Source: Paramacrobiotus metropolitanus (lineage: Eukaryota; Tardigrada; Eutardigrada; Parachela; Macrobiotidae). Taken from it: DNA of 64,000 bases. Made by a program: the position numbers and the translations under genes. This document shows positions 1 through 64,000 of this stretch, piece after piece. The notes beneath the pieces were generated by a model, which ran no database searches, was not told where the DNA came from, and saw only the letters and a program-made list of their open reading frames with translations. Position 1 is the first letter of the stretch, and each line of letters starts with the position of its first letter. Location of the stretch: the NCBI RefSeq assembly GCF_019649055.1, contig NW_026570270.1, positions 372,001-436,000 of the forward strand, written 5' to 3'.

Positions 1-347
1 TGAGAGGGGTCATTGTAAGCGTTAAAAAATTGACCGCTACCCCCTCCCTTTAAGCACCTCCCGTTTCCTTTCGGATAGTTCAACAGATATCAGTTTTGGT
101 ATCACTGAATCCGCAATACAAAGGTACACTAGAAAAAAGCAAAACATGCGCCAAAGCGATTTACAGGAAAGTTTCTTAATTTATTTTACGCAACTGTCCA
201 CACTTGGCGCGATAACCCTGTAGTTCATGACCTTCTAGATCTGGCGTCTGTAATGGGCCAGTGGTCAAGAAGACCTTAACACTTCAACAAGGTTCTTATC
301 TAGTAAAGCAACTGTATCGCATGCGAAATCCGTTAGAGCGTTACCGG
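1..347. other. No gene recognised
   Basis: AT-rich sequence before the first supported reading frame. I see no coding signal, repeat or RNA gene here. It could hold the 3' flank of the minus-strand gene that ends at 348. Confidence 0.4.
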
Positions 348-755
348 TTAAACAATCGCAAAACTGTGAAAATTATTAGGTGGAAACTTCCTGTTGGCCT
401 TGAATGCAGCAAATGCGTTCAGATCAATGTCGGGAAACTCTTCAAGTTTTACGGCTGGGTCGAGGCGTGTCACCCTTGGATCAAAATCTGGGTGCCGTTT
501 CTGGATGCAGCACAATTTCATACAGTATCTTCTTTGTTTAGCTTCGGAAATTACATCCACCGTAACCATGAAATCTGCACCTTTCCCATAATAAGCCCCA
601 CCCCTTCCTCCGTAATAAGCTCTCTTCCCTTGACCGGTTTGAAAAATAAGGCCTCCCACAAAAAAAAGCGTTAATAAAAATGTCAAGTGCCGTAAACTGA
701 TAAGTGTACCGCAAAATCCTTCATAATAATTTAATAATTTAACGGAAAATTGCAA
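348..755 (-). CDS. Small secreted Gly/Tyr-rich, Cys-containing protein (possibly partial)
   Basis: Open minus-strand frame of 135 codons ending at a stop. A strongly hydrophobic stretch (LTFLLTLFFVGGLIF) looks like a signal peptide. It is followed by a Gly/Tyr-rich basic segment (KRAYYGGRGGAYYGKG) and then a CMKLCC cluster; the tail is rich in Asp, Phe and Pro. I do not recognise a family. The first 20 or so residues are unconvincing, and a splice acceptor (cttatcag) lies just before the hydrophobic core. The true gene may therefore begin in an upstream exon, with this as its last exon. The composition suggests a secreted basic peptide or matrix protein, but that is inference. Nothing nearby gives functional context. 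Confidence 0.45.
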   Translation of the reverse strand: MQFSVKLLNYYEGFCGTLISLRHLTFLLTLFFVGGLIFQTGQGKRAYYGGRGGAYYGKGADFMVTVDVISEAKQRRYCMKLCCIQKRHPDFDPRVTRLDPAVKLEEFPDIDLNAFAAFKANRKFPPNNFHSFAIV

Positions 756-849
756 ACGGATATAAAAAATAATGAGAATTAGCTCAGTTTTTGTTCAATG
801 ATGTTTTCATGTTCCGTATTGTGATATCTTGTAAAATTCACATTGAACA

Positions 850-990
850 AAGTCAGAAGGCGAAGGCCTAAAATTAGGAAGTGGAAGGAGAAGGAAAAGG
901 CGTAAAACTTAAAAGGAGAAGGCGAAGGAGAAGGTTTTCGGCTAGAAGGCGGAGACGAAGGAGAAGGCGGAAGGAGAAGGCGAAGGCCAC
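850..990. repeat. Purine-rich low-complexity tract
   Basis: Irregular repeats of GGAGAAGGCGAAGG-type units. The Pro/Ser-rich minus-strand reading frame across it is a by-product of base composition, not a gene. Confidence 0.7.
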
Positions 991-1391
991 TCATATAAAG
1001 CCAAAATTTTATTGCAAGCTGTGAAGGCGCATTTGAAAACGCACTAGCATGTCTTTCATTTTAGAAAACATCGACATGTTTTTACTTTTTGTTTGTGTTT
1101 TTAATTATATAATAAGATACAGTAGTTATTTCTGTATCGTTTTGAATTAAACCCTATGTGCATATCTGAGACCTGTATGCTAATGTAAAAACGTCACTGC
1201 AAACAATCCAAAGACAACTGACGAAAAAATGCTGAAAACATAGGTCAGTCTAGGATATAACTGAAAAGAATCGGACCAAGTGTGGCGATCAAAATGACGA
1301 AGCAGAAAACAAACACCTGAGGCAGAGTGTTCTCCTTTTCAAAACTTACGCAAAAAAATAGTGCACAATCGCTTTCATATTGGGTATAGCA
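991..1391. other. No gene recognised
   Basis: Spacer of ordinary AT-rich composition between the purine tract and the first 291-bp repeat copy. No coding or RNA signal seen. Confidence 0.4.
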
Positions 1392-1682
1392 CATCTAACA
1401 GGGAATGAACGGCTAGTTCACCCCTGTGCGCGAACAGAAACGGAAACTGAACGCCAACACACTGCACACTTTATCTCTCTCACATACATCACATCAAAGG
1501 CCACCGCAGCACCTTGCTGCGGGGCAAAATGGAAAAAGCATCCAGCTCAGACGACGAAATCTAGCAACTGAAGAATCTACCAGATTTAGAATCTGGTAGA
1601 TGGAGAAAAACACGGCAAAAACAGCAAAACAACCTAGCAGCCGCCTGTGCGCGGGTGAACGGAGAGGCCACTCCTCCTCACA
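1392..1682. repeat. 291-bp direct repeat, copy 1
   Basis: Reads identically to 2613-2903 (offset 1221) over all 291 positions that I aligned by eye. It contains a 12-bp perfect stem-loop (1575-1601; stem core CTACCAGATT / AATCTGGTAG, loop TAG). The two copies enclose 930 bp of GC-richer sequence. This arrangement recalls the terminal repeats of a short retroelement, but there is no TG...CA boundary, no primer-binding site after copy 1 and no polypurine tract before copy 2. A recent segmental duplication is equally possible. Confidence 0.85.
1575..1601. other. Perfect 12-bp hairpin
   Basis: ATCTACCAGATT and its reverse complement flank a TAG loop. An identical copy lies at 2796-2822 within the second direct repeat. 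It could be an RNA hairpin or a transposon-related structure; no function can be assigned from sequence. Confidence 0.7.
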
Positions 1683-2612
1683 TGCCTGCGGGTGGATCCC
1701 ATGAGGTCCTCCGAATGCATCGCGCGGCGTCGCGAACTCCCCTCCATGTCTTCCCGGGCGTCCTTGCTGCCCATTGGGGCTTTAAGCCTCAGCTCGTCCG
1801 TCCACACAGCCGATGCGCATCCTTCACACTGCAGGCACGGGCCGTGCCTGCGGTTCTGGAAAAGCGGACACATACAGTGTAAGCACCTTGCTTAACGCAC
1901 CTTCGCGTAAAAACTGTATCCGCTGACGTCACCGGTGCCTGCGGTACTGGATAGACGTCACATACGGCTGGCTTCACATCGGCTCGGCTCACGGTACGCT
2001 TTGGTTCGGCTCGACTCCGGTCCACTTTGACCTGCTTTGCCTTGTCTGGGTCACTGCACTGGCTGCGACGAAAGATGGCGTCCAACCCGGAACTGGGTAA
2101 ATTTCATTGTTTCTGCTGTACGGAAAGGTCACTTTCTGAGGAAAATCGAGCAGGGGTTTGCGGCATTGGAACGCTGGTGACCCTGCAAACACCAAAAATA
2201 CGCTTCTTCGGTGGGGAAATTCCGCTGCATCCGTCCGGGAAAGGTCGTCATTCCAGGTAAAACGGGCAGGGGTTTGGGGCATTCAGACACTGGTGACCCT
2301 GTGGGGCAGCTCACTGGCACTTCTGCGATGGCAGGGTTCACGTGGGCTTCGGTGAATGGCAGTCCTGGAGCTGCTACGGACTGGAGTTGGCCTTGTCGTC
2401 GCTGGCTGCTGCTGACATCATCCTTCACGTCCTTCCTCAGTCTCCCTCACCGCGCTTCGGTGATATTCCTCCGGCCTCCGGCGGGGGTCATTCCTCCCGT
2501 CCATCGTCGTATCCGGGGATGCCGCTTCGGCAAAGTGAACTTTCACTGGGGGCTGCAGGGGCTCGCACTTGGGGCTCGAAAGGGTGCACATGGTTCTTCC
2601 GAGATCTGCTAC
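1683..2612. repeat. GC-rich spacer with imperfect tandem repeats of about 112 bp
   Basis: This stretch lies between the two 291-bp repeats. It holds partial internal duplications: a segment with GGAAAGGTC...GCAGGGGTTTG...CTGGTGACCCTG near 2124-2196 recurs near 2237-2309, and GTGCCTGCGGT(T/A)CTGG occurs near 1850 and 1940. Overlapping reading frames occur on both strands because of the GC content, but none looks like a protein family. I regard it as non-coding repeat sequence, possibly the interior of a non-autonomous element. Confidence 0.55.
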
Positions 2613-2903
2613 CATCTAACAGGGAATGAACGGCTAGTTCACCCCTGTGCGCGAACAGAAACGGAAACTGAACGCCAACACACTGCACACTTTATCTCTC
2701 TCACATACATCACATCAAAGGCCACCGCAGCACCTTGCTGCGGGGCAAAATGGAAAAAGCATCCAGCTCAGACGACGAAATCTAGCAACTGAAGAATCTA
2801 CCAGATTTAGAATCTGGTAGATGGAGAAAAACACGGCAAAAACAGCAAAACAACCTAGCAGCCGCCTGTGCGCGGGTGAACGGAGAGGCCACTCCTCCTC
2901 ACA
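2613..2903. repeat. 291-bp direct repeat, copy 2
   Basis: Second copy of the repeat at 1392-1682. It ends about 70 bp before the TATA box of the knottin gene, so it forms the upstream flank of that promoter. The identity between copies implies a recent event or gene conversion. Confidence 0.85.
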
Positions 2904-2974
2904 CACAGAAAAGCGGATGCGACTGACCGCTACGCGTAGCTTTTTGCCGTCTCATCACGGATTCTGCATGCCTG

Positions 2975-2982
2975 TATAAAAG
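2975..2982 (+). promoter_or_regulatory. TATA box of the 3.1-kb knottin gene
   Basis: TATAAAAG lies 125 bases upstream of the start codon at 3100. An initiator-like region follows about 30 bases on (tagcatattctgcc). The position fits a short 5' UTR. Confidence 0.6.
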
Positions 2983-3099
2983 ATCGGTGCATCCAGAAGC
3001 TAGCATATTCTGCCAAAGCTCGGACCGTGAAAAACAAAACTTTATAGATTTTAATAGTTTTGTGAGTTTAGTTAACTTTCCTACAAAATCTCGTTTACC

Positions 3100-3834
3100 A
3101 TGAAGGTTTTCATCTTGTGCGTCGCTGGTATCGTCGTTCTATGCGCTTCGGTAAGAATTCTCATTTTTACTGCAGTGACCTTTCCTGTCTCAGATTTTAA
3201 TTATATTTATTTTTTCTTGTTTTTCGAAATGCTTCACATGCTTCTTGTTTTTATAAATTTGGTGAGTGACTTTTCCTTCTTTAAATTTCGTTTCTAAAAA
3301 ACATTTCTTCTTGTTTTACTAAATAGTCCATATGCTACTTTTTTACCAATATAGAGTGACCTTTCCTTTCCTTAAATGTATTCTTTTCTAAATACTCCTT
3401 ATCTGCTATTCGGATTTCGGCAAATGCGATACGTACTCTGTACTCATTTATTTCCGTTGTACTGTGCAGACAGTGCAGGCGACTTTACATACTGCACTTT
3501 AACATATTTATTTTATAATCATCCTTATAAATTTCTCTAGATGAGCGCCTCCGATGCGGCTGACCATCCGGAGCCCAAAGCGCACGCCGCCGTCGTGCAC
3601 AAGACCGAGGCAAAGCATTCAGCACCCGTCGTCCATCGGACCGTTGTCGAGAAACCACGCGTTATTCGCACCGAAGCCAGACCTATTATCCGGCCAGCGG
3701 GCCGTCCCCACGGACACCCGGTCATCGTGCGCGGACCGGGCTGTGAGCTGATCCTGGAGAATAACGTGTGCAATTTCCATAATCGGCGCTGCTGCGGTCC
3801 GTTAGTTTGTAACCAGGGTTTCTGCACCTTTTGA
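3100..3834 (+). CDS. Secreted inhibitor-cystine-knot (knottin-like) protein
   Basis: Two exons, 3100-3150 and 3541-3834, joined in phase 0 across a GTAAG...CTCTAG intron, encode 114 residues. Exon 1 is almost exactly a signal peptide (MKVFILCVAGIVVLCAS). The middle is a His/Pro/Val/Arg-rich propeptide-like linker. The last 31 residues hold six cysteines spaced C-x8-C-x6-CC-x4-C-x4-C, the classic order of an inhibitor cystine knot. ICK folds serve as enzyme inhibitors, antimicrobial peptides, channel ligands or signalling peptides, and sequence alone does not choose among them. A minus-strand gene at 18.3 kb has identical cysteine spacing and the same CNQ-x2-CTF ending, so the two are paralogues. 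A TATA box lies upstream. Exon boundaries are well supported by the shared structure. Confidence 0.85.
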
Positions 3835-4525
3835 TCCAACGCATATTCGGCTTTTCCTTTAACGACTAAATGCATGTCATCAGAAGGGTTTTGATTGGTA
3901 ACGCAACTGGTTCTTGTTGGTGGATAATTTACAACCATCGAAGTAAAAAAAAGTTGATGTGTTTTCTCTTGAAACGATTATACAGCTTGTTCGTCCAAAG
4001 TTCTTGATCTGTGTTTTATAAAACAGCAATATCTGACATCAGCCAGTATTAAGCATTTTTGGAAATATATGCGTAATAAAAAGTACATTAATTTACGATA
4101 AAACTTTACCAAGAGGAATCTTAAATTTAAAAATTGTGTTTTGATTCACATAGTTTACCATCGAAGGTTTAAATCATCTTGCGGGAAAATTAGGTTATAT
4201 ATCATTTTATATCATACTTATAAACTGTGAAGTAGAAGCCGAATGCAAATTGTCATTTTGCAATGCAGTCATTATGCAGTCATTTAGCCAAAAAAATGTG
4301 AAGTGAATCTTTTAGACACTGTAAAGTGAACCTTTATTGATTATTTTCGCGGATCTTTGAACATGTGAAAAAATCTGCGAGGTCATAATTCCAAACCAGT
4401 TAAATAACCACCCGACCCCTTCTAATAACCATGATACCGCATATTTCTCGAGATATTTCATGCAGTGGTTGAACTGAAAAAAATTATTTGTCGATATGGC
4501 GACCTGGACTGAAAAGGTCAAACAT
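3835..4525. other. Intergenic, convergent 3' flanks
   Basis: AT-rich spacer between the knottin gene and the 3' end of the minus-strand protease gene. Nothing else recognised. Confidence 0.5.
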
Positions 4526-6500
<1,975 letters not shown>

Positions 6501-6581
6501 TATGGCAACGTTTGTTAAAAGTTGATAGTAAAGAACAGCTGGCCCCCACTAATGACACTCCAATCTGCATGTCACAAGACC

Positions 6582-6589
6582 GTTTTATA
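6582..6589 (-). promoter_or_regulatory. TATA box of the protease gene
   Basis: On the minus strand this reads TATAAAAC, 82 bases upstream of the start codon at 6500, a plausible core promoter position for a short 5' UTR. Confidence 0.55.
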
Positions 6590-7889
6590 CGTTTCACGGG
6601 CATTGTTGTTCGCCCTATGGTAGCGGCCGATAGTTGCTGTTGGGTGCAGGTTTTTTCCTGGAGTCAGGTGTTTTGCAGGGAGTACTTACCAGGTCCTCAT
6701 GTCGTCCACTGGGCGCTTCGTGATGTCGGGCTGCTGGCGCGTGGTGAATTTCGATCGGCTGCGTGAGGGTCAGGTCAGCCGCATCGGCAGTTTTTTTCCT
6801 GGGATGGGTCAGCTAAGTGGTTTGTTGTTGGAGTGCGCCAAAACGAGACGACAAGAGCGGCCGTGAATCACGCGGTCCCAAGTATTAATTGTGATTTCTG
6901 CTTGCCTAATCAAGGCGCCGGTCTCCTAACGTTAACAATTTACTTATGCATAGTGGTACTGTGCTTCCCAGCCGGTTTTGAAGTACTGCTGGTGTATCTG
7001 TATGTAAACCTAAATGTACTGTAATGTTTGATCATTACAGGTGTCACACTGGAAAAGTTATCAGAATGTGTATCAAAAACCGTTACCAGCAAAGCGATAA
7101 TGCATTTCATTAGCTGCTGATTGTAAGCCTTTCTTAACGTGCGATTGGATTCTTAATCACAAATTTTTTGGAGTCAGTACTTTATAATTGTTTCCCGGAC
7201 TGTAACGTTCTAATATTAACACGTTCGGTCGTACCACAAGCCGGGAATTTTTGCGTTAGCTGACGGTGTGAATAGGTACAGCGTACTGAAAGTAAAATAC
7301 AGGTACCCGTCGGATACGGGGTTTTGCTTTCTTTAGCAGCAGAATTATGGTATGAGTATTATTGATAGTCTTCGTGTACGTAATAGTTAACTGCAGGATT
7401 GAATTCCATATGGGGCACAATCAATTCGATATAATTTTATGTGTTGTGTGTATCTGTACTATGTACATACTACGACCGGGTTTAATGCAGTTGAGGGCAT
7501 TACAGTATTAACATTAGCTTTTTTTTAAAAATTAAGGGGCCAACGCGGTTACAGTTTGAAATAATCATATCTAATGTATATTAATCATATCAGTTAATTT
7601 CGAATTACTGCTAGCTGTATACTCTGTAAAAGACACCAACTCCACCTAATGCAACTCAAAATTCAGAATTTTATTGCCGAAAAAGAATTTAAAAGACAAA
7701 ATTAATAACGAGAATAGAAACATGCAAATACCAGAATATCCGGCAACGAACACAATATCCATCATCATAAAATCACGATATAAAAAGTCCAACAGTAAAA
7801 AATTGCAAACCCGTATAAAAAAGTCATCTAACAAAAATCTGTTAGGCTGACTAATTGGAGCAAAACCACGCCCAGAACATTCACCGAAT
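6590..7889. other. No gene recognised
   Basis: Upstream flank of the protease gene followed by AT-rich sequence. Hydrophobic minus-strand frames near 7650-7830 come from a T-rich composition and have no supporting start or splice context. Confidence 0.45.
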
Positions 7890-9768
7890 CTACGATGACA
7901 ACCAGCGCGTCACGCCGTGGTGAACACGAAAGTATTTATCCGCATACTCCGATGACACCTGCTCGGACATGGTCTGAATATGGCCAATACGAATATAATC
8001 CGAGGTATTGGTCTCCTGGGCATACAGGTCATAGATGATACTCCCGGCGGGAATGGGCTTCAGATCCAACCGGAAATCCTGCTGACTATTGGGATCGATA
8101 TCAAACTGGTGGTTGGGCTCCAGCCGGAACGTGTACGGCGCCTTAATCGGCTGCTGCACCACCGTCCCGTTCTGATAGATTCCGCAGGCTTCATACACGG
8201 CGATGGTCAGCGGAAAAGTCTCCGGGCGCAGCGGCGGCGGTTCCAGCTGGTTCACCGCCCCCAGGAAGCCGGCGACGGTGATGTTCCGGGGGAAGGGCAG
8301 GATGCCGCTGGCCGGGAAGACCAGGAGGTTCTGGATGTGGCGCATGAAGAAGTTGCGGTTGGGCATCTGGCCGATGATGTCGTAGCCGGCGACCATACCT
8401 TGGGAGAAGTTGCCGCTGATGGGCCACTTGAAGGAGGCAAAGGGCGCGAAGTTGTCCGTGTAGGTGGGGGGTGGGGAGTACCCGAGGGTTAGTAGGCGGG
8501 AGATGCCGTGGATCTCCTGGTTGGGGCCGAAGAGGCCGGTGTAGGTGGAGTTGTCGTTTATCTTCATCATCGCCTGTACACGTAATGACTATGAAGATGG
8601 TATAAAATTAAAAGTCGCCGTAAGCGAGCATGAGTCACCTTCTGACCGGCTTTATGCATACAGCCGAGACACCCCTTATTATACAATTTGACCAAGGAAG
8701 CTGTGGTTTTGTAATTGTGCATTGTATCAGTATGTAGTACATCTATATGCGTAGATTCATGGTAGTATTCTGTATCAAATCTTGTGAAATCAGTATGCAA
8801 TCAAGTAAGATGTCAAAAAATCTGGCAAAATAATTGCTACAGCACCTAGCGTCTCGATGGTCATCAAGATGACCAGATGTTATGTGTATTTGATTTACGA
8901 CAGTTTAAAACTAAATGGCAACAGCCATGGTGACAATGCGTTTACAACGCAATAACGGTTTAAATGTGGCGCAAAATGCGACATATTACACTGAGTATAT
9001 AGTGCAGGTAGTTGCTGCTGAAGTGATTATAATTAATTTTTATTCAGAACACTGGAATAGTAAAATCCAGTTAATGACCTGTTTCTATGATAAATGGTTA
9101 ATAAGGTTTTGGTGCAAATATTGATTGCTGTAGCAATATTATGGTAAAAACATGATTTTTAACGTCCTGATAATGCCGTGTAATTAATGATCGGGAACGA
9201 TAATGCATGTACCGGTACGTAAAGATCAAAATAACGATGTACGCAGGTGTAATTTACATGTTTAATGCACATTATAACAGTACTTGAATTAATTTGCTAT
9301 AATAATTCGAGCGAATTGTGCCGTGTGCCGCACGTAAAGATAAAAGACAATATCGGACACTTCACTTACCTTATAAGCCGTTCCATGCGGGCAGATGACC
9401 TTTGTATGCGGAACCGTATTCTCATCACCCAGCTGCGTAAAAATCGGCACCAGTGTCCTATTATAATCAGCAAATTCATCGATAAATTGTGGTATACTGT
9501 AATTATTCGTCGGTAGATTATTCCAGTCGTGCTTCATCGACAGGATTTTATCCCAGATAATGTCGATTTTGTCCATATAAGGGAGCGACAGGAAGTTGAG
9601 CGGCAGCGTCCCGGTTCCCGGTCCATTCAGCCCGTCGCTGCCCGTCGGGCCACCGGGCGGCGCCACGGTCGTGTCATAGCTGGGATAATGGGATTGCGCC
9701 CGGACGACACCGCGCAAGGGGCACTGTTCGTACACCACTAAAATCAGCACGACATACAGGGAACGCAT
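7890..9768 (-). CDS. Secreted glycoprotein of unknown family
   Basis: Two exons, 9768-9370 and 8573-7890, join in phase 0 across a GTAAGT...TACAG intron and encode 360 residues. I chose ATG 9768 over ATG 9795 because a TATA-like site at 9827-9834 would place transcription start almost on the upstream ATG. The N-terminus (MRSLYVVLILVVYEQ) is a signal peptide. A Pro/Gly-rich linker follows, then a helical segment. Exon 2 is rich in Phe, Pro and Asn, with possible N-glycosylation sites NST, NFS, NIT, NGT and NTS. Cysteines are few. I recognise no family. Codon usage on this strand is coherent and the high-GC exon 2 produces many overlapping shadow frames. It is likely a real extracellular protein of unknown role. 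Confidence 0.75.
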
Positions 9769-9826
9769 GACGACTGACACGAAGTGCGAGAACATTTCTG
9801 CGTGGCATTAGCGACGCACTTGGCGT

Positions 9827-9834
9827 TACTTATA
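9827..9834 (-). promoter_or_regulatory. TATA-like box of the 7.9-9.8-kb gene
   Basis: TATAAGTA on the minus strand, about 60 bases upstream of the preferred start codon at 9768. Confidence 0.4.
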
Positions 9835-12102
9835 CGAACCGCAATCGCCAGCGGCAATTGTTTTGCTCCCAGACGTGTTAACTGTATCGGTACCGTTATG
9901 TATCTAGGCGGTCTATAAATTGCAACAATTAAAGCAACAAAGTAACGGATACAGTGTTACGTAGAGATGCAATAAATTTAAACAAACTTCAAATAAATTT
10001 AATTTAATTGTTGTGTTACAGAGCTCACAGTGTGTGTATCAGCGTTGTTACGTCGCAATTGCCACAAAATTCCAATGGATACATTAAAGGCTAAACGTAA
10101 TAATTTATAAAATTGTTATTCTGGCGCCGGTTCACAGCGTGCTGCGTACAGTATCCTTCACTATATTGCGGTTGTAAGGTTGACACGTCGTAAATTAAGT
10201 TAACCGAAGAGTGCGCGGATGTTGTGAGTTTTTGCGCTGTAGCTATTTTTTATGGGATGACATAATTAGCAAATTGTTACACTTCATATTTATATACATT
10301 TAAAATTGCAAATGTCTCATAAACGCCACAAGCGGTCGAATGGCAGCACCTGAAGGACACCTGACCCATGCCATGCTAGCTGCAACGCAGGACAGTTAAT
10401 TACAAAGCACACTGTTCAAGAATGTGGTGCTACATGGCGAAGATTTGGTAACATGAAGATGATAACGCTAGTTTGCGTGCCAAGAGCAAATTGGACAATA
10501 TCTGTTATGATTCGGTAATGAAATCCAGTAAATAATGCAGCAGCGGCCGTGTTTACGAATTATTACTGTAACGTTTGTACAAGCATTTTCCGTAATTTCT
10601 ATTGCATTAAATCAGCGATATTACGTTAAACTCCATACTACGGCGCGCTGCATGCCACACGATTTATATACGCTCTACATGCATTTTACAGAGGCCGATG
10701 TTTGCCAAATATCGATTTAAAATTTATTAACTATTTATAAAATAAATTATGAATTATAAATATCGTATAAATTAATCGTATAAATTATGAAATACTAAAT
10801 TATGAAATTATCTTATAAATTATGAATACTAACTTTTCTCCTTTGTGATAATTATCTTAAATCTTGATAGGAGTAAATTCGTCACTGTGGCAGAGGAAGT
10901 GCAGTCGCAATCGCTCATAGGGCAAAACACGCGCTGTCTGTGCCTGTACGGTAGAAATTACGGAAGAACTTGTAAATCGAGATTTTTCTCTATCGTGTGC
11001 TCAAATTTCATAACGTTAAACTACAAATTTTATTGATAAACGATTGCCGAAAGCAAATAAAAACGTTGCATTTGGTTACTAATGCCTTGCACGTTGCAAG
11101 CCTTGTCAGAAACTCTTAATTTTTATGGCTATTTTATCTGTATATGCAGTTAAATTTACCGGTTACCGGTGTGTGGAGAGGATGTGCGTATTAAAAACGG
11201 CGCTTAAAAGGTTACTCGTAGGCATCGCTTTGTTCGTGTGAACAAGGATGCCACTGTAGAATGCGTAAAAGACACCGTGTACAGTAATGCATTGTGCAAC
11301 CATAATAAAAGCTGAGTCATGACGACCCCCTGAGAGCAGTTAAAAAACCACAATGATAACGGTAATTGCTGTACCCGTCAGCCATCACTCGCTTTAAGTC
11401 GCTTACTAGCTGTTACCGCCTATAAATTATTTTTTTGTTGACGGCATACTTCAGTATCTATAGATATACAAAAATCAAGTATGTAATTATAAAACAACAC
11501 TTCTTCTAAATTCGGTTCACATAATGTTACATGATCATGTAACGAACCCTACAAAAACTTTATGAACAACGAGTGAATACATGGTATTGTGATACTGATT
11601 ACTTATATAAAGATGGTCATTAAGGCATTAATTTTGCATAACCGTTTCAAATTGAGAGCTGCACTGGCTTATTATCTTTGTTTTGCCAATTAAAGTCTCG
11701 CGTAACTAGTAATAAACAACTGAATGCTGCCTTTTGAGCAATGTATTACACAATATTCTGACGCACTCTTTTCCTTTGTATAACCACAAAACTGTTTCGG
11801 CTTGGTGATTCAGCTTGCCGACACTTCGCACGACTGTCTTCAGGCCTGCATGTACAGGTGCGTGCATATACGAGAGGAACCGACAGAAACAAATGAAATC
11901 GGTTCCGTAAACGACGGTGACCTTTCCTGCAGCTCATAGTGGACGCGTGAAAATATCCTTTTTGCCGTAGGACTTCTATACTGTGGTTTCATCTGACCGG
12001 CCTTACAACAAAACTGTAGCGTTTTTGTACAATTAATACGCCTTCTTTTAGTACGTTTACAAATGGCTGCACCGCCTTTGACATATTCTACAAGGATTTT
12101 CA
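9835..12102. other. Long gene-poor stretch
   Basis: About 2.3 kb of AT-rich sequence. Short AT repeats (aaattatgaa/taaattatga units) occur near 10730-10840. A minus-strand frame near 11840-12103 has a few cysteines and basic residues but no signal peptide, splice partner or family, so I do not call it. Confidence 0.45.
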
Positions 12103-12134
12103 TTAGGTTTTTAGGTTTAAACCTAAAAACCTAA
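12103..12134. repeat. 32-bp perfect palindrome of TTAGGTTT units
   Basis: Two TTAGGTTT units run directly into their reverse complement (AAACCTAA twice) with no spacer. This gives a perfect 16+16 inverted repeat able to form a cruciform. The unit resembles telomere-type G/T repeats. It lies in the 3' flank of the gene ending at 12445. Confidence 0.85.
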
Positions 12135-12444
12135 ACCTACTGTACCATGGTACTTAACGTTGGTGGTGCAGATATAACCGAAAAGTTCGATTTACTGGAG
12201 TATGACTAAGTCTGCACAGTTTTTTACGCATTTTAATCAAGTGTAAAAGTATAGCTACGGTAGTTCCCGAGATGCGTGCAACGCCGAGGAAACTAGACGA
12301 TTTAAAAAAGTATTAAGTAGTACACATATAAATAGAAATTAAAATGACGGGATATCGAGTCAATCAGAAACTCCGTCCTGGTCTTTTTGTAGTGTCATAC
12401 AGGGAGCGGGTAATACCGGAGTTTTAATGCCCGGACAAGAACGC

Positions 12445-13138
12445 CTAGGAGACAGTGCATTTTGACTTCTTCTTGACCTCCAACGGTGACGTCTCGTGTG
12501 CATGAATTTCGTGCAATTTGTTCGTTATCCATCCAGAATGGCCGATTTCGTCTTTGACATATCTGTAAGGAGCACACGTCACAAAAACTGCTTCGATTCC
12601 AACACTTTCTTAGAACAACAGGAGTACTTAAGGTTGGCACGTATGCATCACTAGGGTAAGAATGCAAGTAGGGTATTCTACTCGAGTTTTTCTGGCAAAG
12701 TGAAGCCAATAGTCAAATGCAAAGTTTAGGCTATGTAAAAAACTTATTTTTGAAAAGTTTCAAGCAACTCCAACTGGAATACGTGGGTGATCGACTGTTC
12801 ATAATATGTAGCTGAAGTGGTTGGTTGCTAAACATAGCTGAAGTGCTATACGCGTAAAGCATTAATCACGCTCACCCCAGAATTTTCTCCGAATTGGAAC
12901 TGTCGACTTCCGCCGACTTCAATTCCTTCTCCATTTTCTTGTTGTCGTGCTTGAACTTGTTGTGGAGATAGAGCGCCATCCGTAGCTGGCACTCTTCGGA
13001 CATGGGGAAGCCGCAGGTGCACTGGTGCGTCTTCTTGTTGCATTCCCAGCAGTCCACTTCTTTGGTCTTGGTGGAGTGGACAAAGGTCACCGACAGCGCA
13101 GCCAAAAGGCCGCTGGCCAGAATGAAGAATGCGTACAT
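12445..13138 (-). CDS. Small secreted Cys-containing protein, paralogue A
   Basis: Two exons, 13138-12876 and 12562-12445, join in phase 2 (donor GTGAGC, acceptor TTACAG) and encode 126 residues. Residues 1-22 are a signal peptide (MYAFFILASG start). Next is a conserved module with C-x2-C-x6-C-x-C-x7-C spacing around CTCGFPMSEEC, then a Lys/Glu-rich helix. The short last exon encodes a conserved tail containing KDEIGHSGW and ending KSKCTVS. Paralogue B at 14408-15132 matches in both exons, and most differences in the tail are silent, which shows that the tail is translated. The family is unknown to me. Similarity to B stops about 20 bp upstream of the ATG, where a receptor-gene fragment begins, so this copy seems to have lost its original promoter. 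Confidence 0.8.
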
Positions 13139-13154
13139 CGTTGCTTTCAGTGGA

Positions 13155-13912
13155 GTGATTCGCGAAAACATCAGATTGTGCAATCTGGTCTTAGTTGCCG
13201 AGACATTACTGTGGTTAGCGTTTGTTGTTAATTTTATTCCCCGTCAGAGGAGCGTAACCCCGCAAGTGATCCACACGATTTCTTTCCAGCTGATATTCTT
13301 GGCTGCCTTTCTGTGCGGACAAACTCTTATTGCCGAACAGGTAAAGATCATACAGTTACTTATTAGTTTCGCCGTCGCTTTGTCTATGCGGCACAGAAGC
13401 AAATTTTTTCTACTAATTTTTGAAACAGGGTAGTGATTTTGTAGTATATCTTGGACATCGAGCCGAAAACGAAAGAGACATCAACGGAAAGATGGCGCTG
13501 TATATCCGCCAGCAGAATTTGAAATCCTCACCGCAGGCTTTCACCCTCGCCGGGATGATGCCTGTTGATCGTACCTGCTTGGCAGCGGTACAGTAAATTT
13601 TATCTTGGAGTAGAATATTTTATCTGTAGCAGTGTCTTTCTTGCAATGATGGCTCTGGTCATTTCTCGGTTTATTGCTGTAATCTCAAAGTTATAAGCCA
13701 TTTATTAGCAAATAGCCCCAAATAAACAATTTCAGAGTTCAGAAAAGAAATTATTTGAGAAGTTCGGTATTTCCAAATTACATCGTTTTATTATTCACCA
13801 AATCCACGGAATCTTTACGGTTGTCATCGAAAGAAACAGAAAAACTATTTTCCAAAGTAACGAAATACGCCAGCTATCCCGGAAGCGAATTAAATCGGTA
13901 TAAATGTGCAGA
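13155..13912 (+). pseudogene. Partial copy of the 16.3-kb gustatory receptor locus
   Basis: This segment matches 17085-18300 in order. It contains the end of receptor exon 1 (GEN motif region HIRLCN to EQ, with the donor kept), exon 2 (about 13429-13592, from GSDFVVYLGHRAENE to CLAA, donor GTACAG kept), and then sequence equal to 18010-18300 downstream of the receptor. The block holding receptor exon 3 (about 17530-18010) is missing, so no receptor can be made. The first 950 bases of coding sequence are absent as well. The left breakpoint falls about 20 bp from the start codon of paralogue A. This is a gene fragment produced by segmental duplication with deletion. Confidence 0.85.
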
Positions 13913-14407
13913 CGTAATAAAAAAGTGTACAGTTCGCTGTGGGTAGTTTTCGACATACGTGCAGCGTGCAGGAAACTATAATTATAATAATAATAATAGT
14001 GGAAGTTTATTGTCCTTTGCACGGAGCAGTTGCTCCCTCTGGTAGGCTACAAACACAGAAGTCAAGCAAAGTAGAGAGATAAAACATTAAGAAGTTTAAG
14101 CGCAAAAACAACAATGGTAAGTAAAACTTGTCGGCGGCATGCAGTAACATTCCAACATAGGCGGAAAAGAACATTCGTAACTCGGTTGCGATCAGTTGAT
14201 GCTACTTATGAAATAAAGGGAGGGAGACGATCGCGCTGGGGTCGATGCATAGACGATTTGAAACTTATTTTCCAGGACTACGGTAATAATTCGAAATTAT
14301 AACCCACGCATCGATTAAGTTAATAAACGGAGTCAAACGGAAGCCTCCTTGCAGTGTAATAAAAAGCGGTACGTGATCCTGGAGTTTGAGTGGACGGACA
14401 AGAGCGT
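13913..14407. other. Spacer between paralogues A and B
   Basis: Contains a short taa-repeat (attataataataataatag near 13980) and no convincing gene. It is the 3' flank of paralogue B. Confidence 0.5.
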
Positions 14408-15132
14408 TTACGAGACTGTGCATTTTGACTTCTTCTTGAACTCTAGCGGTGACGTCTCGTGAGCATGGATTTCGTGCAGTTTGTTCATTATCCATCCTGA
14501 ATGGCCGATTTCGTCCTTGACAAACCTGAAAAGAACATTTTTTATAAATCTTTTCTGCTTCTGTTATAATAGTTACTTAGAGCAACAAGAGTACTTAAGA
14601 TTGCTAGATTGATGTACCCACCGTACTGGTGAAATCACGCATATGTATAGTACAGCACTGACAAGGCAAAAACGTAATATACCTACCTCGAATTTCTCTG
14701 GCACGTTTAAATTTTAAGTCTTTAATTCAAAGTAAAGACTATGTACAGCAGCTATTTTTGAAACTTTTTTACCTTCAACAAATCGGTATACACGGTTGCT
14801 GAATTTAGTTGAAAGATCTATATAGAGGTTGTTGAGAAAAGTCAAAGCCTTTGTCACCGACAAGTGCTCGCTCACCCCAGGATTTTGTTCGAATTGGAAG
14901 TGTCGTCTTCCGCCGCCGTGAGTTCTTTCTGTATTTTCTTGTTGTCAGTCTTGAACTTGTTGTGGAGATAGAGCGCCATCCGTAGCTGGCACTCTTCGGA
15001 CATGGGGAAGCCGCAGGTGCACTGGTGGGTCTTCTTGTTGCATTCCAAGCAGTCCGCTTCCTTGCCCGACTGGACAAAGGTCACCGACAGTGCCGCCAGG
15101 AGGGCAGCGATTAGAATGAAAGATGCATGCAT
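14408..15132 (-). CDS. Small secreted Cys-containing protein, paralogue B
   Basis: Two exons, 15132-14876 and 14525-14408, join in phase 2 and encode 124 residues. The N-terminus (MHASFILIAALLAALSVTF) is a signal peptide. The Cys module (ECNKKTHQCTCGFPMSEEC) and the following LRMALYLHNKF helix are identical to paralogue A. The tail exon keeps KDEIGHSGW and the final KSKCTVS. The intron also shows residual similarity between copies, so the pair arose by a tandem duplication of roughly 2 kb. Unlike A, this copy has a good TATA box (15221-15228) upstream. Function is unknown; a secreted peptide with three disulfides is likely. Confidence 0.82.
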
Positions 15133-15220
15133 CGTTGCAAGCGGCGGAGTGATTTTCGAGAGCAGAATGGAAAGAAATTTGTAACCGTACTGATTTATGA
15201 TTGCCAGTTATTAGCATTGA

Positions 15221-15228
15221 CTTTTATA
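15221..15228 (-). promoter_or_regulatory. TATA box of paralogue B
   Basis: TATAAAAG on the minus strand, 89 bases upstream of the start codon. The equivalent position in paralogue A is replaced by receptor sequence. Confidence 0.6.
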
Positions 15229-15985
15229 CCGGCTGTGCAAATTTTTTCACCGCTACACAATGACGTTTCGTTAATTCAGGGGAATGACCCGTATACATAG
15301 CGCCAAATTCGGGTACATAGACGAAATGCAGCTTTTGCATACTTATTAATACCTTTTTCATCGTTTTATGACATTCTGTAGCCAAGTGCTTTGTCTGTGT
15401 TCGCATGAAATCCGTTTCTGCACGCAACTTATCCGCTTGGGAAATTATGGGTGAAATCAATTCCATAAAGTTTAAATCCATTGAGGTATACCATTGGTTT
15501 TGTTATAGACTGATTTGATAATATTCTGTAAGCCTGTAGAGTAGTCGAAATCGGGACGATTTGGCACAATATAAAACCGGTATCAAAAACATGACACCCA
15601 TGGCGGGACAACCGAATACATTACTCTCTCACAGTTCACCAGTCGTAGACAGTGTTAGGCACTAACGGTTGCTACCGTTGCTTCTAGACGGCCTGGCCGT
15701 GGGCATTCTGATTACGACATTAATTTGGTCTTCTTACTTGTATCGTGGATAGCGGAATTTGTTTTTGTATTTTGCTCGCGGTAATATGTATATGTAAAGG
15801 TAGATCTGAAATCTATCCGTACTCTGTTGATATCTTACATAATTATGTATGCGTGCTTCTCGCTGTGTACAGATGGTGCCTGGTAGTGCCATGCCTGGTA
15901 GATTCAGTTAATAACTACTCTAGGTAATAGCCATCTAAATCCATAAAAATACAAACAAATGAGGTCGTACTAATAAAACACTGAG
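15229..15985. other. No gene recognised
   Basis: Spacer with scattered short reading frames on both strands and no motif, start context or splice pairing that I can support. Confidence 0.4.
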
Positions 15986-16189
15986 TTAGTCCCTTCGTAG
16001 CGCTAACAGCAGGCGCTCAGTGGCTTCGTGTTGATCTAGATCTGTGATATTGGTTTTACTGGTCCCATAGCGGAATTTTCCTGGGATGGTTGGTTCGAGG
16101 AAAGGAGTATCCCTGTCAGTACCAGACAACGAATCGGCTGAATACCCTCGCTTGCGTACCGGAATCTGCGCGTCCTTCTTGCCGTTCAT
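15986..16189 (-). CDS. Small hydrophilic ORF (67 residues), possible gene or last exon
   Basis: The minus-strand frame starts MNGKKDAQIPVRKRG and ends ...LLLALRRD. Composition is balanced and hydrophilic, unlike the AT-driven frames around it, and it lies divergent to the receptor starting at 16306. There is no signal peptide, membrane segment or known motif. It could be the last exon of a gene with upstream exons overlapping the receptor start, or chance. The opposite strand is also open over part of it. Confidence 0.35.
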   Translation of the reverse strand: MNGKKDAQIPVRKRGYSADSLSGTDRDTPFLEPTIPGKFRYGTSKTNITDLDQHEATERLLLALRRD

Positions 16190-16305
16190 GACATCTCATC
16201 CGAAACTACATGCTATATACCGAATTTTTTTTATTTGGTTCCATTATATTTTATACACCGTTGATGAGAGAATCGCCTTTTGTATTCATAAGCTAAGGCG
16301 TACAC

Positions 16306-17851
16306 ATGCCGCTATTAACTCAAGACGTGACGCTTTCGAAGCAGCAATGCAGTGCTAATAACTGGCTGCAAATGGTTTCCGGCGCTCTTTTACACTTTTG
16401 GCAGTGGACCTTTCGAATATTGGGCGTATACCTGGTTCCTGTGAAGAAACCGTCCTTAACCCCGAAGAAAGATTTGGCCGCCATTATCGTGTTCGTGCTA
16501 TGGTCGGTTGCTTTTAACGCATCCAAGGCATTCTACTTTGTCATCGGTTCCTTCAACATAAAAACTGTCAAAGACATACCGGATTTGGTGGATATCGCCT
16601 GTCAGTTGTTGGGCGGCGTTCATGTGATGTATGTCACCGGTTTCCTAATATTTCACCTACGGGCAATCTTCCGGCTAATTATCGAATTCCGTCAAATGGC
16701 ACTACAATACTGGACTAATCGAGACAAGCTAATCGTGCTTCTCATTCAGTTCGGCTTGTTAATCTCGCTTGCAGCCTATGCTGCTCACGTGTTCCTTACG
16801 AGGGAATCCGTACTTATTGACCTTTTACCAGTACTATTCAGCTTCTTGGTTTAACGTCAGTTAGTGAGGACAAGCAAAGACACATATTGGAGGCTATTTA
16901 CATATTGCAGCTTATACATTCGATGCTTCCAGTGATTGTGCAGATTTTTTTGTGTTCAGTGTTTGTGGAGATCCTCTTTTTGTACAAAGGTCAAAATCGT
17001 TTCATACGAAGGGACCAAACCCTGCTACAAGCAGAGCTGGACAATTTACACAAAGATCGCATGAAACTGAGTAAAATCGTTGGCGATTTGGACGAGCACA
17101 TCAGATTGTGTAATATGGCACTAATATTCGTGACATTACTGTGGTTAGCGTTTGTGGTTAATTTTATTCCCCGTCAGAGGAGCATAACCCCGCAGGTGAT
17201 CCGCAGTATTTGTTTCCAGCTGACTTTCCTGGCTGCCTTTCTATGCGGACAAATTCTTATTTCGGAGCAGGTAAAGGTCGCACACTAATTTTTGTTTTCG
17301 TTACTGCTTTGTTTATACGGCACAGCAAGTAAATTTTGTTTACTGAATTTTGAAACAGGGTAGTGATTTCGTTATATATCTTGGACATCGAGCCGAAAAC
17401 GAAAGAGACCTCAATGGAAAGATGGCGCTGTATATCCGTCAGCAAAATCTGAAATTATCACCGCAAGCTTTCTCCCTCGCCGGGATGATGCCCGTTGACC
17501 GTACCTGCTTGGCAGCGGTACAGTATTTCCTGTCTCGAGTAGAAATACAGGCTCTTACAAATTTTATTATGTATACATGTATGGTCACATCAAATATTAA
17601 CTGCATACGTTATTTTCTTGTATTCTCATCGGTCATTACGTTCATAATCATATGAGCTGACACTACGAAAATCTAAATTTTCATAGATAATTGGATTGGT
17701 AGCCACGTACGCCGTGGTTGTGATACAGTTTGGCGACAAGAAGGACTCCGATCCACAAATGGCTCTAACTCAGGAAGTTAAAGAATTGTTATTGCATCTC
17801 GTGCGAAAGCGCAACAGCAGTACACACTATACAACGACAACTGAGTTATGA
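16306..17851 (+). pseudogene. Gustatory receptor (TY-x5-QF type), broken by a one-base frameshift
   Basis: Exons 16306-17270, 17359-17517 and 17687-17851 join in phase 0. The last exon carries TYAVVVIQF, the C-terminal signature of insect-type gustatory receptors (ligand-gated cation channels of chemosensory neurons). Hydrophobic segments suit a seven-TM protein. Near 16842 the frame shifts by one base: translation from the start ends at a TAA at 16852-16854, while the next frame continues LLGLTSVSEDKQRHI without interruption. The length implied if the frame is continuous is about 429 codons, normal for the family. The shift is not in a homopolymer, so true inactivation is plausible, but an assembly error is possible. 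Related fragments occur at 13.2 kb (plus) and 59.5-60.0 kb (minus). Confidence 0.85.
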
Positions 17852-18275
17852 TAAAACATTTATTTTCAGTGTACTGACATATGAACCGTGTATATTTATG
17901 TATTTTCCATTTTTAGTACTATAAACTTTCGGCAAATAGATATAAACTAACCTAACATCTAAAGGTAATAACTGATTAGGTTCATTTATTTTCGTTGTGC
18001 GAGTACGGCGAATTATCTGTAATAGTATCTTTTTTGCAGTGAAGACTCTGGTCATTTCCCAGTTTATTGATTTAACAGCATCTGAAAGTTATCAGCCATC
18101 CAAAAGAAAATAGTATCAGAATAAAAATTTTCAGAAAAGTAGCTATTTGAGAAATTCGATACACCGCAATTATTCCAAATTGCACAAACCCACGGAATTT
18201 CACGGTTACCAGGGAAAGAAACAGAAAAACTTATTTCCCAGAGTAACAAAATCCGACTGCCATCCCGGACGCTAT
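17852..18275. other. Convergent 3' flanks
   Basis: AT-rich spacer between the receptor and the minus-strand knottin gene. Its right part (18010-18275) is the source of the copy at 13600-13910. Confidence 0.6.
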
Positions 18276-18718
18276 TTAAATCGGCATAAATGTGCAGACA
18301 TTCTGGTTGCAGACGAAGGGCCGGCAACAGCGGCGCTTTTTGGAGTCGCAGGGTTCGTGTTCCTTGCTGATTTCGCAGTTCGCCGCCGTTTTGCGCACGA
18401 CCGGCTTGGAGTTGGTTACGACTTTCTCGCTTTGAGTACCGCTGCTGCTGCCGCCATCGTACGGCTTCGCATCACTCCAGACAACCTGCAAGAATGTGTG
18501 AAAAACGTCTTTGCCGGTGTATAAACGAACAAAGGTCAGCCAGACTGATAGCAATTTACTAAACAAAATATAACGTCGGTAATTCAGAATTTTTATAAAG
18601 CTCTAAGTACTGTACAGCGCTTAAAGATAACACCGGTTTCTAATAATTATTAGTGATTTGTTGAACTTACCACGGTGCACAGAACGACGAGCACAATCAG
18701 GCAGCGAAGTCCGTTCAT
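18276..18718 (-). CDS. Secreted inhibitor-cystine-knot protein, paralogue of the 3.1-kb gene
   Basis: Two exons, 18718-18671 and 18485-18276, join in phase 0 (donor GTAAGTT, acceptor TTGCAG) and encode 85 residues. Exon 1 is a signal peptide (MNGLRCLIVLVVLCTV), the same gene architecture as the 3.1-kb gene. A short Ser/Gly/Lys linker leads to the C-terminal C-x8-C-x6-CC-x4-C-x4-C module. The module shares RRCC, CNQ and CTF with the paralogue, while the linker differs completely. The six-cysteine knot suggests a stable extracellular peptide: inhibitor, antimicrobial, signalling or channel-acting. A TATA-like site (18830-18835, minus) lies about 110 bp upstream. The gene looks intact. Confidence 0.85.
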
Positions 18719-19271
18719 GGTGGACGGTAGAGGAACTTGTATATTAAGTAACACAAAGTAATTAAAAGTTTTGAGTTTCGGCAAGTCAGAATCAGAATAA
18801 GTTTATGCTGGTCTTCGTTTAGTGGGCTCCTTATATTGCCCTGCTGCGGCATCCGCAATAAAAGTTCACCAATTCCACCCATTCATCATGCAACCGGCCT
18901 TGACGTTTACAAGTTTGACCCTGCCACCATCCGTATATTGCGCAATACCTACCCTATGCTGCAGTTTGTATTCATTGCTTTTGATCCGCTAAATTGACGC
19001 AAACGCACCTCCTCGTGATCGTTTGCTTCGTCACTCATCTCCCGCGAGACGGGTCCATTAAGTAAAGTATAAATAAATAGTGTGTCGTATTTTGTGGACA
19101 TTTCCGGTACACTAATAGTGAGGCACTCCATACAGTGCGCGGCGTTTACGTTTGCAACAAATAATACGTGTAACAACAGAATCGCAACAGTTACTGGCAG
19201 TTTGTATTTAAAACAATTGGCGCACTGTCACCTTTGTTCACGTGAGCAGCTTTTGTGTTTTCCCATTAACC
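18719..19271. promoter_or_regulatory. Divergent intergenic region between knottin and first clustered receptor
   Basis: Holds the minus-strand TATA-like site (18830-18835) for the knottin gene and a plus-strand TATAAATA at 19068-19075, about 200 bases before the receptor start codon. No further gene is recognised. Confidence 0.4.
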
Positions 19272-20706
19272 ATGGAAAACGGTCCTTGTGCGAGATTTTT
19301 CAAGGTTGTGTTCGGAGTGAGGGTCCGTTGTCCCGAAGAATCAAAAAAGATACCCATCTCCAAGATACTATATAAACGGCTGCTTAATCGCTCAGTGCGT
19401 ATCATCTGCGCGCTGGGTTTTGCAGCGTCACTGTTCTGCACGACCCGGGCGGTTTTGAATTACGGTCGAGAAGTACTAACGGCAAAACATGATTTCGACA
19501 CACTGTTCCAGTATTCCCGCTATCGCTTGCGACAGATAACGATCGTCATGATTGTGGTCACGCTCTACCAGAAACGTCATTTTTTACCGGGATTTTTCGA
19601 AGAACTCAATTTCCTAATTAGCCGCTCCAAAAAAATCCTTGGAACACAGATGGCACAACAAATATCAGCTTTCTCTCGTAGATTCGAAATTCGTTTACTT
19701 ATTATTTTCATTACAGCATTCGCACTAAGCCAACTATTGGTGGAATGGGTGGATTATATGCAAATGGGCCCAACCATGACAATCGATCTGTGGCCGTTGC
19801 CATTCACCATGTTAATGTTCCAAATTTATATTCCGTTATATTACGTTATGATGGGCTTTCCACTCTGCGTTTGTATCGTCGTTGTTATAACCTACTCTGC
19901 GGCCTTACAAGTAATTACACGCACTGTCAAAGCTCTTCGCAAATCATTCTACACAAATTTGTTTTTGAAATCCGAAGAAGTGGAAGCGATAACGGATGTA
20001 CTGATTGCGCTTCGAAAGGTCACTGCTGGGTTCGAGAAATGTTTTTCCATAGTTATGGTTATCCATATAGTCAATCAAGCCTTGTTTGTTCTTTGTGAGC
20101 TGAGCGCTGTTCATAATGCGATACGTCACAAGGAACATACCCAATGGCAACTTTTGCCGGCGCTCAGCGGGATCCTGTTGTGGAACACTCTGGGATTCAT
20201 TTTCCTTCCAGTATATCTGGCAACAGCTTTCCATGAAGAGGCACGTCTAGATAATTATATGTATCTACAGAAAGAGCTGTTAGTTATTTATTGCTTTAAT
20301 GTGTAAATCACCTTGCCTATTTTGTCGTCCGTAGAGTAATTTACTTGTGGACAATTTGTGGATGCTGATGCATCAAAAGGTGCATTCAGTGAAAGATTAT
20401 CCCAACTTTGCCAACCTGCTGTCAGCCATGTTGATCAAACCGCTATCGGTCACATTAGGGGGATTTTGTGCATTTGACCGACAGGTTTTGGCTACGGTGC
20501 GTACGAAATGACTACAGAGTTTGTCGAAGTACCTGTGCCAGCTGGTTTTTATAACTGGGTCCTACTCTTCGTCAACGGTTATTTATCATGCACTGATTTG
20601 TTTGCAGATTGCTGGCTTTTGGATGACATACCTCCTTATTGTCAAGGATATAGTCGGGATAGATTCAAGTCTTACCCAAAGGGACAGCTATAACTGTACT
20701 TACTAA
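19272..20706 (+). CDS. Gustatory-receptor-like seven-TM protein 1
   Basis: Exons 19272-20240, 20335-20496 and 20608-20706, all phase 0, encode 409 residues starting MENGPCARFF. Exon 1 carries about six hydrophobic segments and the conserved FQYSRYRLRQ loop after TM2. Exon 2 carries SVTLGGFCAFDR, and exon 3 the last TM with FWMTYLLIVKD. This matches the receptor family layout, but TY-x5-QF has become TY-x5-DI. The first intron begins GCACGT rather than GT (GAG|GCACGT), in register with the GT donors of the sister genes, so a GC-AG intron is implied. If it is not spliced, translation would stop at 20306. It is the first of four tandem genes and is presumed to be a chemosensory cation channel; the ligand is unknown. 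Confidence 0.85.
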
Positions 20707-21358
20707 ACTGCATGGTTTTCACTATGTTTTCTTATGATTAATTGTATTTGTAAAGTTGTGCACAAGGAAATATTGATATACGGTATATAATATTATTTTA
20801 CGCATTATGTTCTTCTAACACAGTTTTACTGTATGTGAATGAAGTTATGGGTTATTGTCTGTATTCTGCGCTATAGCGCGTGGGCTATGAACCTGCTACA
20901 AATTCCGTTGAATATGTAAAAAACTTCAAATACTGTAATATTCTGTCAAGGAAAGTCAAAGCTCTATCTAATCTGTAGTAGTGTAAGTACTTCTGCGCTC
21001 GTTTTGCGGGAGTTCGTAGTGCAATGCCACGAATATAATTACTGTATATGTGTATACAACTTGTGCTCGCAAAAGCACTGGAAATCCATCATACACTCAA
21101 GCATGGTCAGTCCCTTGATACTGCTGCACTCCCTGAAGACTCTAAAGAAACAATTACAGTAATACTCAGCGGTTTTTACGTCTCTGTTGACCCACAACGC
21201 AATTTTCATCAAAGAAAACAACCGTATACTGATATGCATAATAGGTGATATTAAACATGCATCATTCAACATCGGGATCCAGTTCTACACCATTCGTTTG
21301 TATTAGAATAAAACACAAATTCTCGCCTGAAAACTTGTTCGGATAGGTATCTGCCACA
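20707..21358. other. Spacer between receptors 1 and 2
   Basis: AT-rich and without a recognised gene. It presumably contains the promoter of receptor 2. Confidence 0.5.
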
Positions 21359-22906
21359 ATGGATAGTGGTCCATGTGCAACGTTTTTCGAGATGGTTTTG
21401 GACTTTCCAGTCGGCCCAGACGACGAAAAACCAGCGAAGGTTTCTGTCTCAGAAAGACGTTATAAGCGGCTCCTTCTCTTAGTACTACGAAGCATCAGCA
21501 CGCTGGGTTTTGTAGCTGCTATTTTCTGTACAGTCCGGGCTGTTGTGAACTACGGTCGCGAAGTCCTAACAGCAACGCATGACCTCGACACCCTCTTCCA
21601 GTATTCCCGCTACCGACTACGCCAGATAACTGTCCTCGTTGTTGTTATTGTTATCTACCAAAAGCGTAAAATATTATCGCATTTCCTACACAGTGTAAGC
21701 CATCTTGTCAACAGTGCTGGAACAATTATTGGAGACGAGCAAATGCTGCAAATCAAAGCCACCTCGCGCCAATTGGAACGCAGATTGCTTGTTATTTTCT
21801 TTTCGGGATTTGTACTGAGCCAGTTTCTCGTGGAATGTGTAGACTGGATTAAAGAGGGATCTGACGCTCTATTTAATCTGTGGCCACTAGCAGGAAAAGT
21901 CCAGTACTTCGCAACGTACATTCCGTTATTCTACGCAATGATGGCATTTCCAATCTGCGTTTGGATTGTTGCCGTAAATGCGATATGTACCCCCTTTCAC
22001 GTCGTTACGAGTGTTGTAAGAGCTTTGCGCGGGCAGATTCAGACACGATTTTTGCTGCAGCCGGCGGATGTTCAACTGATAACACATGCACTGTTAATTC
22101 TTCGAAAGGTCACCGCTATGATGGAGGAATGTTTCTCAGTAATTTTACTTGTGCACATCGTAAACCAGGCATTTTTTGTTCTTTGTGAGCTGAGCGCCAT
22201 TCACAACGTCATTCGCAGTAACGATAGTCGCAAATGGGAGCTCTTGCCGGAACTCATCGGAATTCTGCTGTGGAACGCTTTGGGATTAATTTATTATCCA
22301 ACACATCTGGCGTCTGTATTCCTGGATGAGGTTTGTAATCGGAGCTGGCATAATGTCGGAATAAGTAAACGCTTTTTTCATTAATTAAGCACTAAATGAG
22401 CCATTTTGTACACGCACAGTGCACTCTGCTGGTGGATAGCGTCTGGATGCTTATGCAACAAACAAAACGTTCCGTGGAACATTATCCCAACCTTGCGAAC
22501 CTCCTGACGGTTATGCAGACAAAACCTGTTACGATCACTTTAGGTGGATTTTGCGCTTTTGACCGAGAAATTCTCGCTACGGTAAATAACGGCAAAATAC
22601 AGTACTAGCTAGTTACAAGTTACATTGTTCGTACGATCATTTACATACTCTAGTTTGTACCGTATCATCCATAGCTATTAAAAAAAGTTTTACAAGACCA
22701 ATAATAATTTGCAAGGTCCCTGAAATAAGGCGATATTTTTGCTTCCTAAACGCTCACATGTATACTATGCAAATCTTCTGAAATCGTTTTTTGCCGTTTC
22801 TTAGATTGCCGGTTTTTGGATGACATACCTCCTTATCGTCAAAGATTTAGTTGGTCGAGAGTCGCATTTTATGCAACACTGCAACGAAACTTACAGAGAA
22901 ATATAG
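21359..22906 (+). CDS. Gustatory-receptor-like seven-TM protein 2
   Basis: Exons 21359-22330, 22420-22581 and 22805-22906, phase 0 throughout, encode 411 residues starting MDSGPCATFF. It is closest to receptor 1: both share NYGREVLTA, DTLFQYSRYRLRQIT, HIVNQA, FVLCELSA and the exon 3 core IAGFWMTYLLIVKD. The donors are regular (GTTTGT, GTAAAT). The last TM ends in TY-x5-DL, not QF. No stop or shift was found, so this copy looks functional. Conserved exon sizes (324, 54 and 34 codons) against receptors 1, 3 and 4 confirm the splice model. Confidence 0.88.
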
Positions 22907-23699
22907 CTCTGTACGCAGCATTTATAATTACAGTACTTTAAAAATTAATATTATCTGCAGTGGTTGTTTATCGTCTGATTTCAGCATTTTCCAATGATTT
23001 ACTCGTTATTACATATTTTTGTTATTGGGATATTATGTAGTTTTGCTATCCGCTTGTTTGTTAAATCAGGATACTCATACGTGTTCTCGAAATGCCACTG
23101 ACAATACACAGACACTAAAAGTCTCCGGTATATACCATAAAGTGCTATTGTACATTAATTTTCGTGAAGAAAATAACGCAGTCTGTCAAATAAGGCATCG
23201 TAGTTCGTGTAGAAAGATATCAGGCGATCCAGGCGTCTTCTTTGCAATGAAACATACTAACAGGTGCTACGAAACAACAAGAAAATGTAATGGAAATGAG
23301 TGCTAACACTTCATTGTTTTGTTTTGCGGGCCGTTACTGGAACGCAGGTTCCAGTATGACGCGAAGTTCAACAAGTTTCCTGGAACAGCCTGCCGTACGT
23401 CATTCGGAGGTCACCTGGGACGCACCGGTCTGTTTTATGGAATATTATATTTGCAGATAGATATATTACATCAACCCATGACGCGCGCAAACCAGCCCAA
23501 TAGAGGAAGTAAGAAGCATTATTATCGCGCTGCTTCTAGATCTGTGAACTTTTAACAAGCTTGGTGCGCTGACGACGATCTTGCAAGAAGCAGACTTACG
23601 ATGCGCCAAACAAGTTCGGCTACACCGTGACAGCTTAAATGTAGAAGAAGTTGTGCTCTCTGTATTTTTCCTGGTACTACCGTATAAGCGAACGGAAGA
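22907..23699. other. Spacer between receptors 2 and 3
   Basis: Contains a plus-strand frame near 23019-23306 with several cysteines and a hydrophobic beginning but no ATG at a sensible place, so it is not called. Otherwise nothing recognised. Confidence 0.4.
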
Positions 23700-25078
23700 A
23701 TGGATAAAGGCCCATGCGCGAGAATATTCAAGGGTCTCTTCGGAAAATATCCCAGCAAAGGAGAAGATGATGACGAAAACAGTGGGGCTTTATCGGAGAA
23801 AACGTTGAGCGAACCGAAACGACGCCGCTGGTCAAACCGTTTAATCCATGCCCTTTGTCTGACCGGCTTAGTACTCGCGTCTATATCCACTATTCGCGCT
23901 GTTGCCCAATACGCAAGTGATATTGTCACAATGGATGCTAACGTGGAGACGTGGTTCCAGATGGCACGGTATCGCGTTCGCCAATCCACCGTCTTCATTA
24001 CCAGCGTAATTGTCTACCACAAACGCATCCAGATAATTCGACTGTTCCGGAAGATGAATGTGCTCTTCGATACTGCGCAGAAACTGTTGGGAAAGCAGCA
24101 GATGGATAAGATTAAGGCTCTGAGTTATAAATGTCAGATATGTTCGCTGTTGGTATTCTTCACCGCATTTGCCGTGTTCCAGATTTCCTTCGAGCTGTAC
24201 GACAGCCAACTTTGGTCGATGGCAACGATTTCTGTCTGGCCGCTAAAGGTCACCGTCCCGTATTTCACCGTGTATATGCCGGCTTTTTATCTCTTCATGT
24301 GTGTACCCTTCTTCTTCTGGCAACTAGGCATTGTCACGTACTTCGCGTTTCTCCATGGCATGACCTTAACGTTTACCGCCCTTTATAAGAAATATCGCGA
24401 TGACTGGCTAAATCTGGGATACGTTAAGGGACTGGAGAAAATCTGTATTACGGTTCACACGCTGGTTTCCTCGTTAGACGAATCCTTCTCGCTGATAATG
24501 CTGATGCACATGATCAGCCAAGCGTTCCTGGTGTTATGCGATCTCAGCAAATTTAACGAAACGTTGCAGAATAAGGACGCTCATAAATGGGAGCGTTTGG
24601 CCCAGGAGGCCGGACGTTTACTATGGAATATCATTGGGCTGATTGTCATTCCAACATTTTCAGCGATCGGGTTTCATGACACTGTACGTTATGGTTCCAC
24701 TTTACTTTATGAATCTTGAGATCATAATTGTTATTTTTCGGTAGTGGAATTCACTGGTGGATAAATTATGGAATAGTCTACACGATTCTGGTCATTCTGC
24801 GAAGTATCCCGAATTGACCAACATCCTTACTGCGATGATAACTCGACCCCTGTCTTTGACGCTTGGTGGCTTTGCTGGGTTCGATCGGCAGGTCTTATTA
24901 ACGGTACGCTGGTTCTCTAAAACTCCCCTTCTACCACCATAATGGTTTCATACGTGTTTCATATTTCCTGTCGCGCATTTAGGTTCTGGGATTTTGGGTC
25001 ACGTACCTCCTTGTCGTCAAAGATTTATTAAACCGGGACTCAACGAGCAAGATTATTTATATGAACTGCACGTCTTGA
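23700..25078 (+). CDS. Gustatory-receptor-like seven-TM protein 3
   Basis: Exons 23700-24683, 24745-24903 and 24983-25078, phase 0, encode 412 residues starting MDKGPCARIF. The first intron is only 61 bases. Shared landmarks are RYRVRQ after TM2, the YMPAFYL region, LIMLMHMISQAFLVLCDLS, LSLTLGG in exon 2 and FWVTYLLVVKD in the last TM. It groups with receptor 4 (VTVPY, TVYMP, MLMH, ISQ) apart from receptors 1 and 2, indicating an early duplication followed by two later ones. It appears intact. The role is inferred as a chemosensory channel from the family architecture. Confidence 0.88.
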
Positions 25079-25932
25079 AAGATCGGTTACCCTGAAAATA
25101 TTTTACGCTGACCATTGGGGATGAAGTTAGCTGGTTTTGCTCACCGCTAAATATTGGTGCTACTTTGAGGTCACTGCCTATTTTTTCGTTAGAACCAAGA
25201 AGTGCAACTTGCTTAAAACAAACGCAAGAAACCGTTTGGTTAGAAAGGCAACGGATCAGAATACTTACCATTAGTACCAGGCACACTGTACGGTCTCCCT
25301 ACAGAAAGTGCCGATGCAGGCTAGCATGGCGTGTGACTCCATGTGTTGTAACTTAGGTTCACAAGCTGTGGACGGCAAATACTTATACTTTTCGTGCATC
25401 TAGCTGGCTATATGTTATGAAATAACAGGGTCCTGCAGAACCCTATCTGTATGCAATAAAAATTGAAATTATAGTATTTTCTACACTATGTACTGTGGCA
25501 TTAACACCGAGCACTCAATACCCACTAGCGGCACCGTGGGTTATTACAAATAGAGAGGCAGATCTGGGAAGTCTTTCCGTTTTCTCCTGGGCTTTATGGA
25601 ACTTACTCAACTCAGTAAATTAGGGAAACTCTAATCGCTTGATTGCATACAGTACTCAGAAAAATCTACAACAACTCTATCAAAACATTCGACCACATTA
25701 CTGTAATGGTTGCAACTATAACGGAATGGCGTTTGTAGAATGTTTGTTAAATTTGACCATCCAGACGTACCTGTACCTGAGTGTTAACCGTGGATTACCG
25801 CGCTTCAGTGCCGATAAAACAAGTGGCTCAAAATAGGAGTCTTGTACAAGTATCGTAGGTTATGCTTTATAATTTATGTCGTCGAACTAACAATTTCGTT
25901 GGACTTATAAGAATTGTTAATAGTCGTTCGTA
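25079..25932. other. Spacer between receptors 3 and 4
   Basis: Low-information AT-rich sequence. Short open frames near 25165-25356 and 25639-25836 have no family features. Confidence 0.5.
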
Positions 25933-26922
25933 ATGGAAAACGGTCCATGCGCCAAGTTACTGCAGGTCATGTTTGAAATGAATAATAGCGAAGAACAAAG
26001 CGACCACGGGAAAGCCAAAATGTTGGTGGAATCCGCAAAACCATTGGCCGAAAAGAAACCGCACTACCGGATTGCCAGAATAGTACACTTTCTGTGTATG
26101 GCAGGTTTCGTGGCGGCACTGCTGAACACTACCCGCGCTGAAATAAAATTCGGCCTGGACATAATAACCGAGAGCTCCAACGATTTGGACCGACTCTTTC
26201 AGACATCGCGGTACCGCGTTCGCCAGCTAACGATAATGATCACCGCGATAATCATCTATCGACGCCGGATGCGAATTAAGCGCTTATTGGGAATGCTTAA
26301 CTTGCTTTTCTCCAGCGTACAGGAAATTCTTAAAGAAGATCTGTCGCTAATCAAAACCGTATGCAGACGCTATGAAAATCGTTTGCTTTTTGTATCCTAC
26401 CCTGTGTACCTGCTGAGCCAAACGTTATTGGAACTGAGCGACAGTTACGATGTGGCACGATCAACGATGCCCATCTGGCCGGCACCGGTCACGGTACCGT
26501 ATGTGACCGTGTACATGCCCTTTTACTACCTCACCATGTTTGTGCCGGTAGTTCTGTGGATTCTGGCAGTCATCACCTACTGCGCATTTCTCGACTGTAT
26601 GACGTTAACCCTGACCTCTGTTCGAAGAAAAATACAGAACTGTGGCTTTATCGTTGTTTTTGCTCGAAGAATCGAAGGTTTGTGTACTGCTACCCGAAGA
26701 GTGGTTTTTGAATTGGAAGAGTGCTTTTCTCTCATCATGCTGATGCACCTTATCAGTCAAGTATCGGTGGTTTTGTGCGATCTAAGCGCATTCCATACGG
26801 CCATACAAGATGGTAGTCCGTACAAGTGGCAGCGTTTATTCTGCCAAGCCGCTGTTTTGGTCTGGAATATCGGGGGGCTGATTGTCGTTCCTACCTATAC
26901 GGCGATAAAATTCCATGACCAG
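25933..26922 (+). pseudogene. Gustatory-receptor-like protein 4, exon 1 (gene split by the giant element)
   Basis: A single exon of 330 codons starts MENGPCAKLL and ends at the donor CAG|GTGTGT. It has the full six-TM body with RYRVRQ, TVYMPFYYL and LIMLMHLISQ. No exon 2 or 3 lies in the next 600 bases. Exons of the right size and phase are found at 53736-53894 (53 codons, LWNDLQDSG...SLTLGGFC) and 53961-54053 (31 codons, WVTYLLIVKEL). Together the three would give 414 codons, against 413 in receptor 3. A 26.1-kb element lies in the would-be first intron. Exon 3 has TGA at its third codon where sister genes have a glycine codon (GGC, GGT or GGA). The gene is therefore split and probably dead. 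Without splicing it ends two codons after the donor. Confidence 0.8.
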
Positions 26923-26974
26923 GTGTGTTAGCGCTGATAAATACTTGCTAAAGCGATACATACCGCTTTACTGG

Positions 26975-27174
26975 TACAGCTTACAAACCAAACTTGTTAG
27001 GACTAAAAAGACGCATAATCCCACCCACAGCATTCCGAGCGCAGGCGACGCAGTGCGCTGTACAACTTACAATTAGCTAAAATATTCGGTTGTCGTACAA
27101 GTGCATTTGCCACATGCGAACGGATATCTGGGTATGTGGTTATGCTTCTTTTTAGTCCTAACTTGTAAGCTGTA
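26975..27174. mobile_element. 200-bp inverted-repeat (MITE-like) element
   Basis: The left arm (about 26975-27029, beginning TACAGCTTACAA) is the imperfect reverse complement of the right arm (about 27120-27174, ending TTGTAAGCTGTA); the shared core includes TTAGGACTAAAAAG. The middle is GC-richer. It lies inside the residual intron of receptor 4. TA dinucleotides sit at both ends, so a TA target duplication is possible. No coding capacity. Confidence 0.65.
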
Positions 27175-27523
27175 TATAGATATACTGCTTTTATTTATTT
27201 ATTTGCAAAGTAGCCACGGTAACTTAAAGGTAACTCGCTTTGTTTTCCTAAATAAAACAAAACCTTTGCTAAGCAGCATTTTGAGTGCCTAGCGCTTTCA
27301 CAAAATACACAATTCAGTTTTTAGTGTTCTTGATTTTGAAATTGTTTAAGTTACAGTTTCACGCTTGTAATAAATTATTAGTAGCCTGCGGCTTCATACG
27401 ACAGTTCAGCGTGTCGCGTCAATCTGACCTTACTTATGCTTAGGTCTGCTTATACATTTGTATGATATAAAATTCTAGATAGGGCACGATTTGTTTAGGG
27501 AAAAAATAGATGCGCGTTCTGGA
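27175..27523. other. Residual receptor-4 intron left of the giant element
   Basis: AT-rich, with no exon. It ends at the first base of the element's terminal inverted repeat. Confidence 0.5.
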
Positions 27524-27534
27524 TACAGTAAGCC

Positions 27535-29556
27535 ACTGTAACTGAACGTAAAGGCAATGTAAAAGGCTGTTAATTCACCGTTGAGTCCTGAAAATCCATG
27601 TCCGGAACTGTGCACATAACGTAAGTCAAATTAAATGCAACGTAAAAGGCTGTTAATCCACCGTTAAGTCCTTGAAAATCCATGTCCGGAACTGTGCACA
27701 TAACGTAAGTCAAAGTAAATGCAACGTAAAAGGCTGTTAATCCACCGTTAAGTCCCTGAAAATCCATGTCCGGAACTGTGCACATAACGTAAATCAACGT
27801 AAATGTAATGTAAAAGGCTGTTAATTCACCGTTAAGTCCCTGAAAATCCATGTTTGGCAATATGCACATAACGTAAATCAACGTAAATGTAATGTAAAAG
27901 GCTGTTAATTCACCGTTAGTCCTGAAAATCCATGTCCGGAACTGTGCACATAACGTAAGTCAAAGTAAATGCAACGTAAAAGGCTGTTAATCCACCGTTA
28001 AGTCCCTGAAAATCCATGTTCGGCACTGTGCACATAACGTAAGTCAAAGTAAATGCAATGTAAAAGGCTGTTAATTCACCGTTAAGTCCCTGAAAATCCA
28101 TGTTTGGCAATATGCACATAACGTAAATCAACGTAAATGTAATGTAAAAGGCTGTTAATTCACCGTTAGTCCTGAAAATCCATGTCCGGAACTGTGCACA
28201 TAACGTAAGTCAAAGTAAATGCAACGTAAAAGGCTGTTAATCCACCGTTAAGTCCCTGAAAATCCATGTCCGGAACTGTGCACATAACGTAAATCAACGT
28301 AAATGTAATGTAAAATTGCTGTTAACTCTCTGTTAAGTCCCTGAAAATCCATGTTCGGCAATATGCACATAACGTAAATCAACGTAAATGTAATGTAAAA
28401 GGCTGTTAATTCACCGTTAGTCCTGAAAATCCATGTCCGGAACTGTGCACATAACGTAAGTCAAAGTAAATGCAACGTAAAAGGCTGTTAATCCACCGTT
28501 AAGTCCCTGAAAATCCATGTCCGGAACTGTGCACATAACGTAAATCAACGTAAATGTAATGTAAAATTGCTGTTAACTCTCTGTTAAGTCCCTGAAAATC
28601 CATGTTCGGCACTGTGCACATAACGTAAGTCAAAGTAAATGCAACGTAAAAGGCTGTTAATCCACCGTTAAGTCCCTGAAAATCCATGTCCGAAACTGTG
28701 CACATAACGTAAATCAACGTAAATGTAATGTAAAATTGCTGTTAACTCTCTGTTAAGTCCCTGAAAATCCATGTTCGGCACTGTGCACATAACGTAAGTC
28801 AAAGTAAATGCAACGTAAAAGCCTGTTAATCCACCGTTAAGTCCCTGAAAATCCATGTCCGGAACTGTGCACATAACGTAAATCAACGTAAATGTAATGT
28901 AAAGTTGCTGTTAACTCTCTGTTAAGTCCCTGAAAATCCATGTTTGGCAATGTGCACATAAAGTAAATCAACGTAAATGTAATATAAAAGGCTGTTTATC
29001 CACCGTTAAGTCCCTGGAAATCCATGTTCGGCACTGTGCACGTAACGTAAATCAACGTAAATGTAATGTAAAAGGCTGTTAATTCACCGTTAAGTCCTGA
29101 AAATCCATGTTCGGCACTGTGCACATAACGTAAGTCAAAGTAAATGCAATGTAAAAGGCTGTTAACTCTCTGTTAAGTCCCTGAAAATCCATGTTCGGCA
29201 CTGTGCACATAAAGTAAGTCAAAGTAAATGCAACGTAAAAGGCTGTTAATCCACCGTTAAGTCCCTGAAAATCCATGTTTGGCAATGTGCACATAACGTA
29301 AATCAACGTAAATGTAATGTAAAAGGCTGTTAAGTCCCTGAAAATCCATGTTCGGCACTGTGCACCTAACGTAAGTCAAAGTAAATGCAATGTAAAAGGC
29401 TGTTAATTCACCGTTAAGTCCCTGAAAATCCATGTTTGGCAATGTGCACATAACGTAACTCAACGTAAATGTAATGTAAAATTGCTGTTAACTCTCTGTT
29501 AAGTCCCTGAAAATCCATGTTCCGCAATGTGCACATAACGGAAATCAACGTAAGTT
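27535..29556 (-). repeat. 84-bp satellite array, left arm (about 24 units)
   Basis: The unit contains CTGAAAATCCATGT, TGTGCACATAACGTAA, GTAAAAGGCTGTTAA and CCGTTAAGTCC. Variants alternate between units (tccggaa/ttcggca/ttggcaa), some in higher-order order. Because 84 is divisible by three, the minus strand stays open over long runs as 28-residue repeats containing TYVMC and MDFQGLN. I regard these as non-genic: there is no start context, indels break them, and variation is not codon-biased. Confidence 0.92.
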
Positions 29557-29986
29557 CAGGATGACAGTTCTGCATCCTCAAGCATGTCAACTCTATGTAG
29601 GTTGAGTTAGCAAAAAAGATAAGGTTCTATATAATTTATATATTAGGTTTCCTTCTGGCGAATTGCTGATATTTTTATTGTAAGTCTTATCCTAATTCCG
29701 ATGGTTTCCACATGCCAAGTTTATTCACAACACCCCAGCAAAACACGACAACGGCGTAACATTGAGGAAAAGTAATTATCGACAAAGAAAACCAAAAAAA
29801 CATATGAAAGCATGAAAAACATAAGAAAACATAAAAAATTAAAAAAACATAAGAGAACAAAATAGCGATAAAGTTTTCGAAATAATGATTTTTATAAGAT
29901 TTTCATTGCAGTTTAAATTCGGTGGCGGTCTTTGGAGGATCAAACGCCCCATTTAAATTACGTGCAATGAAATGCGGTTGAACAAG
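29557..29986. other. Flank between satellite array and transposase gene
   Basis: Contains an A-rich stretch (about 29785-29860) with CATAAGAAAA-type units that is the reverse complement of the TTCTTATGTTTTC simple repeat at 46.4 kb. The rest is the 3' flank of the transposase gene. Confidence 0.5.
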
Positions 29987-32317
29987 TTAGGCAAGGCCAA
30001 GACGGGCAAGCTCAGTACGCCTACCAGCAAACAATGGTGTCACATTATTTTTCAAGCAAGATTCGTTGTACTCGTTTTTGCGCTTAATGAGGCGATGTAG
30101 GAAGAAAGCTTGATTTTCTTTGGACATTGAATTCATTTGCTTCTTATATTTCCCTAACCAAGCAAACGTCTGTTCTGCCGCCATGGTATTGAATTTATCG
30201 CACGTTGGATGATGAGTAAGGAACTGATCTGGATTGAAAGTTGACCGACACTGTTCCCGACAGTGATTTTGAATATGCAGCTTATCGATGATTTTGTTGA
30301 CGTTTTTCCACAAATCGCAAGGAAACGGTTCCGGTAAAGGTTCAGACATGGCCTTGAGCCTGGCAAAGTTGCACCTGCAAATGGCTTTATTGTTATTGCA
30401 AATGGGTTTATTGTAAAAATAATGGTGATGTGCGATACTTACATGTTATCATAGCATAGGAACAGCTTTTCCCGGTCACCAGATTCAAGTTTCAGGACAT
30501 ACTTTGAAAGCCACTCTGTGGCCGCAACAAACACCTGGCTCAAAGATTCAGACCTAGAAAAATAATATGCCATCGCGTTTACTTTATGTACGTTAGTTAT
30601 GAACTGTCTTAGCAGTCTCCGTCGGCAAACTATGAAGTTTTGAAAAATTGTACTTACTTGTATAGTGGCGAAAAACTGGAAACAGCACCGCAAGCGTGCA
30701 CGAACACTAAGTACCCACGACTGTAGTGTACGCCAGTTTTTCGTTCGCCGTGATTTTTTCGGCACCATGGCAGCGCGACCTTGGCATTACCGCAACCTTT
30801 GTGAGGGCCGGTTAGCAATGGAGAGTCGTTATAAAATTCATTACTCAACACTTCTTTCTGCACAATTGCCGTCTGTGAATCAGTTTCATTGAAAATTTCT
30901 CCGAAAGGTGGATTATTATCAGGATTACAAGCCAGAGCAAGCTGCACAATGCTATCTCCAGCCATTTCCAAAAGTTAGCCGTTCCGAGTTATTGGCAAGT
31001 TATGGCTTTTTGCTAGATCAGCATGATCGTCGCAATACAGTTGCCCGCATTTAGGTTCATTTGGACAAACGGAAGGCAACCTGACATGGGCAATATTGAT
31101 GGAGTTCTACAAATGACATCTTTAGGAGCTAAACGTGTCAGTTTATTTCCTCATTCCTTTTTTTTGAAAAAAAAATTACCTTCATTACCATCGCGCAGTG
31201 TCGGTGCGCAATCTTCCAAATGCCATCGAACACAACCAGGAACGGGCATCCACGACGTTTTCCAGTAGCCGAACAGCTGTGTGGATACAACTCTTTTTGT
31301 CGGATACCATCAAGAAACTGTTTGACCTCCAGTATGTCCAGTTTAGTGTCAGGAAAAGCAAAAGTCAAACACCGCTCGCGCAAGTCAAGTTCAATTTCAT
31401 TCACAAAAAACGCCTTGGACACAATTTTTTTCTTGAACGCTGAAATAACACCGTTTAAGTAAAGACGGTTTTCCAGTTCAGATGTTTCAGTTCAATTTCA
31501 TACCGAACGGGAATCGAAAAGTTGTGCGGCAGATTTCGGCAAAGGATTCGAAAGTTACGTGGCCATGCAGACTAGAAAACCAAAAATTTGCAGCCTGACA
31601 GCCTGATAATTATAACAGAGCGAGGAGATCTTACACGGAGTTAATCAAGAGATCGACAAGTTTCCTGTTCCAGAACACTTTTCCCGTAACTTGTAGGAAA
31701 AGCCGAGCTTCCGGATAAAGAAACCGATTTCCATAAGATTTCACGTAATAAGTGTTATAAGAGTATCTGTTGCCGCATTTTGTACAGTAAAATATGAAAT
31801 GGGTGCATGCGGACGGGTGTTCGTCAATCGAGTACAATATAACCTAATGGAATCAGAAACCAACATAATATCATTACAGGTATTCAGTCTGATATACCAG
31901 TTTTGTATATGTTGAGGTACCAAAACATATTTGATTAAACTTGTGTTCAATAAGTTTGTCGTAGAAACCGTAGGTACGTAGGTACCTGAGAAGCACTGAC
32001 CTTTGTTCCCTGAGTTATTTTAAAACTCAAAGGATCGCATCTGCTTAGGCATTGGTACAAGGGCGGGCAAAGCACAAACTGCGCAGAATCTTTGTTGCAG
32101 AATATGGTAGTAACATCGCAGTTTTTTTCGTTCAAAGCTGCCAACGCAGATTTTTCATCTACGTTAAAAGTTTTCGCCAGCATCTAAAGAAAAAGAATAA
32201 CAATGCAAAATAATATTGAGTATGATTAACCGAACTACATACAAAAGCGATTGCTTCAACAGGCATCTCCTTCGGAACATCTCTGAGTGCAGGTATTAGT
32301 GAATGCAAAGAAGCCAT
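29987..32317 (-). pseudogene. KDZ (Kyakuja-Dileera-Zisupton) family transposase, damaged
   Basis: Seven exons read leftwards: 32317-32243, 32183-32001, 31843-31635, 31439-31180 (or 31189), 31106-30658, 30553-30443 and 30374-29987, about 558 codons. Recognisable landmarks in order are: a Cys pair YCTKCGN; VVFDGIWKI, the first catalytic-region motif; a Cys/His cluster CPNEPKCGQLYCDDH; KTGVHYSRGYLVF; KSESLSQVF; LCYDNMC; DKLHIQNH-x3-QC; and AAEQTFAWLGKYKKQM with the final acidic residue, followed by LIKRKNEYN. These fit KDZ DDE transposases, which cut and paste large elements. An in-frame TAA sits at 30975-30977. Exons 3 and 4 disagree by one base next to an A7 run. This copy is therefore probably inactive. 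It lies just inside the left terminus, a usual place for a transposase. Confidence 0.75.
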
Positions 32318-32783
32318 AATTAATTAGGAGTATTGAGAAAAAAGTTACACAGGAGTGTTACAAACAACGCTTTCTGAAAGCAGTTAAAACTGCCGCTCAA
32401 CGGATTTTATAGAAGGATTTTCATCGTTCAACAAATCTCATTACTGGGCAAAAGCATGTTGCAGAATATACTGCAAAATGTTCAAACATAGCGCTCTAGT
32501 AGCCGAAAAAACGTAGCTTCTGCGTTACTAAGGCAAGCCTGCAGCTCACAACGTACGTCTTTATTTTGTACTGAACAGCGAATCAGGAAAATTGTGAACG
32601 CAAGATAGCATTCCATATGCATTATTAAACCAACCGGCAATATGATATCTTCGGTCATCGCATGACTTATAAGCTTTTGATGCATACATCATTTTACATA
32701 TCTAGAAAAGGCGAGCGGTTAACTGTGCTCGAGTTTCAGTTGAAGATGCCGTTAACTGCTTAACCTTTCAATTTGTTTAAAAA
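32318..32783. promoter_or_regulatory. Divergent intergenic region between transposase and helicase genes
   Basis: The transposase (minus) and the helicase (plus) are transcribed away from this 466-base interval, so it should hold both promoters. I see no clear TATA box and no other gene. Confidence 0.4.
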
Positions 32784-35424
32784 ATGGCGCTAAGTTTTTT
32801 TAAAGGAACAACTGACTGGTATGAAAAAGATCATTGCACATATTACGGCGAGAAGGATAAGCATGACTCAAAGACTTCCTTTGTTCTTGGGTTTACTTTG
32901 AGAATTACTCAAGGTGTGTGCAAAGGGGAATCTCTAGAAAGTGGTTGGTTGTGTGAAATAAAAACCTGCAACCTTCAAAATGGGAGGTAAGTTGCGATAA
33001 ACAAAGGCAATCATGTTCAAATAAAAATTTTTACGACAGAGGTTGGCTACGTTAGCTTGATCTTTCTAGTTTTGTGAACGGTAAATCTGAGTTGCGCAAA
33101 TATTTCGTCTTTTTGAAGGCATTCAGAGTTATGAAAATTTGTTTAGGTCTTGCTACTTGACAACGTCCGGCTTCAAAAGTGTTCAGCGTTTTTTGTCAGA
33201 CATCCAAAGCACTCCCGGCATGCCGCCGTTACTCGCGCCATCGCTGAATGGGGACAAGCTTAATTCATATATTGTTTGGAAGCGAACCCAATACGACAAG
33301 TAAGAAAATAAGCTTGGTCAGCATAATTAAATGGTATAAGGTTTAGTGTTCATTTTTTATCGAAATCCGAAATATTAAATGCGGTTTTATTGCTTGCTGG
33401 TTCAGGAAAAACATATATTTAATATTGAATTATTTACACGATCGGAGTTACGGAATCATGAACTTAAATTAGCAGAAAGGTTGTGGTTTAAAATGGTCAT
33501 AACTCTAGGATCCAGTGGATCAGTTTTCGTGACAGTATACAGCTGAAGTAACTAATCAGCACACCAAGTTATTCTTGGTATACTTTAATTTTGCCTACGA
33601 TTACTACTTAAGGCGTTGCTCCCAACGGAAGCTGACTCCAGATAAGCCTCCGGCAGAACACCGTAACCTTCAAGATGACGGGGAAACCTATATTTTTGGG
33701 CCTAATCTGCATTACAAACGAAATGCTGGAAAAGTGGAACGGATTTCCGCGGATCAATCAGAATACGTTTGGGTGTCGCATTATTCGAAGCTGACTAATA
33801 TCATCCCGTTGCAAATCTATTCCGGAACAGAACCGTGCCATCTTCTTGAAGTGGTTCGAGAAAAGCTGGAAAGAGATGGCATGCCCGATGTGTTTTTGAA
33901 CTTCTTGTTAACCTGCGGTAGGTCTTTGATACTGAAGAAGTGGTGTTTCGAGATTAACTGAAATTCGAATCGGATGTTGTAGGCCACACCTCCATCATCA
34001 GTTTGCATTACCGGCTTCTTGTGAAAACCGTTGGTCACGTTCCAGCACTCCTTTTGTGTGGGCCCCGAAACGCAGGGAAAAGCTTAAACGCCAACGTTTC
34101 GACATCATTTTGCGGAGCAAACGCTCAGCAAATCTGCATTTACAAAGATATGACGTTGACAAGGCTCCGGGAGCGTTACACCGAAGACCACTTCCCAATA
34201 ATCGTTCATGACGCTGAAGACGAAAGCCTCGTCGCAACCGCACTCATGGAGTGCTACGAAGCGCGACCAGTGCTAAAACATAACTCGAATCAGACTCCTG
34301 GGACAACAATTTGTTTCACCTGTAATGAAAAAACCATTTCCATGCTTCGCAAAAAGTGAGTTCCACCATGAGCATCTAGATATATGCGCTTCATAATGTA
34401 CAATACTTTTTTAAGCTTCGCATCACTGAGCCGAGCAGTAGTGATACCGATGCTTGTGGAATTCAAAAGTGCCACGCGCGAAGAATTCCGCCAAATTGCA
34501 CACGGGAGAGAAACAGCTTCGCAGTTCTTTGAGGCCATCTTAAACCTGACCAACCACGATATCGAAGAGCTCATGCAGCGCATGCATGAGCTTCGATATC
34601 CAATTAAAAGCGGCAATGCCGATCCTGACGGACAGCCATAATCGTATTGTCGACGGTTATGCTATGTTAGTGGCAGCAACAGAAATGGTAGGACTAACTG
34701 ATGACCGAAAATACAGATTTTGTTGCTGTTAATGTTGTTTCTTTAGTTTGTGAAAAAATGCGGATGGGATGTGTGGGCAACTAAAATTGAAGGTTTCGTA
34801 ATGCAACAACTACTTCCTGTTGCGCAGTATTACTATGAATACACTGCCGAAACCACAATTGGGCCATCGCTGGCTATTTTTGATAGGGCCTTGCAAGCTA
34901 GGATTTGTGAAGTAATACACAAAATTCGGGGAGCAGCTCCTGATGAGGTATGGATTACAAAACGGCATAAACTCAACTAATATCCTTTAAATGTGTTTAT
35001 TACTATCTTTGACTAGACTCGTTTTAGACACAATTGTTTGCTTTTTTAGTTAAAGAAATGCTTCGCGGTTACCAGCAGTCTGCCGTATGTGGCCTTTAGG
35101 GAGCAAGACTTTACTCCACTGATGAATGTTCACGCGGATAGCTGTGCATTTGATTTTTCGGATTTGAAAAAATTACCAGGCACCGTTAACTCTCATCCCG
35201 TGGGAATATCTGGCAAAGTTCAACGCGCCATTTGTGTCCTGAAATCACATTTTACGGACGAAGAGCTAGAATTTTTATCGGCAAGAACTAGTTCACTTCC
35301 GGGAGCAGTGATGGGTAAAATTAACGGGGCAAACGCTAATTACTTACGGAATATAATCCTTCCAAAGCAAATCCTAATTATGCTAGAAATAATTAAATTT
35401 CTAGGAAGAGATAGATTTTTTTAA
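32784..35424 (+). pseudogene. SF3-like helicase/ATPase gene, multi-exon, frameshifted
   Basis: Exons recognised: 32784-32986, 33147-33299, about 33536-33917, 33983-34355, 34416-about 34696, 34755-34946 and 35050-35424. Exon 4 carries a P-loop, GPRNAGKS (34060-34083), then PIIVHDAED (Walker B-like) and ICFTCNEK (motif C-like hh-x-T-x-N). This order, followed by a SRAVVI segment, fits superfamily 3 helicases of replication proteins. The N-terminal exons have a GWLC-x-IKTC and CYLTTSGFK region that I do not recognise. Near 34615 the frame slips by one base: ...IKSGN is followed in another frame by ILTDSHNRIVDGYAML. The exon 2/3 phase also does not close. A replication or DNA-unwinding role for the element is inferred. 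Alternatives are another STAND/AAA-like P-loop ATPase. Confidence 0.6.
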
Positions 35425-36022
35425 ATAAACAAAATAAACAGTGTTTTGTTCTAACGTAAGTGTAGGTAAGATGCTAGCATAAGGGTTTAGCGCTAACTTT
35501 GAACGGGTTTATGATTACATAGTTCTTTCAGCAGCTGCTTTGTTGTTAATAACGTTCTAGGTATTAATGTAGACTCAAAAATGATAGCAATAAAGAGCGG
35601 TTGTCAATAAATAGCAATAGAATGCGTTTATTGCTGGCGACCTTGGTCACCTTGTGAAATACGTGACTTATTTACAGCGAGCATGGCACGACTGGGAAAA
35701 AGGCTGTCCAATCTCCGTTTAAATCCGCTCAGGCAACCCGACTGCCGGCAACGTTTATTCCGTCTCACACGTCAACCCAACTCGAAAATCTTTATGAAGG
35801 AACGCAAACGGTAATTGTCGACAATAAAAAACACGAGATGGCTCATAAATTCTTGAGCCGAACGTGAAGAAACCGTACGAATAAAACCATTGCTTTTCAG
35901 GATATTCAATCCAGACAAGTAATATTACCAGATGTATCAGCAATTGCTAGTGATTCTGGTTCAACGCCTTCTGAAGTAAGTATTATAAGCAAAAATAGCC
36001 CGGAATCACGATTTTAATAAAA
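35425..36022. other. Spacer containing a small basic ORF
   Basis: Mostly non-coding. The one noteworthy frame is listed separately at 35683-35814. Confidence 0.5.
35683..35814 (+). CDS. Small very basic ORF (43 residues)
   Basis: The ATG frame begins MARLGKRLSNLRL and ends MKERKR. Arg and Lys make up over a quarter of the residues, with two cysteine-free basic clusters. A donor-like CG|GTAATT overlaps the stop, so it may instead be a first exon. It could encode a DNA-binding peptide of the element, or be chance. There is no homologue that I recognise. Confidence 0.25.
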   Translation: MARLGKRLSNLRLNPLRQPDCRQRLFRLTRQPNSKIFMKERKR

Positions 36023-36235
36023 ATGCAGCCACAGGAACCAGCAATCCAAGAGGGTATGGAAACACTCGACGACGAGAAAAGTCCGGACCGCAACGACGAA
36101 ATGGTAAAAACGTTTTGTACAATTCGGTGAGACTAAAATTTAAAAATGTTTGAATATTGTTTGCAGGCTCCTCCACCTGGTTTAAGCGTGGGCTCCCGAT
36201 CGTTATTCAGTCAGAGCGGGAAACCAGCGAAATGA
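36023..36235 (+). CDS. Small acidic disordered protein (49 residues), possible
   Basis: Two exons, 36023-36103 and 36167-36235, join in phase 0 (ATG|GTAAAA, TTGCAG|GCT). They encode MQPQEPAIQEGMETLDDE... and then a Pro/Ser/Gly segment. Its TGA stop overlaps the ATG of the following zinc-finger reading frame (AAATGATG-type overlap at 36232-36235). It is either a real short protein, the first part of an alternatively spliced zinc-finger transcript, or a 5' UTR reading frame. The family is unknown. Confidence 0.35.
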
Positions 36236-36602
36236 ATGCTACATTTAGGGTATCTTCAGGTGTGTAATCTGAGGTGTTCTTACCCTATCAAATTCCAATT
36301 ATTTTGTGCGGCTAGAGCCGGTTCTTTAACGGATTCCAGCGGGATCGAAAGAAGTTGACGGATTATTGGACGTGGCAGTTAGTTCAGACGGTATGGCCCC
36401 GAAGCGACACAAACCGAAAAAGTCACCATGTTGTCCGGAGTGCAAGGGATTTGAGGAAGCCGGAAAACCTTTACCGGTTTACAAATGCAAGCAGTGTCAA
36501 CAATCTTACCATATGAAGTGTCAGGTGACCCATCCGGTTTTTTGGCCTGAGCGTACAAAATGTCAGACTCGGCTGTGCAATTCTTGCCGGAAAATTCTTT
36601 AA
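36232..36602 (+). CDS. PHD-type zinc-finger protein
   Basis: Exons 36232-36259 and 36340-36602 join in phase 1 (donor GTGTGT, acceptor TTCCAG) and give 96 residues; the frame also stays open from within exon 2. The C-terminal half is CPEC...YKCKQCQQSYHMKC...CNSC, a C4-H-C3 zinc-binding arrangement with the PHD signature C-x2-C, C-x4-H-x2-C and C-x2-C. PHD fingers bind histone tails or act in protein contacts. A basic KRHKPKK patch precedes it. In a transposon it could target chromatin or assist the transposase; that is inference. The exon 1 assignment is tentative; the zinc-finger exon is convincing. Confidence 0.6.
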
Positions 36603-37571
36603 AATTACGTGTCACCTGCGAGTAGCAACATGTTTGTTGACTACGGTCATATTTGCACTTGCCCAATTCAAAATGTTTTGGCATCTTTTGGCAAACGCAA
36701 TTAACTTTTATTTTATCTGCGTAAAATTTGTCTGCTGTGGATTTTTTCTTCCTGCATTTCATTCGACTCATGTTCGTTCATACTGATTGACATGTTTTTA
36801 TTCACTGATATTCATTGATATATTATTAACTTACATATTACTGGTTTTCTTTTTTTGTTCTGGGATTGAAACCATGTCGGGTAATAATGTGGTGTAAATC
36901 AATTTAAAATAAATGATGTCCACAATTACCGAATGCGAATGTGAAATTGTCGTACAGAACAAAACAATTCAACAATCTAAATACCTCAAGTAAGAGTGCA
37001 ATTTGCTTCATGCAATAACACACAAAAAGATCGCAAATTTTTTTTGTGAAAAAATGTTGAAGGTGAAATATCAAACAAGAGCGCCTGAAATTCAAATTAG
37101 CAACCCGACTTGAAAGTCCAAGACATTTTGTGGACAAAATTCTGTTTCTTTCCACGTATAATTTAAGGGTACTCTTACAGACAACCCCTAAAACCCCCCT
37201 ATATTATGGACTCCCCTTTTCGCACCCTTTTTATTATAAGCATTTTTGTGATTGATATGATATACGATAGATTCTGATAATATGTAGTACAATAATTTTT
37301 TCTGGTGCCGATGTAAGTACATGAGATTTTTTAACCCATAAAAGGACAGCCATTTTGTGCAACAGTACGAACTGGTGAGAGCCGTACAGCATTTGAGAGC
37401 CGTACATTCCGTTCCTGCTGTTATATCTTTTGTTAGTTCTGTATGCACCTTACTTCCTGCGCTTCGGGATTGCAATGGGTAAGGTCGCCTGGACCTGCAA
37501 GACCATTTAACTCTCCTCAAGTCCCTTTTTGCGCATATACGAAAAGATTCCGCTCACTGTCTTACTTGCAG
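36603..37571. other. Spacer with weak exon-like piece
   Basis: Mostly AT-rich. A short exon-like segment near 37438-37476 (TTAG before, ATG|GTAAGG after; reading LYAPYFLRFGIAM) could precede the exon at 37572. Minus-strand Cys-containing frames here overlap the zinc-finger exon and are shadows. Confidence 0.4.
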
Positions 37572-37763
37572 CATCCGTTTTACCACTACGACATCAGAGA
37601 AATCGCTGTCGTAAAGGTTCAGCGGCACGATTTCGATTTCAACTTGCAGCGGCGGCAAACCGTACCATCACCGGATTCCATGCTGATGACTTCTGATTTT
37701 TTTATGCCCACTGAATTGACCATGCGCTGGCATGATCATATTCTCCGGCTGATGCCGAATTAA
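37572..37763 (+). CDS. Terminal exon of an unknown element gene
   Basis: Acceptor CTTGCAG is followed by 63 codons and a stop: HPFYHYDIREIAVVKVQ... to ...HDHILRLMPN. Amino-acid composition and the clean acceptor make coding likely. The upstream exon probably ends at ATG|GTAAGG near 37476, which is phase-compatible. No family is recognised. It sits between the zinc-finger and membrane-protein genes on the same strand. Confidence 0.45.
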   Translation, partial: HPFYHYDIREIAVVKVQRHDFDFNLQRRQTVPSPDSMLMTSDFFMPTELTMRWHDHILRLMPN

Positions 37764-39099
37764 AAAAACGTTTTTAGTCTGAGCATTTAGCTTGCGTTCA
37801 CAGTGGACACAGACCAATTTTTTCAGAAAACAGAAAGCACCGACATGTTGTGTTAGGGTTTTATTTAATTTTTAAATAGCATGCAGGGTCCTACAACTTC
37901 GTGATTGATACGGCAGACTGTTTACAATTATCGAGGAGCCGTTTCTCGGTAGCAGTAGACCAAAATATCAAGTGTGGCTAAGTTGTGGTGCGAATCATGG
38001 GCAAATGTGTCGTTTTCCAAATACAACGAGATTTTTAGAAAACTGAAATAGGGTTTGTCAGTTAAATAGAAGGCGCAGGCGACGCCAAGCTGCGGCGCTA
38101 GCGGAGCTTGCGAAGTAGCAATATAAACGAGACACTGAGCCCTGTGGAAATTTTTCGGTGGGAAAAGGGCATGTACAGTATTTTCAGTACAGACAAGTCG
38201 GAATAAGCTATGTTTTAAAATGATTTAGAGATTTTTTGTCCAAGAGGTTTTTTTATAACACAGGCACACATATAAACGGCATGCTTTCCTTTCCATTAAA
38301 TTTAAAATTGCCTTTGCAGACTGCAACGCACCAAAAGATATAATACAACATTTTTCTCAACAAAATCAGACGGCACGTTTCAGGGAGTAAAAATTTTATG
38401 TTTCCAAGTCGAAGGTGGTCTAAATATGTTGTTTTACGCTCTGCTGACGAAAAGTAATGATAAACTATTTACTATTCGTAGTTTTGATTTTATTTTTGTA
38501 TTCAATCACGCCTATTTATTCCACGCAAACTGCGCGGGGTCTACTAGTCAGATATTAATGTTGGAGTATGCAAAAAATATTACGTTGTCTAATAACATAC
38601 ACCATATTATTTCTAAAAGGATGCCTCTTACAAACACGGTGCGAAAAGGAATGGATGTAATAAATGGGGCTTTTAGGTTTAGCTGGTACTAGTGAATTGA
38701 AGTAATGCTAGAATGAATAATAACGTAACAATCGTATATTGAAATAATACCGTTTCATGGTTGGTCCATAAACAAGTAATACTTCCGGTGCGTTTATTGG
38801 TCCGGAAACCGGAGTCTAGTATAAAAATACGTAGTACCAGTTTATGAGTCACTATCAATTTACCATGACGCAAACTCGAATTTGCGCGGATTGGCTTGTT
38901 TTTTTGATATCGGTACTTCTTATTGCATTTTAAGAACTCTTTTAACGGGAGGCCTTTTAATGATTGGTTACAATGTAAGCATAAACAGTAACGTTAGGTT
39001 ATTTGTTCCTTCATGATATTTTTTGACAAGAGCGAATCAGTTGACCTTTTTCTGTTTGACCTTTGTTGCACGGTGGTCGTACGTTTCGTGTTGAAAAAA
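37764..39099. other. No gene recognised
   Basis: AT-rich element interior. Open frames such as the one near 38426-38692 look random. Confidence 0.4.
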
Positions 39100-40070
39100 A
39101 TGGATCTGAAATACTTCGTAATGGCTGCTGTGTTAAGTTCTTGGATTATCTCCAGTGCATGTGGTTTTGGAATGCCGATGGGTTGGAGAATGCCAAAATT
39201 TCCTCAGTTACGGAACCCCTTTCGCCCTGTACCCCAGCCAGCCGGGCCCGGAAGTCCTTTACTGAACAACGTGGGCAAGAACCTGGCAGGACGGCAGAGA
39301 AAGCCGATAGTATGTCGGTTTAAAAAGATTTTTGCGACCAACGTCCCTATGCTCGGACAAGCTTTGAAGGCTGGAGCTGGAGTTGCTATCGGCAGTGCAG
39401 TAATTGGTGCGGTCTCAGGAGCGATTGCCAACAGTGCATACGAAAGCGGATCTGGATCCCAAGGAGTCGTGAAGGATACTTTTTACTCAATCCCTGCGGA
39501 AGTCTCTACTACAGACAACAGTGTGCCAGCAACACAGTCCACGGTTATCCCCCAGAAAAGCGTGCCAGAGAACTCGACAAAAGGGACCACGACCTTTATC
39601 GCACCAACTTTTTTGCCAGAAGATAACCGCTCCACTACGATTTATATAGTGTACCTTAGCATTGGAAGCGTGACGGGAGCAGTTGTCTGCATGGGCGTCG
39701 CGGCAATCCTTAGTCGTCGTAAAAAGGTGAGAGCCAAAGGAAATGCATTTTTTTTTGCTTTTGTTAGTGTTAAACAATGACTTATTTTATTACCATTCAT
39801 TTTGAAGCATTTTACTAGCTGATCAAGATGCAGTGTAACAGCTGCTCTGGACTATTATCTAATTTGCAAAACGTTTTTAAGAACTTGCGTGCGGTTTAAC
39901 ATGCGAATTAATTTCAGGCAACACCCAGTTCGTGGAACGTTTTGAACAGGATTCCATCTAAGCAACATGCTGTTGGCAACCGCCCGCCCTATCGTTTATT
40001 TACGTTATTGTATCCGGCGTATGTTCGTTCATACTTTTTTAATTTGCCAATGTCGCCAGTGTATTTCTGA
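39100..40070 (+). CDS. Type I membrane protein of the element, unknown family
   Basis: Exons 39100-39726 and 39918-40070 join in phase 0 (AAG|GTGAGA, TTTCAG|GCA) and give 259 residues. ATG 39100 is chosen because it starts a good signal peptide (MDLKYFVMAAVLSSWIISSA); the frame is open further upstream. A Pro-rich region and a basic GRQRK precede an Ala/Gly/Val-rich hydrophobic segment (AGAGVAIGSAVIGAVSGAIA). Next comes a Ser/Thr-rich stalk with NST and NRS glycosylation sites, and then a TM helix (YIVYLSIGSVTGAVVCMGVA) with a basic stop-transfer RRKK at the exon end. Exon 2 would be the cytoplasmic tail. No family is recognised. It is undamaged, in contrast to neighbouring genes. Why a transposon would carry it is unclear; a captured host gene is the simplest guess. 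Confidence 0.65.
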
Positions 40071-41999
40071 AATTTTGTGTGCTGAACATTCACGGGATTT
40101 ACCCTGAATAAATGTAACACCTTTTAAAATCGGCTAATATGGTTTATATGGCTGGTTTTCGGCCATATATTGCTTTCCCACTGATTGATTTTGATTAATA
40201 AAATTCGGCCGGAACGATTATATTTTAGCGCAATTGTTTTTCTGAGCGAGACAAATTACTTTGCCTTTTGTACGCAGGCAGTTTTGATCACCCCTCTATA
40301 GTGCGTTTTGCAAACCTTCTAAGTTAAAACATAACATGCATCCTTTTACGGGATACAAAATGTCATAAACAACGGCGTTTCAATAACTGTAAACCGTAGG
40401 AGCTTTAAACAAAATCACGTTAGGCATCGAGATACTTTGAAAAACATGTCAAACGCTAATAATTACGCAACTGATGCGCAGTAGTTTTCAAAGCGCAAGC
40501 TTGTAAAGCAGTTCGATTATGTGTCTTTTTCTCCGCCAGACCGCTTATATCCTGAACATTGTCACTTTAATTTTACATTACGGCTGTGTGCACGGGTGAC
40601 CTTTTGAATACACACGGGGCTCGGCTGAGTGCATGGAGTTTACAAACGGGTGTTGGAGTTTACTGTAAATTTTGTAGTACCGTACATAGCAAAATTTTAT
40701 CAGCTAATGCATATTAGTGCATGCAGTACTAAGAAATACTTACCAAAAGTCACGTTAAAAATAATCGAAGAGTTACGAATTTCTGCAATATGTTTTCCTG
40801 TGATGTTCGCAATGGAAGAAAGAAAACAGTTCACCCCTTTCAAGGAATTTGCGCTATTTAAACACAAAAATGAGCGCTCCACATATCAATTTTTACAAAT
40901 AATTTGGTTTCTAAAAGAGGATCTAAAGTTTTCAGTACTAAAACTTAAAATTGCAAATTAATTGTGCTTGCTTGTACGGAAAGAAACGAGAGCGGTCCCA
41001 ACCGAAGATAAGGTCAGTGCAACAAATTTAGAAGCTAGATTGTCTAGTTTAGCAAAAGATCACATGCAGCAAACAAGCCAATGTCCTTGTTATTAACACC
41101 TAACCTTCGGAAGCAGCCCACATTCACCTCATTGATAAAAAGTGCTTCCGTTTGGAGCGCGAGTCCCAAAGGCTAACCACAGCAGAAGTTAAAATTGTGA
41201 TAAGCCGTATTTTGCCTTGCAGGCAGCAAGTAATTTAATTTATTCATCTGACAGAGCCAGATGCATGGTATAGTTTAAAAAATGGTATTATGACTATCGC
41301 GCTTTAGAACTCAAAACGTCCTGACCAAGTCATTTACTGCAAGGTGCGATGTCGTAAAATAGCCGGGTGCCATTCATCATCGTCGTGAAAGCCGGTATTG
41401 TCATCTATCCTAGATTGCAAATTACCACTGTTTCCTTTGTAACCTCTGTAACTCTGTAAAATTGTAACCTCTGTTTACTATGTATGATCAACTTATAACA
41501 GTTTCATTGAATTTTCTAAATATTAACTCGTTGTTACCGAAAAGAATAATAAGGTCTGCAGTACCAAAAATGAAATACCTTCTTTAACTAAACTGTAAAT
41601 CAAAAGCCTGGTTTTGCATGATCGCAGTTACTTCGAAGTTGAAGTTGAAGTTAAATGTCCTTATTCAACGTTAGTGAGAAGAGAACGCTTTAGACTAAGT
41701 CAGCACACGGTTCAGCTATCAAACAGATAATGTGCTTTAGACGATAAAAACAGTCGTTTTTAAGCAATTGCAATGTGACGGCACGTACGACATTTTGACC
41801 CCGTCATTTGCGAAATAGTGCATTTGACTGCAAAAATTCACAGGGGCTGTTGATCGGCACTCAGAAGGTCATGCATCTAGTTCTTAAAGTCTTTCTATAT
41901 CAGCCATTTAACGTGCAAGTTAGAAATGGAAAATGAAGCACATATATTGCTTTCCTCTTGGTTTTGTCGAACGTACCGCGATCCTGTTATTTAATTCAG
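40071..41999. other. Long stretch without recognisable genes
   Basis: About 1.9 kb, AT-rich. A 110-codon plus frame at 40629-40961 (MHGVYKRVLEF...) has a start codon and mixed composition but no motif; I rate it below one in four to be real. Confidence 0.4.
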
Positions 42000-42660
42000 C
42001 TGCTACTCGAACGTGCGCATTTTTTTGGAAACGTTCAATCTGTGAACACTTCACGCTTCCTGATTCACCGCCACTTGGTTAGGACAATGGAAAATATTTT
42101 GCTTCTCGGGCAGAGTATCCACGTCCAGTGTTTCCTAATGGACATCAACCGCCATTTTGCACTCTACAGCGAGAAAGAAATAGTCGACTACATACGATGG
42201 GTAAGCGTTTACACTATACTTTTTATGTGCATTGTATTAAAATATCATAAACCCAAGACTGCTTTACTTTCAGCCTTAGTTAGGGCCGGCAATCCTATTA
42301 ATGTATGCTTTTGTAGTTAGATTTGTTTTCAATATTGGCTGAAGGTTTTTGGTTTTACACGGTTGATATTTTAATAGATGACGGATGATTACAAGGTCAA
42401 ATGTGGCGGGGGGCATTACGTGGTATCCAATCTATCGCCTCAGCCTCCTAAGCTGAAACGTCGCTACGAGTACTTAGAGCTGAAGCTATTTTCTGGATCG
42501 TCAATGTTCACCGACATTCAAAACACTTGCGAAGGACGATTTTTTCATCGGGGTAAAAGTTGTTTCTACAATTTATGTATTTAAAAATTAATGTAACACA
42601 AAAATCGAATTTTTGTTAATGACTGTGCTTTTTTGTAGCAATTTAATTTTATGAATTTGC
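42000..42660 (+). CDS. Unknown element gene, internal and terminal exons
   Basis: Exon 42000-42200 (acceptor AATTCAG, donor TGG|GTAAGC) encodes 67 codons including RFLIHRHLVRTMENILLLGQ. Exon 42378-42552 (acceptor TTAATAG, donor G|GTAAAA) begins MTDDYKVKCGGGHY. A short last exon after TTTGTAG near 42640 would add two codons and stop. Phases agree across all joints. The first exon with the start codon was not found upstream. No family is recognised. Confidence 0.45.
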
Positions 42661-42676
42661 GACGAACATACCGGAG

Positions 42677-43210
42677 ATGACCAACAACGTGAGGATTAAG
42701 AACCGATGGCGATTGGTACCGTTCCTCGTCATCGGTGTCACGGCTTATAGTTTCAACATGAGCGAAGCGGTGAATGCACCGCCGTTTGTACCACCTGCTA
42801 TTACAAACGTTATGCCGAATAACCAGGAGGGAAATCCAGGTTCCTCCCAAGAAGCTGTCGCGCAAGAAAATGTCTCTGAGGCGGCAACATCGGCCGGAAC
42901 GCTGACTAAGCGCTCACACCAAGTGAATCATGGATATTCTACCCAATTGACACCGTTGAACGAAAATCCCGCGTCCGGCATCCAAGTTAACGCCGGTGCA
43001 GTTAGCAAACCAATGTTGGAAACTGGCGAATCTGCCCCGCGAGAACCACGAATGGCCGCAAAACGTCCCTGTTTTTTGCCGTTAGACGAAGGTAACCATC
43101 GTCTGCGCCGTCACGAACTCTTGGCGTCACATTTTGGACAGCAAGAAATGCGTCATGGCACCGGGTTTTCGATGGAAGAAATGGTCAACGATCTGACTGG
43201 AACGCCGTAG
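42677..43210 (+). CDS. Unknown 177-residue protein of the element
   Basis: An uninterrupted ATG frame starts MTNNVRIKNRWRLVPF; the next hydrophobic stretch (LVPFLVIGVTAYSF) could be a signal peptide or anchor. The body is Asn/Pro/Ala/Ser-rich and probably disordered, with a basic patch (AAKRPCF) and a C-terminal helix-like RLRRHELLASHFGQQEM segment. GC content and composition stand out from the AT-rich surroundings, supporting coding. It is not recognised; a structural or DNA-associated accessory protein is possible. Confidence 0.5.
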   Translation: MTNNVRIKNRWRLVPFLVIGVTAYSFNMSEAVNAPPFVPPAITNVMPNNQEGNPGSSQEAVAQENVSEAATSAGTLTKRSHQVNHGYSTQLTPLNENPASGIQVNAGAVSKPMLETGESAPREPRMAAKRPCFLPLDEGNHRLRRHELLASHFGQQEMRHGTGFSMEEMVNDLTGTP

Positions 43211-43615
43211 TTGCATATGCAAAATGGAATGTATGTACGGTGAAAAACGTATAATCATGTCTTTATATGTTTTCTGGTTAATGTTTTATGCGTTTGATAA
43301 TATTGCCATGCCGATTAACGTTCTTATTGTGGTGTTAACTCTGTATTGCTGTATTTTTTTATTATCAAATTTTGATTGTATCCTTTTTTGGTTTGTTAAC
43401 TTAACCGATCAATAAACTTGAACTGTTACGATAAAACAATTAGAAATTCGTCCTCACTTAAATCTTGAAACTTAATGCGTTTTCAACAAGTACGTTTTAC
43501 GATAAACGACAATAAGTTTTTTTAGTATAGAGACAGCATTCTACAGGCGATATCATTTTTTGCACAAAGTACTCATAAAGCGGTATAAGTTTAAAATTTT
43601 GCAGTGCAATATTCT
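43211..43615. other. No gene recognised
   Basis: AT-rich 3' flank of the preceding ORF. A hydrophobic frame at 43224-43415 is T-rich and unconvincing. Confidence 0.45.
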
Positions 43616-45022
43616 AGTACAAGAAACAGCATCGGCTTTGCCTCCGCGTTTCTTGTGGTCCAGGGCCACTTTATTTGAATTTGAATGAATATTTATTAGA
43701 ATAACATGAAACGAAACGAAACATGATCGGTACATGCAATAGGGCAAACACGAATTTTATATGAAAAAATTGATAATCATGTAATGATTTTCTCAACCTT
43801 GAAAGCATTCCCTCTGGCTGTACTTATAGATAATTTTTACGATATAAAAATTCCCTACCCGAAAAGAAACCCGAAATATCAGTCTATAAAGTATGAAACT
43901 CGAAACAGTTATAGTGCACTGGATCACTAGCTCGGTGACTCGTCACTTCTCTAGCTCTGTTTACTGGAAAGTGGTGTCTGTCCGGCAGTGTATGTCCGGT
44001 CACTAGTGGTAACTCGATTACTTGCTTACCTAACGGTTCTGTTCGACGGACAGTAGTGATAGCTCGGTCGCTAGTTCACCTAACTGGGTTTCTGCGCTGG
44101 ACAGTAGTGATACCTTCCGCACTCGTTCCCTAACAGACTTTGTCCACTGGACAGTAGTGACAGCTCGGTCACCCGCTCACCTCGTAGGTTCTATGCACGG
44201 ACAGTAGTGGTAGCTTAGTCCCTCGTTCGCCGAACGGGCTTTCTGCGCCGGACAGCAATGTTAGCTGGGTCACCCGCTCACCTACCGGGCTCCTTGCACG
44301 GACACTAGTGGTAGCTCGGTCACTAATTCACTTAACGGGGTTTATGCGTCGGACAGCAGTGTTAGCTCGGTCACCTGCTCGCCTAACGGACTTTTTGCGC
44401 CAGACAGCAGTGGTAGCTCGGTCACCCGCTCACCTACCGGGCTCTGTGCACCAGTTTACCTATGCGCTTTCTGCACGGGATAGTAGTGGTACCTCGATCA
44501 CCTAGGCTTCGCCTCTGCGTTTCTTGTTGTCCACGGGCGGTCGATTCGAATTTCTGTTTTCATCGTTTTTATTCGTTCCTTTTGGCTTTGTCAACTCGAC
44601 TACAGTGGTAGACTGGTGGATCGGTATCTCAGGTACACTGTACAATAATGACAGCTCGGTCACTCGTTCCGTAACGGCTTTGTACACTGGAAAGTAATGA
44701 CAGCTCGGTCACTCGTTCCGTAACGGCTTTGTACACTGGAAAGTAATGACAGCTCGGTCAACCGCTCACATAGCTAGTGGTAGTTCGGTCGCTCACTGGC
44801 TTAGCGGCTATTCAAACTAGAATATAGTGGTATTTCGGTCACTCTCTGAAAAAGCGCTTTGTGCCCTGAACAGTGGCGGTAGTTTGGTCTATCATTGATG
44901 GAACAGACAGACGTTAGATATGTACTTAGTCGTTTTTGTCGTAATAACGGTCTGCTAATTAAATTCATTCTGATATTTTAATTAGTGGGAAATACTTCAG
45001 TATAGTATTTTAGTTGGTTTAC
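43616..45022. repeat. Minisatellite-bearing dispersed repeat, copy 1
   Basis: Starts near AGTACAAGAA, with CCTCCGCGTTTCTTG and GAAACATGATCGGTACATGC in its left flank. It continues into tandem units of about 51 bp with the core TAGCTCGGTCACCCGCTCACCTAACGG and GGACAGTAGTGGTAG, and ends with AATAACGGTCTGCTAA and a TTTTAATTAGTGG tail. Copy 2 (49027-50872) shares both flanks and the minisatellite, with more units. The open frames across it reflect the 51-bp period (17 codons) and are not genes. Partial left-flank sequence recurs inside (about 44508-44560), so the repeat is itself rearranged. Confidence 0.85.
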
Positions 45023-45839
45023 GTTAGTACGAAAAAATCTGGTTTTTGGCAGATTTACTAATGTAGCACGTTTAAAAAGTAATTTTATTCCATATATGAC
45101 GCGTTTGAGGGAAGAAAGAAAGAAAACAAGCGAACTGCAAAATGTACAAAGTCTGCCTATTGTATTAGTATACTGTATGCAATACTATCTACTCAGATTA
45201 ATTTTGTTTGGCCACGCTTTTTTTACCTTCAGCAGATGAAATTGGTTTTTAATTATATTGCGATGGTGCACTGTTTCTGCAAAAACTAAGATTTTAATGG
45301 TGCCCTGGTAAGAACCAAAATAAAGAGCACGCGCAAATGACAAAATAGGAAATAAGACAATACAATGATCAGCAAATTCCCACCTACGACAACCGGCAGC
45401 AGTTCTTCACAATGTCGCTCTGCCACACGGAAAGATTTTGATGGTTCTGATGTATGGATTCAGTTTCCAGAGCCTGGCTTGTTATAACTGCACTGATAGC
45501 CTTTTAGCCTCTTACGCAGTCGTTCGTTTGTAAGATGCTATGGAAAAGATAGGAAGGCGTACAAACAGCTCTCTTCTGCATTTTAATATCGCTATAATTG
45601 CTCTCAATGTAACAGCTCTGGCTAGATAGGCGATGACTGGATCTAAATCGCAAAGCACAGTGAGACTGTTTCAGACAAAGAAGTCCAACATTGCACTTCC
45701 CGGCTCACTTCTTCATCTGCCAAAAGCGCAAGCAGTGGCTATCGTCTCTTAGCAGAAACAGTCCATATTAGTAAACAGTCGTTGTGCGAAAAAAGTTGCA
45801 ATTAATTCGAACCATGGCGGAGCTTATCGAAGGCCCCGT
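45023..45839. other. Upstream region of the JmjC gene
   Basis: No clear exon. An ATG at 45814 (MAELIEGP) lies one frame off the first recognised JmjC-gene exon and could be its true start if one base is missing. Confidence 0.4.
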
Positions 45840-46254
45840 TTGAACTTGACCAGAGAAGAATTTTGCAATGCTTATAAACAGTGTTTCGGCACACTTTCTC
45901 GTGAGAAAGATTGTGCAATCTGGCTCGAAAAAATTGGAGCATTCTTGATCGATTTTAATGCCGTCCCATCACAGTGGAACACATACTTTGAAACCAGCGG
46001 GCTAAAGAATGCCATGAAAAAGGGTTCGACTTTGGGTGATGTCCCTTATCCAGTGGGTGCTCAGGACGCGCACCGGCGCATTAACCTTTCTCATAATTGC
46101 GGATGGACCATTATTGAAGAAGGTGACACGGCAGCGACAAGGAAAAACGTGTCTTCCCTGGCAGCCCAAAATCTACACGTCTCGTAAGTCGGGATTCTTT
46201 TATTGATTGTAATCGTGCGTACTTATTTTCCTATCAGTCAATGTTTTTTCTATT

Positions 46255-46870
46255 TTATTTGATTTTATTTTATTCTATTTTGTTTTTTTTATTCTTTTTT
46301 TATTTTATTTTGCTTGATTGAAAAATTGCAATGTTTTCCACACATACGCATTTAACAGAATTCAAAAAATTGATGTTTTAATTATCAGTCCATGCGCCTT
46401 AATCGGGGAATTGTCATCTTTTTTAGTATACTTAGTTCTTGTGTTTTCTTATGTTTTCTTATGTTTTCTTATGTTTTCTTATGTTTTCTTATGTTTTCTT
46501 ATGTTTTCTTATTTCGTACTCTCGTTTCTTATTCTTATTTCTTATTCTTATATCTTTTGTTTTCTTATGTTTTCTTATTTCGTACTCTCATTTCTTATTC
46601 TTATTTCTTATTCTTAGATCTTTTGTTTTCTTGTGTTTTCTTATTTGGTACTCTCATTTCTTATTCTTATTTCTTTTTCGTATTTCTTTCCCGCATTTCG
46701 GTTTCGTACTTCTTATTCTCATTACTTTTTCTTATTTCTTTCCCGCATTTCGCTTTCGTATTTCTTATCTTTATTTCTTTTTCGTATTTCTTTCCCGCAT
46801 TTCGTTTTCGTATTTCGTATTTCTTATTCTTATTTCTTATTCTTTTCTTGCCTGCGTCTTATTTTTTATA
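46255..46870. repeat. Pyrimidine-rich simple repeat
   Basis: TTTTATTCTATTTTG-type runs are followed by repeats of TTCTTATGTT (10 bp), then TTTCTTATTC and TTTCCCGCATTTCG variants. All three frames are open and encode Phe/Leu/Ser/Tyr runs, which are artefacts. It lies within an intron of the JmjC gene. The reverse complement of its unit occurs near 29.8 kb. Confidence 0.9.
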
Positions 46871-49026
46871 TTTCTCGTTCGTTGCTTCGCACTCTCTATT
46901 TCCAACTTGCGTTCGCACCAGAACCGTGCAGCTGTGGAAAATAGACCTCGCGTTAGATTTATAAGTTAACCCGACAGCGTTTTCTAGATGGAAAACCACC
47001 AGTAAAAATCGCAATTTTTAAAACGCTAGACCTATCGTCATTCCCGGAACAACACATGCATTAGATAAAGCAAAGATAACTCTTTGCCCAGTGAATTTTC
47101 GTTTTTTGGTAAAACACACCATAACAGAGCCACATCGCTCACAAAACATTCAAAAAATAACGTGAAGTTCTACGAAGTGTATGTAAATTGGCAGTCATGG
47201 CAGAAATTTGAAATTAAATCAGTGATAACTTTATGTGAGTATCTAACAATTTCAGTATCCGTCGAAATTCTACAGCTCTTGTATAAAAAACTGTGCATTT
47301 TCAAAAACAGCTGGTGGAAAATCCACCGCTTGGGCATTGGCGTAGGAGATTAACAGGTTGCCTGAACAGGCACTGTCATCAAAGCCGCACCCTTGATATA
47401 TTTCAGCCGTTGCACGCTAGGTAAGCAGCCAAGCCTCATCATTGACAGTGGATACATAGCAATTGACGACATCTGAGTGCTTCCGTTATAGCTAAAATAG
47501 TAACAAACATTTTTTTGATTGTATCACATTGTTTTCTTCATCCGTAATAGGAGCAAAACAATAAAACGACGTTGTGATCGAAGCAGCCAGACCTATATAT
47601 GGCTGACTGTGATCGGTTTTGGGCACATGTAAGCTAGCGCAGCCCAGCATACACCGACCGGAAATCACAATTTTTTTTTATTATAAATTCAGCCACAAAT
47701 CTTATCATGATGAATTAATTTAAAAAACTAACTCTTGTAAACAGCTACCAAAGCCATGTTGATTGGAGTAAACCAAGTGGCCACGACGTTGTGTACAACA
47801 AAATTTATTTGGCGTCGCACCGGCAACTACTTTCCTCACACCTTACGTATAGTATATTGTCAATGCCCAAGCGGTAGAATTTCCACCTACAATTCAAATT
47901 TAAAAAAATACCCATCTCTTGAAAAAATTAAATGTGTTCACGTAAATTTTGAAGATTTCAGGCTCTTTAGCCAATTAACTTTGCGCTCGGTGTGCGGGGC
48001 GCACAGCCGATTTACTTTCGCCTCGATTGTCGAAGCGCATAGCCAATTCGTAAAATTAAAGTAGGTGACCCCGCGCAAAATGCGCATAAAAAATAAGTCA
48101 AGAATAATTCACTGCAAAAAATAATTGTTTACAACTACATTTATAGGGTTTATTAAAATGTATTTATAAGGGAATTGTATTATTATAGGCTTTACATTTG
48201 AGCGCGCTATGGTGAAAATAAAAGTCTGGCATAAGCTTAAGTATTTAAATTACAATGCTGCTATTTTGCTGCTAGGTAAGAAATTTAAATAGACTATTTA
48301 CCGTTACAAGCATTCGTTCTCCAGCTGAACTGAAAGCCGGCCTAAATGCAGAAAGAAAATGTCAAAAACTTAATAACCGCATACTAAAGTTTGCTGTCGA
48401 CCGTATGATAAAAGACCAGAAGTGATTGATATCTTTAAATTTTGAGCGGTCATTGTTAACGTTGACCACCCCATAACGTAAATGTGGGGATGCTAAAGTC
48501 GTGTACCTGAGTCGGTAATAATAATTCCGGTGAAAAACGCTTGCTCTCAATTGGCACTACTTTTCCATTACAGTAAACCTTAGCCATTTGGCATTCATCT
48601 TGACCATATTTCATAATAACCACATATTTAGCAGCTCTGTTTTGACTGTTTTTTTAGAGCTGAAGATCTCGAATGGATGAATAAAATTGCCGATGATTCC
48701 GCAGAAATTTGGAATTATGTCGAATTGATTTCCGGCAAAAGCGTCATCTACCCTCAAGCTCTAGCCTACTCGTTAACGCCCACAGTTTTGAAGACAGCTG
48801 CATCCTGGAGGACGTACCAAATATCAACTACTGCCATACCGCATTTGAGGCTGTTTTCAGTAATTTCATGGGAGAAGGGGAGGGATTATCATTGCCTTGG
48901 TTATTGATTGCTCCAACCAACAGTACTGCTGCAGAACACGTTGAGGACGAACTGTTCTGCAGCATTTCTGTTAATTTCGGTACGTTTGTGTTATATAATT
49001 TTTGTACACACTATGTAACATTATTA

Positions 49027-50872
49027 AGTACAAGAAGCAGCCTCGGCTTCGCCTCCGCGTTTCTTTGGACCATGGCCATTTTACATGTATTTGAAGTTGA
49101 ATAAATATATATTAGAATAACATCTATATTTCGTCGAAACATGATCGGTACATGCGATAGGGCAAACACGAATTTTATATGAACATCAGTTCATGGTTTT
49201 CTCAACCTTGAAAGCATTCCCTTTGGCTGTACATACAGATAATTTGTACGATATTTCCTACCCAAAAAGAAAGCCGAAATAGAAATTCAAACCACTGACT
49301 GTGCACTGGATCACTACGGGTATTTTGGTGACTCGTCACTTCACTGGCTCTTTTCACTGGAAAGTGGTGTGTGCCCGGTAGTGTACGTCCGGTCAGTAGT
49401 GGTACCTCGATTACTTGCTTACCTCCCCGGTTTTGTACGCCATGCACTAGAGAAAACTCAGTCACCCCGACTCACCCGTATCACCTAACGGGCTCTGTGC
49501 ACCGGACAGTAGTGATAGCTCAGTCAAACAGTCAAACGTTCACCGAACGGGTTTCTGCGTTGGGCAGCAGTGGCAGGTCGGTCACTCGTTCACCGAACGG
49601 GCTTCTGCGCCGGACAGGAGTTAAATCTCGGTCACTCGTATCTCCTAATGGGCTTTGTACACTGAACATTAGTGACATCGCGGTCACCCGCCCACCTACC
49701 GGGCTCTGCACCGGTCAGTAGTGACAGCTCGGTCACCCGCTCACCTAACGGACTTTCTGCGCTGGACAGCAGTGAAAACTCAGTCACTCGCATCACATAT
49801 CGGGCTCTGTGAACCGGACAGTAGTGGTAGCTCGGTCGCTCGTTCACCGAACGGGCTCTCTGCGCCGGATAGCAGTGGTAGTTCACTCACTCATTCACCG
49901 CGCGGGTTTCTGCGCCGGACAGCATTGGCAGCTCGGTCAGCCGCTCACCTACCGGGCTTTGTGCATGGACATTAGTTGTAGCTCGGTCGCCCGCTCACCT
50001 AACGGACTTTCTCTTCCGTTTTAGTACATCGCGGTCACCCACTAACCTACCGGGCTCTCTCCACCGGTCAGTAGTGACAGCGCGGTCACCTGCTTACCTA
50101 CCGGGCTCTCTGCACTGGTCAGTAGTGACAGCCTGGTCACCCGCTCACCTAACGGACTTTGTGCAGGGACAATAGGTGTAGCTCGGTCGGCCGCTCACAT
50201 AACGGACTTTCTCTCCCGTATTAATGACACCGCGGTCACCCGCTCACCTACCGGGCTCTCTACACCGGTCAGTAGTGGAAGCTCGGTCAGCTATTTGCAC
50301 GGACGGCAGTGGTAGTTCAGTCACTCGTTCCCTAATGGGCTCTGTACACTGAACATTAGTGACAGCTCGGTCAGCCGCTCACCTATCGGGTTCTGTGCAC
50401 TGACAGTAGTGGTAGCTAGGTCACTAGTTTACCTAACGGGGTTTCTGCGCCGGACAGCAGTGGTAGCTCGCTTACCCGCTCACCCACCGGGCTTTGTGTA
50501 TCGGATAGTAATGACAGCTCGGTCAACCGCTCACATAGCTTTACATAGTGGTAGTTCGGTCACTCACTGTCTTAGTTGGCTATTTTAACCAAGATATAGT
50601 GATATTTCGGTCACTCGCTGAACTAACGGGTTTGTGCACTGAACAGTGACGGTAGTCCTGTCTATCACTGATTGAACAGACAATCACACAATCGCAGTAG
50701 GATGGTGTAGCGATAGCTGCTCGGCCGGCACTTTTTTAGAAATGAATGTCCTCGATGACAGCGTTAGATATGAAGAGGTTCTTACCATAATAACGGTCTG
50801 CTAATAAGTTCATTCTGATATTTTAATTAGTGGAAAATACTTTCATATTTTAATTGTATTTTAGTTGATTTA
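49027..50872. repeat. Minisatellite-bearing dispersed repeat, copy 2
   Basis: Inserted in the JmjC-gene intron 46 bases after the donor. It has the same flanks and 51-bp minisatellite as copy 1, about 440 bp longer through extra units. Copy 1 and copy 2 lie in the same orientation. There are no terminal inverted repeats and no coding capacity. It could be a non-autonomous element that carries its own minisatellite. Confidence 0.85.
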
Positions 50873-52394
50873 CCTGGCAACACTGCCTGGCTATAAAACA
50901 TACCACGACGATAATTATTATTTTAATAATTTAGTTGGTGAAGATAGTCAAACTCTTCCGCTTTGGCGTTCGAAGCGGGATAGGTTTAGAAAGACATGAA
51001 TTCTATCTGGCCGGGTTTTCGACTACGGGCTTTCAGAAATAATATTGATTTTCGTCATTCGTTTCTGGTTTGCCGGCTCTGATGTATCCCATTCGTGGCA
51101 ATATAGATCTGATTCTGGATAACATGTAACTACATACTGGGTATTAAAAATGAAATTTAAAGCACTTCTTCATAAGCTATCTTGCTCGGGGATTTTACCC
51201 ACAACACATATTGCCTTTCCCCGCTGCATTTGGATAGACAACCACTGTCTAAAAAACTTTCCCCTGTTTCTGCGCTTCCAACCTTATTCACTAGCGTCTT
51301 GGTACCGTTTCCCACTAATTTTTAAAACGCATAATAAATTTCAATGAGCAGAATTATTTTTTACATCCTTTAACTTCATTAGGACCGGGTTGGAAAATAT
51401 GGATCGTTGTACCAGGTTTTCAGACCCGTAACATGGTGCTCCTTTATGCCTACTTGGATTCGCTGAATATTGCCTCCAAAGATGGTATGTAGCATTTCAC
51501 TGCTAATTTTCCCAAATTTTTTATAACCTTTGTAGGCTCCACCGCTTGTGGACACGAGTATCGCTTCAAGAATTTTTCCTGCACTCGAGCTCTGTTCGCC
51601 AAGTTCAAAATCCAACCACATTTTTTCATCCAACACCCAAATACAGTAGTGTACCTGGGTCCGGGAATTCTACATAGCGTGTACAATCTGGGAGGCTCTG
51701 CATCACAGGCGCGCAACTTTGTTGACGAACACTGGTTAGCTGTTACAAACGCTTCTTTGGCACTAAGAAACCGGGTAAGCGTGTACTTTATTCTCATAAC
51801 GGTTTTAATGTATTTGTTTTGTCTATTCAAGTGCCGAAAGATGAAAAGGGACGAAACTACGGCAGCCTTGCATCAGTGGAGCCAGCTCCTGCGAGACCGT
51901 CTTTTAGCAACAACCGTAGCTGATATAAGATACATAAACTCCATACGTTTTCCTCCAAAAGTTGGGAAAAAATGCACGTCATGGAAACTACCAACTACAA
52001 AGTTTTTAAAAATGCATCCCGGGGTTTTTCTTCAAGAAACGCTATGCCGAATACGTGATTTGCCGTCAGTCAACTTCTCAGTGGAACTAATATATGATGA
52101 TGTGTTCCGTGGTTTCTTGTCCCACGTTTCTGTCAAACCTGAAAACCAAACAAGACAGAAAAAAGAAAGACCGTCTCCATAGGCCGCCCAGACCAAACTA
52201 GCGATTTGCTTCACCTTCACGTCTGCACTACTCATTCTTGCAACAAAGTTTTCCAGTCAAGAGCGGCTTTGCTACTACATCAACGCGGCATACACAAAAT
52301 GCGATACGTGTGCAGCGATTGTTTCGAAAAGCCTGTGTTTACCACTCCACAATCCCTGAAATATCATCAAAACGCCTTCCATCGCATAGGTTAG

Positions 52395-52929
52395 GATATT
52401 GGCAGCACACTACTGATTCTAGATTCGGAAATCCATATAACGCACAGCTTTATTTACTGCATAAATTTTATGACATAGCATTTAAAAAGGTCTTGGGGAA
52501 ACTGACTTCTTTTAAATTGTAATGATTTTACGACGACGTAAATTTCGGAAATTTTACTGTGCAGCAACAATATTTTCCTATTTTATTTTATTTCCAGGAT
52601 CCTCCAACAAAGCAGCACAACACAAACGCCGCGGTCGGAAAACTGCGCAGAACCTTCTGATCGCTACTTCTGCAAACAACAACGGTTGATTGTATAGCCG
52701 AATGTACTTTATGGTAACCGACGCTTTTAGGCCACATTTATGATTACTTCCGCTGCTTGATATTGGTTTACGCAGACACCATAAAGGTGATGCGGCATAA
52801 CAAATAGTTGTTATCAATTCTGCGTGCAATCATGGTGATTTCTAATGAATTTTTTGCCGGACACAGACATGGCTGTGTTGACAGAATTTAACATTGGTTC
52901 ATCACCTTTACGTTACATTAAAGTTGATT
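52395..52929. other. Flank between JmjC gene and right satellite array
   Basis: No gene recognised. It includes the 3' flank of the zinc-finger exon, and degenerate satellite fragments begin near its right end. Confidence 0.45.
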
Positions 52930-53612
52930 TAATTTGCTTACGTTGATTAAAGTTTCCAAACACGGTGTTTCTGTTGATTTTCGTTGATTTACATGGTATT
53001 TACGTTAAATCTTTTTATTTTACTTTATGTGTACAGTGTCGGATATGGATTTTCAGGGACTTAAGAGAGAGTTAACAGCAATTTTACATTACATTTTCGT
53101 TGGTTTACGTTATGTGCACAGTGCCGAACATGGATTTTCAGGGACTTAACAGAGAGTTAACAGCAATTTTACATTACATTTACGTTGATTTACGTTACGT
53201 GCACAGTGCCGAACATGGATTTTCAGGGACTTAACAGAGAGTTAACAGCCTTTTACATTACATTTACGTTGATTTACGTTATGTGCACATTGCCAAACAT
53301 GGATTTTCAGGGACTTAACGGTGAATTAACAGCCTTTTACATTGCATTTACTTTGACTTACGTTATGTGCACATTGCCAAACATGGATTTTCAGGGACTT
53401 AACGGTGAATTAACAGCCTTTTACATTGCATTTACTTTGACTTACGTTATGTGCACATTGCCAAACATTGGATTTTCAGGGACTTAACGGTGAATTAACA
53501 GCCTTTTACATTACATTTACGTTGATTTACTTTATGTGCACATTGCCAAACATGGATTTTCAGGGACTTAACGGTGAATTAACAGCCTTTTACGTTGCAT
53601 TTACGTTGATTT
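52930..53612 (+). repeat. 84-bp satellite array, right arm (about 8 units, inverted)
   Basis: Same unit as the left array but reverse-complemented (ACATGGATTTTCAGGGACTT, GGTGAATTAACAGCC). Units near 52930-53060 are degenerate, and those closest to the terminus are the best conserved. Together with the left array it forms the element's long inverted termini. The plus strand is open over several units for the same arithmetic reason as on the left. Confidence 0.9.
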
Positions 53613-53735
53613 ACAGTGGCTTACTGTAACGAGAGCTCATGTCGTTTTTTTTTGCAAACAAATTGTGCATTATGTGAATTCTGCAGCATATGTGTAGCTT
53701 GTAGTATATATAAACCTGACATGGATGTTGTGCAG

Positions 53736-54053
53736 ATGCGGATGTTTATGGAAAAACTATGGAACGATCTGCAGGATTCTGGTCAGGCTTCGAAGCATCC
53801 AGACTTGAACAATGTATTAACTATGATGCTAACTCGACCCCCTTCGCTGACTCTTGGAGGATTCTGTTCATTCGATAGGCCGGTTTTGGTAACGGTACGT
53901 ATGCACTGAATTTGCTGACCGCTATCATTTTTCTTAGCTGATCGTGAGCGTTGCTTATAGATCATTTGATTTTGGGTGACCTATCTACTCATCGTTAAGG
54001 AACTAATTAATCGAGTCTCAACAGAAAGGATGAATGCGAATGTCACTTTATAA
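53736..54053 (+). pseudogene. Receptor-4 exons 2 and 3, beyond the giant element
   Basis: Exon 2 (53736-53894, acceptor GTGCAG, donor ACG|GTACGT) is 53 codons, equal to receptor 3, and keeps SLTLGGFC and FDRPVL. Exon 3 (53961-54053) is 31 codons with FWVTYLLIVKEL, but its third codon is TGA. The intron between is 66 bases. No exon 1 lies just upstream, only the right end of the giant element, so these most likely belong to the exon at 25933-26922. The alternative is a separate receptor whose exon 1 was lost. Confidence 0.8.
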
Positions 54054-54880
54054 GGGATGATGCGTCTAATTCAATGATTAATTTGCAGTTAACATCAGTG
54101 ATGTAGTACTTTATTTTATTCTGTTTTACAAAATGTTGATTAAATATTTTAGCTTGTTTATTTTACAGAAACTCGAGCTTTTAGAAATCAGAAAGTGGTT
54201 TTGTTTACTAATATCTCTTTATTTCTCTATATTATTAGACATAATATTCTACCGTTTCCATCTGTTTTCGCACTATGTATGCGCCCTCTGTACGTTAGGC
54301 GAATGGAAGTGTCTCTGGTGCTGCGACCAGTAAATAAAAACTGCATGTACGTATGTATAAATGTATGGTCATTAGTATTGTAATCACGCCACGAAATTAA
54401 ACAAAATCGAAAACTTAGTCTATTTTTAGGTGCAGGCATGTTATTGCATTATCGTTGAAATAAGTTCGCATATATGGCTGTTACTGTTTAACCTACCCGC
54501 ATAATAGTTTTATATAAAGAATCTTCAGCTACTGCCGAATTAACGAAGAAATATACGCCTTGCACAATTTTTTCACTAATATTATGCAATAAAAATGAAG
54601 AGTAAGCATCTGTTTTAATATTGGGTCTACTATCTGTGTTGGATTTTTCGCCCAACCCGGCACTTGTCCGGCCGCCAGCCACAGTATGACTGGTACTTAA
54701 CCAACTCGGGTCTGAAAATATTGCTCCCGGCGAATAGATTTATATTTCCATCAAATTCCGCCGCACTTCTTTTGTAGTCGCTCATCTATTTAATGTCGCC
54801 GTAGCCAACATGAAACCTCCATTTTTACCACCTTTCTTTTTCTAGAACATAGGTACACTTATTAAACCAGTACGTCCAAC
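54054..54880. other. No gene recognised
   Basis: AT-rich flank between receptor debris and the next small gene. Hydrophobic frames near 54133-54383 are T-rich and not supported. Confidence 0.45.
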
Positions 54881-55490
54881 ATGTTGAAGGTGTTGGTGGT
54901 GCTGCTGTCGGTCGTCGCCTATGTCGCCGCTAAGAAGGGTGATGAGGAATCCAACAAAATTGCCAACGTACGCCTAATTTATTGTCACTCTCTTCCATGG
55001 TTAACCGTATATTGTATTTTTAAAGGATGCATGGAAAGCTAACATCGTCGACACCAGGTCGATCTCTTCCTACTGCGGGGGCCGGATGAACGAGGCCACT
55101 CTAAAGGTCATCAGCTACTAACTTTCCACTACGGCGCCCGGCGTAAAAACATACTCCATGAAGGTAAACTATCGTGGCTTTTTATAGCTGTGCCGCTTAA
55201 GAATGTTGCCTCGCATTACCGATACGTCCGGCAGAACTAAGATTATAGCAACTTAAATGTAACCGATAATCCCATATCCGTGAAAACTGCGTCGCATAGT
55301 GCGCCAAATAATGCATTTTCCAACTGACCAGGTGAACATCAATGTCCCTAAATCCAAATCCGGCTCCAGCATGGCCTCCACCAGGGAAAACCAAGTGTTC
55401 GAAGTGACCAAAGGCCCCGGAGACAAACTTACCATTGGAAAGAATCCGTGCCGCAGTGATATGTCATGGCACAGACATAATGGGGATTAA
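54881..55490 (+). pseudogene. Small secreted protein gene with in-frame stop
   Basis: Exons 54881-54967, 55026-55163 and 55332-55490 join in phase 0 (128 codons). Exon 1 is a signal peptide (MLKVLVVLLSVVAYVAA) plus a charged start. Exon 2 contains CGGRMNEATLK and then TAA at codon 30 of the exon, yet the frame reopens immediately and splices in phase to exon 3 (VNINVPKSKSG...KNPCRSDMSW). Either a nonsense mutation truncated the protein to about 58 residues, or one base is wrong in the assembly. Two cysteines (CGG, NPC) suggest a single disulfide. The family is not recognised. Confidence 0.6.
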
Positions 55491-57033
55491 GGCACGGACA
55501 TAATGGAGCTGCAAGGACCTTGAATTCCCAAAATATTACCGTAAATTGCATATTAAATGCCCTGGACCTTGTTGTTTTGAGTGTTTCGAGAGAGACGCTT
55601 AAAACCGTAAGGGGCATTAATATCGGGGGGCGTTTAATTCGGAATTTGCTGCATTTATAAATCAGTTTTGCCGGCTTTAAGTGGACTTATGCAGTGCTCT
55701 GTTATGGATTTTAGCAAATTCTCCTCTGATTCTATCGTTTCTTAGTACACGAAGCAAAACGAGTTCTGTGCGTTGAAATACCGCTGACAAAATTAATGAC
55801 AAATACGGTGCCAGAAACGGTTGACAATGGCAAGAATAATGCGTTTCAATGTGTGAAATTGTGAATAAATTAAAATAAGCGATGGAATAATCCAAGAAAA
55901 TAAAACCGGAATATCTGCGTTACGGCACCGGCTGCGGATTTAAAGTCACTAAAACCTACTCTGTAATAGTTACTGGTCGGTGTAGCATCGTGTACAGTAC
56001 AGGTACGTACTGACTTCGTTGATCAATAACAAAATTCGAAAAGCAGTTACACTGAGCGCTGCTAAACCTACACTCGCCAAACAAGGGTGGTTGTCTTTGT
56101 TCGTATTGCACGGAATATATTATATGCGGCATGGAACTTAAAGGGGAGTTGGAAGTATGTAATTTGTCGAAGTACCGCTGCCAAGCAGCTACCCTCGACA
56201 GGCATCGTCCGGCGAGGTCGTAAAAGCTTCGGTTGACAACGCAAGTTTCTTTCACCTTCGGCCCGATAAAAAAAACAGACAACGAAATCACTACCCTATT
56301 TCAAAAATTATTGATATTATTTTAAATAAAAAATTAAGCTTATTTATTTTCTGTCTTAATCGTACATCGTATAAATCAAGAAATGACAAGAAAATGATTC
56401 GAAGTGGCTTTGTGATCTTTACATGCTCCACATAAGGATCTGTCCACACAAATGCAGCCAACAAAACAGATACTATGGGTCACAGATCACCTGTAGCGTC
56501 ATGCTCGCTTGACGGGACACAATTTAAAATGAAGCACCTACGCTGATCATATCTATAGAAGATTTTCTCAAACAATGAACACAGAAAAATCTGTATTGTC
56601 GTGTGAACACACCGCCAGCGCCAGATGAATACAGAGACGATCAAGCAAGATTCAATGAGAGCACTGCTCTATTTATTAAAAATGGCCTTTGATCACGAGT
56701 AATTTGGATAACACTACGCAGATATCAGGTACTCGCTTTACTGTACTCCGAGAGCAACTACGAGTAACAACGAAGGTAGTCTATGAGAACGCGAAAAATC
56801 TGGAAGAAATGCGAAAGAATCGAACACTACTCGATTGTTGTTGACTGAAACGTTTCGCGGGCCTTATAAAGACTTCGGGATGGGCGCAGGCATCGATCAC
56901 ACGTAAAACCAATAAAGATGAACACAGCCCACAAACAACAACATTGGTCAAACGTAAAGTGTGAAGTAAAAGCATCAACCGAAAATTAATAAGCCAGACA
57001 TGTTTACGTATAAATGTATGTACAAGTGGGTAT
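55491..57033. other. No gene recognised
   Basis: A minus-strand frame at 55956-56291 has scattered cysteines but fits no domain. The rest is AT-rich. The retrotransposon fragment begins at its right edge. Confidence 0.4.
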
Positions 57034-58816
57034 ACTTTGCCAACGCATTTAACACAGTCCGGCGAGATAAATTGTTGGAAAAAGTTTTCGAGCGAATTCC
57101 CGCTTACTACAATTTTGTCCGTTCTGCCTACGGCGAAGCCACAACATTGTTCTGCATTTCTCCCAGTAGCGGAGTCACCATTCCGTCCGCCAGCGGTGTG
57201 CAGCAGGGCGACCCTTGCGCTCCAATGTACTATGGCCTGCTGACACAGGATATATCCTCACAGAGCGATGCCGAAATTAATCTCTGGTACTTAGACGACG
57301 GTGTGTCTGCTGGCGATCCGGAAGCCGTGAAAGACACCTTAGTGAACATTCAAGGAGCAGCCGCCACGGTGGGCTTACAGCTGAACACAGGAAAGTGTGA
57401 GCTGTACGTAGACGGCGGATCTCCCGAAGAACGCCAGCACGTAATCCAGTCCATCCTGAACGTAGCACCAGATATCCGACTGTCAAAACCGGAGGAACTG
57501 GAGCTGTTGGGTTCACCGCTGTTGAACGAAGCTGTCTCGGGCGCGTTGTTGAGGAAGGTCGGTCAAGCACAAGTGCTTGCCGACCAGCTCGGTATATTGC
57601 CTTCACATCAGGCGCTGTTTTTGCTTAAGAACTGTTTGTTGCTGCCGAAATTGTTGTATCTTCTTAGAACATCACCGTGCTGGCAATTTCCGGATGAGCT
57701 GAAAAAATTTGATGAAGTCATCCGAGTGAAAGCAGAACAACTGACGAACGTGACAATGTCCGGCCCGGTATGGGAGCAAGCCTCGTTGCCTACAAAATTT
57801 GGAGGCTTGGGACTAATCAGCGCAGCAGATGTCGCGCTAGCCGCCTACGCCTCTTCGGTACACGGAGCAGCCGGCATGGTTGGCAGCATAGCAGGTGACG
57901 CGGCAGTAAAAGACCGCTGTTATCGGCTCACAGAAGCGTGGTCAGATCGTTTTTCCTTGGAACCTCCCCGCACGGAAAGCCGATGTTTCCAGTCGGTTTG
58001 GACAGCTCTGCAGCATACCCAGACAGTATCCCGCATGATGGAGAATGCCGACGTATTTACCTCTCCTCGCCTGTTGGCTGCATCCTCACCGGAGTTGCGC
58101 GCCTGGTTATCTGCCTTGCCTGTATCCATATTCGGAAATTTGCTGGAGGACACTCACTTACGGATTGCCGTGGCCCGGCGGTTGGGAGCTCCCGTATGCC
58201 AGCCTCATGTTTGTCGGTGCGGCAGCACAGTGGACAGTCTCGGACACCATGGCTTGGTATGCAAGCTAGCGAAAGGAAGGCACGGAGTCCACGCCGTCCT
58301 GAACGAAGCTACAAAGCGGGCATTGTGCTCGGCAAGAGTACCATCGTCACTTGAGCCAGCAGGCTTAAACAGAGGAGATGGAAAGCGACCTGATGGAGTC
58401 ACAGCATTCCCTTGGAAAAATGGCAAGCCGCTAGTATGGGATGTAACCGCGGCTGACACCTTTGCCCTAACATACATCGCCCAGACGTCCAGGGTGCCCG
58501 GAAGCGCAGCGGAAATTCGTGAAAATCGGAAGTTAGGAAAGTACAGCGGGCTGGCAGACCGTTACAACGTTCAACCGCTGGCGTTTGAAACCACGGGTAC
58601 ATTCGGACCACTAACAAAGAAATTCTTCAAAGATCTGTCGAGAAAAATTAGCGACTGTACAGGCAACCCTCGCTCAGGGGAGTTTTTGCGACAGAAAATC
58701 GGTATCGAGATTCAGCGAGGAAATTTGAAGGCAAAATACACATCTTCCCGCTCAACCATGTCGCTGAATGTACCGAGAACAGAAACTGCATTTCAGCTGA
58801 GCGAGAATGATGTTGT
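57034..58816 (+). mobile_element. 5'-truncated non-LTR retrotransposon (YLDD reverse transcriptase plus restriction-like endonuclease)
   Basis: The open frame 57000-58895 starts inside the reverse transcriptase at NAFNTVRR. Motifs present are SGVQQGDPCAP (motif B) and LWYLDDG (motif C; usual YxDD box in its YLDD form). After a thumb region, a zinc-binding C-x-CGSTVDSLGHHGLVC and KRPDGVTAFPW...VWDVT form a C-terminal PD-(D/E)xK-type endonuclease, followed by IQRGN. This layout (RT then restriction-like endonuclease) is that of early-branching LINEs such as the R2, NeSL and CRE groups. The motif A aspartate is replaced: the junction reads VYFANAF where D is expected, so the copy is dead on arrival. 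The last 27 codons of the frame come from an inserted inverted-repeat element. Confidence 0.85.
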
Positions 58817-59338
58817 CACAACAGGCCCGTCGCGAGACCCCTGTGCAATTTTCAAAAAAAAAACTCCTAGAGTTTTCATCGGAAAATTTTTTTAAATACA
58901 CCATTGGATTCGTCGTGAAATTCTGAACAAAACGGTTGAGGCCGATTTTCGAAATTCGCATTTCCCCCCAGACCGTTACTGCGGGCGGTCGCCAATGCGA
59001 CAGCCCAGTTCTTGGGGCATTCCCCCTGACCCCCAAGGGGAGTCAAAGACACCTTCACGAGCCATTTTCAGTGATACAAATAGTATTTCACGCGCAAATG
59101 GTTTCTCTATTTCCGAGGGGTCAGAGGGGAAAGCCCCAAAACTTAGGTTGTGACATGGGCGTCCGCCCGGGTGGACGTGCTTGGGGAGGAGCGAATTTTG
59201 AAATTTGGCCTCAACCATTTTGTTCAAAATTTCACGACGAATCCAATGGTGTATTCAGAAAAATTTTCCGATGAAAACTCTAGGAGGAGTTTTTTTTTGA
59301 AAATTGCACAGGGGTCTCGCGACGGGCCTGATGTTGTG
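58817..59338. mobile_element. 522-bp inverted-repeat DNA element nested in the LINE 3' end
   Basis: 58817-58970 and 59192-59338 are reverse complements over about 150 bp with few differences. The outer ends read CACAA(CAT)CAGGCCCGT. The interior also shows partial inverted symmetry (CCCCAAG..., TCCGAGGGGTCAGAGGGG). There is no coding capacity, so it is non-autonomous. Flanks both contain ATGTTGT, but spacing to the repeats differs, so I do not claim a target duplication. It overwrote the stop codon of the LINE frame. Confidence 0.8.
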
Positions 59339-59380
59339 TATTTTTGTTATTGTTACTTGTGTAATACGCGATGTAACTTA

Positions 59381-60028
59381 TTAAATCGTTTCAAAAGTGG
59401 GTATGTAAAATATAGGAAGAAAATATATGTATCCTCGCCGGTACACGTCAGTATAATCACCAAAAGCGTCGCGCGTATCGGTTGTGATTCGTGGAGCTTG
59501 TTGTAATAAGTATCTTTGCTCACTACCTGACGTCAATCCACGATTAAGCTTTATAGGGGACAGCTCACAAGGTCCGCATTCCATCGTAAGGAACACATCA
59601 GCGCCATAAACTATGAACGAGAGTAATAAAGCGAACTGAATGTCATAAAGTAACAGCTTATTTAGACCGACGAAGTTTTTTTGATGGAATTCGCAAATTA
59701 GGCCGTAGATGAAACATGAAAAAGCCGGCCAAATAATCTTATGGACGCCGCCCAGTAACTGGCAGACATTATCCATAAACCGTTGTTTTTGATCGTGTTT
59801 ATGGTGCATGTGAAAGATTCGGCGACAAAGTAGAAACCATATTGACGATCAGTTTTTTCTTCGGTATTGAGAGTGTTTTCTTTTTCACGGGAACGCGGTA
59901 TATATACCCAGTATTCGGTTGGTCCACAGCCAAAAGCTTAAAAGGGCCGTTGCAGAAATCCGTTGCAGCAGACTGTTATCATCATGTTGCTGCGTCGCAA
60001 GCGTCATGTCTTCATTTAATATCGGCAT
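59381..60028 (-). pseudogene. Gustatory receptor pseudogene related to the 16.3-kb receptor
   Basis: Read leftwards from 60028: MPILNEDMTLATQQ...RILGIY matches the start of the 16.3-kb receptor (MPLLTQDVTLSKQQ...RILGVY). A frameshift follows at about 59895, and VPVKKKTLSIPKKKLIV continues the match in another frame. About 90 bases are then missing. CQLLGGVH to ADVFLT (about 59760-59590) resumes the match through two TM segments, after which similarity fades. Exons 2 and 3 are absent. It is a decayed partial copy in reverse orientation. Confidence 0.8.
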
Positions 60029-60292
60029 GTATACGCTAGGTCGTAGTTTACATAAAATTCCCACCTGCGTAGTCAAATCGTAGCACTACGCAAGAAAGTT
60101 AAAAGGATATACCACTTTGCTTTCTTAGTGCTGAGGAGTTGCACTAATTGTAGTACAAAAACTTTTCTTATTGAAACCTTCGCATCATATCGGTTTTCCG
60201 CATAGCGCAGCTAGTCGATCATGTACAGTAATTATTGTGACGTGTGCGCTATATTAGCAAGCATGTATTAAACTGATGTTGCTGTTATGCAG

Positions 60293-60440
60293 GCTACGGG
60301 TGCATGCTTATGGGAAAAATTATGGCACGATCTGCAGGATGCGGGTCAGGCTTCTAAGGGTCCGGACTTCAGCCATGTGTTAACTGTGGGGGTGGCTCGA
60401 ACTAGCTCTTTCGCTGACTCTTGGAGGATTCTGCTAATTC
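60293..60440 (+). pseudogene. Orphan receptor exon 2 fragment
   Basis: After an acceptor (TTATGCAG) the frame reads LWEKLWHDLQDAGQASK, closely matching receptor-4 exon 2 (LWNDLQDSGQASK). A one-base shift near 60400 moves SLTLGGF out of frame. No receptor exon 1 or 3 lies nearby. It is a relic of the tandem receptor group. Confidence 0.8.
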
Positions 60441-60480
60441 AAGAAAGACAGGTTGAGATATAGGAACCTGAATACTTTAT

Positions 60481-61046
60481 TTATTGGCCTTTTGTTTTTA
60501 AATTGACGATAACCAGGGTGACGTTCTCCAGACGGCATGTGCCCAGGTCGGTGCAAACGTTTAGGAGGTTGATACTCTGTCCTCTGTCGATCACTGGCAG
60601 GTTGCGACCGGCGACGTTACCTCGTCCGTGCGACCAGTTATAATTGCGACCAGTGTGCACGAAAGTGACGTACGGGGCACCAGCAGCGAAGCAGCTTGCC
60701 CAGCTCGTACTTCATATCGGTATCCTCAATACAGATGTACAGCATTGCTAATTAAAAACCGGGTGAAGTTTCCTTATCTGGGCGCACGCAGTCCGCCACG
60801 TCCAGCTCTTCTTTATCGCTTAAAGCCCAAGCACAGCACATCACCGACAACGCAGAGCACATCACCTTGTGCTTTACGTATCTGTACGTTCTCACTCAAC
60901 CGAACGCTACCCAAGTCCGGACTGTGGGCGTACGCGATGTACTGGGTTGGATCGATCACTGCCATCAGCCTCAAACTTTGGCAAGGGGGTTTGGCTCTGA
61001 AAATGTGTTTCACAATGTACGAGACCATTGTGAAATCGTCCACCAT
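60481..61046 (-). pseudogene. Decayed secreted-protein-like gene, family unknown
   Basis: Minus-strand coding-like blocks lie in three frames in order: MVDDFTMVSYIVKHIFR...AQGDVLC (from 61046), KEELDVADCVRPDKE and CIEDTDMKYELGKLL, then AAGAPYVTFVHTGRNYNW...LLNVCTDLGTC ending in a TAA at 60481. Composition is protein-like, with paired cysteines and an NVT site in the last block. Frame changes without splice sites indicate decay. The family is not recognised. Confidence 0.4.
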
Positions 61047-64000
61047 CAGCTGATAATCTCCTATGCTAAACTTTCATCATTTTCTTCCATTGTTGCATAA
61101 TTACTCAATTCGTAATGCTGAAGTCTGGCACGCTGCATATTTACAAAGAAGAGGCAGAGCCTATTCATTCCAGTACAAGTACTCAGATTGACGATGGAAA
61201 CAGTTGATCCTCGTCGCAAATTACTCGTGAACAACGATATGATGTTGGTGGCGCCGCCCAACCGATTTTGCATAGGCAGCACAGTCCGATGGTGCTATTG
61301 CCAAATCTGTATACAGGAAACCAGAGGCAGTAAAGCCGACATAAAAAATAACCGCTATATGGTAACGCCGTGTGCAGTTTACAAAAAATCACGAACTGAT
61401 TTGAAATCGGTTTCCCCCTAATTGCATTCGTCCTGAATCTGGCGAAAGGGGTATCGTTCTGGCGGTGATGGTATTGGAATACGGCAAAAATACGTATACG
61501 GGCACGTTTTTGCCGGTCACAGCGGCACACCACCTATTTTAAAAGCCGTCCGGCTACGATCTTACACTTTGGCAGCTTCGGGTTTACTCGATCTCTGACA
61601 AAACCGTCCCAGTGGAAATCCAACTTTGCGGCAGAATTTCCGGCGGACGTTTTTCTGGACTGGTAGTTTCCCGTTTGAATTTTAATTAACGTTCATCGCA
61701 TCTTGCAAACACCTGTTGTACGGTTTGCCGGGGACGGTAATAAATCAAATGCTATGCTATTACTGGTATTAAATCAAATGCTGAAGAAAATGAACTCATA
61801 CCCGCTACGAATGAGCGATGATATATCCAGAAAAGAATTCTGCGGATTGTCCAATTAACTATGGGTCTGCTGGCAAGTAAAGCACGTAATGTCAAATTGG
61901 GCAAATTCACTCAAACGTAGTTGGATTTCTCTTGAAGGCGCATTATTGTAACCTCATTTTTCCAACCATCACTAATACAGATATGATCATCAAAAACAGC
62001 AACCATCGCTCGTTTTTTGTGAATTAAAGTATATCTTTTTTACACTGACGTAGGTATAAGACGTAGCACAAAAACAGCAAAAACTGTTTGTTTTTATGTT
62101 AATCGGCCAATGCCTGTACAAGTATCAAGCCTTCGCCAGGGAGTTCCATTTAAACTCAATTAGATTTTAAAAACCGATAAAGCAAATAAAATCTCCGTAG
62201 TCGATCCCGTACTTAATGTTTCTAAAACAGCAGCCACACGCTAAAATCAACGTTTGATTGGTGTTTCTTGTCTAGCTCTGTATATCACATTGCCTTTAAA
62301 GAGCTTTGGATAGTGTTGACCGGAAGTCTGTCGCATCACTGAAAAAATTTTACCACGCTGACCACGTTGAGGTACTGGAAATGCAATAGCTCTAGTTTTT
62401 TTTAGCGAATCGTACTTCATGTTCTCTTGCAGATTTGGTTTTTCTGTTGTGGAACTGGGTGTAAACCCAAACTGTGTGCGGACGTCAAAGGATTAAACGT
62501 TAAACATTGCTGTAGTGGACATCATTCTAGGTATGTGTGCATTCGTTAACGAATACCTATAAAGGAGCTCTGCCTCTTGTTGTTACAGGATTTATTGGTA
62601 GATGTAATTATAAAGGTCATCGTCCACCTGATAAAGCAGGTTCAGATGCGCTACCAGAAAACTATAGGAAGTTTAAGAGTTTTAGAAGTCCACGAGTTGC
62701 CGGGTTAGATGTTTCCCAAGTTGCAAGTGATACTAAAACCGACACTTGATCGTTTAATCCATGCACTTCCGGTTGCTCCATAGTCAGCCTTGGTCTGCAG
62801 GAAGTGGCGAACAGGCATACGTTTTTTCTTGTAGATGCCACGTGCTCGAATAATGCGTCTGGCCGTTCGTAAATTTTCCCAGGATATATTTAAAAAAAAT
62901 TAGTATATTAAATATCCCAACTGAGAGTGGGTAATATGCGTAGTTAACAAAAATAGATCGACTATTTTATCCATACTGCTTTATATGCCCAACTGGGTAA
63001 GGCGGTTTTACGAAAGCCGGCCAATTAAAAAATTTTAACGGTCTGAATTAAATATCACTATCGACAGCCAATAAATAGAAAAGTACTCGTATGTTTATGT
63101 GGTCAAAGCATGCCAGAGTATTTACGATTAAATCATCTGCGCGACTAATGTGCGTCATTATGCGGTATGTACGTTTCTTAGCTTAAGGCTAAGCATGTAG
63201 TAATAAGCATTACATATATAATTCACATGCAATCAGCATATGCCAGTTGAATCTATGCCGAAACAAAGCTTTTATCCAGCTACCAACCGTAAGCGCAGAC
63301 TGAGCCGGTGGACTTGCAACGCCATAATAGGATATGCCATAATCGCAATTATTATTAATTGATTGTTGTAAATATGTATTACCGCTTTTTTCACCGATGC
63401 ATAAGTCAGACTTTTTTATGAGGCGTGCCTTAGGTGAATTCGGTCAACGTGGTTGCATAACACAGCTGCCTGGGTATAATCCACATGAATAGCTTATTTG
63501 CAACTGCACTTGCATAAGTACTGCTCTTAAATAAAACTCGGTTAATCGTGCAATTACTTACGAAATATGAAAGCAGGTAGACTGGTTGTTAAGCCAGTAA
63601 CGTTTATGTGAAAAAATTGGTTTTAAGAGATTTTTATTTTAAAAAAGTCCACATCCAACACAAATTACGTCACAAATTTTATAACATCAGTTTAAATCTC
63701 CCATTCCTCATTAATAATATTTGTACGCACGTCAACTTTATTTTAAATTGCTAAGTATGAATTTTCAAATCCAAGTCAGTCACCCTCACTGTTAGATCCA
63801 TACCCAATCGAAATTATGACAAACTGTCAATTAGTTGTATTCTTCATAAATTTTCATTTCAGGCGCTTTCTAACGATCGACAAAATGGCAACAAGACAAA
63901 TAACTGTATTACACGGCGTGGTTGCACTTTTTCCGAGTAGGTTATGTTATTATATTCTGATAACTGTTTTGCATTGTACAGATACGAGTACTGAGGGGCA
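61047..64000. other. Gene-poor right edge
   Basis: About 3 kb without a supported gene. Plus frames at 61188-61421 and 62537-62749 are short and lack motifs. An acceptor-like TTCATTTCAG at about 63873 followed by an open stretch could be an exon of a gene continuing beyond the window. Confidence 0.4.

Follow-up and report, generated by a model that had tools for sequence, protein, structure and literature searches.

A giant KDZ-superfamily DNA transposon in a tardigrade, with a divergently paired ATPase gene and a JmjC gene

In the window (the whole 64,000-nucleotide stretch of tardigrade DNA that was analysed), we find a 26-kb element whose ends, copies and genes mark it as a giant DNA transposon of the KDZ superfamily, complete and of the cut-and-paste kind. 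The best explanation of the element as a whole is probably that of a giant KDZ transposon with an ATPase-PHD transposition helper and a JmjC anti-silencing enzyme. Five coding units are kept between this element and a diverged one, C420. Besides the KDZ transposase, they comprise a P-loop ATPase with a PHD-like finger, a KDM-like JmjC protein carrying C2H2 fingers, a small membrane protein and an unknown gene. An earlier sequence-only reading of the same DNA had counted at least six non-repeat genes; the number of conserved units is five. The features, in window positions, are as follows.

27471-27475, no strand: left flank AATTC, a 5-bp sequence repeated directly at 53677-53681
27476-53676, no strand: whole element, 26,201 bp, bounded by the end of homology with the C4 copy and a paralogous empty site across the junction
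27476-27541, + strand: left terminal inverted repeat, outer part imperfect, inner 18 bp (27524-27541) perfect
27538-29553, + strand: left subterminal satellite made of about 24 copies of an 84-bp unit
29987-32183, - strand: KDZ transposase of about 560 codons in 7 modelled exons, with D-D-E triad and one frame break in the window copy
32781-36602, + strand: single multi-exon gene, divergent from the KDZ gene, for a P-loop ATPase whose C-terminal part is a PHD-like zinc finger, start approximate, frame broken in the window copy
39100-39780, + strand: predicted membrane protein, 226 aa, two N-glycosylation sequons
42087-43207, + strand: unknown gene with three segments that C420 shares, predicted splice of segments 2-3 approximate
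43600-44760, no strand: nested dispersed host repeat with 51-bp array, non-cargo
45753-52391, + strand: multi-exon gene for a JmjC protein, C2H2 zinc fingers at the C terminus, start approximate, HxE...H kept
49027-50470, no strand: second nested host-repeat copy with 51-bp array, inside a modelled JmjC intron
53019-53614, - strand: right subterminal satellite, the 84-bp unit of the left array inverted, about 7 copies
53611-53676, - strand: right terminal inverted repeat, perfect over its inner 18 bp (53611-53628)
53677-53681, no strand: right flank AATTC, direct-repeat partner of 27471-27475

Ends, copies and insertion sites

The 18-base terminal inverted repeat that the sequence-only reading described is exact at both ends, and its inverted satellite arrays are there too, with the 84-bp unit in opposite orientations. 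Its bounds for the element (27524..53628) fall 48 bp short on each side, since homology between two copies extends to 27476 and 53676. The second full copy, on contig C4, is 26,755 bp long and differs from the window copy by 40 substitutions in 22,831 aligned bases (0.18%, arrays left out). The two copies have identical end bases, the same contents and differing flanks. The C4 copy is flanked on both sides by GTTTTGTC, an exact 8-bp target duplication, unlike the window copy, where the flank repeat is only the 5-bp AATTC. When the two flanks of the window copy are joined, they align over 731 columns, at 76%, to a paralogous stretch of the same contig that lacks the insertion, so that the proposed check for an empty site has a positive, paralogous answer; no empty site for the C4 insertion was found among the 40 of 68 candidates scored. 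When the right array is used as genome query, full matches are confined to the window and C4 2379499-2406143, with three further short matches at 68-74% (C108, C420 and C21). These three carry end sequence related to the right terminus, and the right-hand end base is common to their local alignments. Only two close copies, window and C4, are found in the genome. The satellite-based search for other bounded copies might have turned up termini around unrelated contents; the one other full copy carries the same genes.

In the window copy, frame-breaking changes affect the KDZ gene, the ATPase gene and the JmjC tail; in the C4 copy they affect the KDZ gene, the membrane gene and perhaps others. 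Part of them, in both copies, may be assembly errors. Two 51-bp arrays, at 43.6-44.8 and 49.0-50.5 kb, were considered as cargo and rejected, since they belong to a repeat that is dispersed in the host genome and nested here twice.

We take the element to be one mobile unit because of the two full copies, the 8-bp target duplication at C4 and the paralogous empty site at the window. The sequence-only reading had kept a composite of several elements as its alternative. In its fullest form, unrelated transposons and host genes would lie between satellite arrays and have been duplicated once as a segment, a history for which one can cite the two nested host repeats and the inversion, in C420, of the KDZ-ATPase block relative to the other genes. 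It is extremely improbable, and we reject it, as we do a satellite-bounded segment, because the ends are shared between differing flanks, the C4 duplication is exact, an empty site exists and the gene set recurs in C420, where aligned segments of the five units have 33-61% amino acid identity. Recurrence of the complete set in so diverged an element argues against a chance composite. Conserved segments of the two elements give pS of 0.75-0.86 and pN/pS of 0.31-0.58, the latter lowered because the segments were chosen for alignability.

The transposase and its ATPase partner

Three acidic residues are conserved in the KDZ alignment, in which C4 and C420 are entered twice each: D2 and E in 31/31 rows and D1 in 11 of the 12 rows that cover its position. 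We read them as the D-D-E catalytic triad. The KDZ transposase domain (PF18758) is over cut-off at C65:648378, C129 and C515, and the KDZ exon of the window matches all three loci with E-values of 3e-18 to 2e-22; PF18758 is below threshold on the window's own transposase and has no match to the window exon alone. The C420 orthologue carries a CxC5 cluster (PF18718, E 1.2e-10, 42 bits against a cut-off of 26.9). CxC5 is also found on Hypsibius P0003 and P0004, and is absent from P0002; the Hypsibius proteins include KDZ relatives. By way of the linked loci, the CxC5 of C420 and the triad, the window transposase is placed in the KDZ superfamily, and the same evidence, with the two copies, bears out the giant KDZ DNA transposon that had been proposed. 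The transposase would bind the terminal repeats together with the inverted arrays next to them, many sites per end, and would cut and join.

Genome-wide, a KDZ gene lies no more than 15 kb away at 20 of the 30 ATPase loci. Each of these pairs is divergent, that is, head-to-head (0.27 expected), and the 20 do not amount to 20 independent events because some are closely related. Divergences of the two proteins agree (Mantel r 0.96 for 10 pairs; 0 of 20,000 permutations). Loci with no partner match inside 15 kb are 31 of the 51 for KDZ and 10 of the 30 for the ATPase. This comparison of loci shows the head-to-head KDZ-ATPase pair to be an old inherited module in this genome. The ATPase is not recent cargo, because two thirds of its loci are paired, all divergently and with matching protein divergences; the sequence-only reading, in which the element had acquired its helicase, does not fit a gene that sits head-to-head with KDZ at 20 places.

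The same reading listed helicase and PHD as two genes, which an NCBI model on C4 (P0001, 645 aa) and the C420 gene model rule out: they are one spliced gene. The rest of its cargo list stands: the ATPase and its PHD-like finger are present, and so are the membrane and JmjC proteins. The Cys4-His-Cys3 spacing fits the fingers of the window, C420 and C65, and their profile matches are sub-threshold only (MTF2 PHD, E 0.015; Pfam C1, E 0.004, below cut-off). Protein searches for ATPase relatives beyond this genome gave only the C4 copy among the top 8,000 candidates scored.

An alignment of 14 ATPases contains a Walker A that reads GxxNTGKS in the lineage of the window, an hhHD Walker B, an hTxNE-like motif C and an arginine-finger-like SR motif. 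SF3 helicases are marked by motifs A, B, B-prime and C and a hexamer fold, and the A, B and C-like motifs of the alignment would fit them. Profile searches with the 14 sequences give weak and mixed matches, none significant for any one ATPase class, SF3 included. If the ATPase were a replicative SF3-type helicase, the element could replicate while excised or extrachromosomal, or transpose replicatively, with KDZ as integrase. The motifs agree with such a role, as do weak matches to the papillomavirus E1 helicase (E 0.084, 1 of 14 members) and, below significance for 4 of the 14, to a 'DNA primase' family of phages (E 0.0019 at best). About as weak, however, are the matches to TniB (4 of 14, best E 0.014), nSTAND3 (0.0048), clamp loader (0.0063), DNA polymerase III gamma/tau (0.0066), Orc1/Cdc6 (0.055) and IstB (0.12), no polymerase or primase family is above threshold in the 20 Pfam-scanned ORFs, and just two close copies are found; we consider replication by an SF3 helicase rather unlikely. 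As a transposition helper, the ATPase-PHD protein would assemble the transposase or choose and prepare the target, and its finger would read histone tails.

The membrane protein

The predicted membrane protein has an N-terminal, signal-like hydrophobic segment, a Gly/Ala-rich hydrophobic segment and a C-terminal hydrophobic segment, and C420 carries a segment related to it. Such a protein could be of envelope type, the element then being virus-like and integrated, with a borrowed KDZ transposase and the ability to exit the cell. Giant size agrees with this, and excerpts on Teratorn provide a precedent (PMC6431247); like Teratorn and the Mavericks, the element is large and has accessory genes. 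Unlike them, it displays no viral hallmark gene in the 20 of its ORFs that were Pfam-scanned (out of 135 listed in 26500-54500): capsid, packaging ATPase, protease, polymerase and other replication genes are not found in these 20. A scan of viral contigs found no KDZ relative, and the ATPase instead partners KDZ at many genomic loci. A virus-like element is thus very improbable.

The JmjC protein

JmjC cargo had been predicted and is confirmed: PF02373 is over cut-off on the spliced window model (E 4.7e-12), with HVE and ILH as its HxE...H site. The nearest solved structure is KDM5B (E 0.013; none at E <=0.01), and the TET/JBP family in Pfam has no match to this dioxygenase, which JmjC matches instead. 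The finger part lies in another frame in the window copy and is in frame in C4 (tail frame of 229 codons in the window vs 300 in C4); zf-C2H2 on the tail reaches E 9e-4, below cut-off. The C2H2 fingers would bring the protein to DNA, where JmjC would remove repressive histone methylation and let the element be expressed or move, in parallel with the TET/JBP dioxygenases of fungal KDZ transposons. We infer that the enzyme may counter histone-based silencing. In this genome PF00145 has no match, in a DNMT search without an intron-containing control because the positive controls that scored are prokaryotes only; two tardigrades are described as being without DNMT1 and DNMT3 in the consulted part of PMC8821070.

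The JmjC and membrane genes could also be passengers without a role in the element's life. Of the 20 KDZ-ATPase pairs, only 3 have a match to the window JmjC, pN/pS is highest for the JmjC and membrane genes (0.55 and 0.58), and the C420 JmjC frame contains stops. Against this, fungal KDZ elements are reported, in extracts of PMC12730594, to carry a dioxygenase independently, the window JmjC keeps HxE...H, and both genes persist in C420 despite saturated synonymous sites. We judge passengers unlikely. Other KDZ or ATPase loci with a JmjC-family match nearby are on C74 (at 14 kb), C17 (at 23 kb) and C65 (at 30 kb, counted from the ATPase); as an enrichment, 3 vs about 1 expected by a hand estimate is unconvincing.

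Comparison with known systems

Two-component transposons with an AAA+ helper include Tn7 (TnsC), Mu (MuB), IS21 (IstB) and Tn5053 (TniB). The tardigrade element resembles them in that a DDE transposase is co-inherited with an ATPase, to which TniB and IstB are weak profile matches; it differs in being eukaryotic and of KDZ class, with spliced genes and a PHD-like finger, and the sequence kinship is not significant. To our knowledge, eukaryotic DDE transposons are usually held to work without a Tn7/Mu-type ATPase helper. Since KDZ and ATPase have been inherited together in deeply diverged elements of a single genome, the helper question becomes testable in an animal. AcademH, KolobokH and Helitron elements have transposase classes that differ from KDZ. 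They too are eukaryotic DNA transposons with a helicase, which is of DEAD/Helicase_C or PIF1 type in the portions of PMC10799480 available, unlike the ATPase of the tardigrade element.

Zisupton/KDZ elements share with the tardigrade element a KDZ-type transposase with CxC5 cluster (scored on the C420 orthologue) and an 8-bp target duplication (at the C4 copy; 8 bp for Zisupton in extracts of PMC12730594). The Pristionchus Zisupton likewise has a multi-exon gene and terminal inverted repeats, and no target duplication was detected for it (PMC9297572, in part). Zisupton is listed among the repeats of Hypsibius and Ramazzottius in a section of PMC11071193. The Kyakuja families of Laccaria are reported to have 7-bp duplications and to lack TIRs. 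What sets the window element apart is its size of 26-27 kb, a transposase of about 560 aa, the ATPase-PHD partner, the subterminal satellites, and the JmjC and membrane genes; in the portions of the KDZ/Zisupton literature available, we found no report of such size, of an ATPase-PHD partner, of satellites, or of JmjC or membrane genes.

TET/JBP and JmjC proteins are both 2-oxoglutarate/Fe(II) enzymes. Fungal KDZ transposons carry a TET/JBP dioxygenase that is said, in extracts of PMC12730594, to aid escape from silencing, and the tardigrade element is like them in joining a KDZ transposon to a dioxygenase. Their enzyme acts on DNA, as far as these extracts go, whereas that of the tardigrade element is a histone-demethylase-type JmjC with C2H2 fingers. 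A transposon-borne gene of this type, where DNA methylation is reportedly lost, offers a natural contrast to the fungal elements, and a JmjC-bearing KDZ element bears on how transposons escape silencing. Tentatively, and with less than even confidence, we suggest a two-component machine in which a DDE transposase is obligatorily paired with a chromatin-reading ATPase that couples histone state to target choice or activation, a JmjC eraser having been added in one lineage. If true, dioxygenase erasers were recruited by KDZ transposons on two occasions: in fungi against DNA methylation, and in an animal that has no DNA methylation against that of histones.

Boundaries, copies and insertion sites

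The window corresponds to C50:372001-436000, in a genome of 169.8 Mb and 533 contigs. Its giant KDZ transposon has a second full copy on contig C4, and homology between the two sets the limits of both.

Element copies
27476-53676 of the window, 26,201 bp: window copy
C4 2379451-2406205, 26,755 bp: C4 copy

The 18-bp inverted repeat proposed in the sequence-only reading is an exact match, and the satellite arrays do lie in inverted orientation, but comparison with the C4 copy places the true ends 48 bp farther out than that reading had them. Over their outermost 48 bp, the two ends form imperfect inverted repeats of each other. Local alignments of three diverged loci (on contigs C420, C108 and C21) share the right-hand end base, and their end sequence is similar to the left end of the window element. 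An exact 8-bp duplication flanks the C4 copy, and AATTC is found on either side of the window copy. The joined flanks of the window copy align with C50:439700-441000, farther along the same contig (731 columns, 76%), and this paralogue of the flank is a paralogous empty site. With the arrays and a single low-complexity stretch set aside, alignment of the two copies over 22,831 bases shows 40 substitutions and 28 indel events, and therefore the move was recent.

KDZ, the ATPase and the JmjC tail are broken in the window copy; the C4 copy has different breaks, in KDZ and the membrane gene. None of the breaks noticed is common to both, and their parent may thus have been intact. The single-base indels may in part be assembly errors.

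In C420 and C108 a 10-bp array (ACCTAACGGA) follows immediately beyond the end of the element, and C21 has a matching stretch (L058 53-699; L015 961-1421; L017 about 1771-2203). The array would either belong to the end sequence of this family or be a favoured target.

To the left of the element, window 19212-26931 holds four consecutive ORFs of 335-364 codons without a Pfam match, which by eye resemble multi-membrane receptors; the sequence downstream of the last one is paralogous to a stretch at C50:439.9 kb. Beyond the right end, a 641-codon ORF (window 56970-58895) has a reverse transcriptase domain (RVT_1, E 3.8e-9).

Genes of the element

Exons were located by conservation between the window and C420, a diverged relative of the element, and splice sites were modelled from those exons.

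Coding units, window copy
Minus strand, seven exons: KDZ transposase
Starting about 600 bp from KDZ, divergent, single gene: P-loop ATPase with a terminal Cys4-His-Cys3 finger (ATPase-PHD)
Beyond the ATPase-PHD gene: membrane protein, 226 aa
Between the membrane protein and JmjC genes: unknown gene
Spanning 6.6 kb: JmjC gene; spliced model against the JmjC profile PF02373, E 4.7e-12

The 'helicase' and 'PHD' that had been listed as separate cargo are one gene: in the NCBI model of the C4 copy a single protein contains the ATPase and the finger (P0001, LOC129580752 of Paramacrobiotus metropolitanus, recovered by searching proteins with the ATPase model from C420). A CxC5 domain, the cysteine cluster associated with KDZ, scores over cut-off on the C420 orthologue of the transposase. 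Downstream of JmjC, the profile match to C2H2 fingers is below cut-off. The JmjC frame has 300 codons in C4 and 229 in the window.

Two kinds of repeat lie among these genes. A low-complexity TTCTTAT-type array (window 46244-46849), differing in length between the copies, sits in a modelled JmjC intron. A dispersed repeat that carries 51-bp arrays is present twice, at window 43600-44760 and 49027-50470, and has at least 93 matches genome-wide among the best 40 of 479 candidates, those that were scored.

All five coding units are found again in C420, where the KDZ-ATPase-PHD block is flipped against the other genes as compared with the window element (L058-L060) and the JmjC frame contains stops. 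Amino acid identities over aligned segments are 60% for KDZ, 57% for the ATPase, 43% for the PHD part, 61% for the unknown gene, 33% for the membrane protein and 43% for JmjC. The pN/pS ratios range from 0.31 to 0.58 with synonymous sites saturated, and whole-gene values are probably higher because the measured segments were picked for aligning.

Pairing of KDZ and ATPase genes

Genome searches gave 55 matches at 51 loci for the KDZ exon and 33 matches at 30 loci for the ATPase exon. A KDZ lies within 15 kb of 20 of the 30 ATPase loci (0.27 expected), and the arrangement is divergent in all 20; the other 10 have none within that distance (one has a KDZ at 16.1 kb). Seen from the transposase, an ATPase match lies within 15 kb of 20 of the 51 KDZ loci, leaving 31 with none at that distance. 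Between C56 and C92, for instance, the two proteins of the pair share 93% and 90% identity, and window and C4 are closer still; as some pairs are so closely related, the 20 do not count as independent. Both sequences were available for 10 of the 20 pairs, covering four lineages with ATPases only 22-37% identical; among these, KDZ and ATPase identities correlate with r = 0.96, a value reached in 0 of 20,000 permutations. The two genes have therefore been inherited together, not swapped.

A PHD-type finger is present in the window, C420 and C65 ATPase genes, and weak finger matches adjoin the KDZ loci at C96 (E 9e-4) and C192 (E 0.009). None was seen at C335 in the about 2.5 kb covered downstream of the ATPase exon, and at most remaining ATPase loci the stretch is too short to judge.

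Across an alignment of 14 ATPases, the lysine of Walker A and an HD pair never vary; Asn occupies the motif-C position in 13/13 sequences covering it, and an SR motif is present in 8/8. Profile searches gave weak matches, scattered among TniB, AAA, nSTAND3, E1 helicase, phage primases, clamp loaders, Orc1/Cdc6 and IstB. The superfamily 3 assignment made in the sequence-only reading is possible. In some KDZ-type ATPases the residue preceding the lysine of Walker A is Trp instead of Gly (TWKS, TWKT, SWKT; L064, L070, L071, L074).

Distribution of JmjC

Only the window, C4 and C420 combine a KDZ-ATPase pair with a match to the element's JmjC. There are JmjC fragments at C11, C127, C108, C21, C25 and C14, of which those at C108 and C21 adjoin a related satellite end. 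Three further JmjC matches, at C74:667175, C65:517157 and C122:119344 (L076), have unbroken frames of 792, 792 and 504 codons and identical profile score, and are perhaps another mobile JmjC family; one is 14 kb from a KDZ locus.

Proposed mechanism and comparison with known systems

The inverted arrays would provide many transposase binding sites near each end. Tn7 and Mu are models for ATPase aid to transposase assembly or target choice, and by that analogy, together with the co-inheritance, the ATPase-PHD protein would serve in one of these roles here. The JmjC protein would remove repressive histone methylation at the element. In a six-frame scan, whose detected controls were all prokaryotic and which might miss a split gene, the host genome had no match to PF00145, the profile used in the DNMT search; the available text of PMC8821070 reports DNMT1 and DNMT3 absent from the two tardigrade species examined. 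A histone eraser fits such a host and such a phylum.

Zisupton is among the Hypsibius and Ramazzottius repeats in the portion available of PMC11071193, and KDZ and Zisupton do not occur in the accessible text of a giant-transposon review (PMC6431247). We found no mention of a KDZ transposon with an ATPase/helicase partner or a JmjC gene in the accessible parts of PMC9297572, PMC12730594, PMC11071193, PMC6431247, PMC8821070 and PMC10799480, nor any paper in the non-subscription literature combining KDZ transposon, helicase and superfamily 3. According to the available text of PMC12730594, fungal KDZ elements carry TET/JBP enzymes, whereas the window element carries JmjC.
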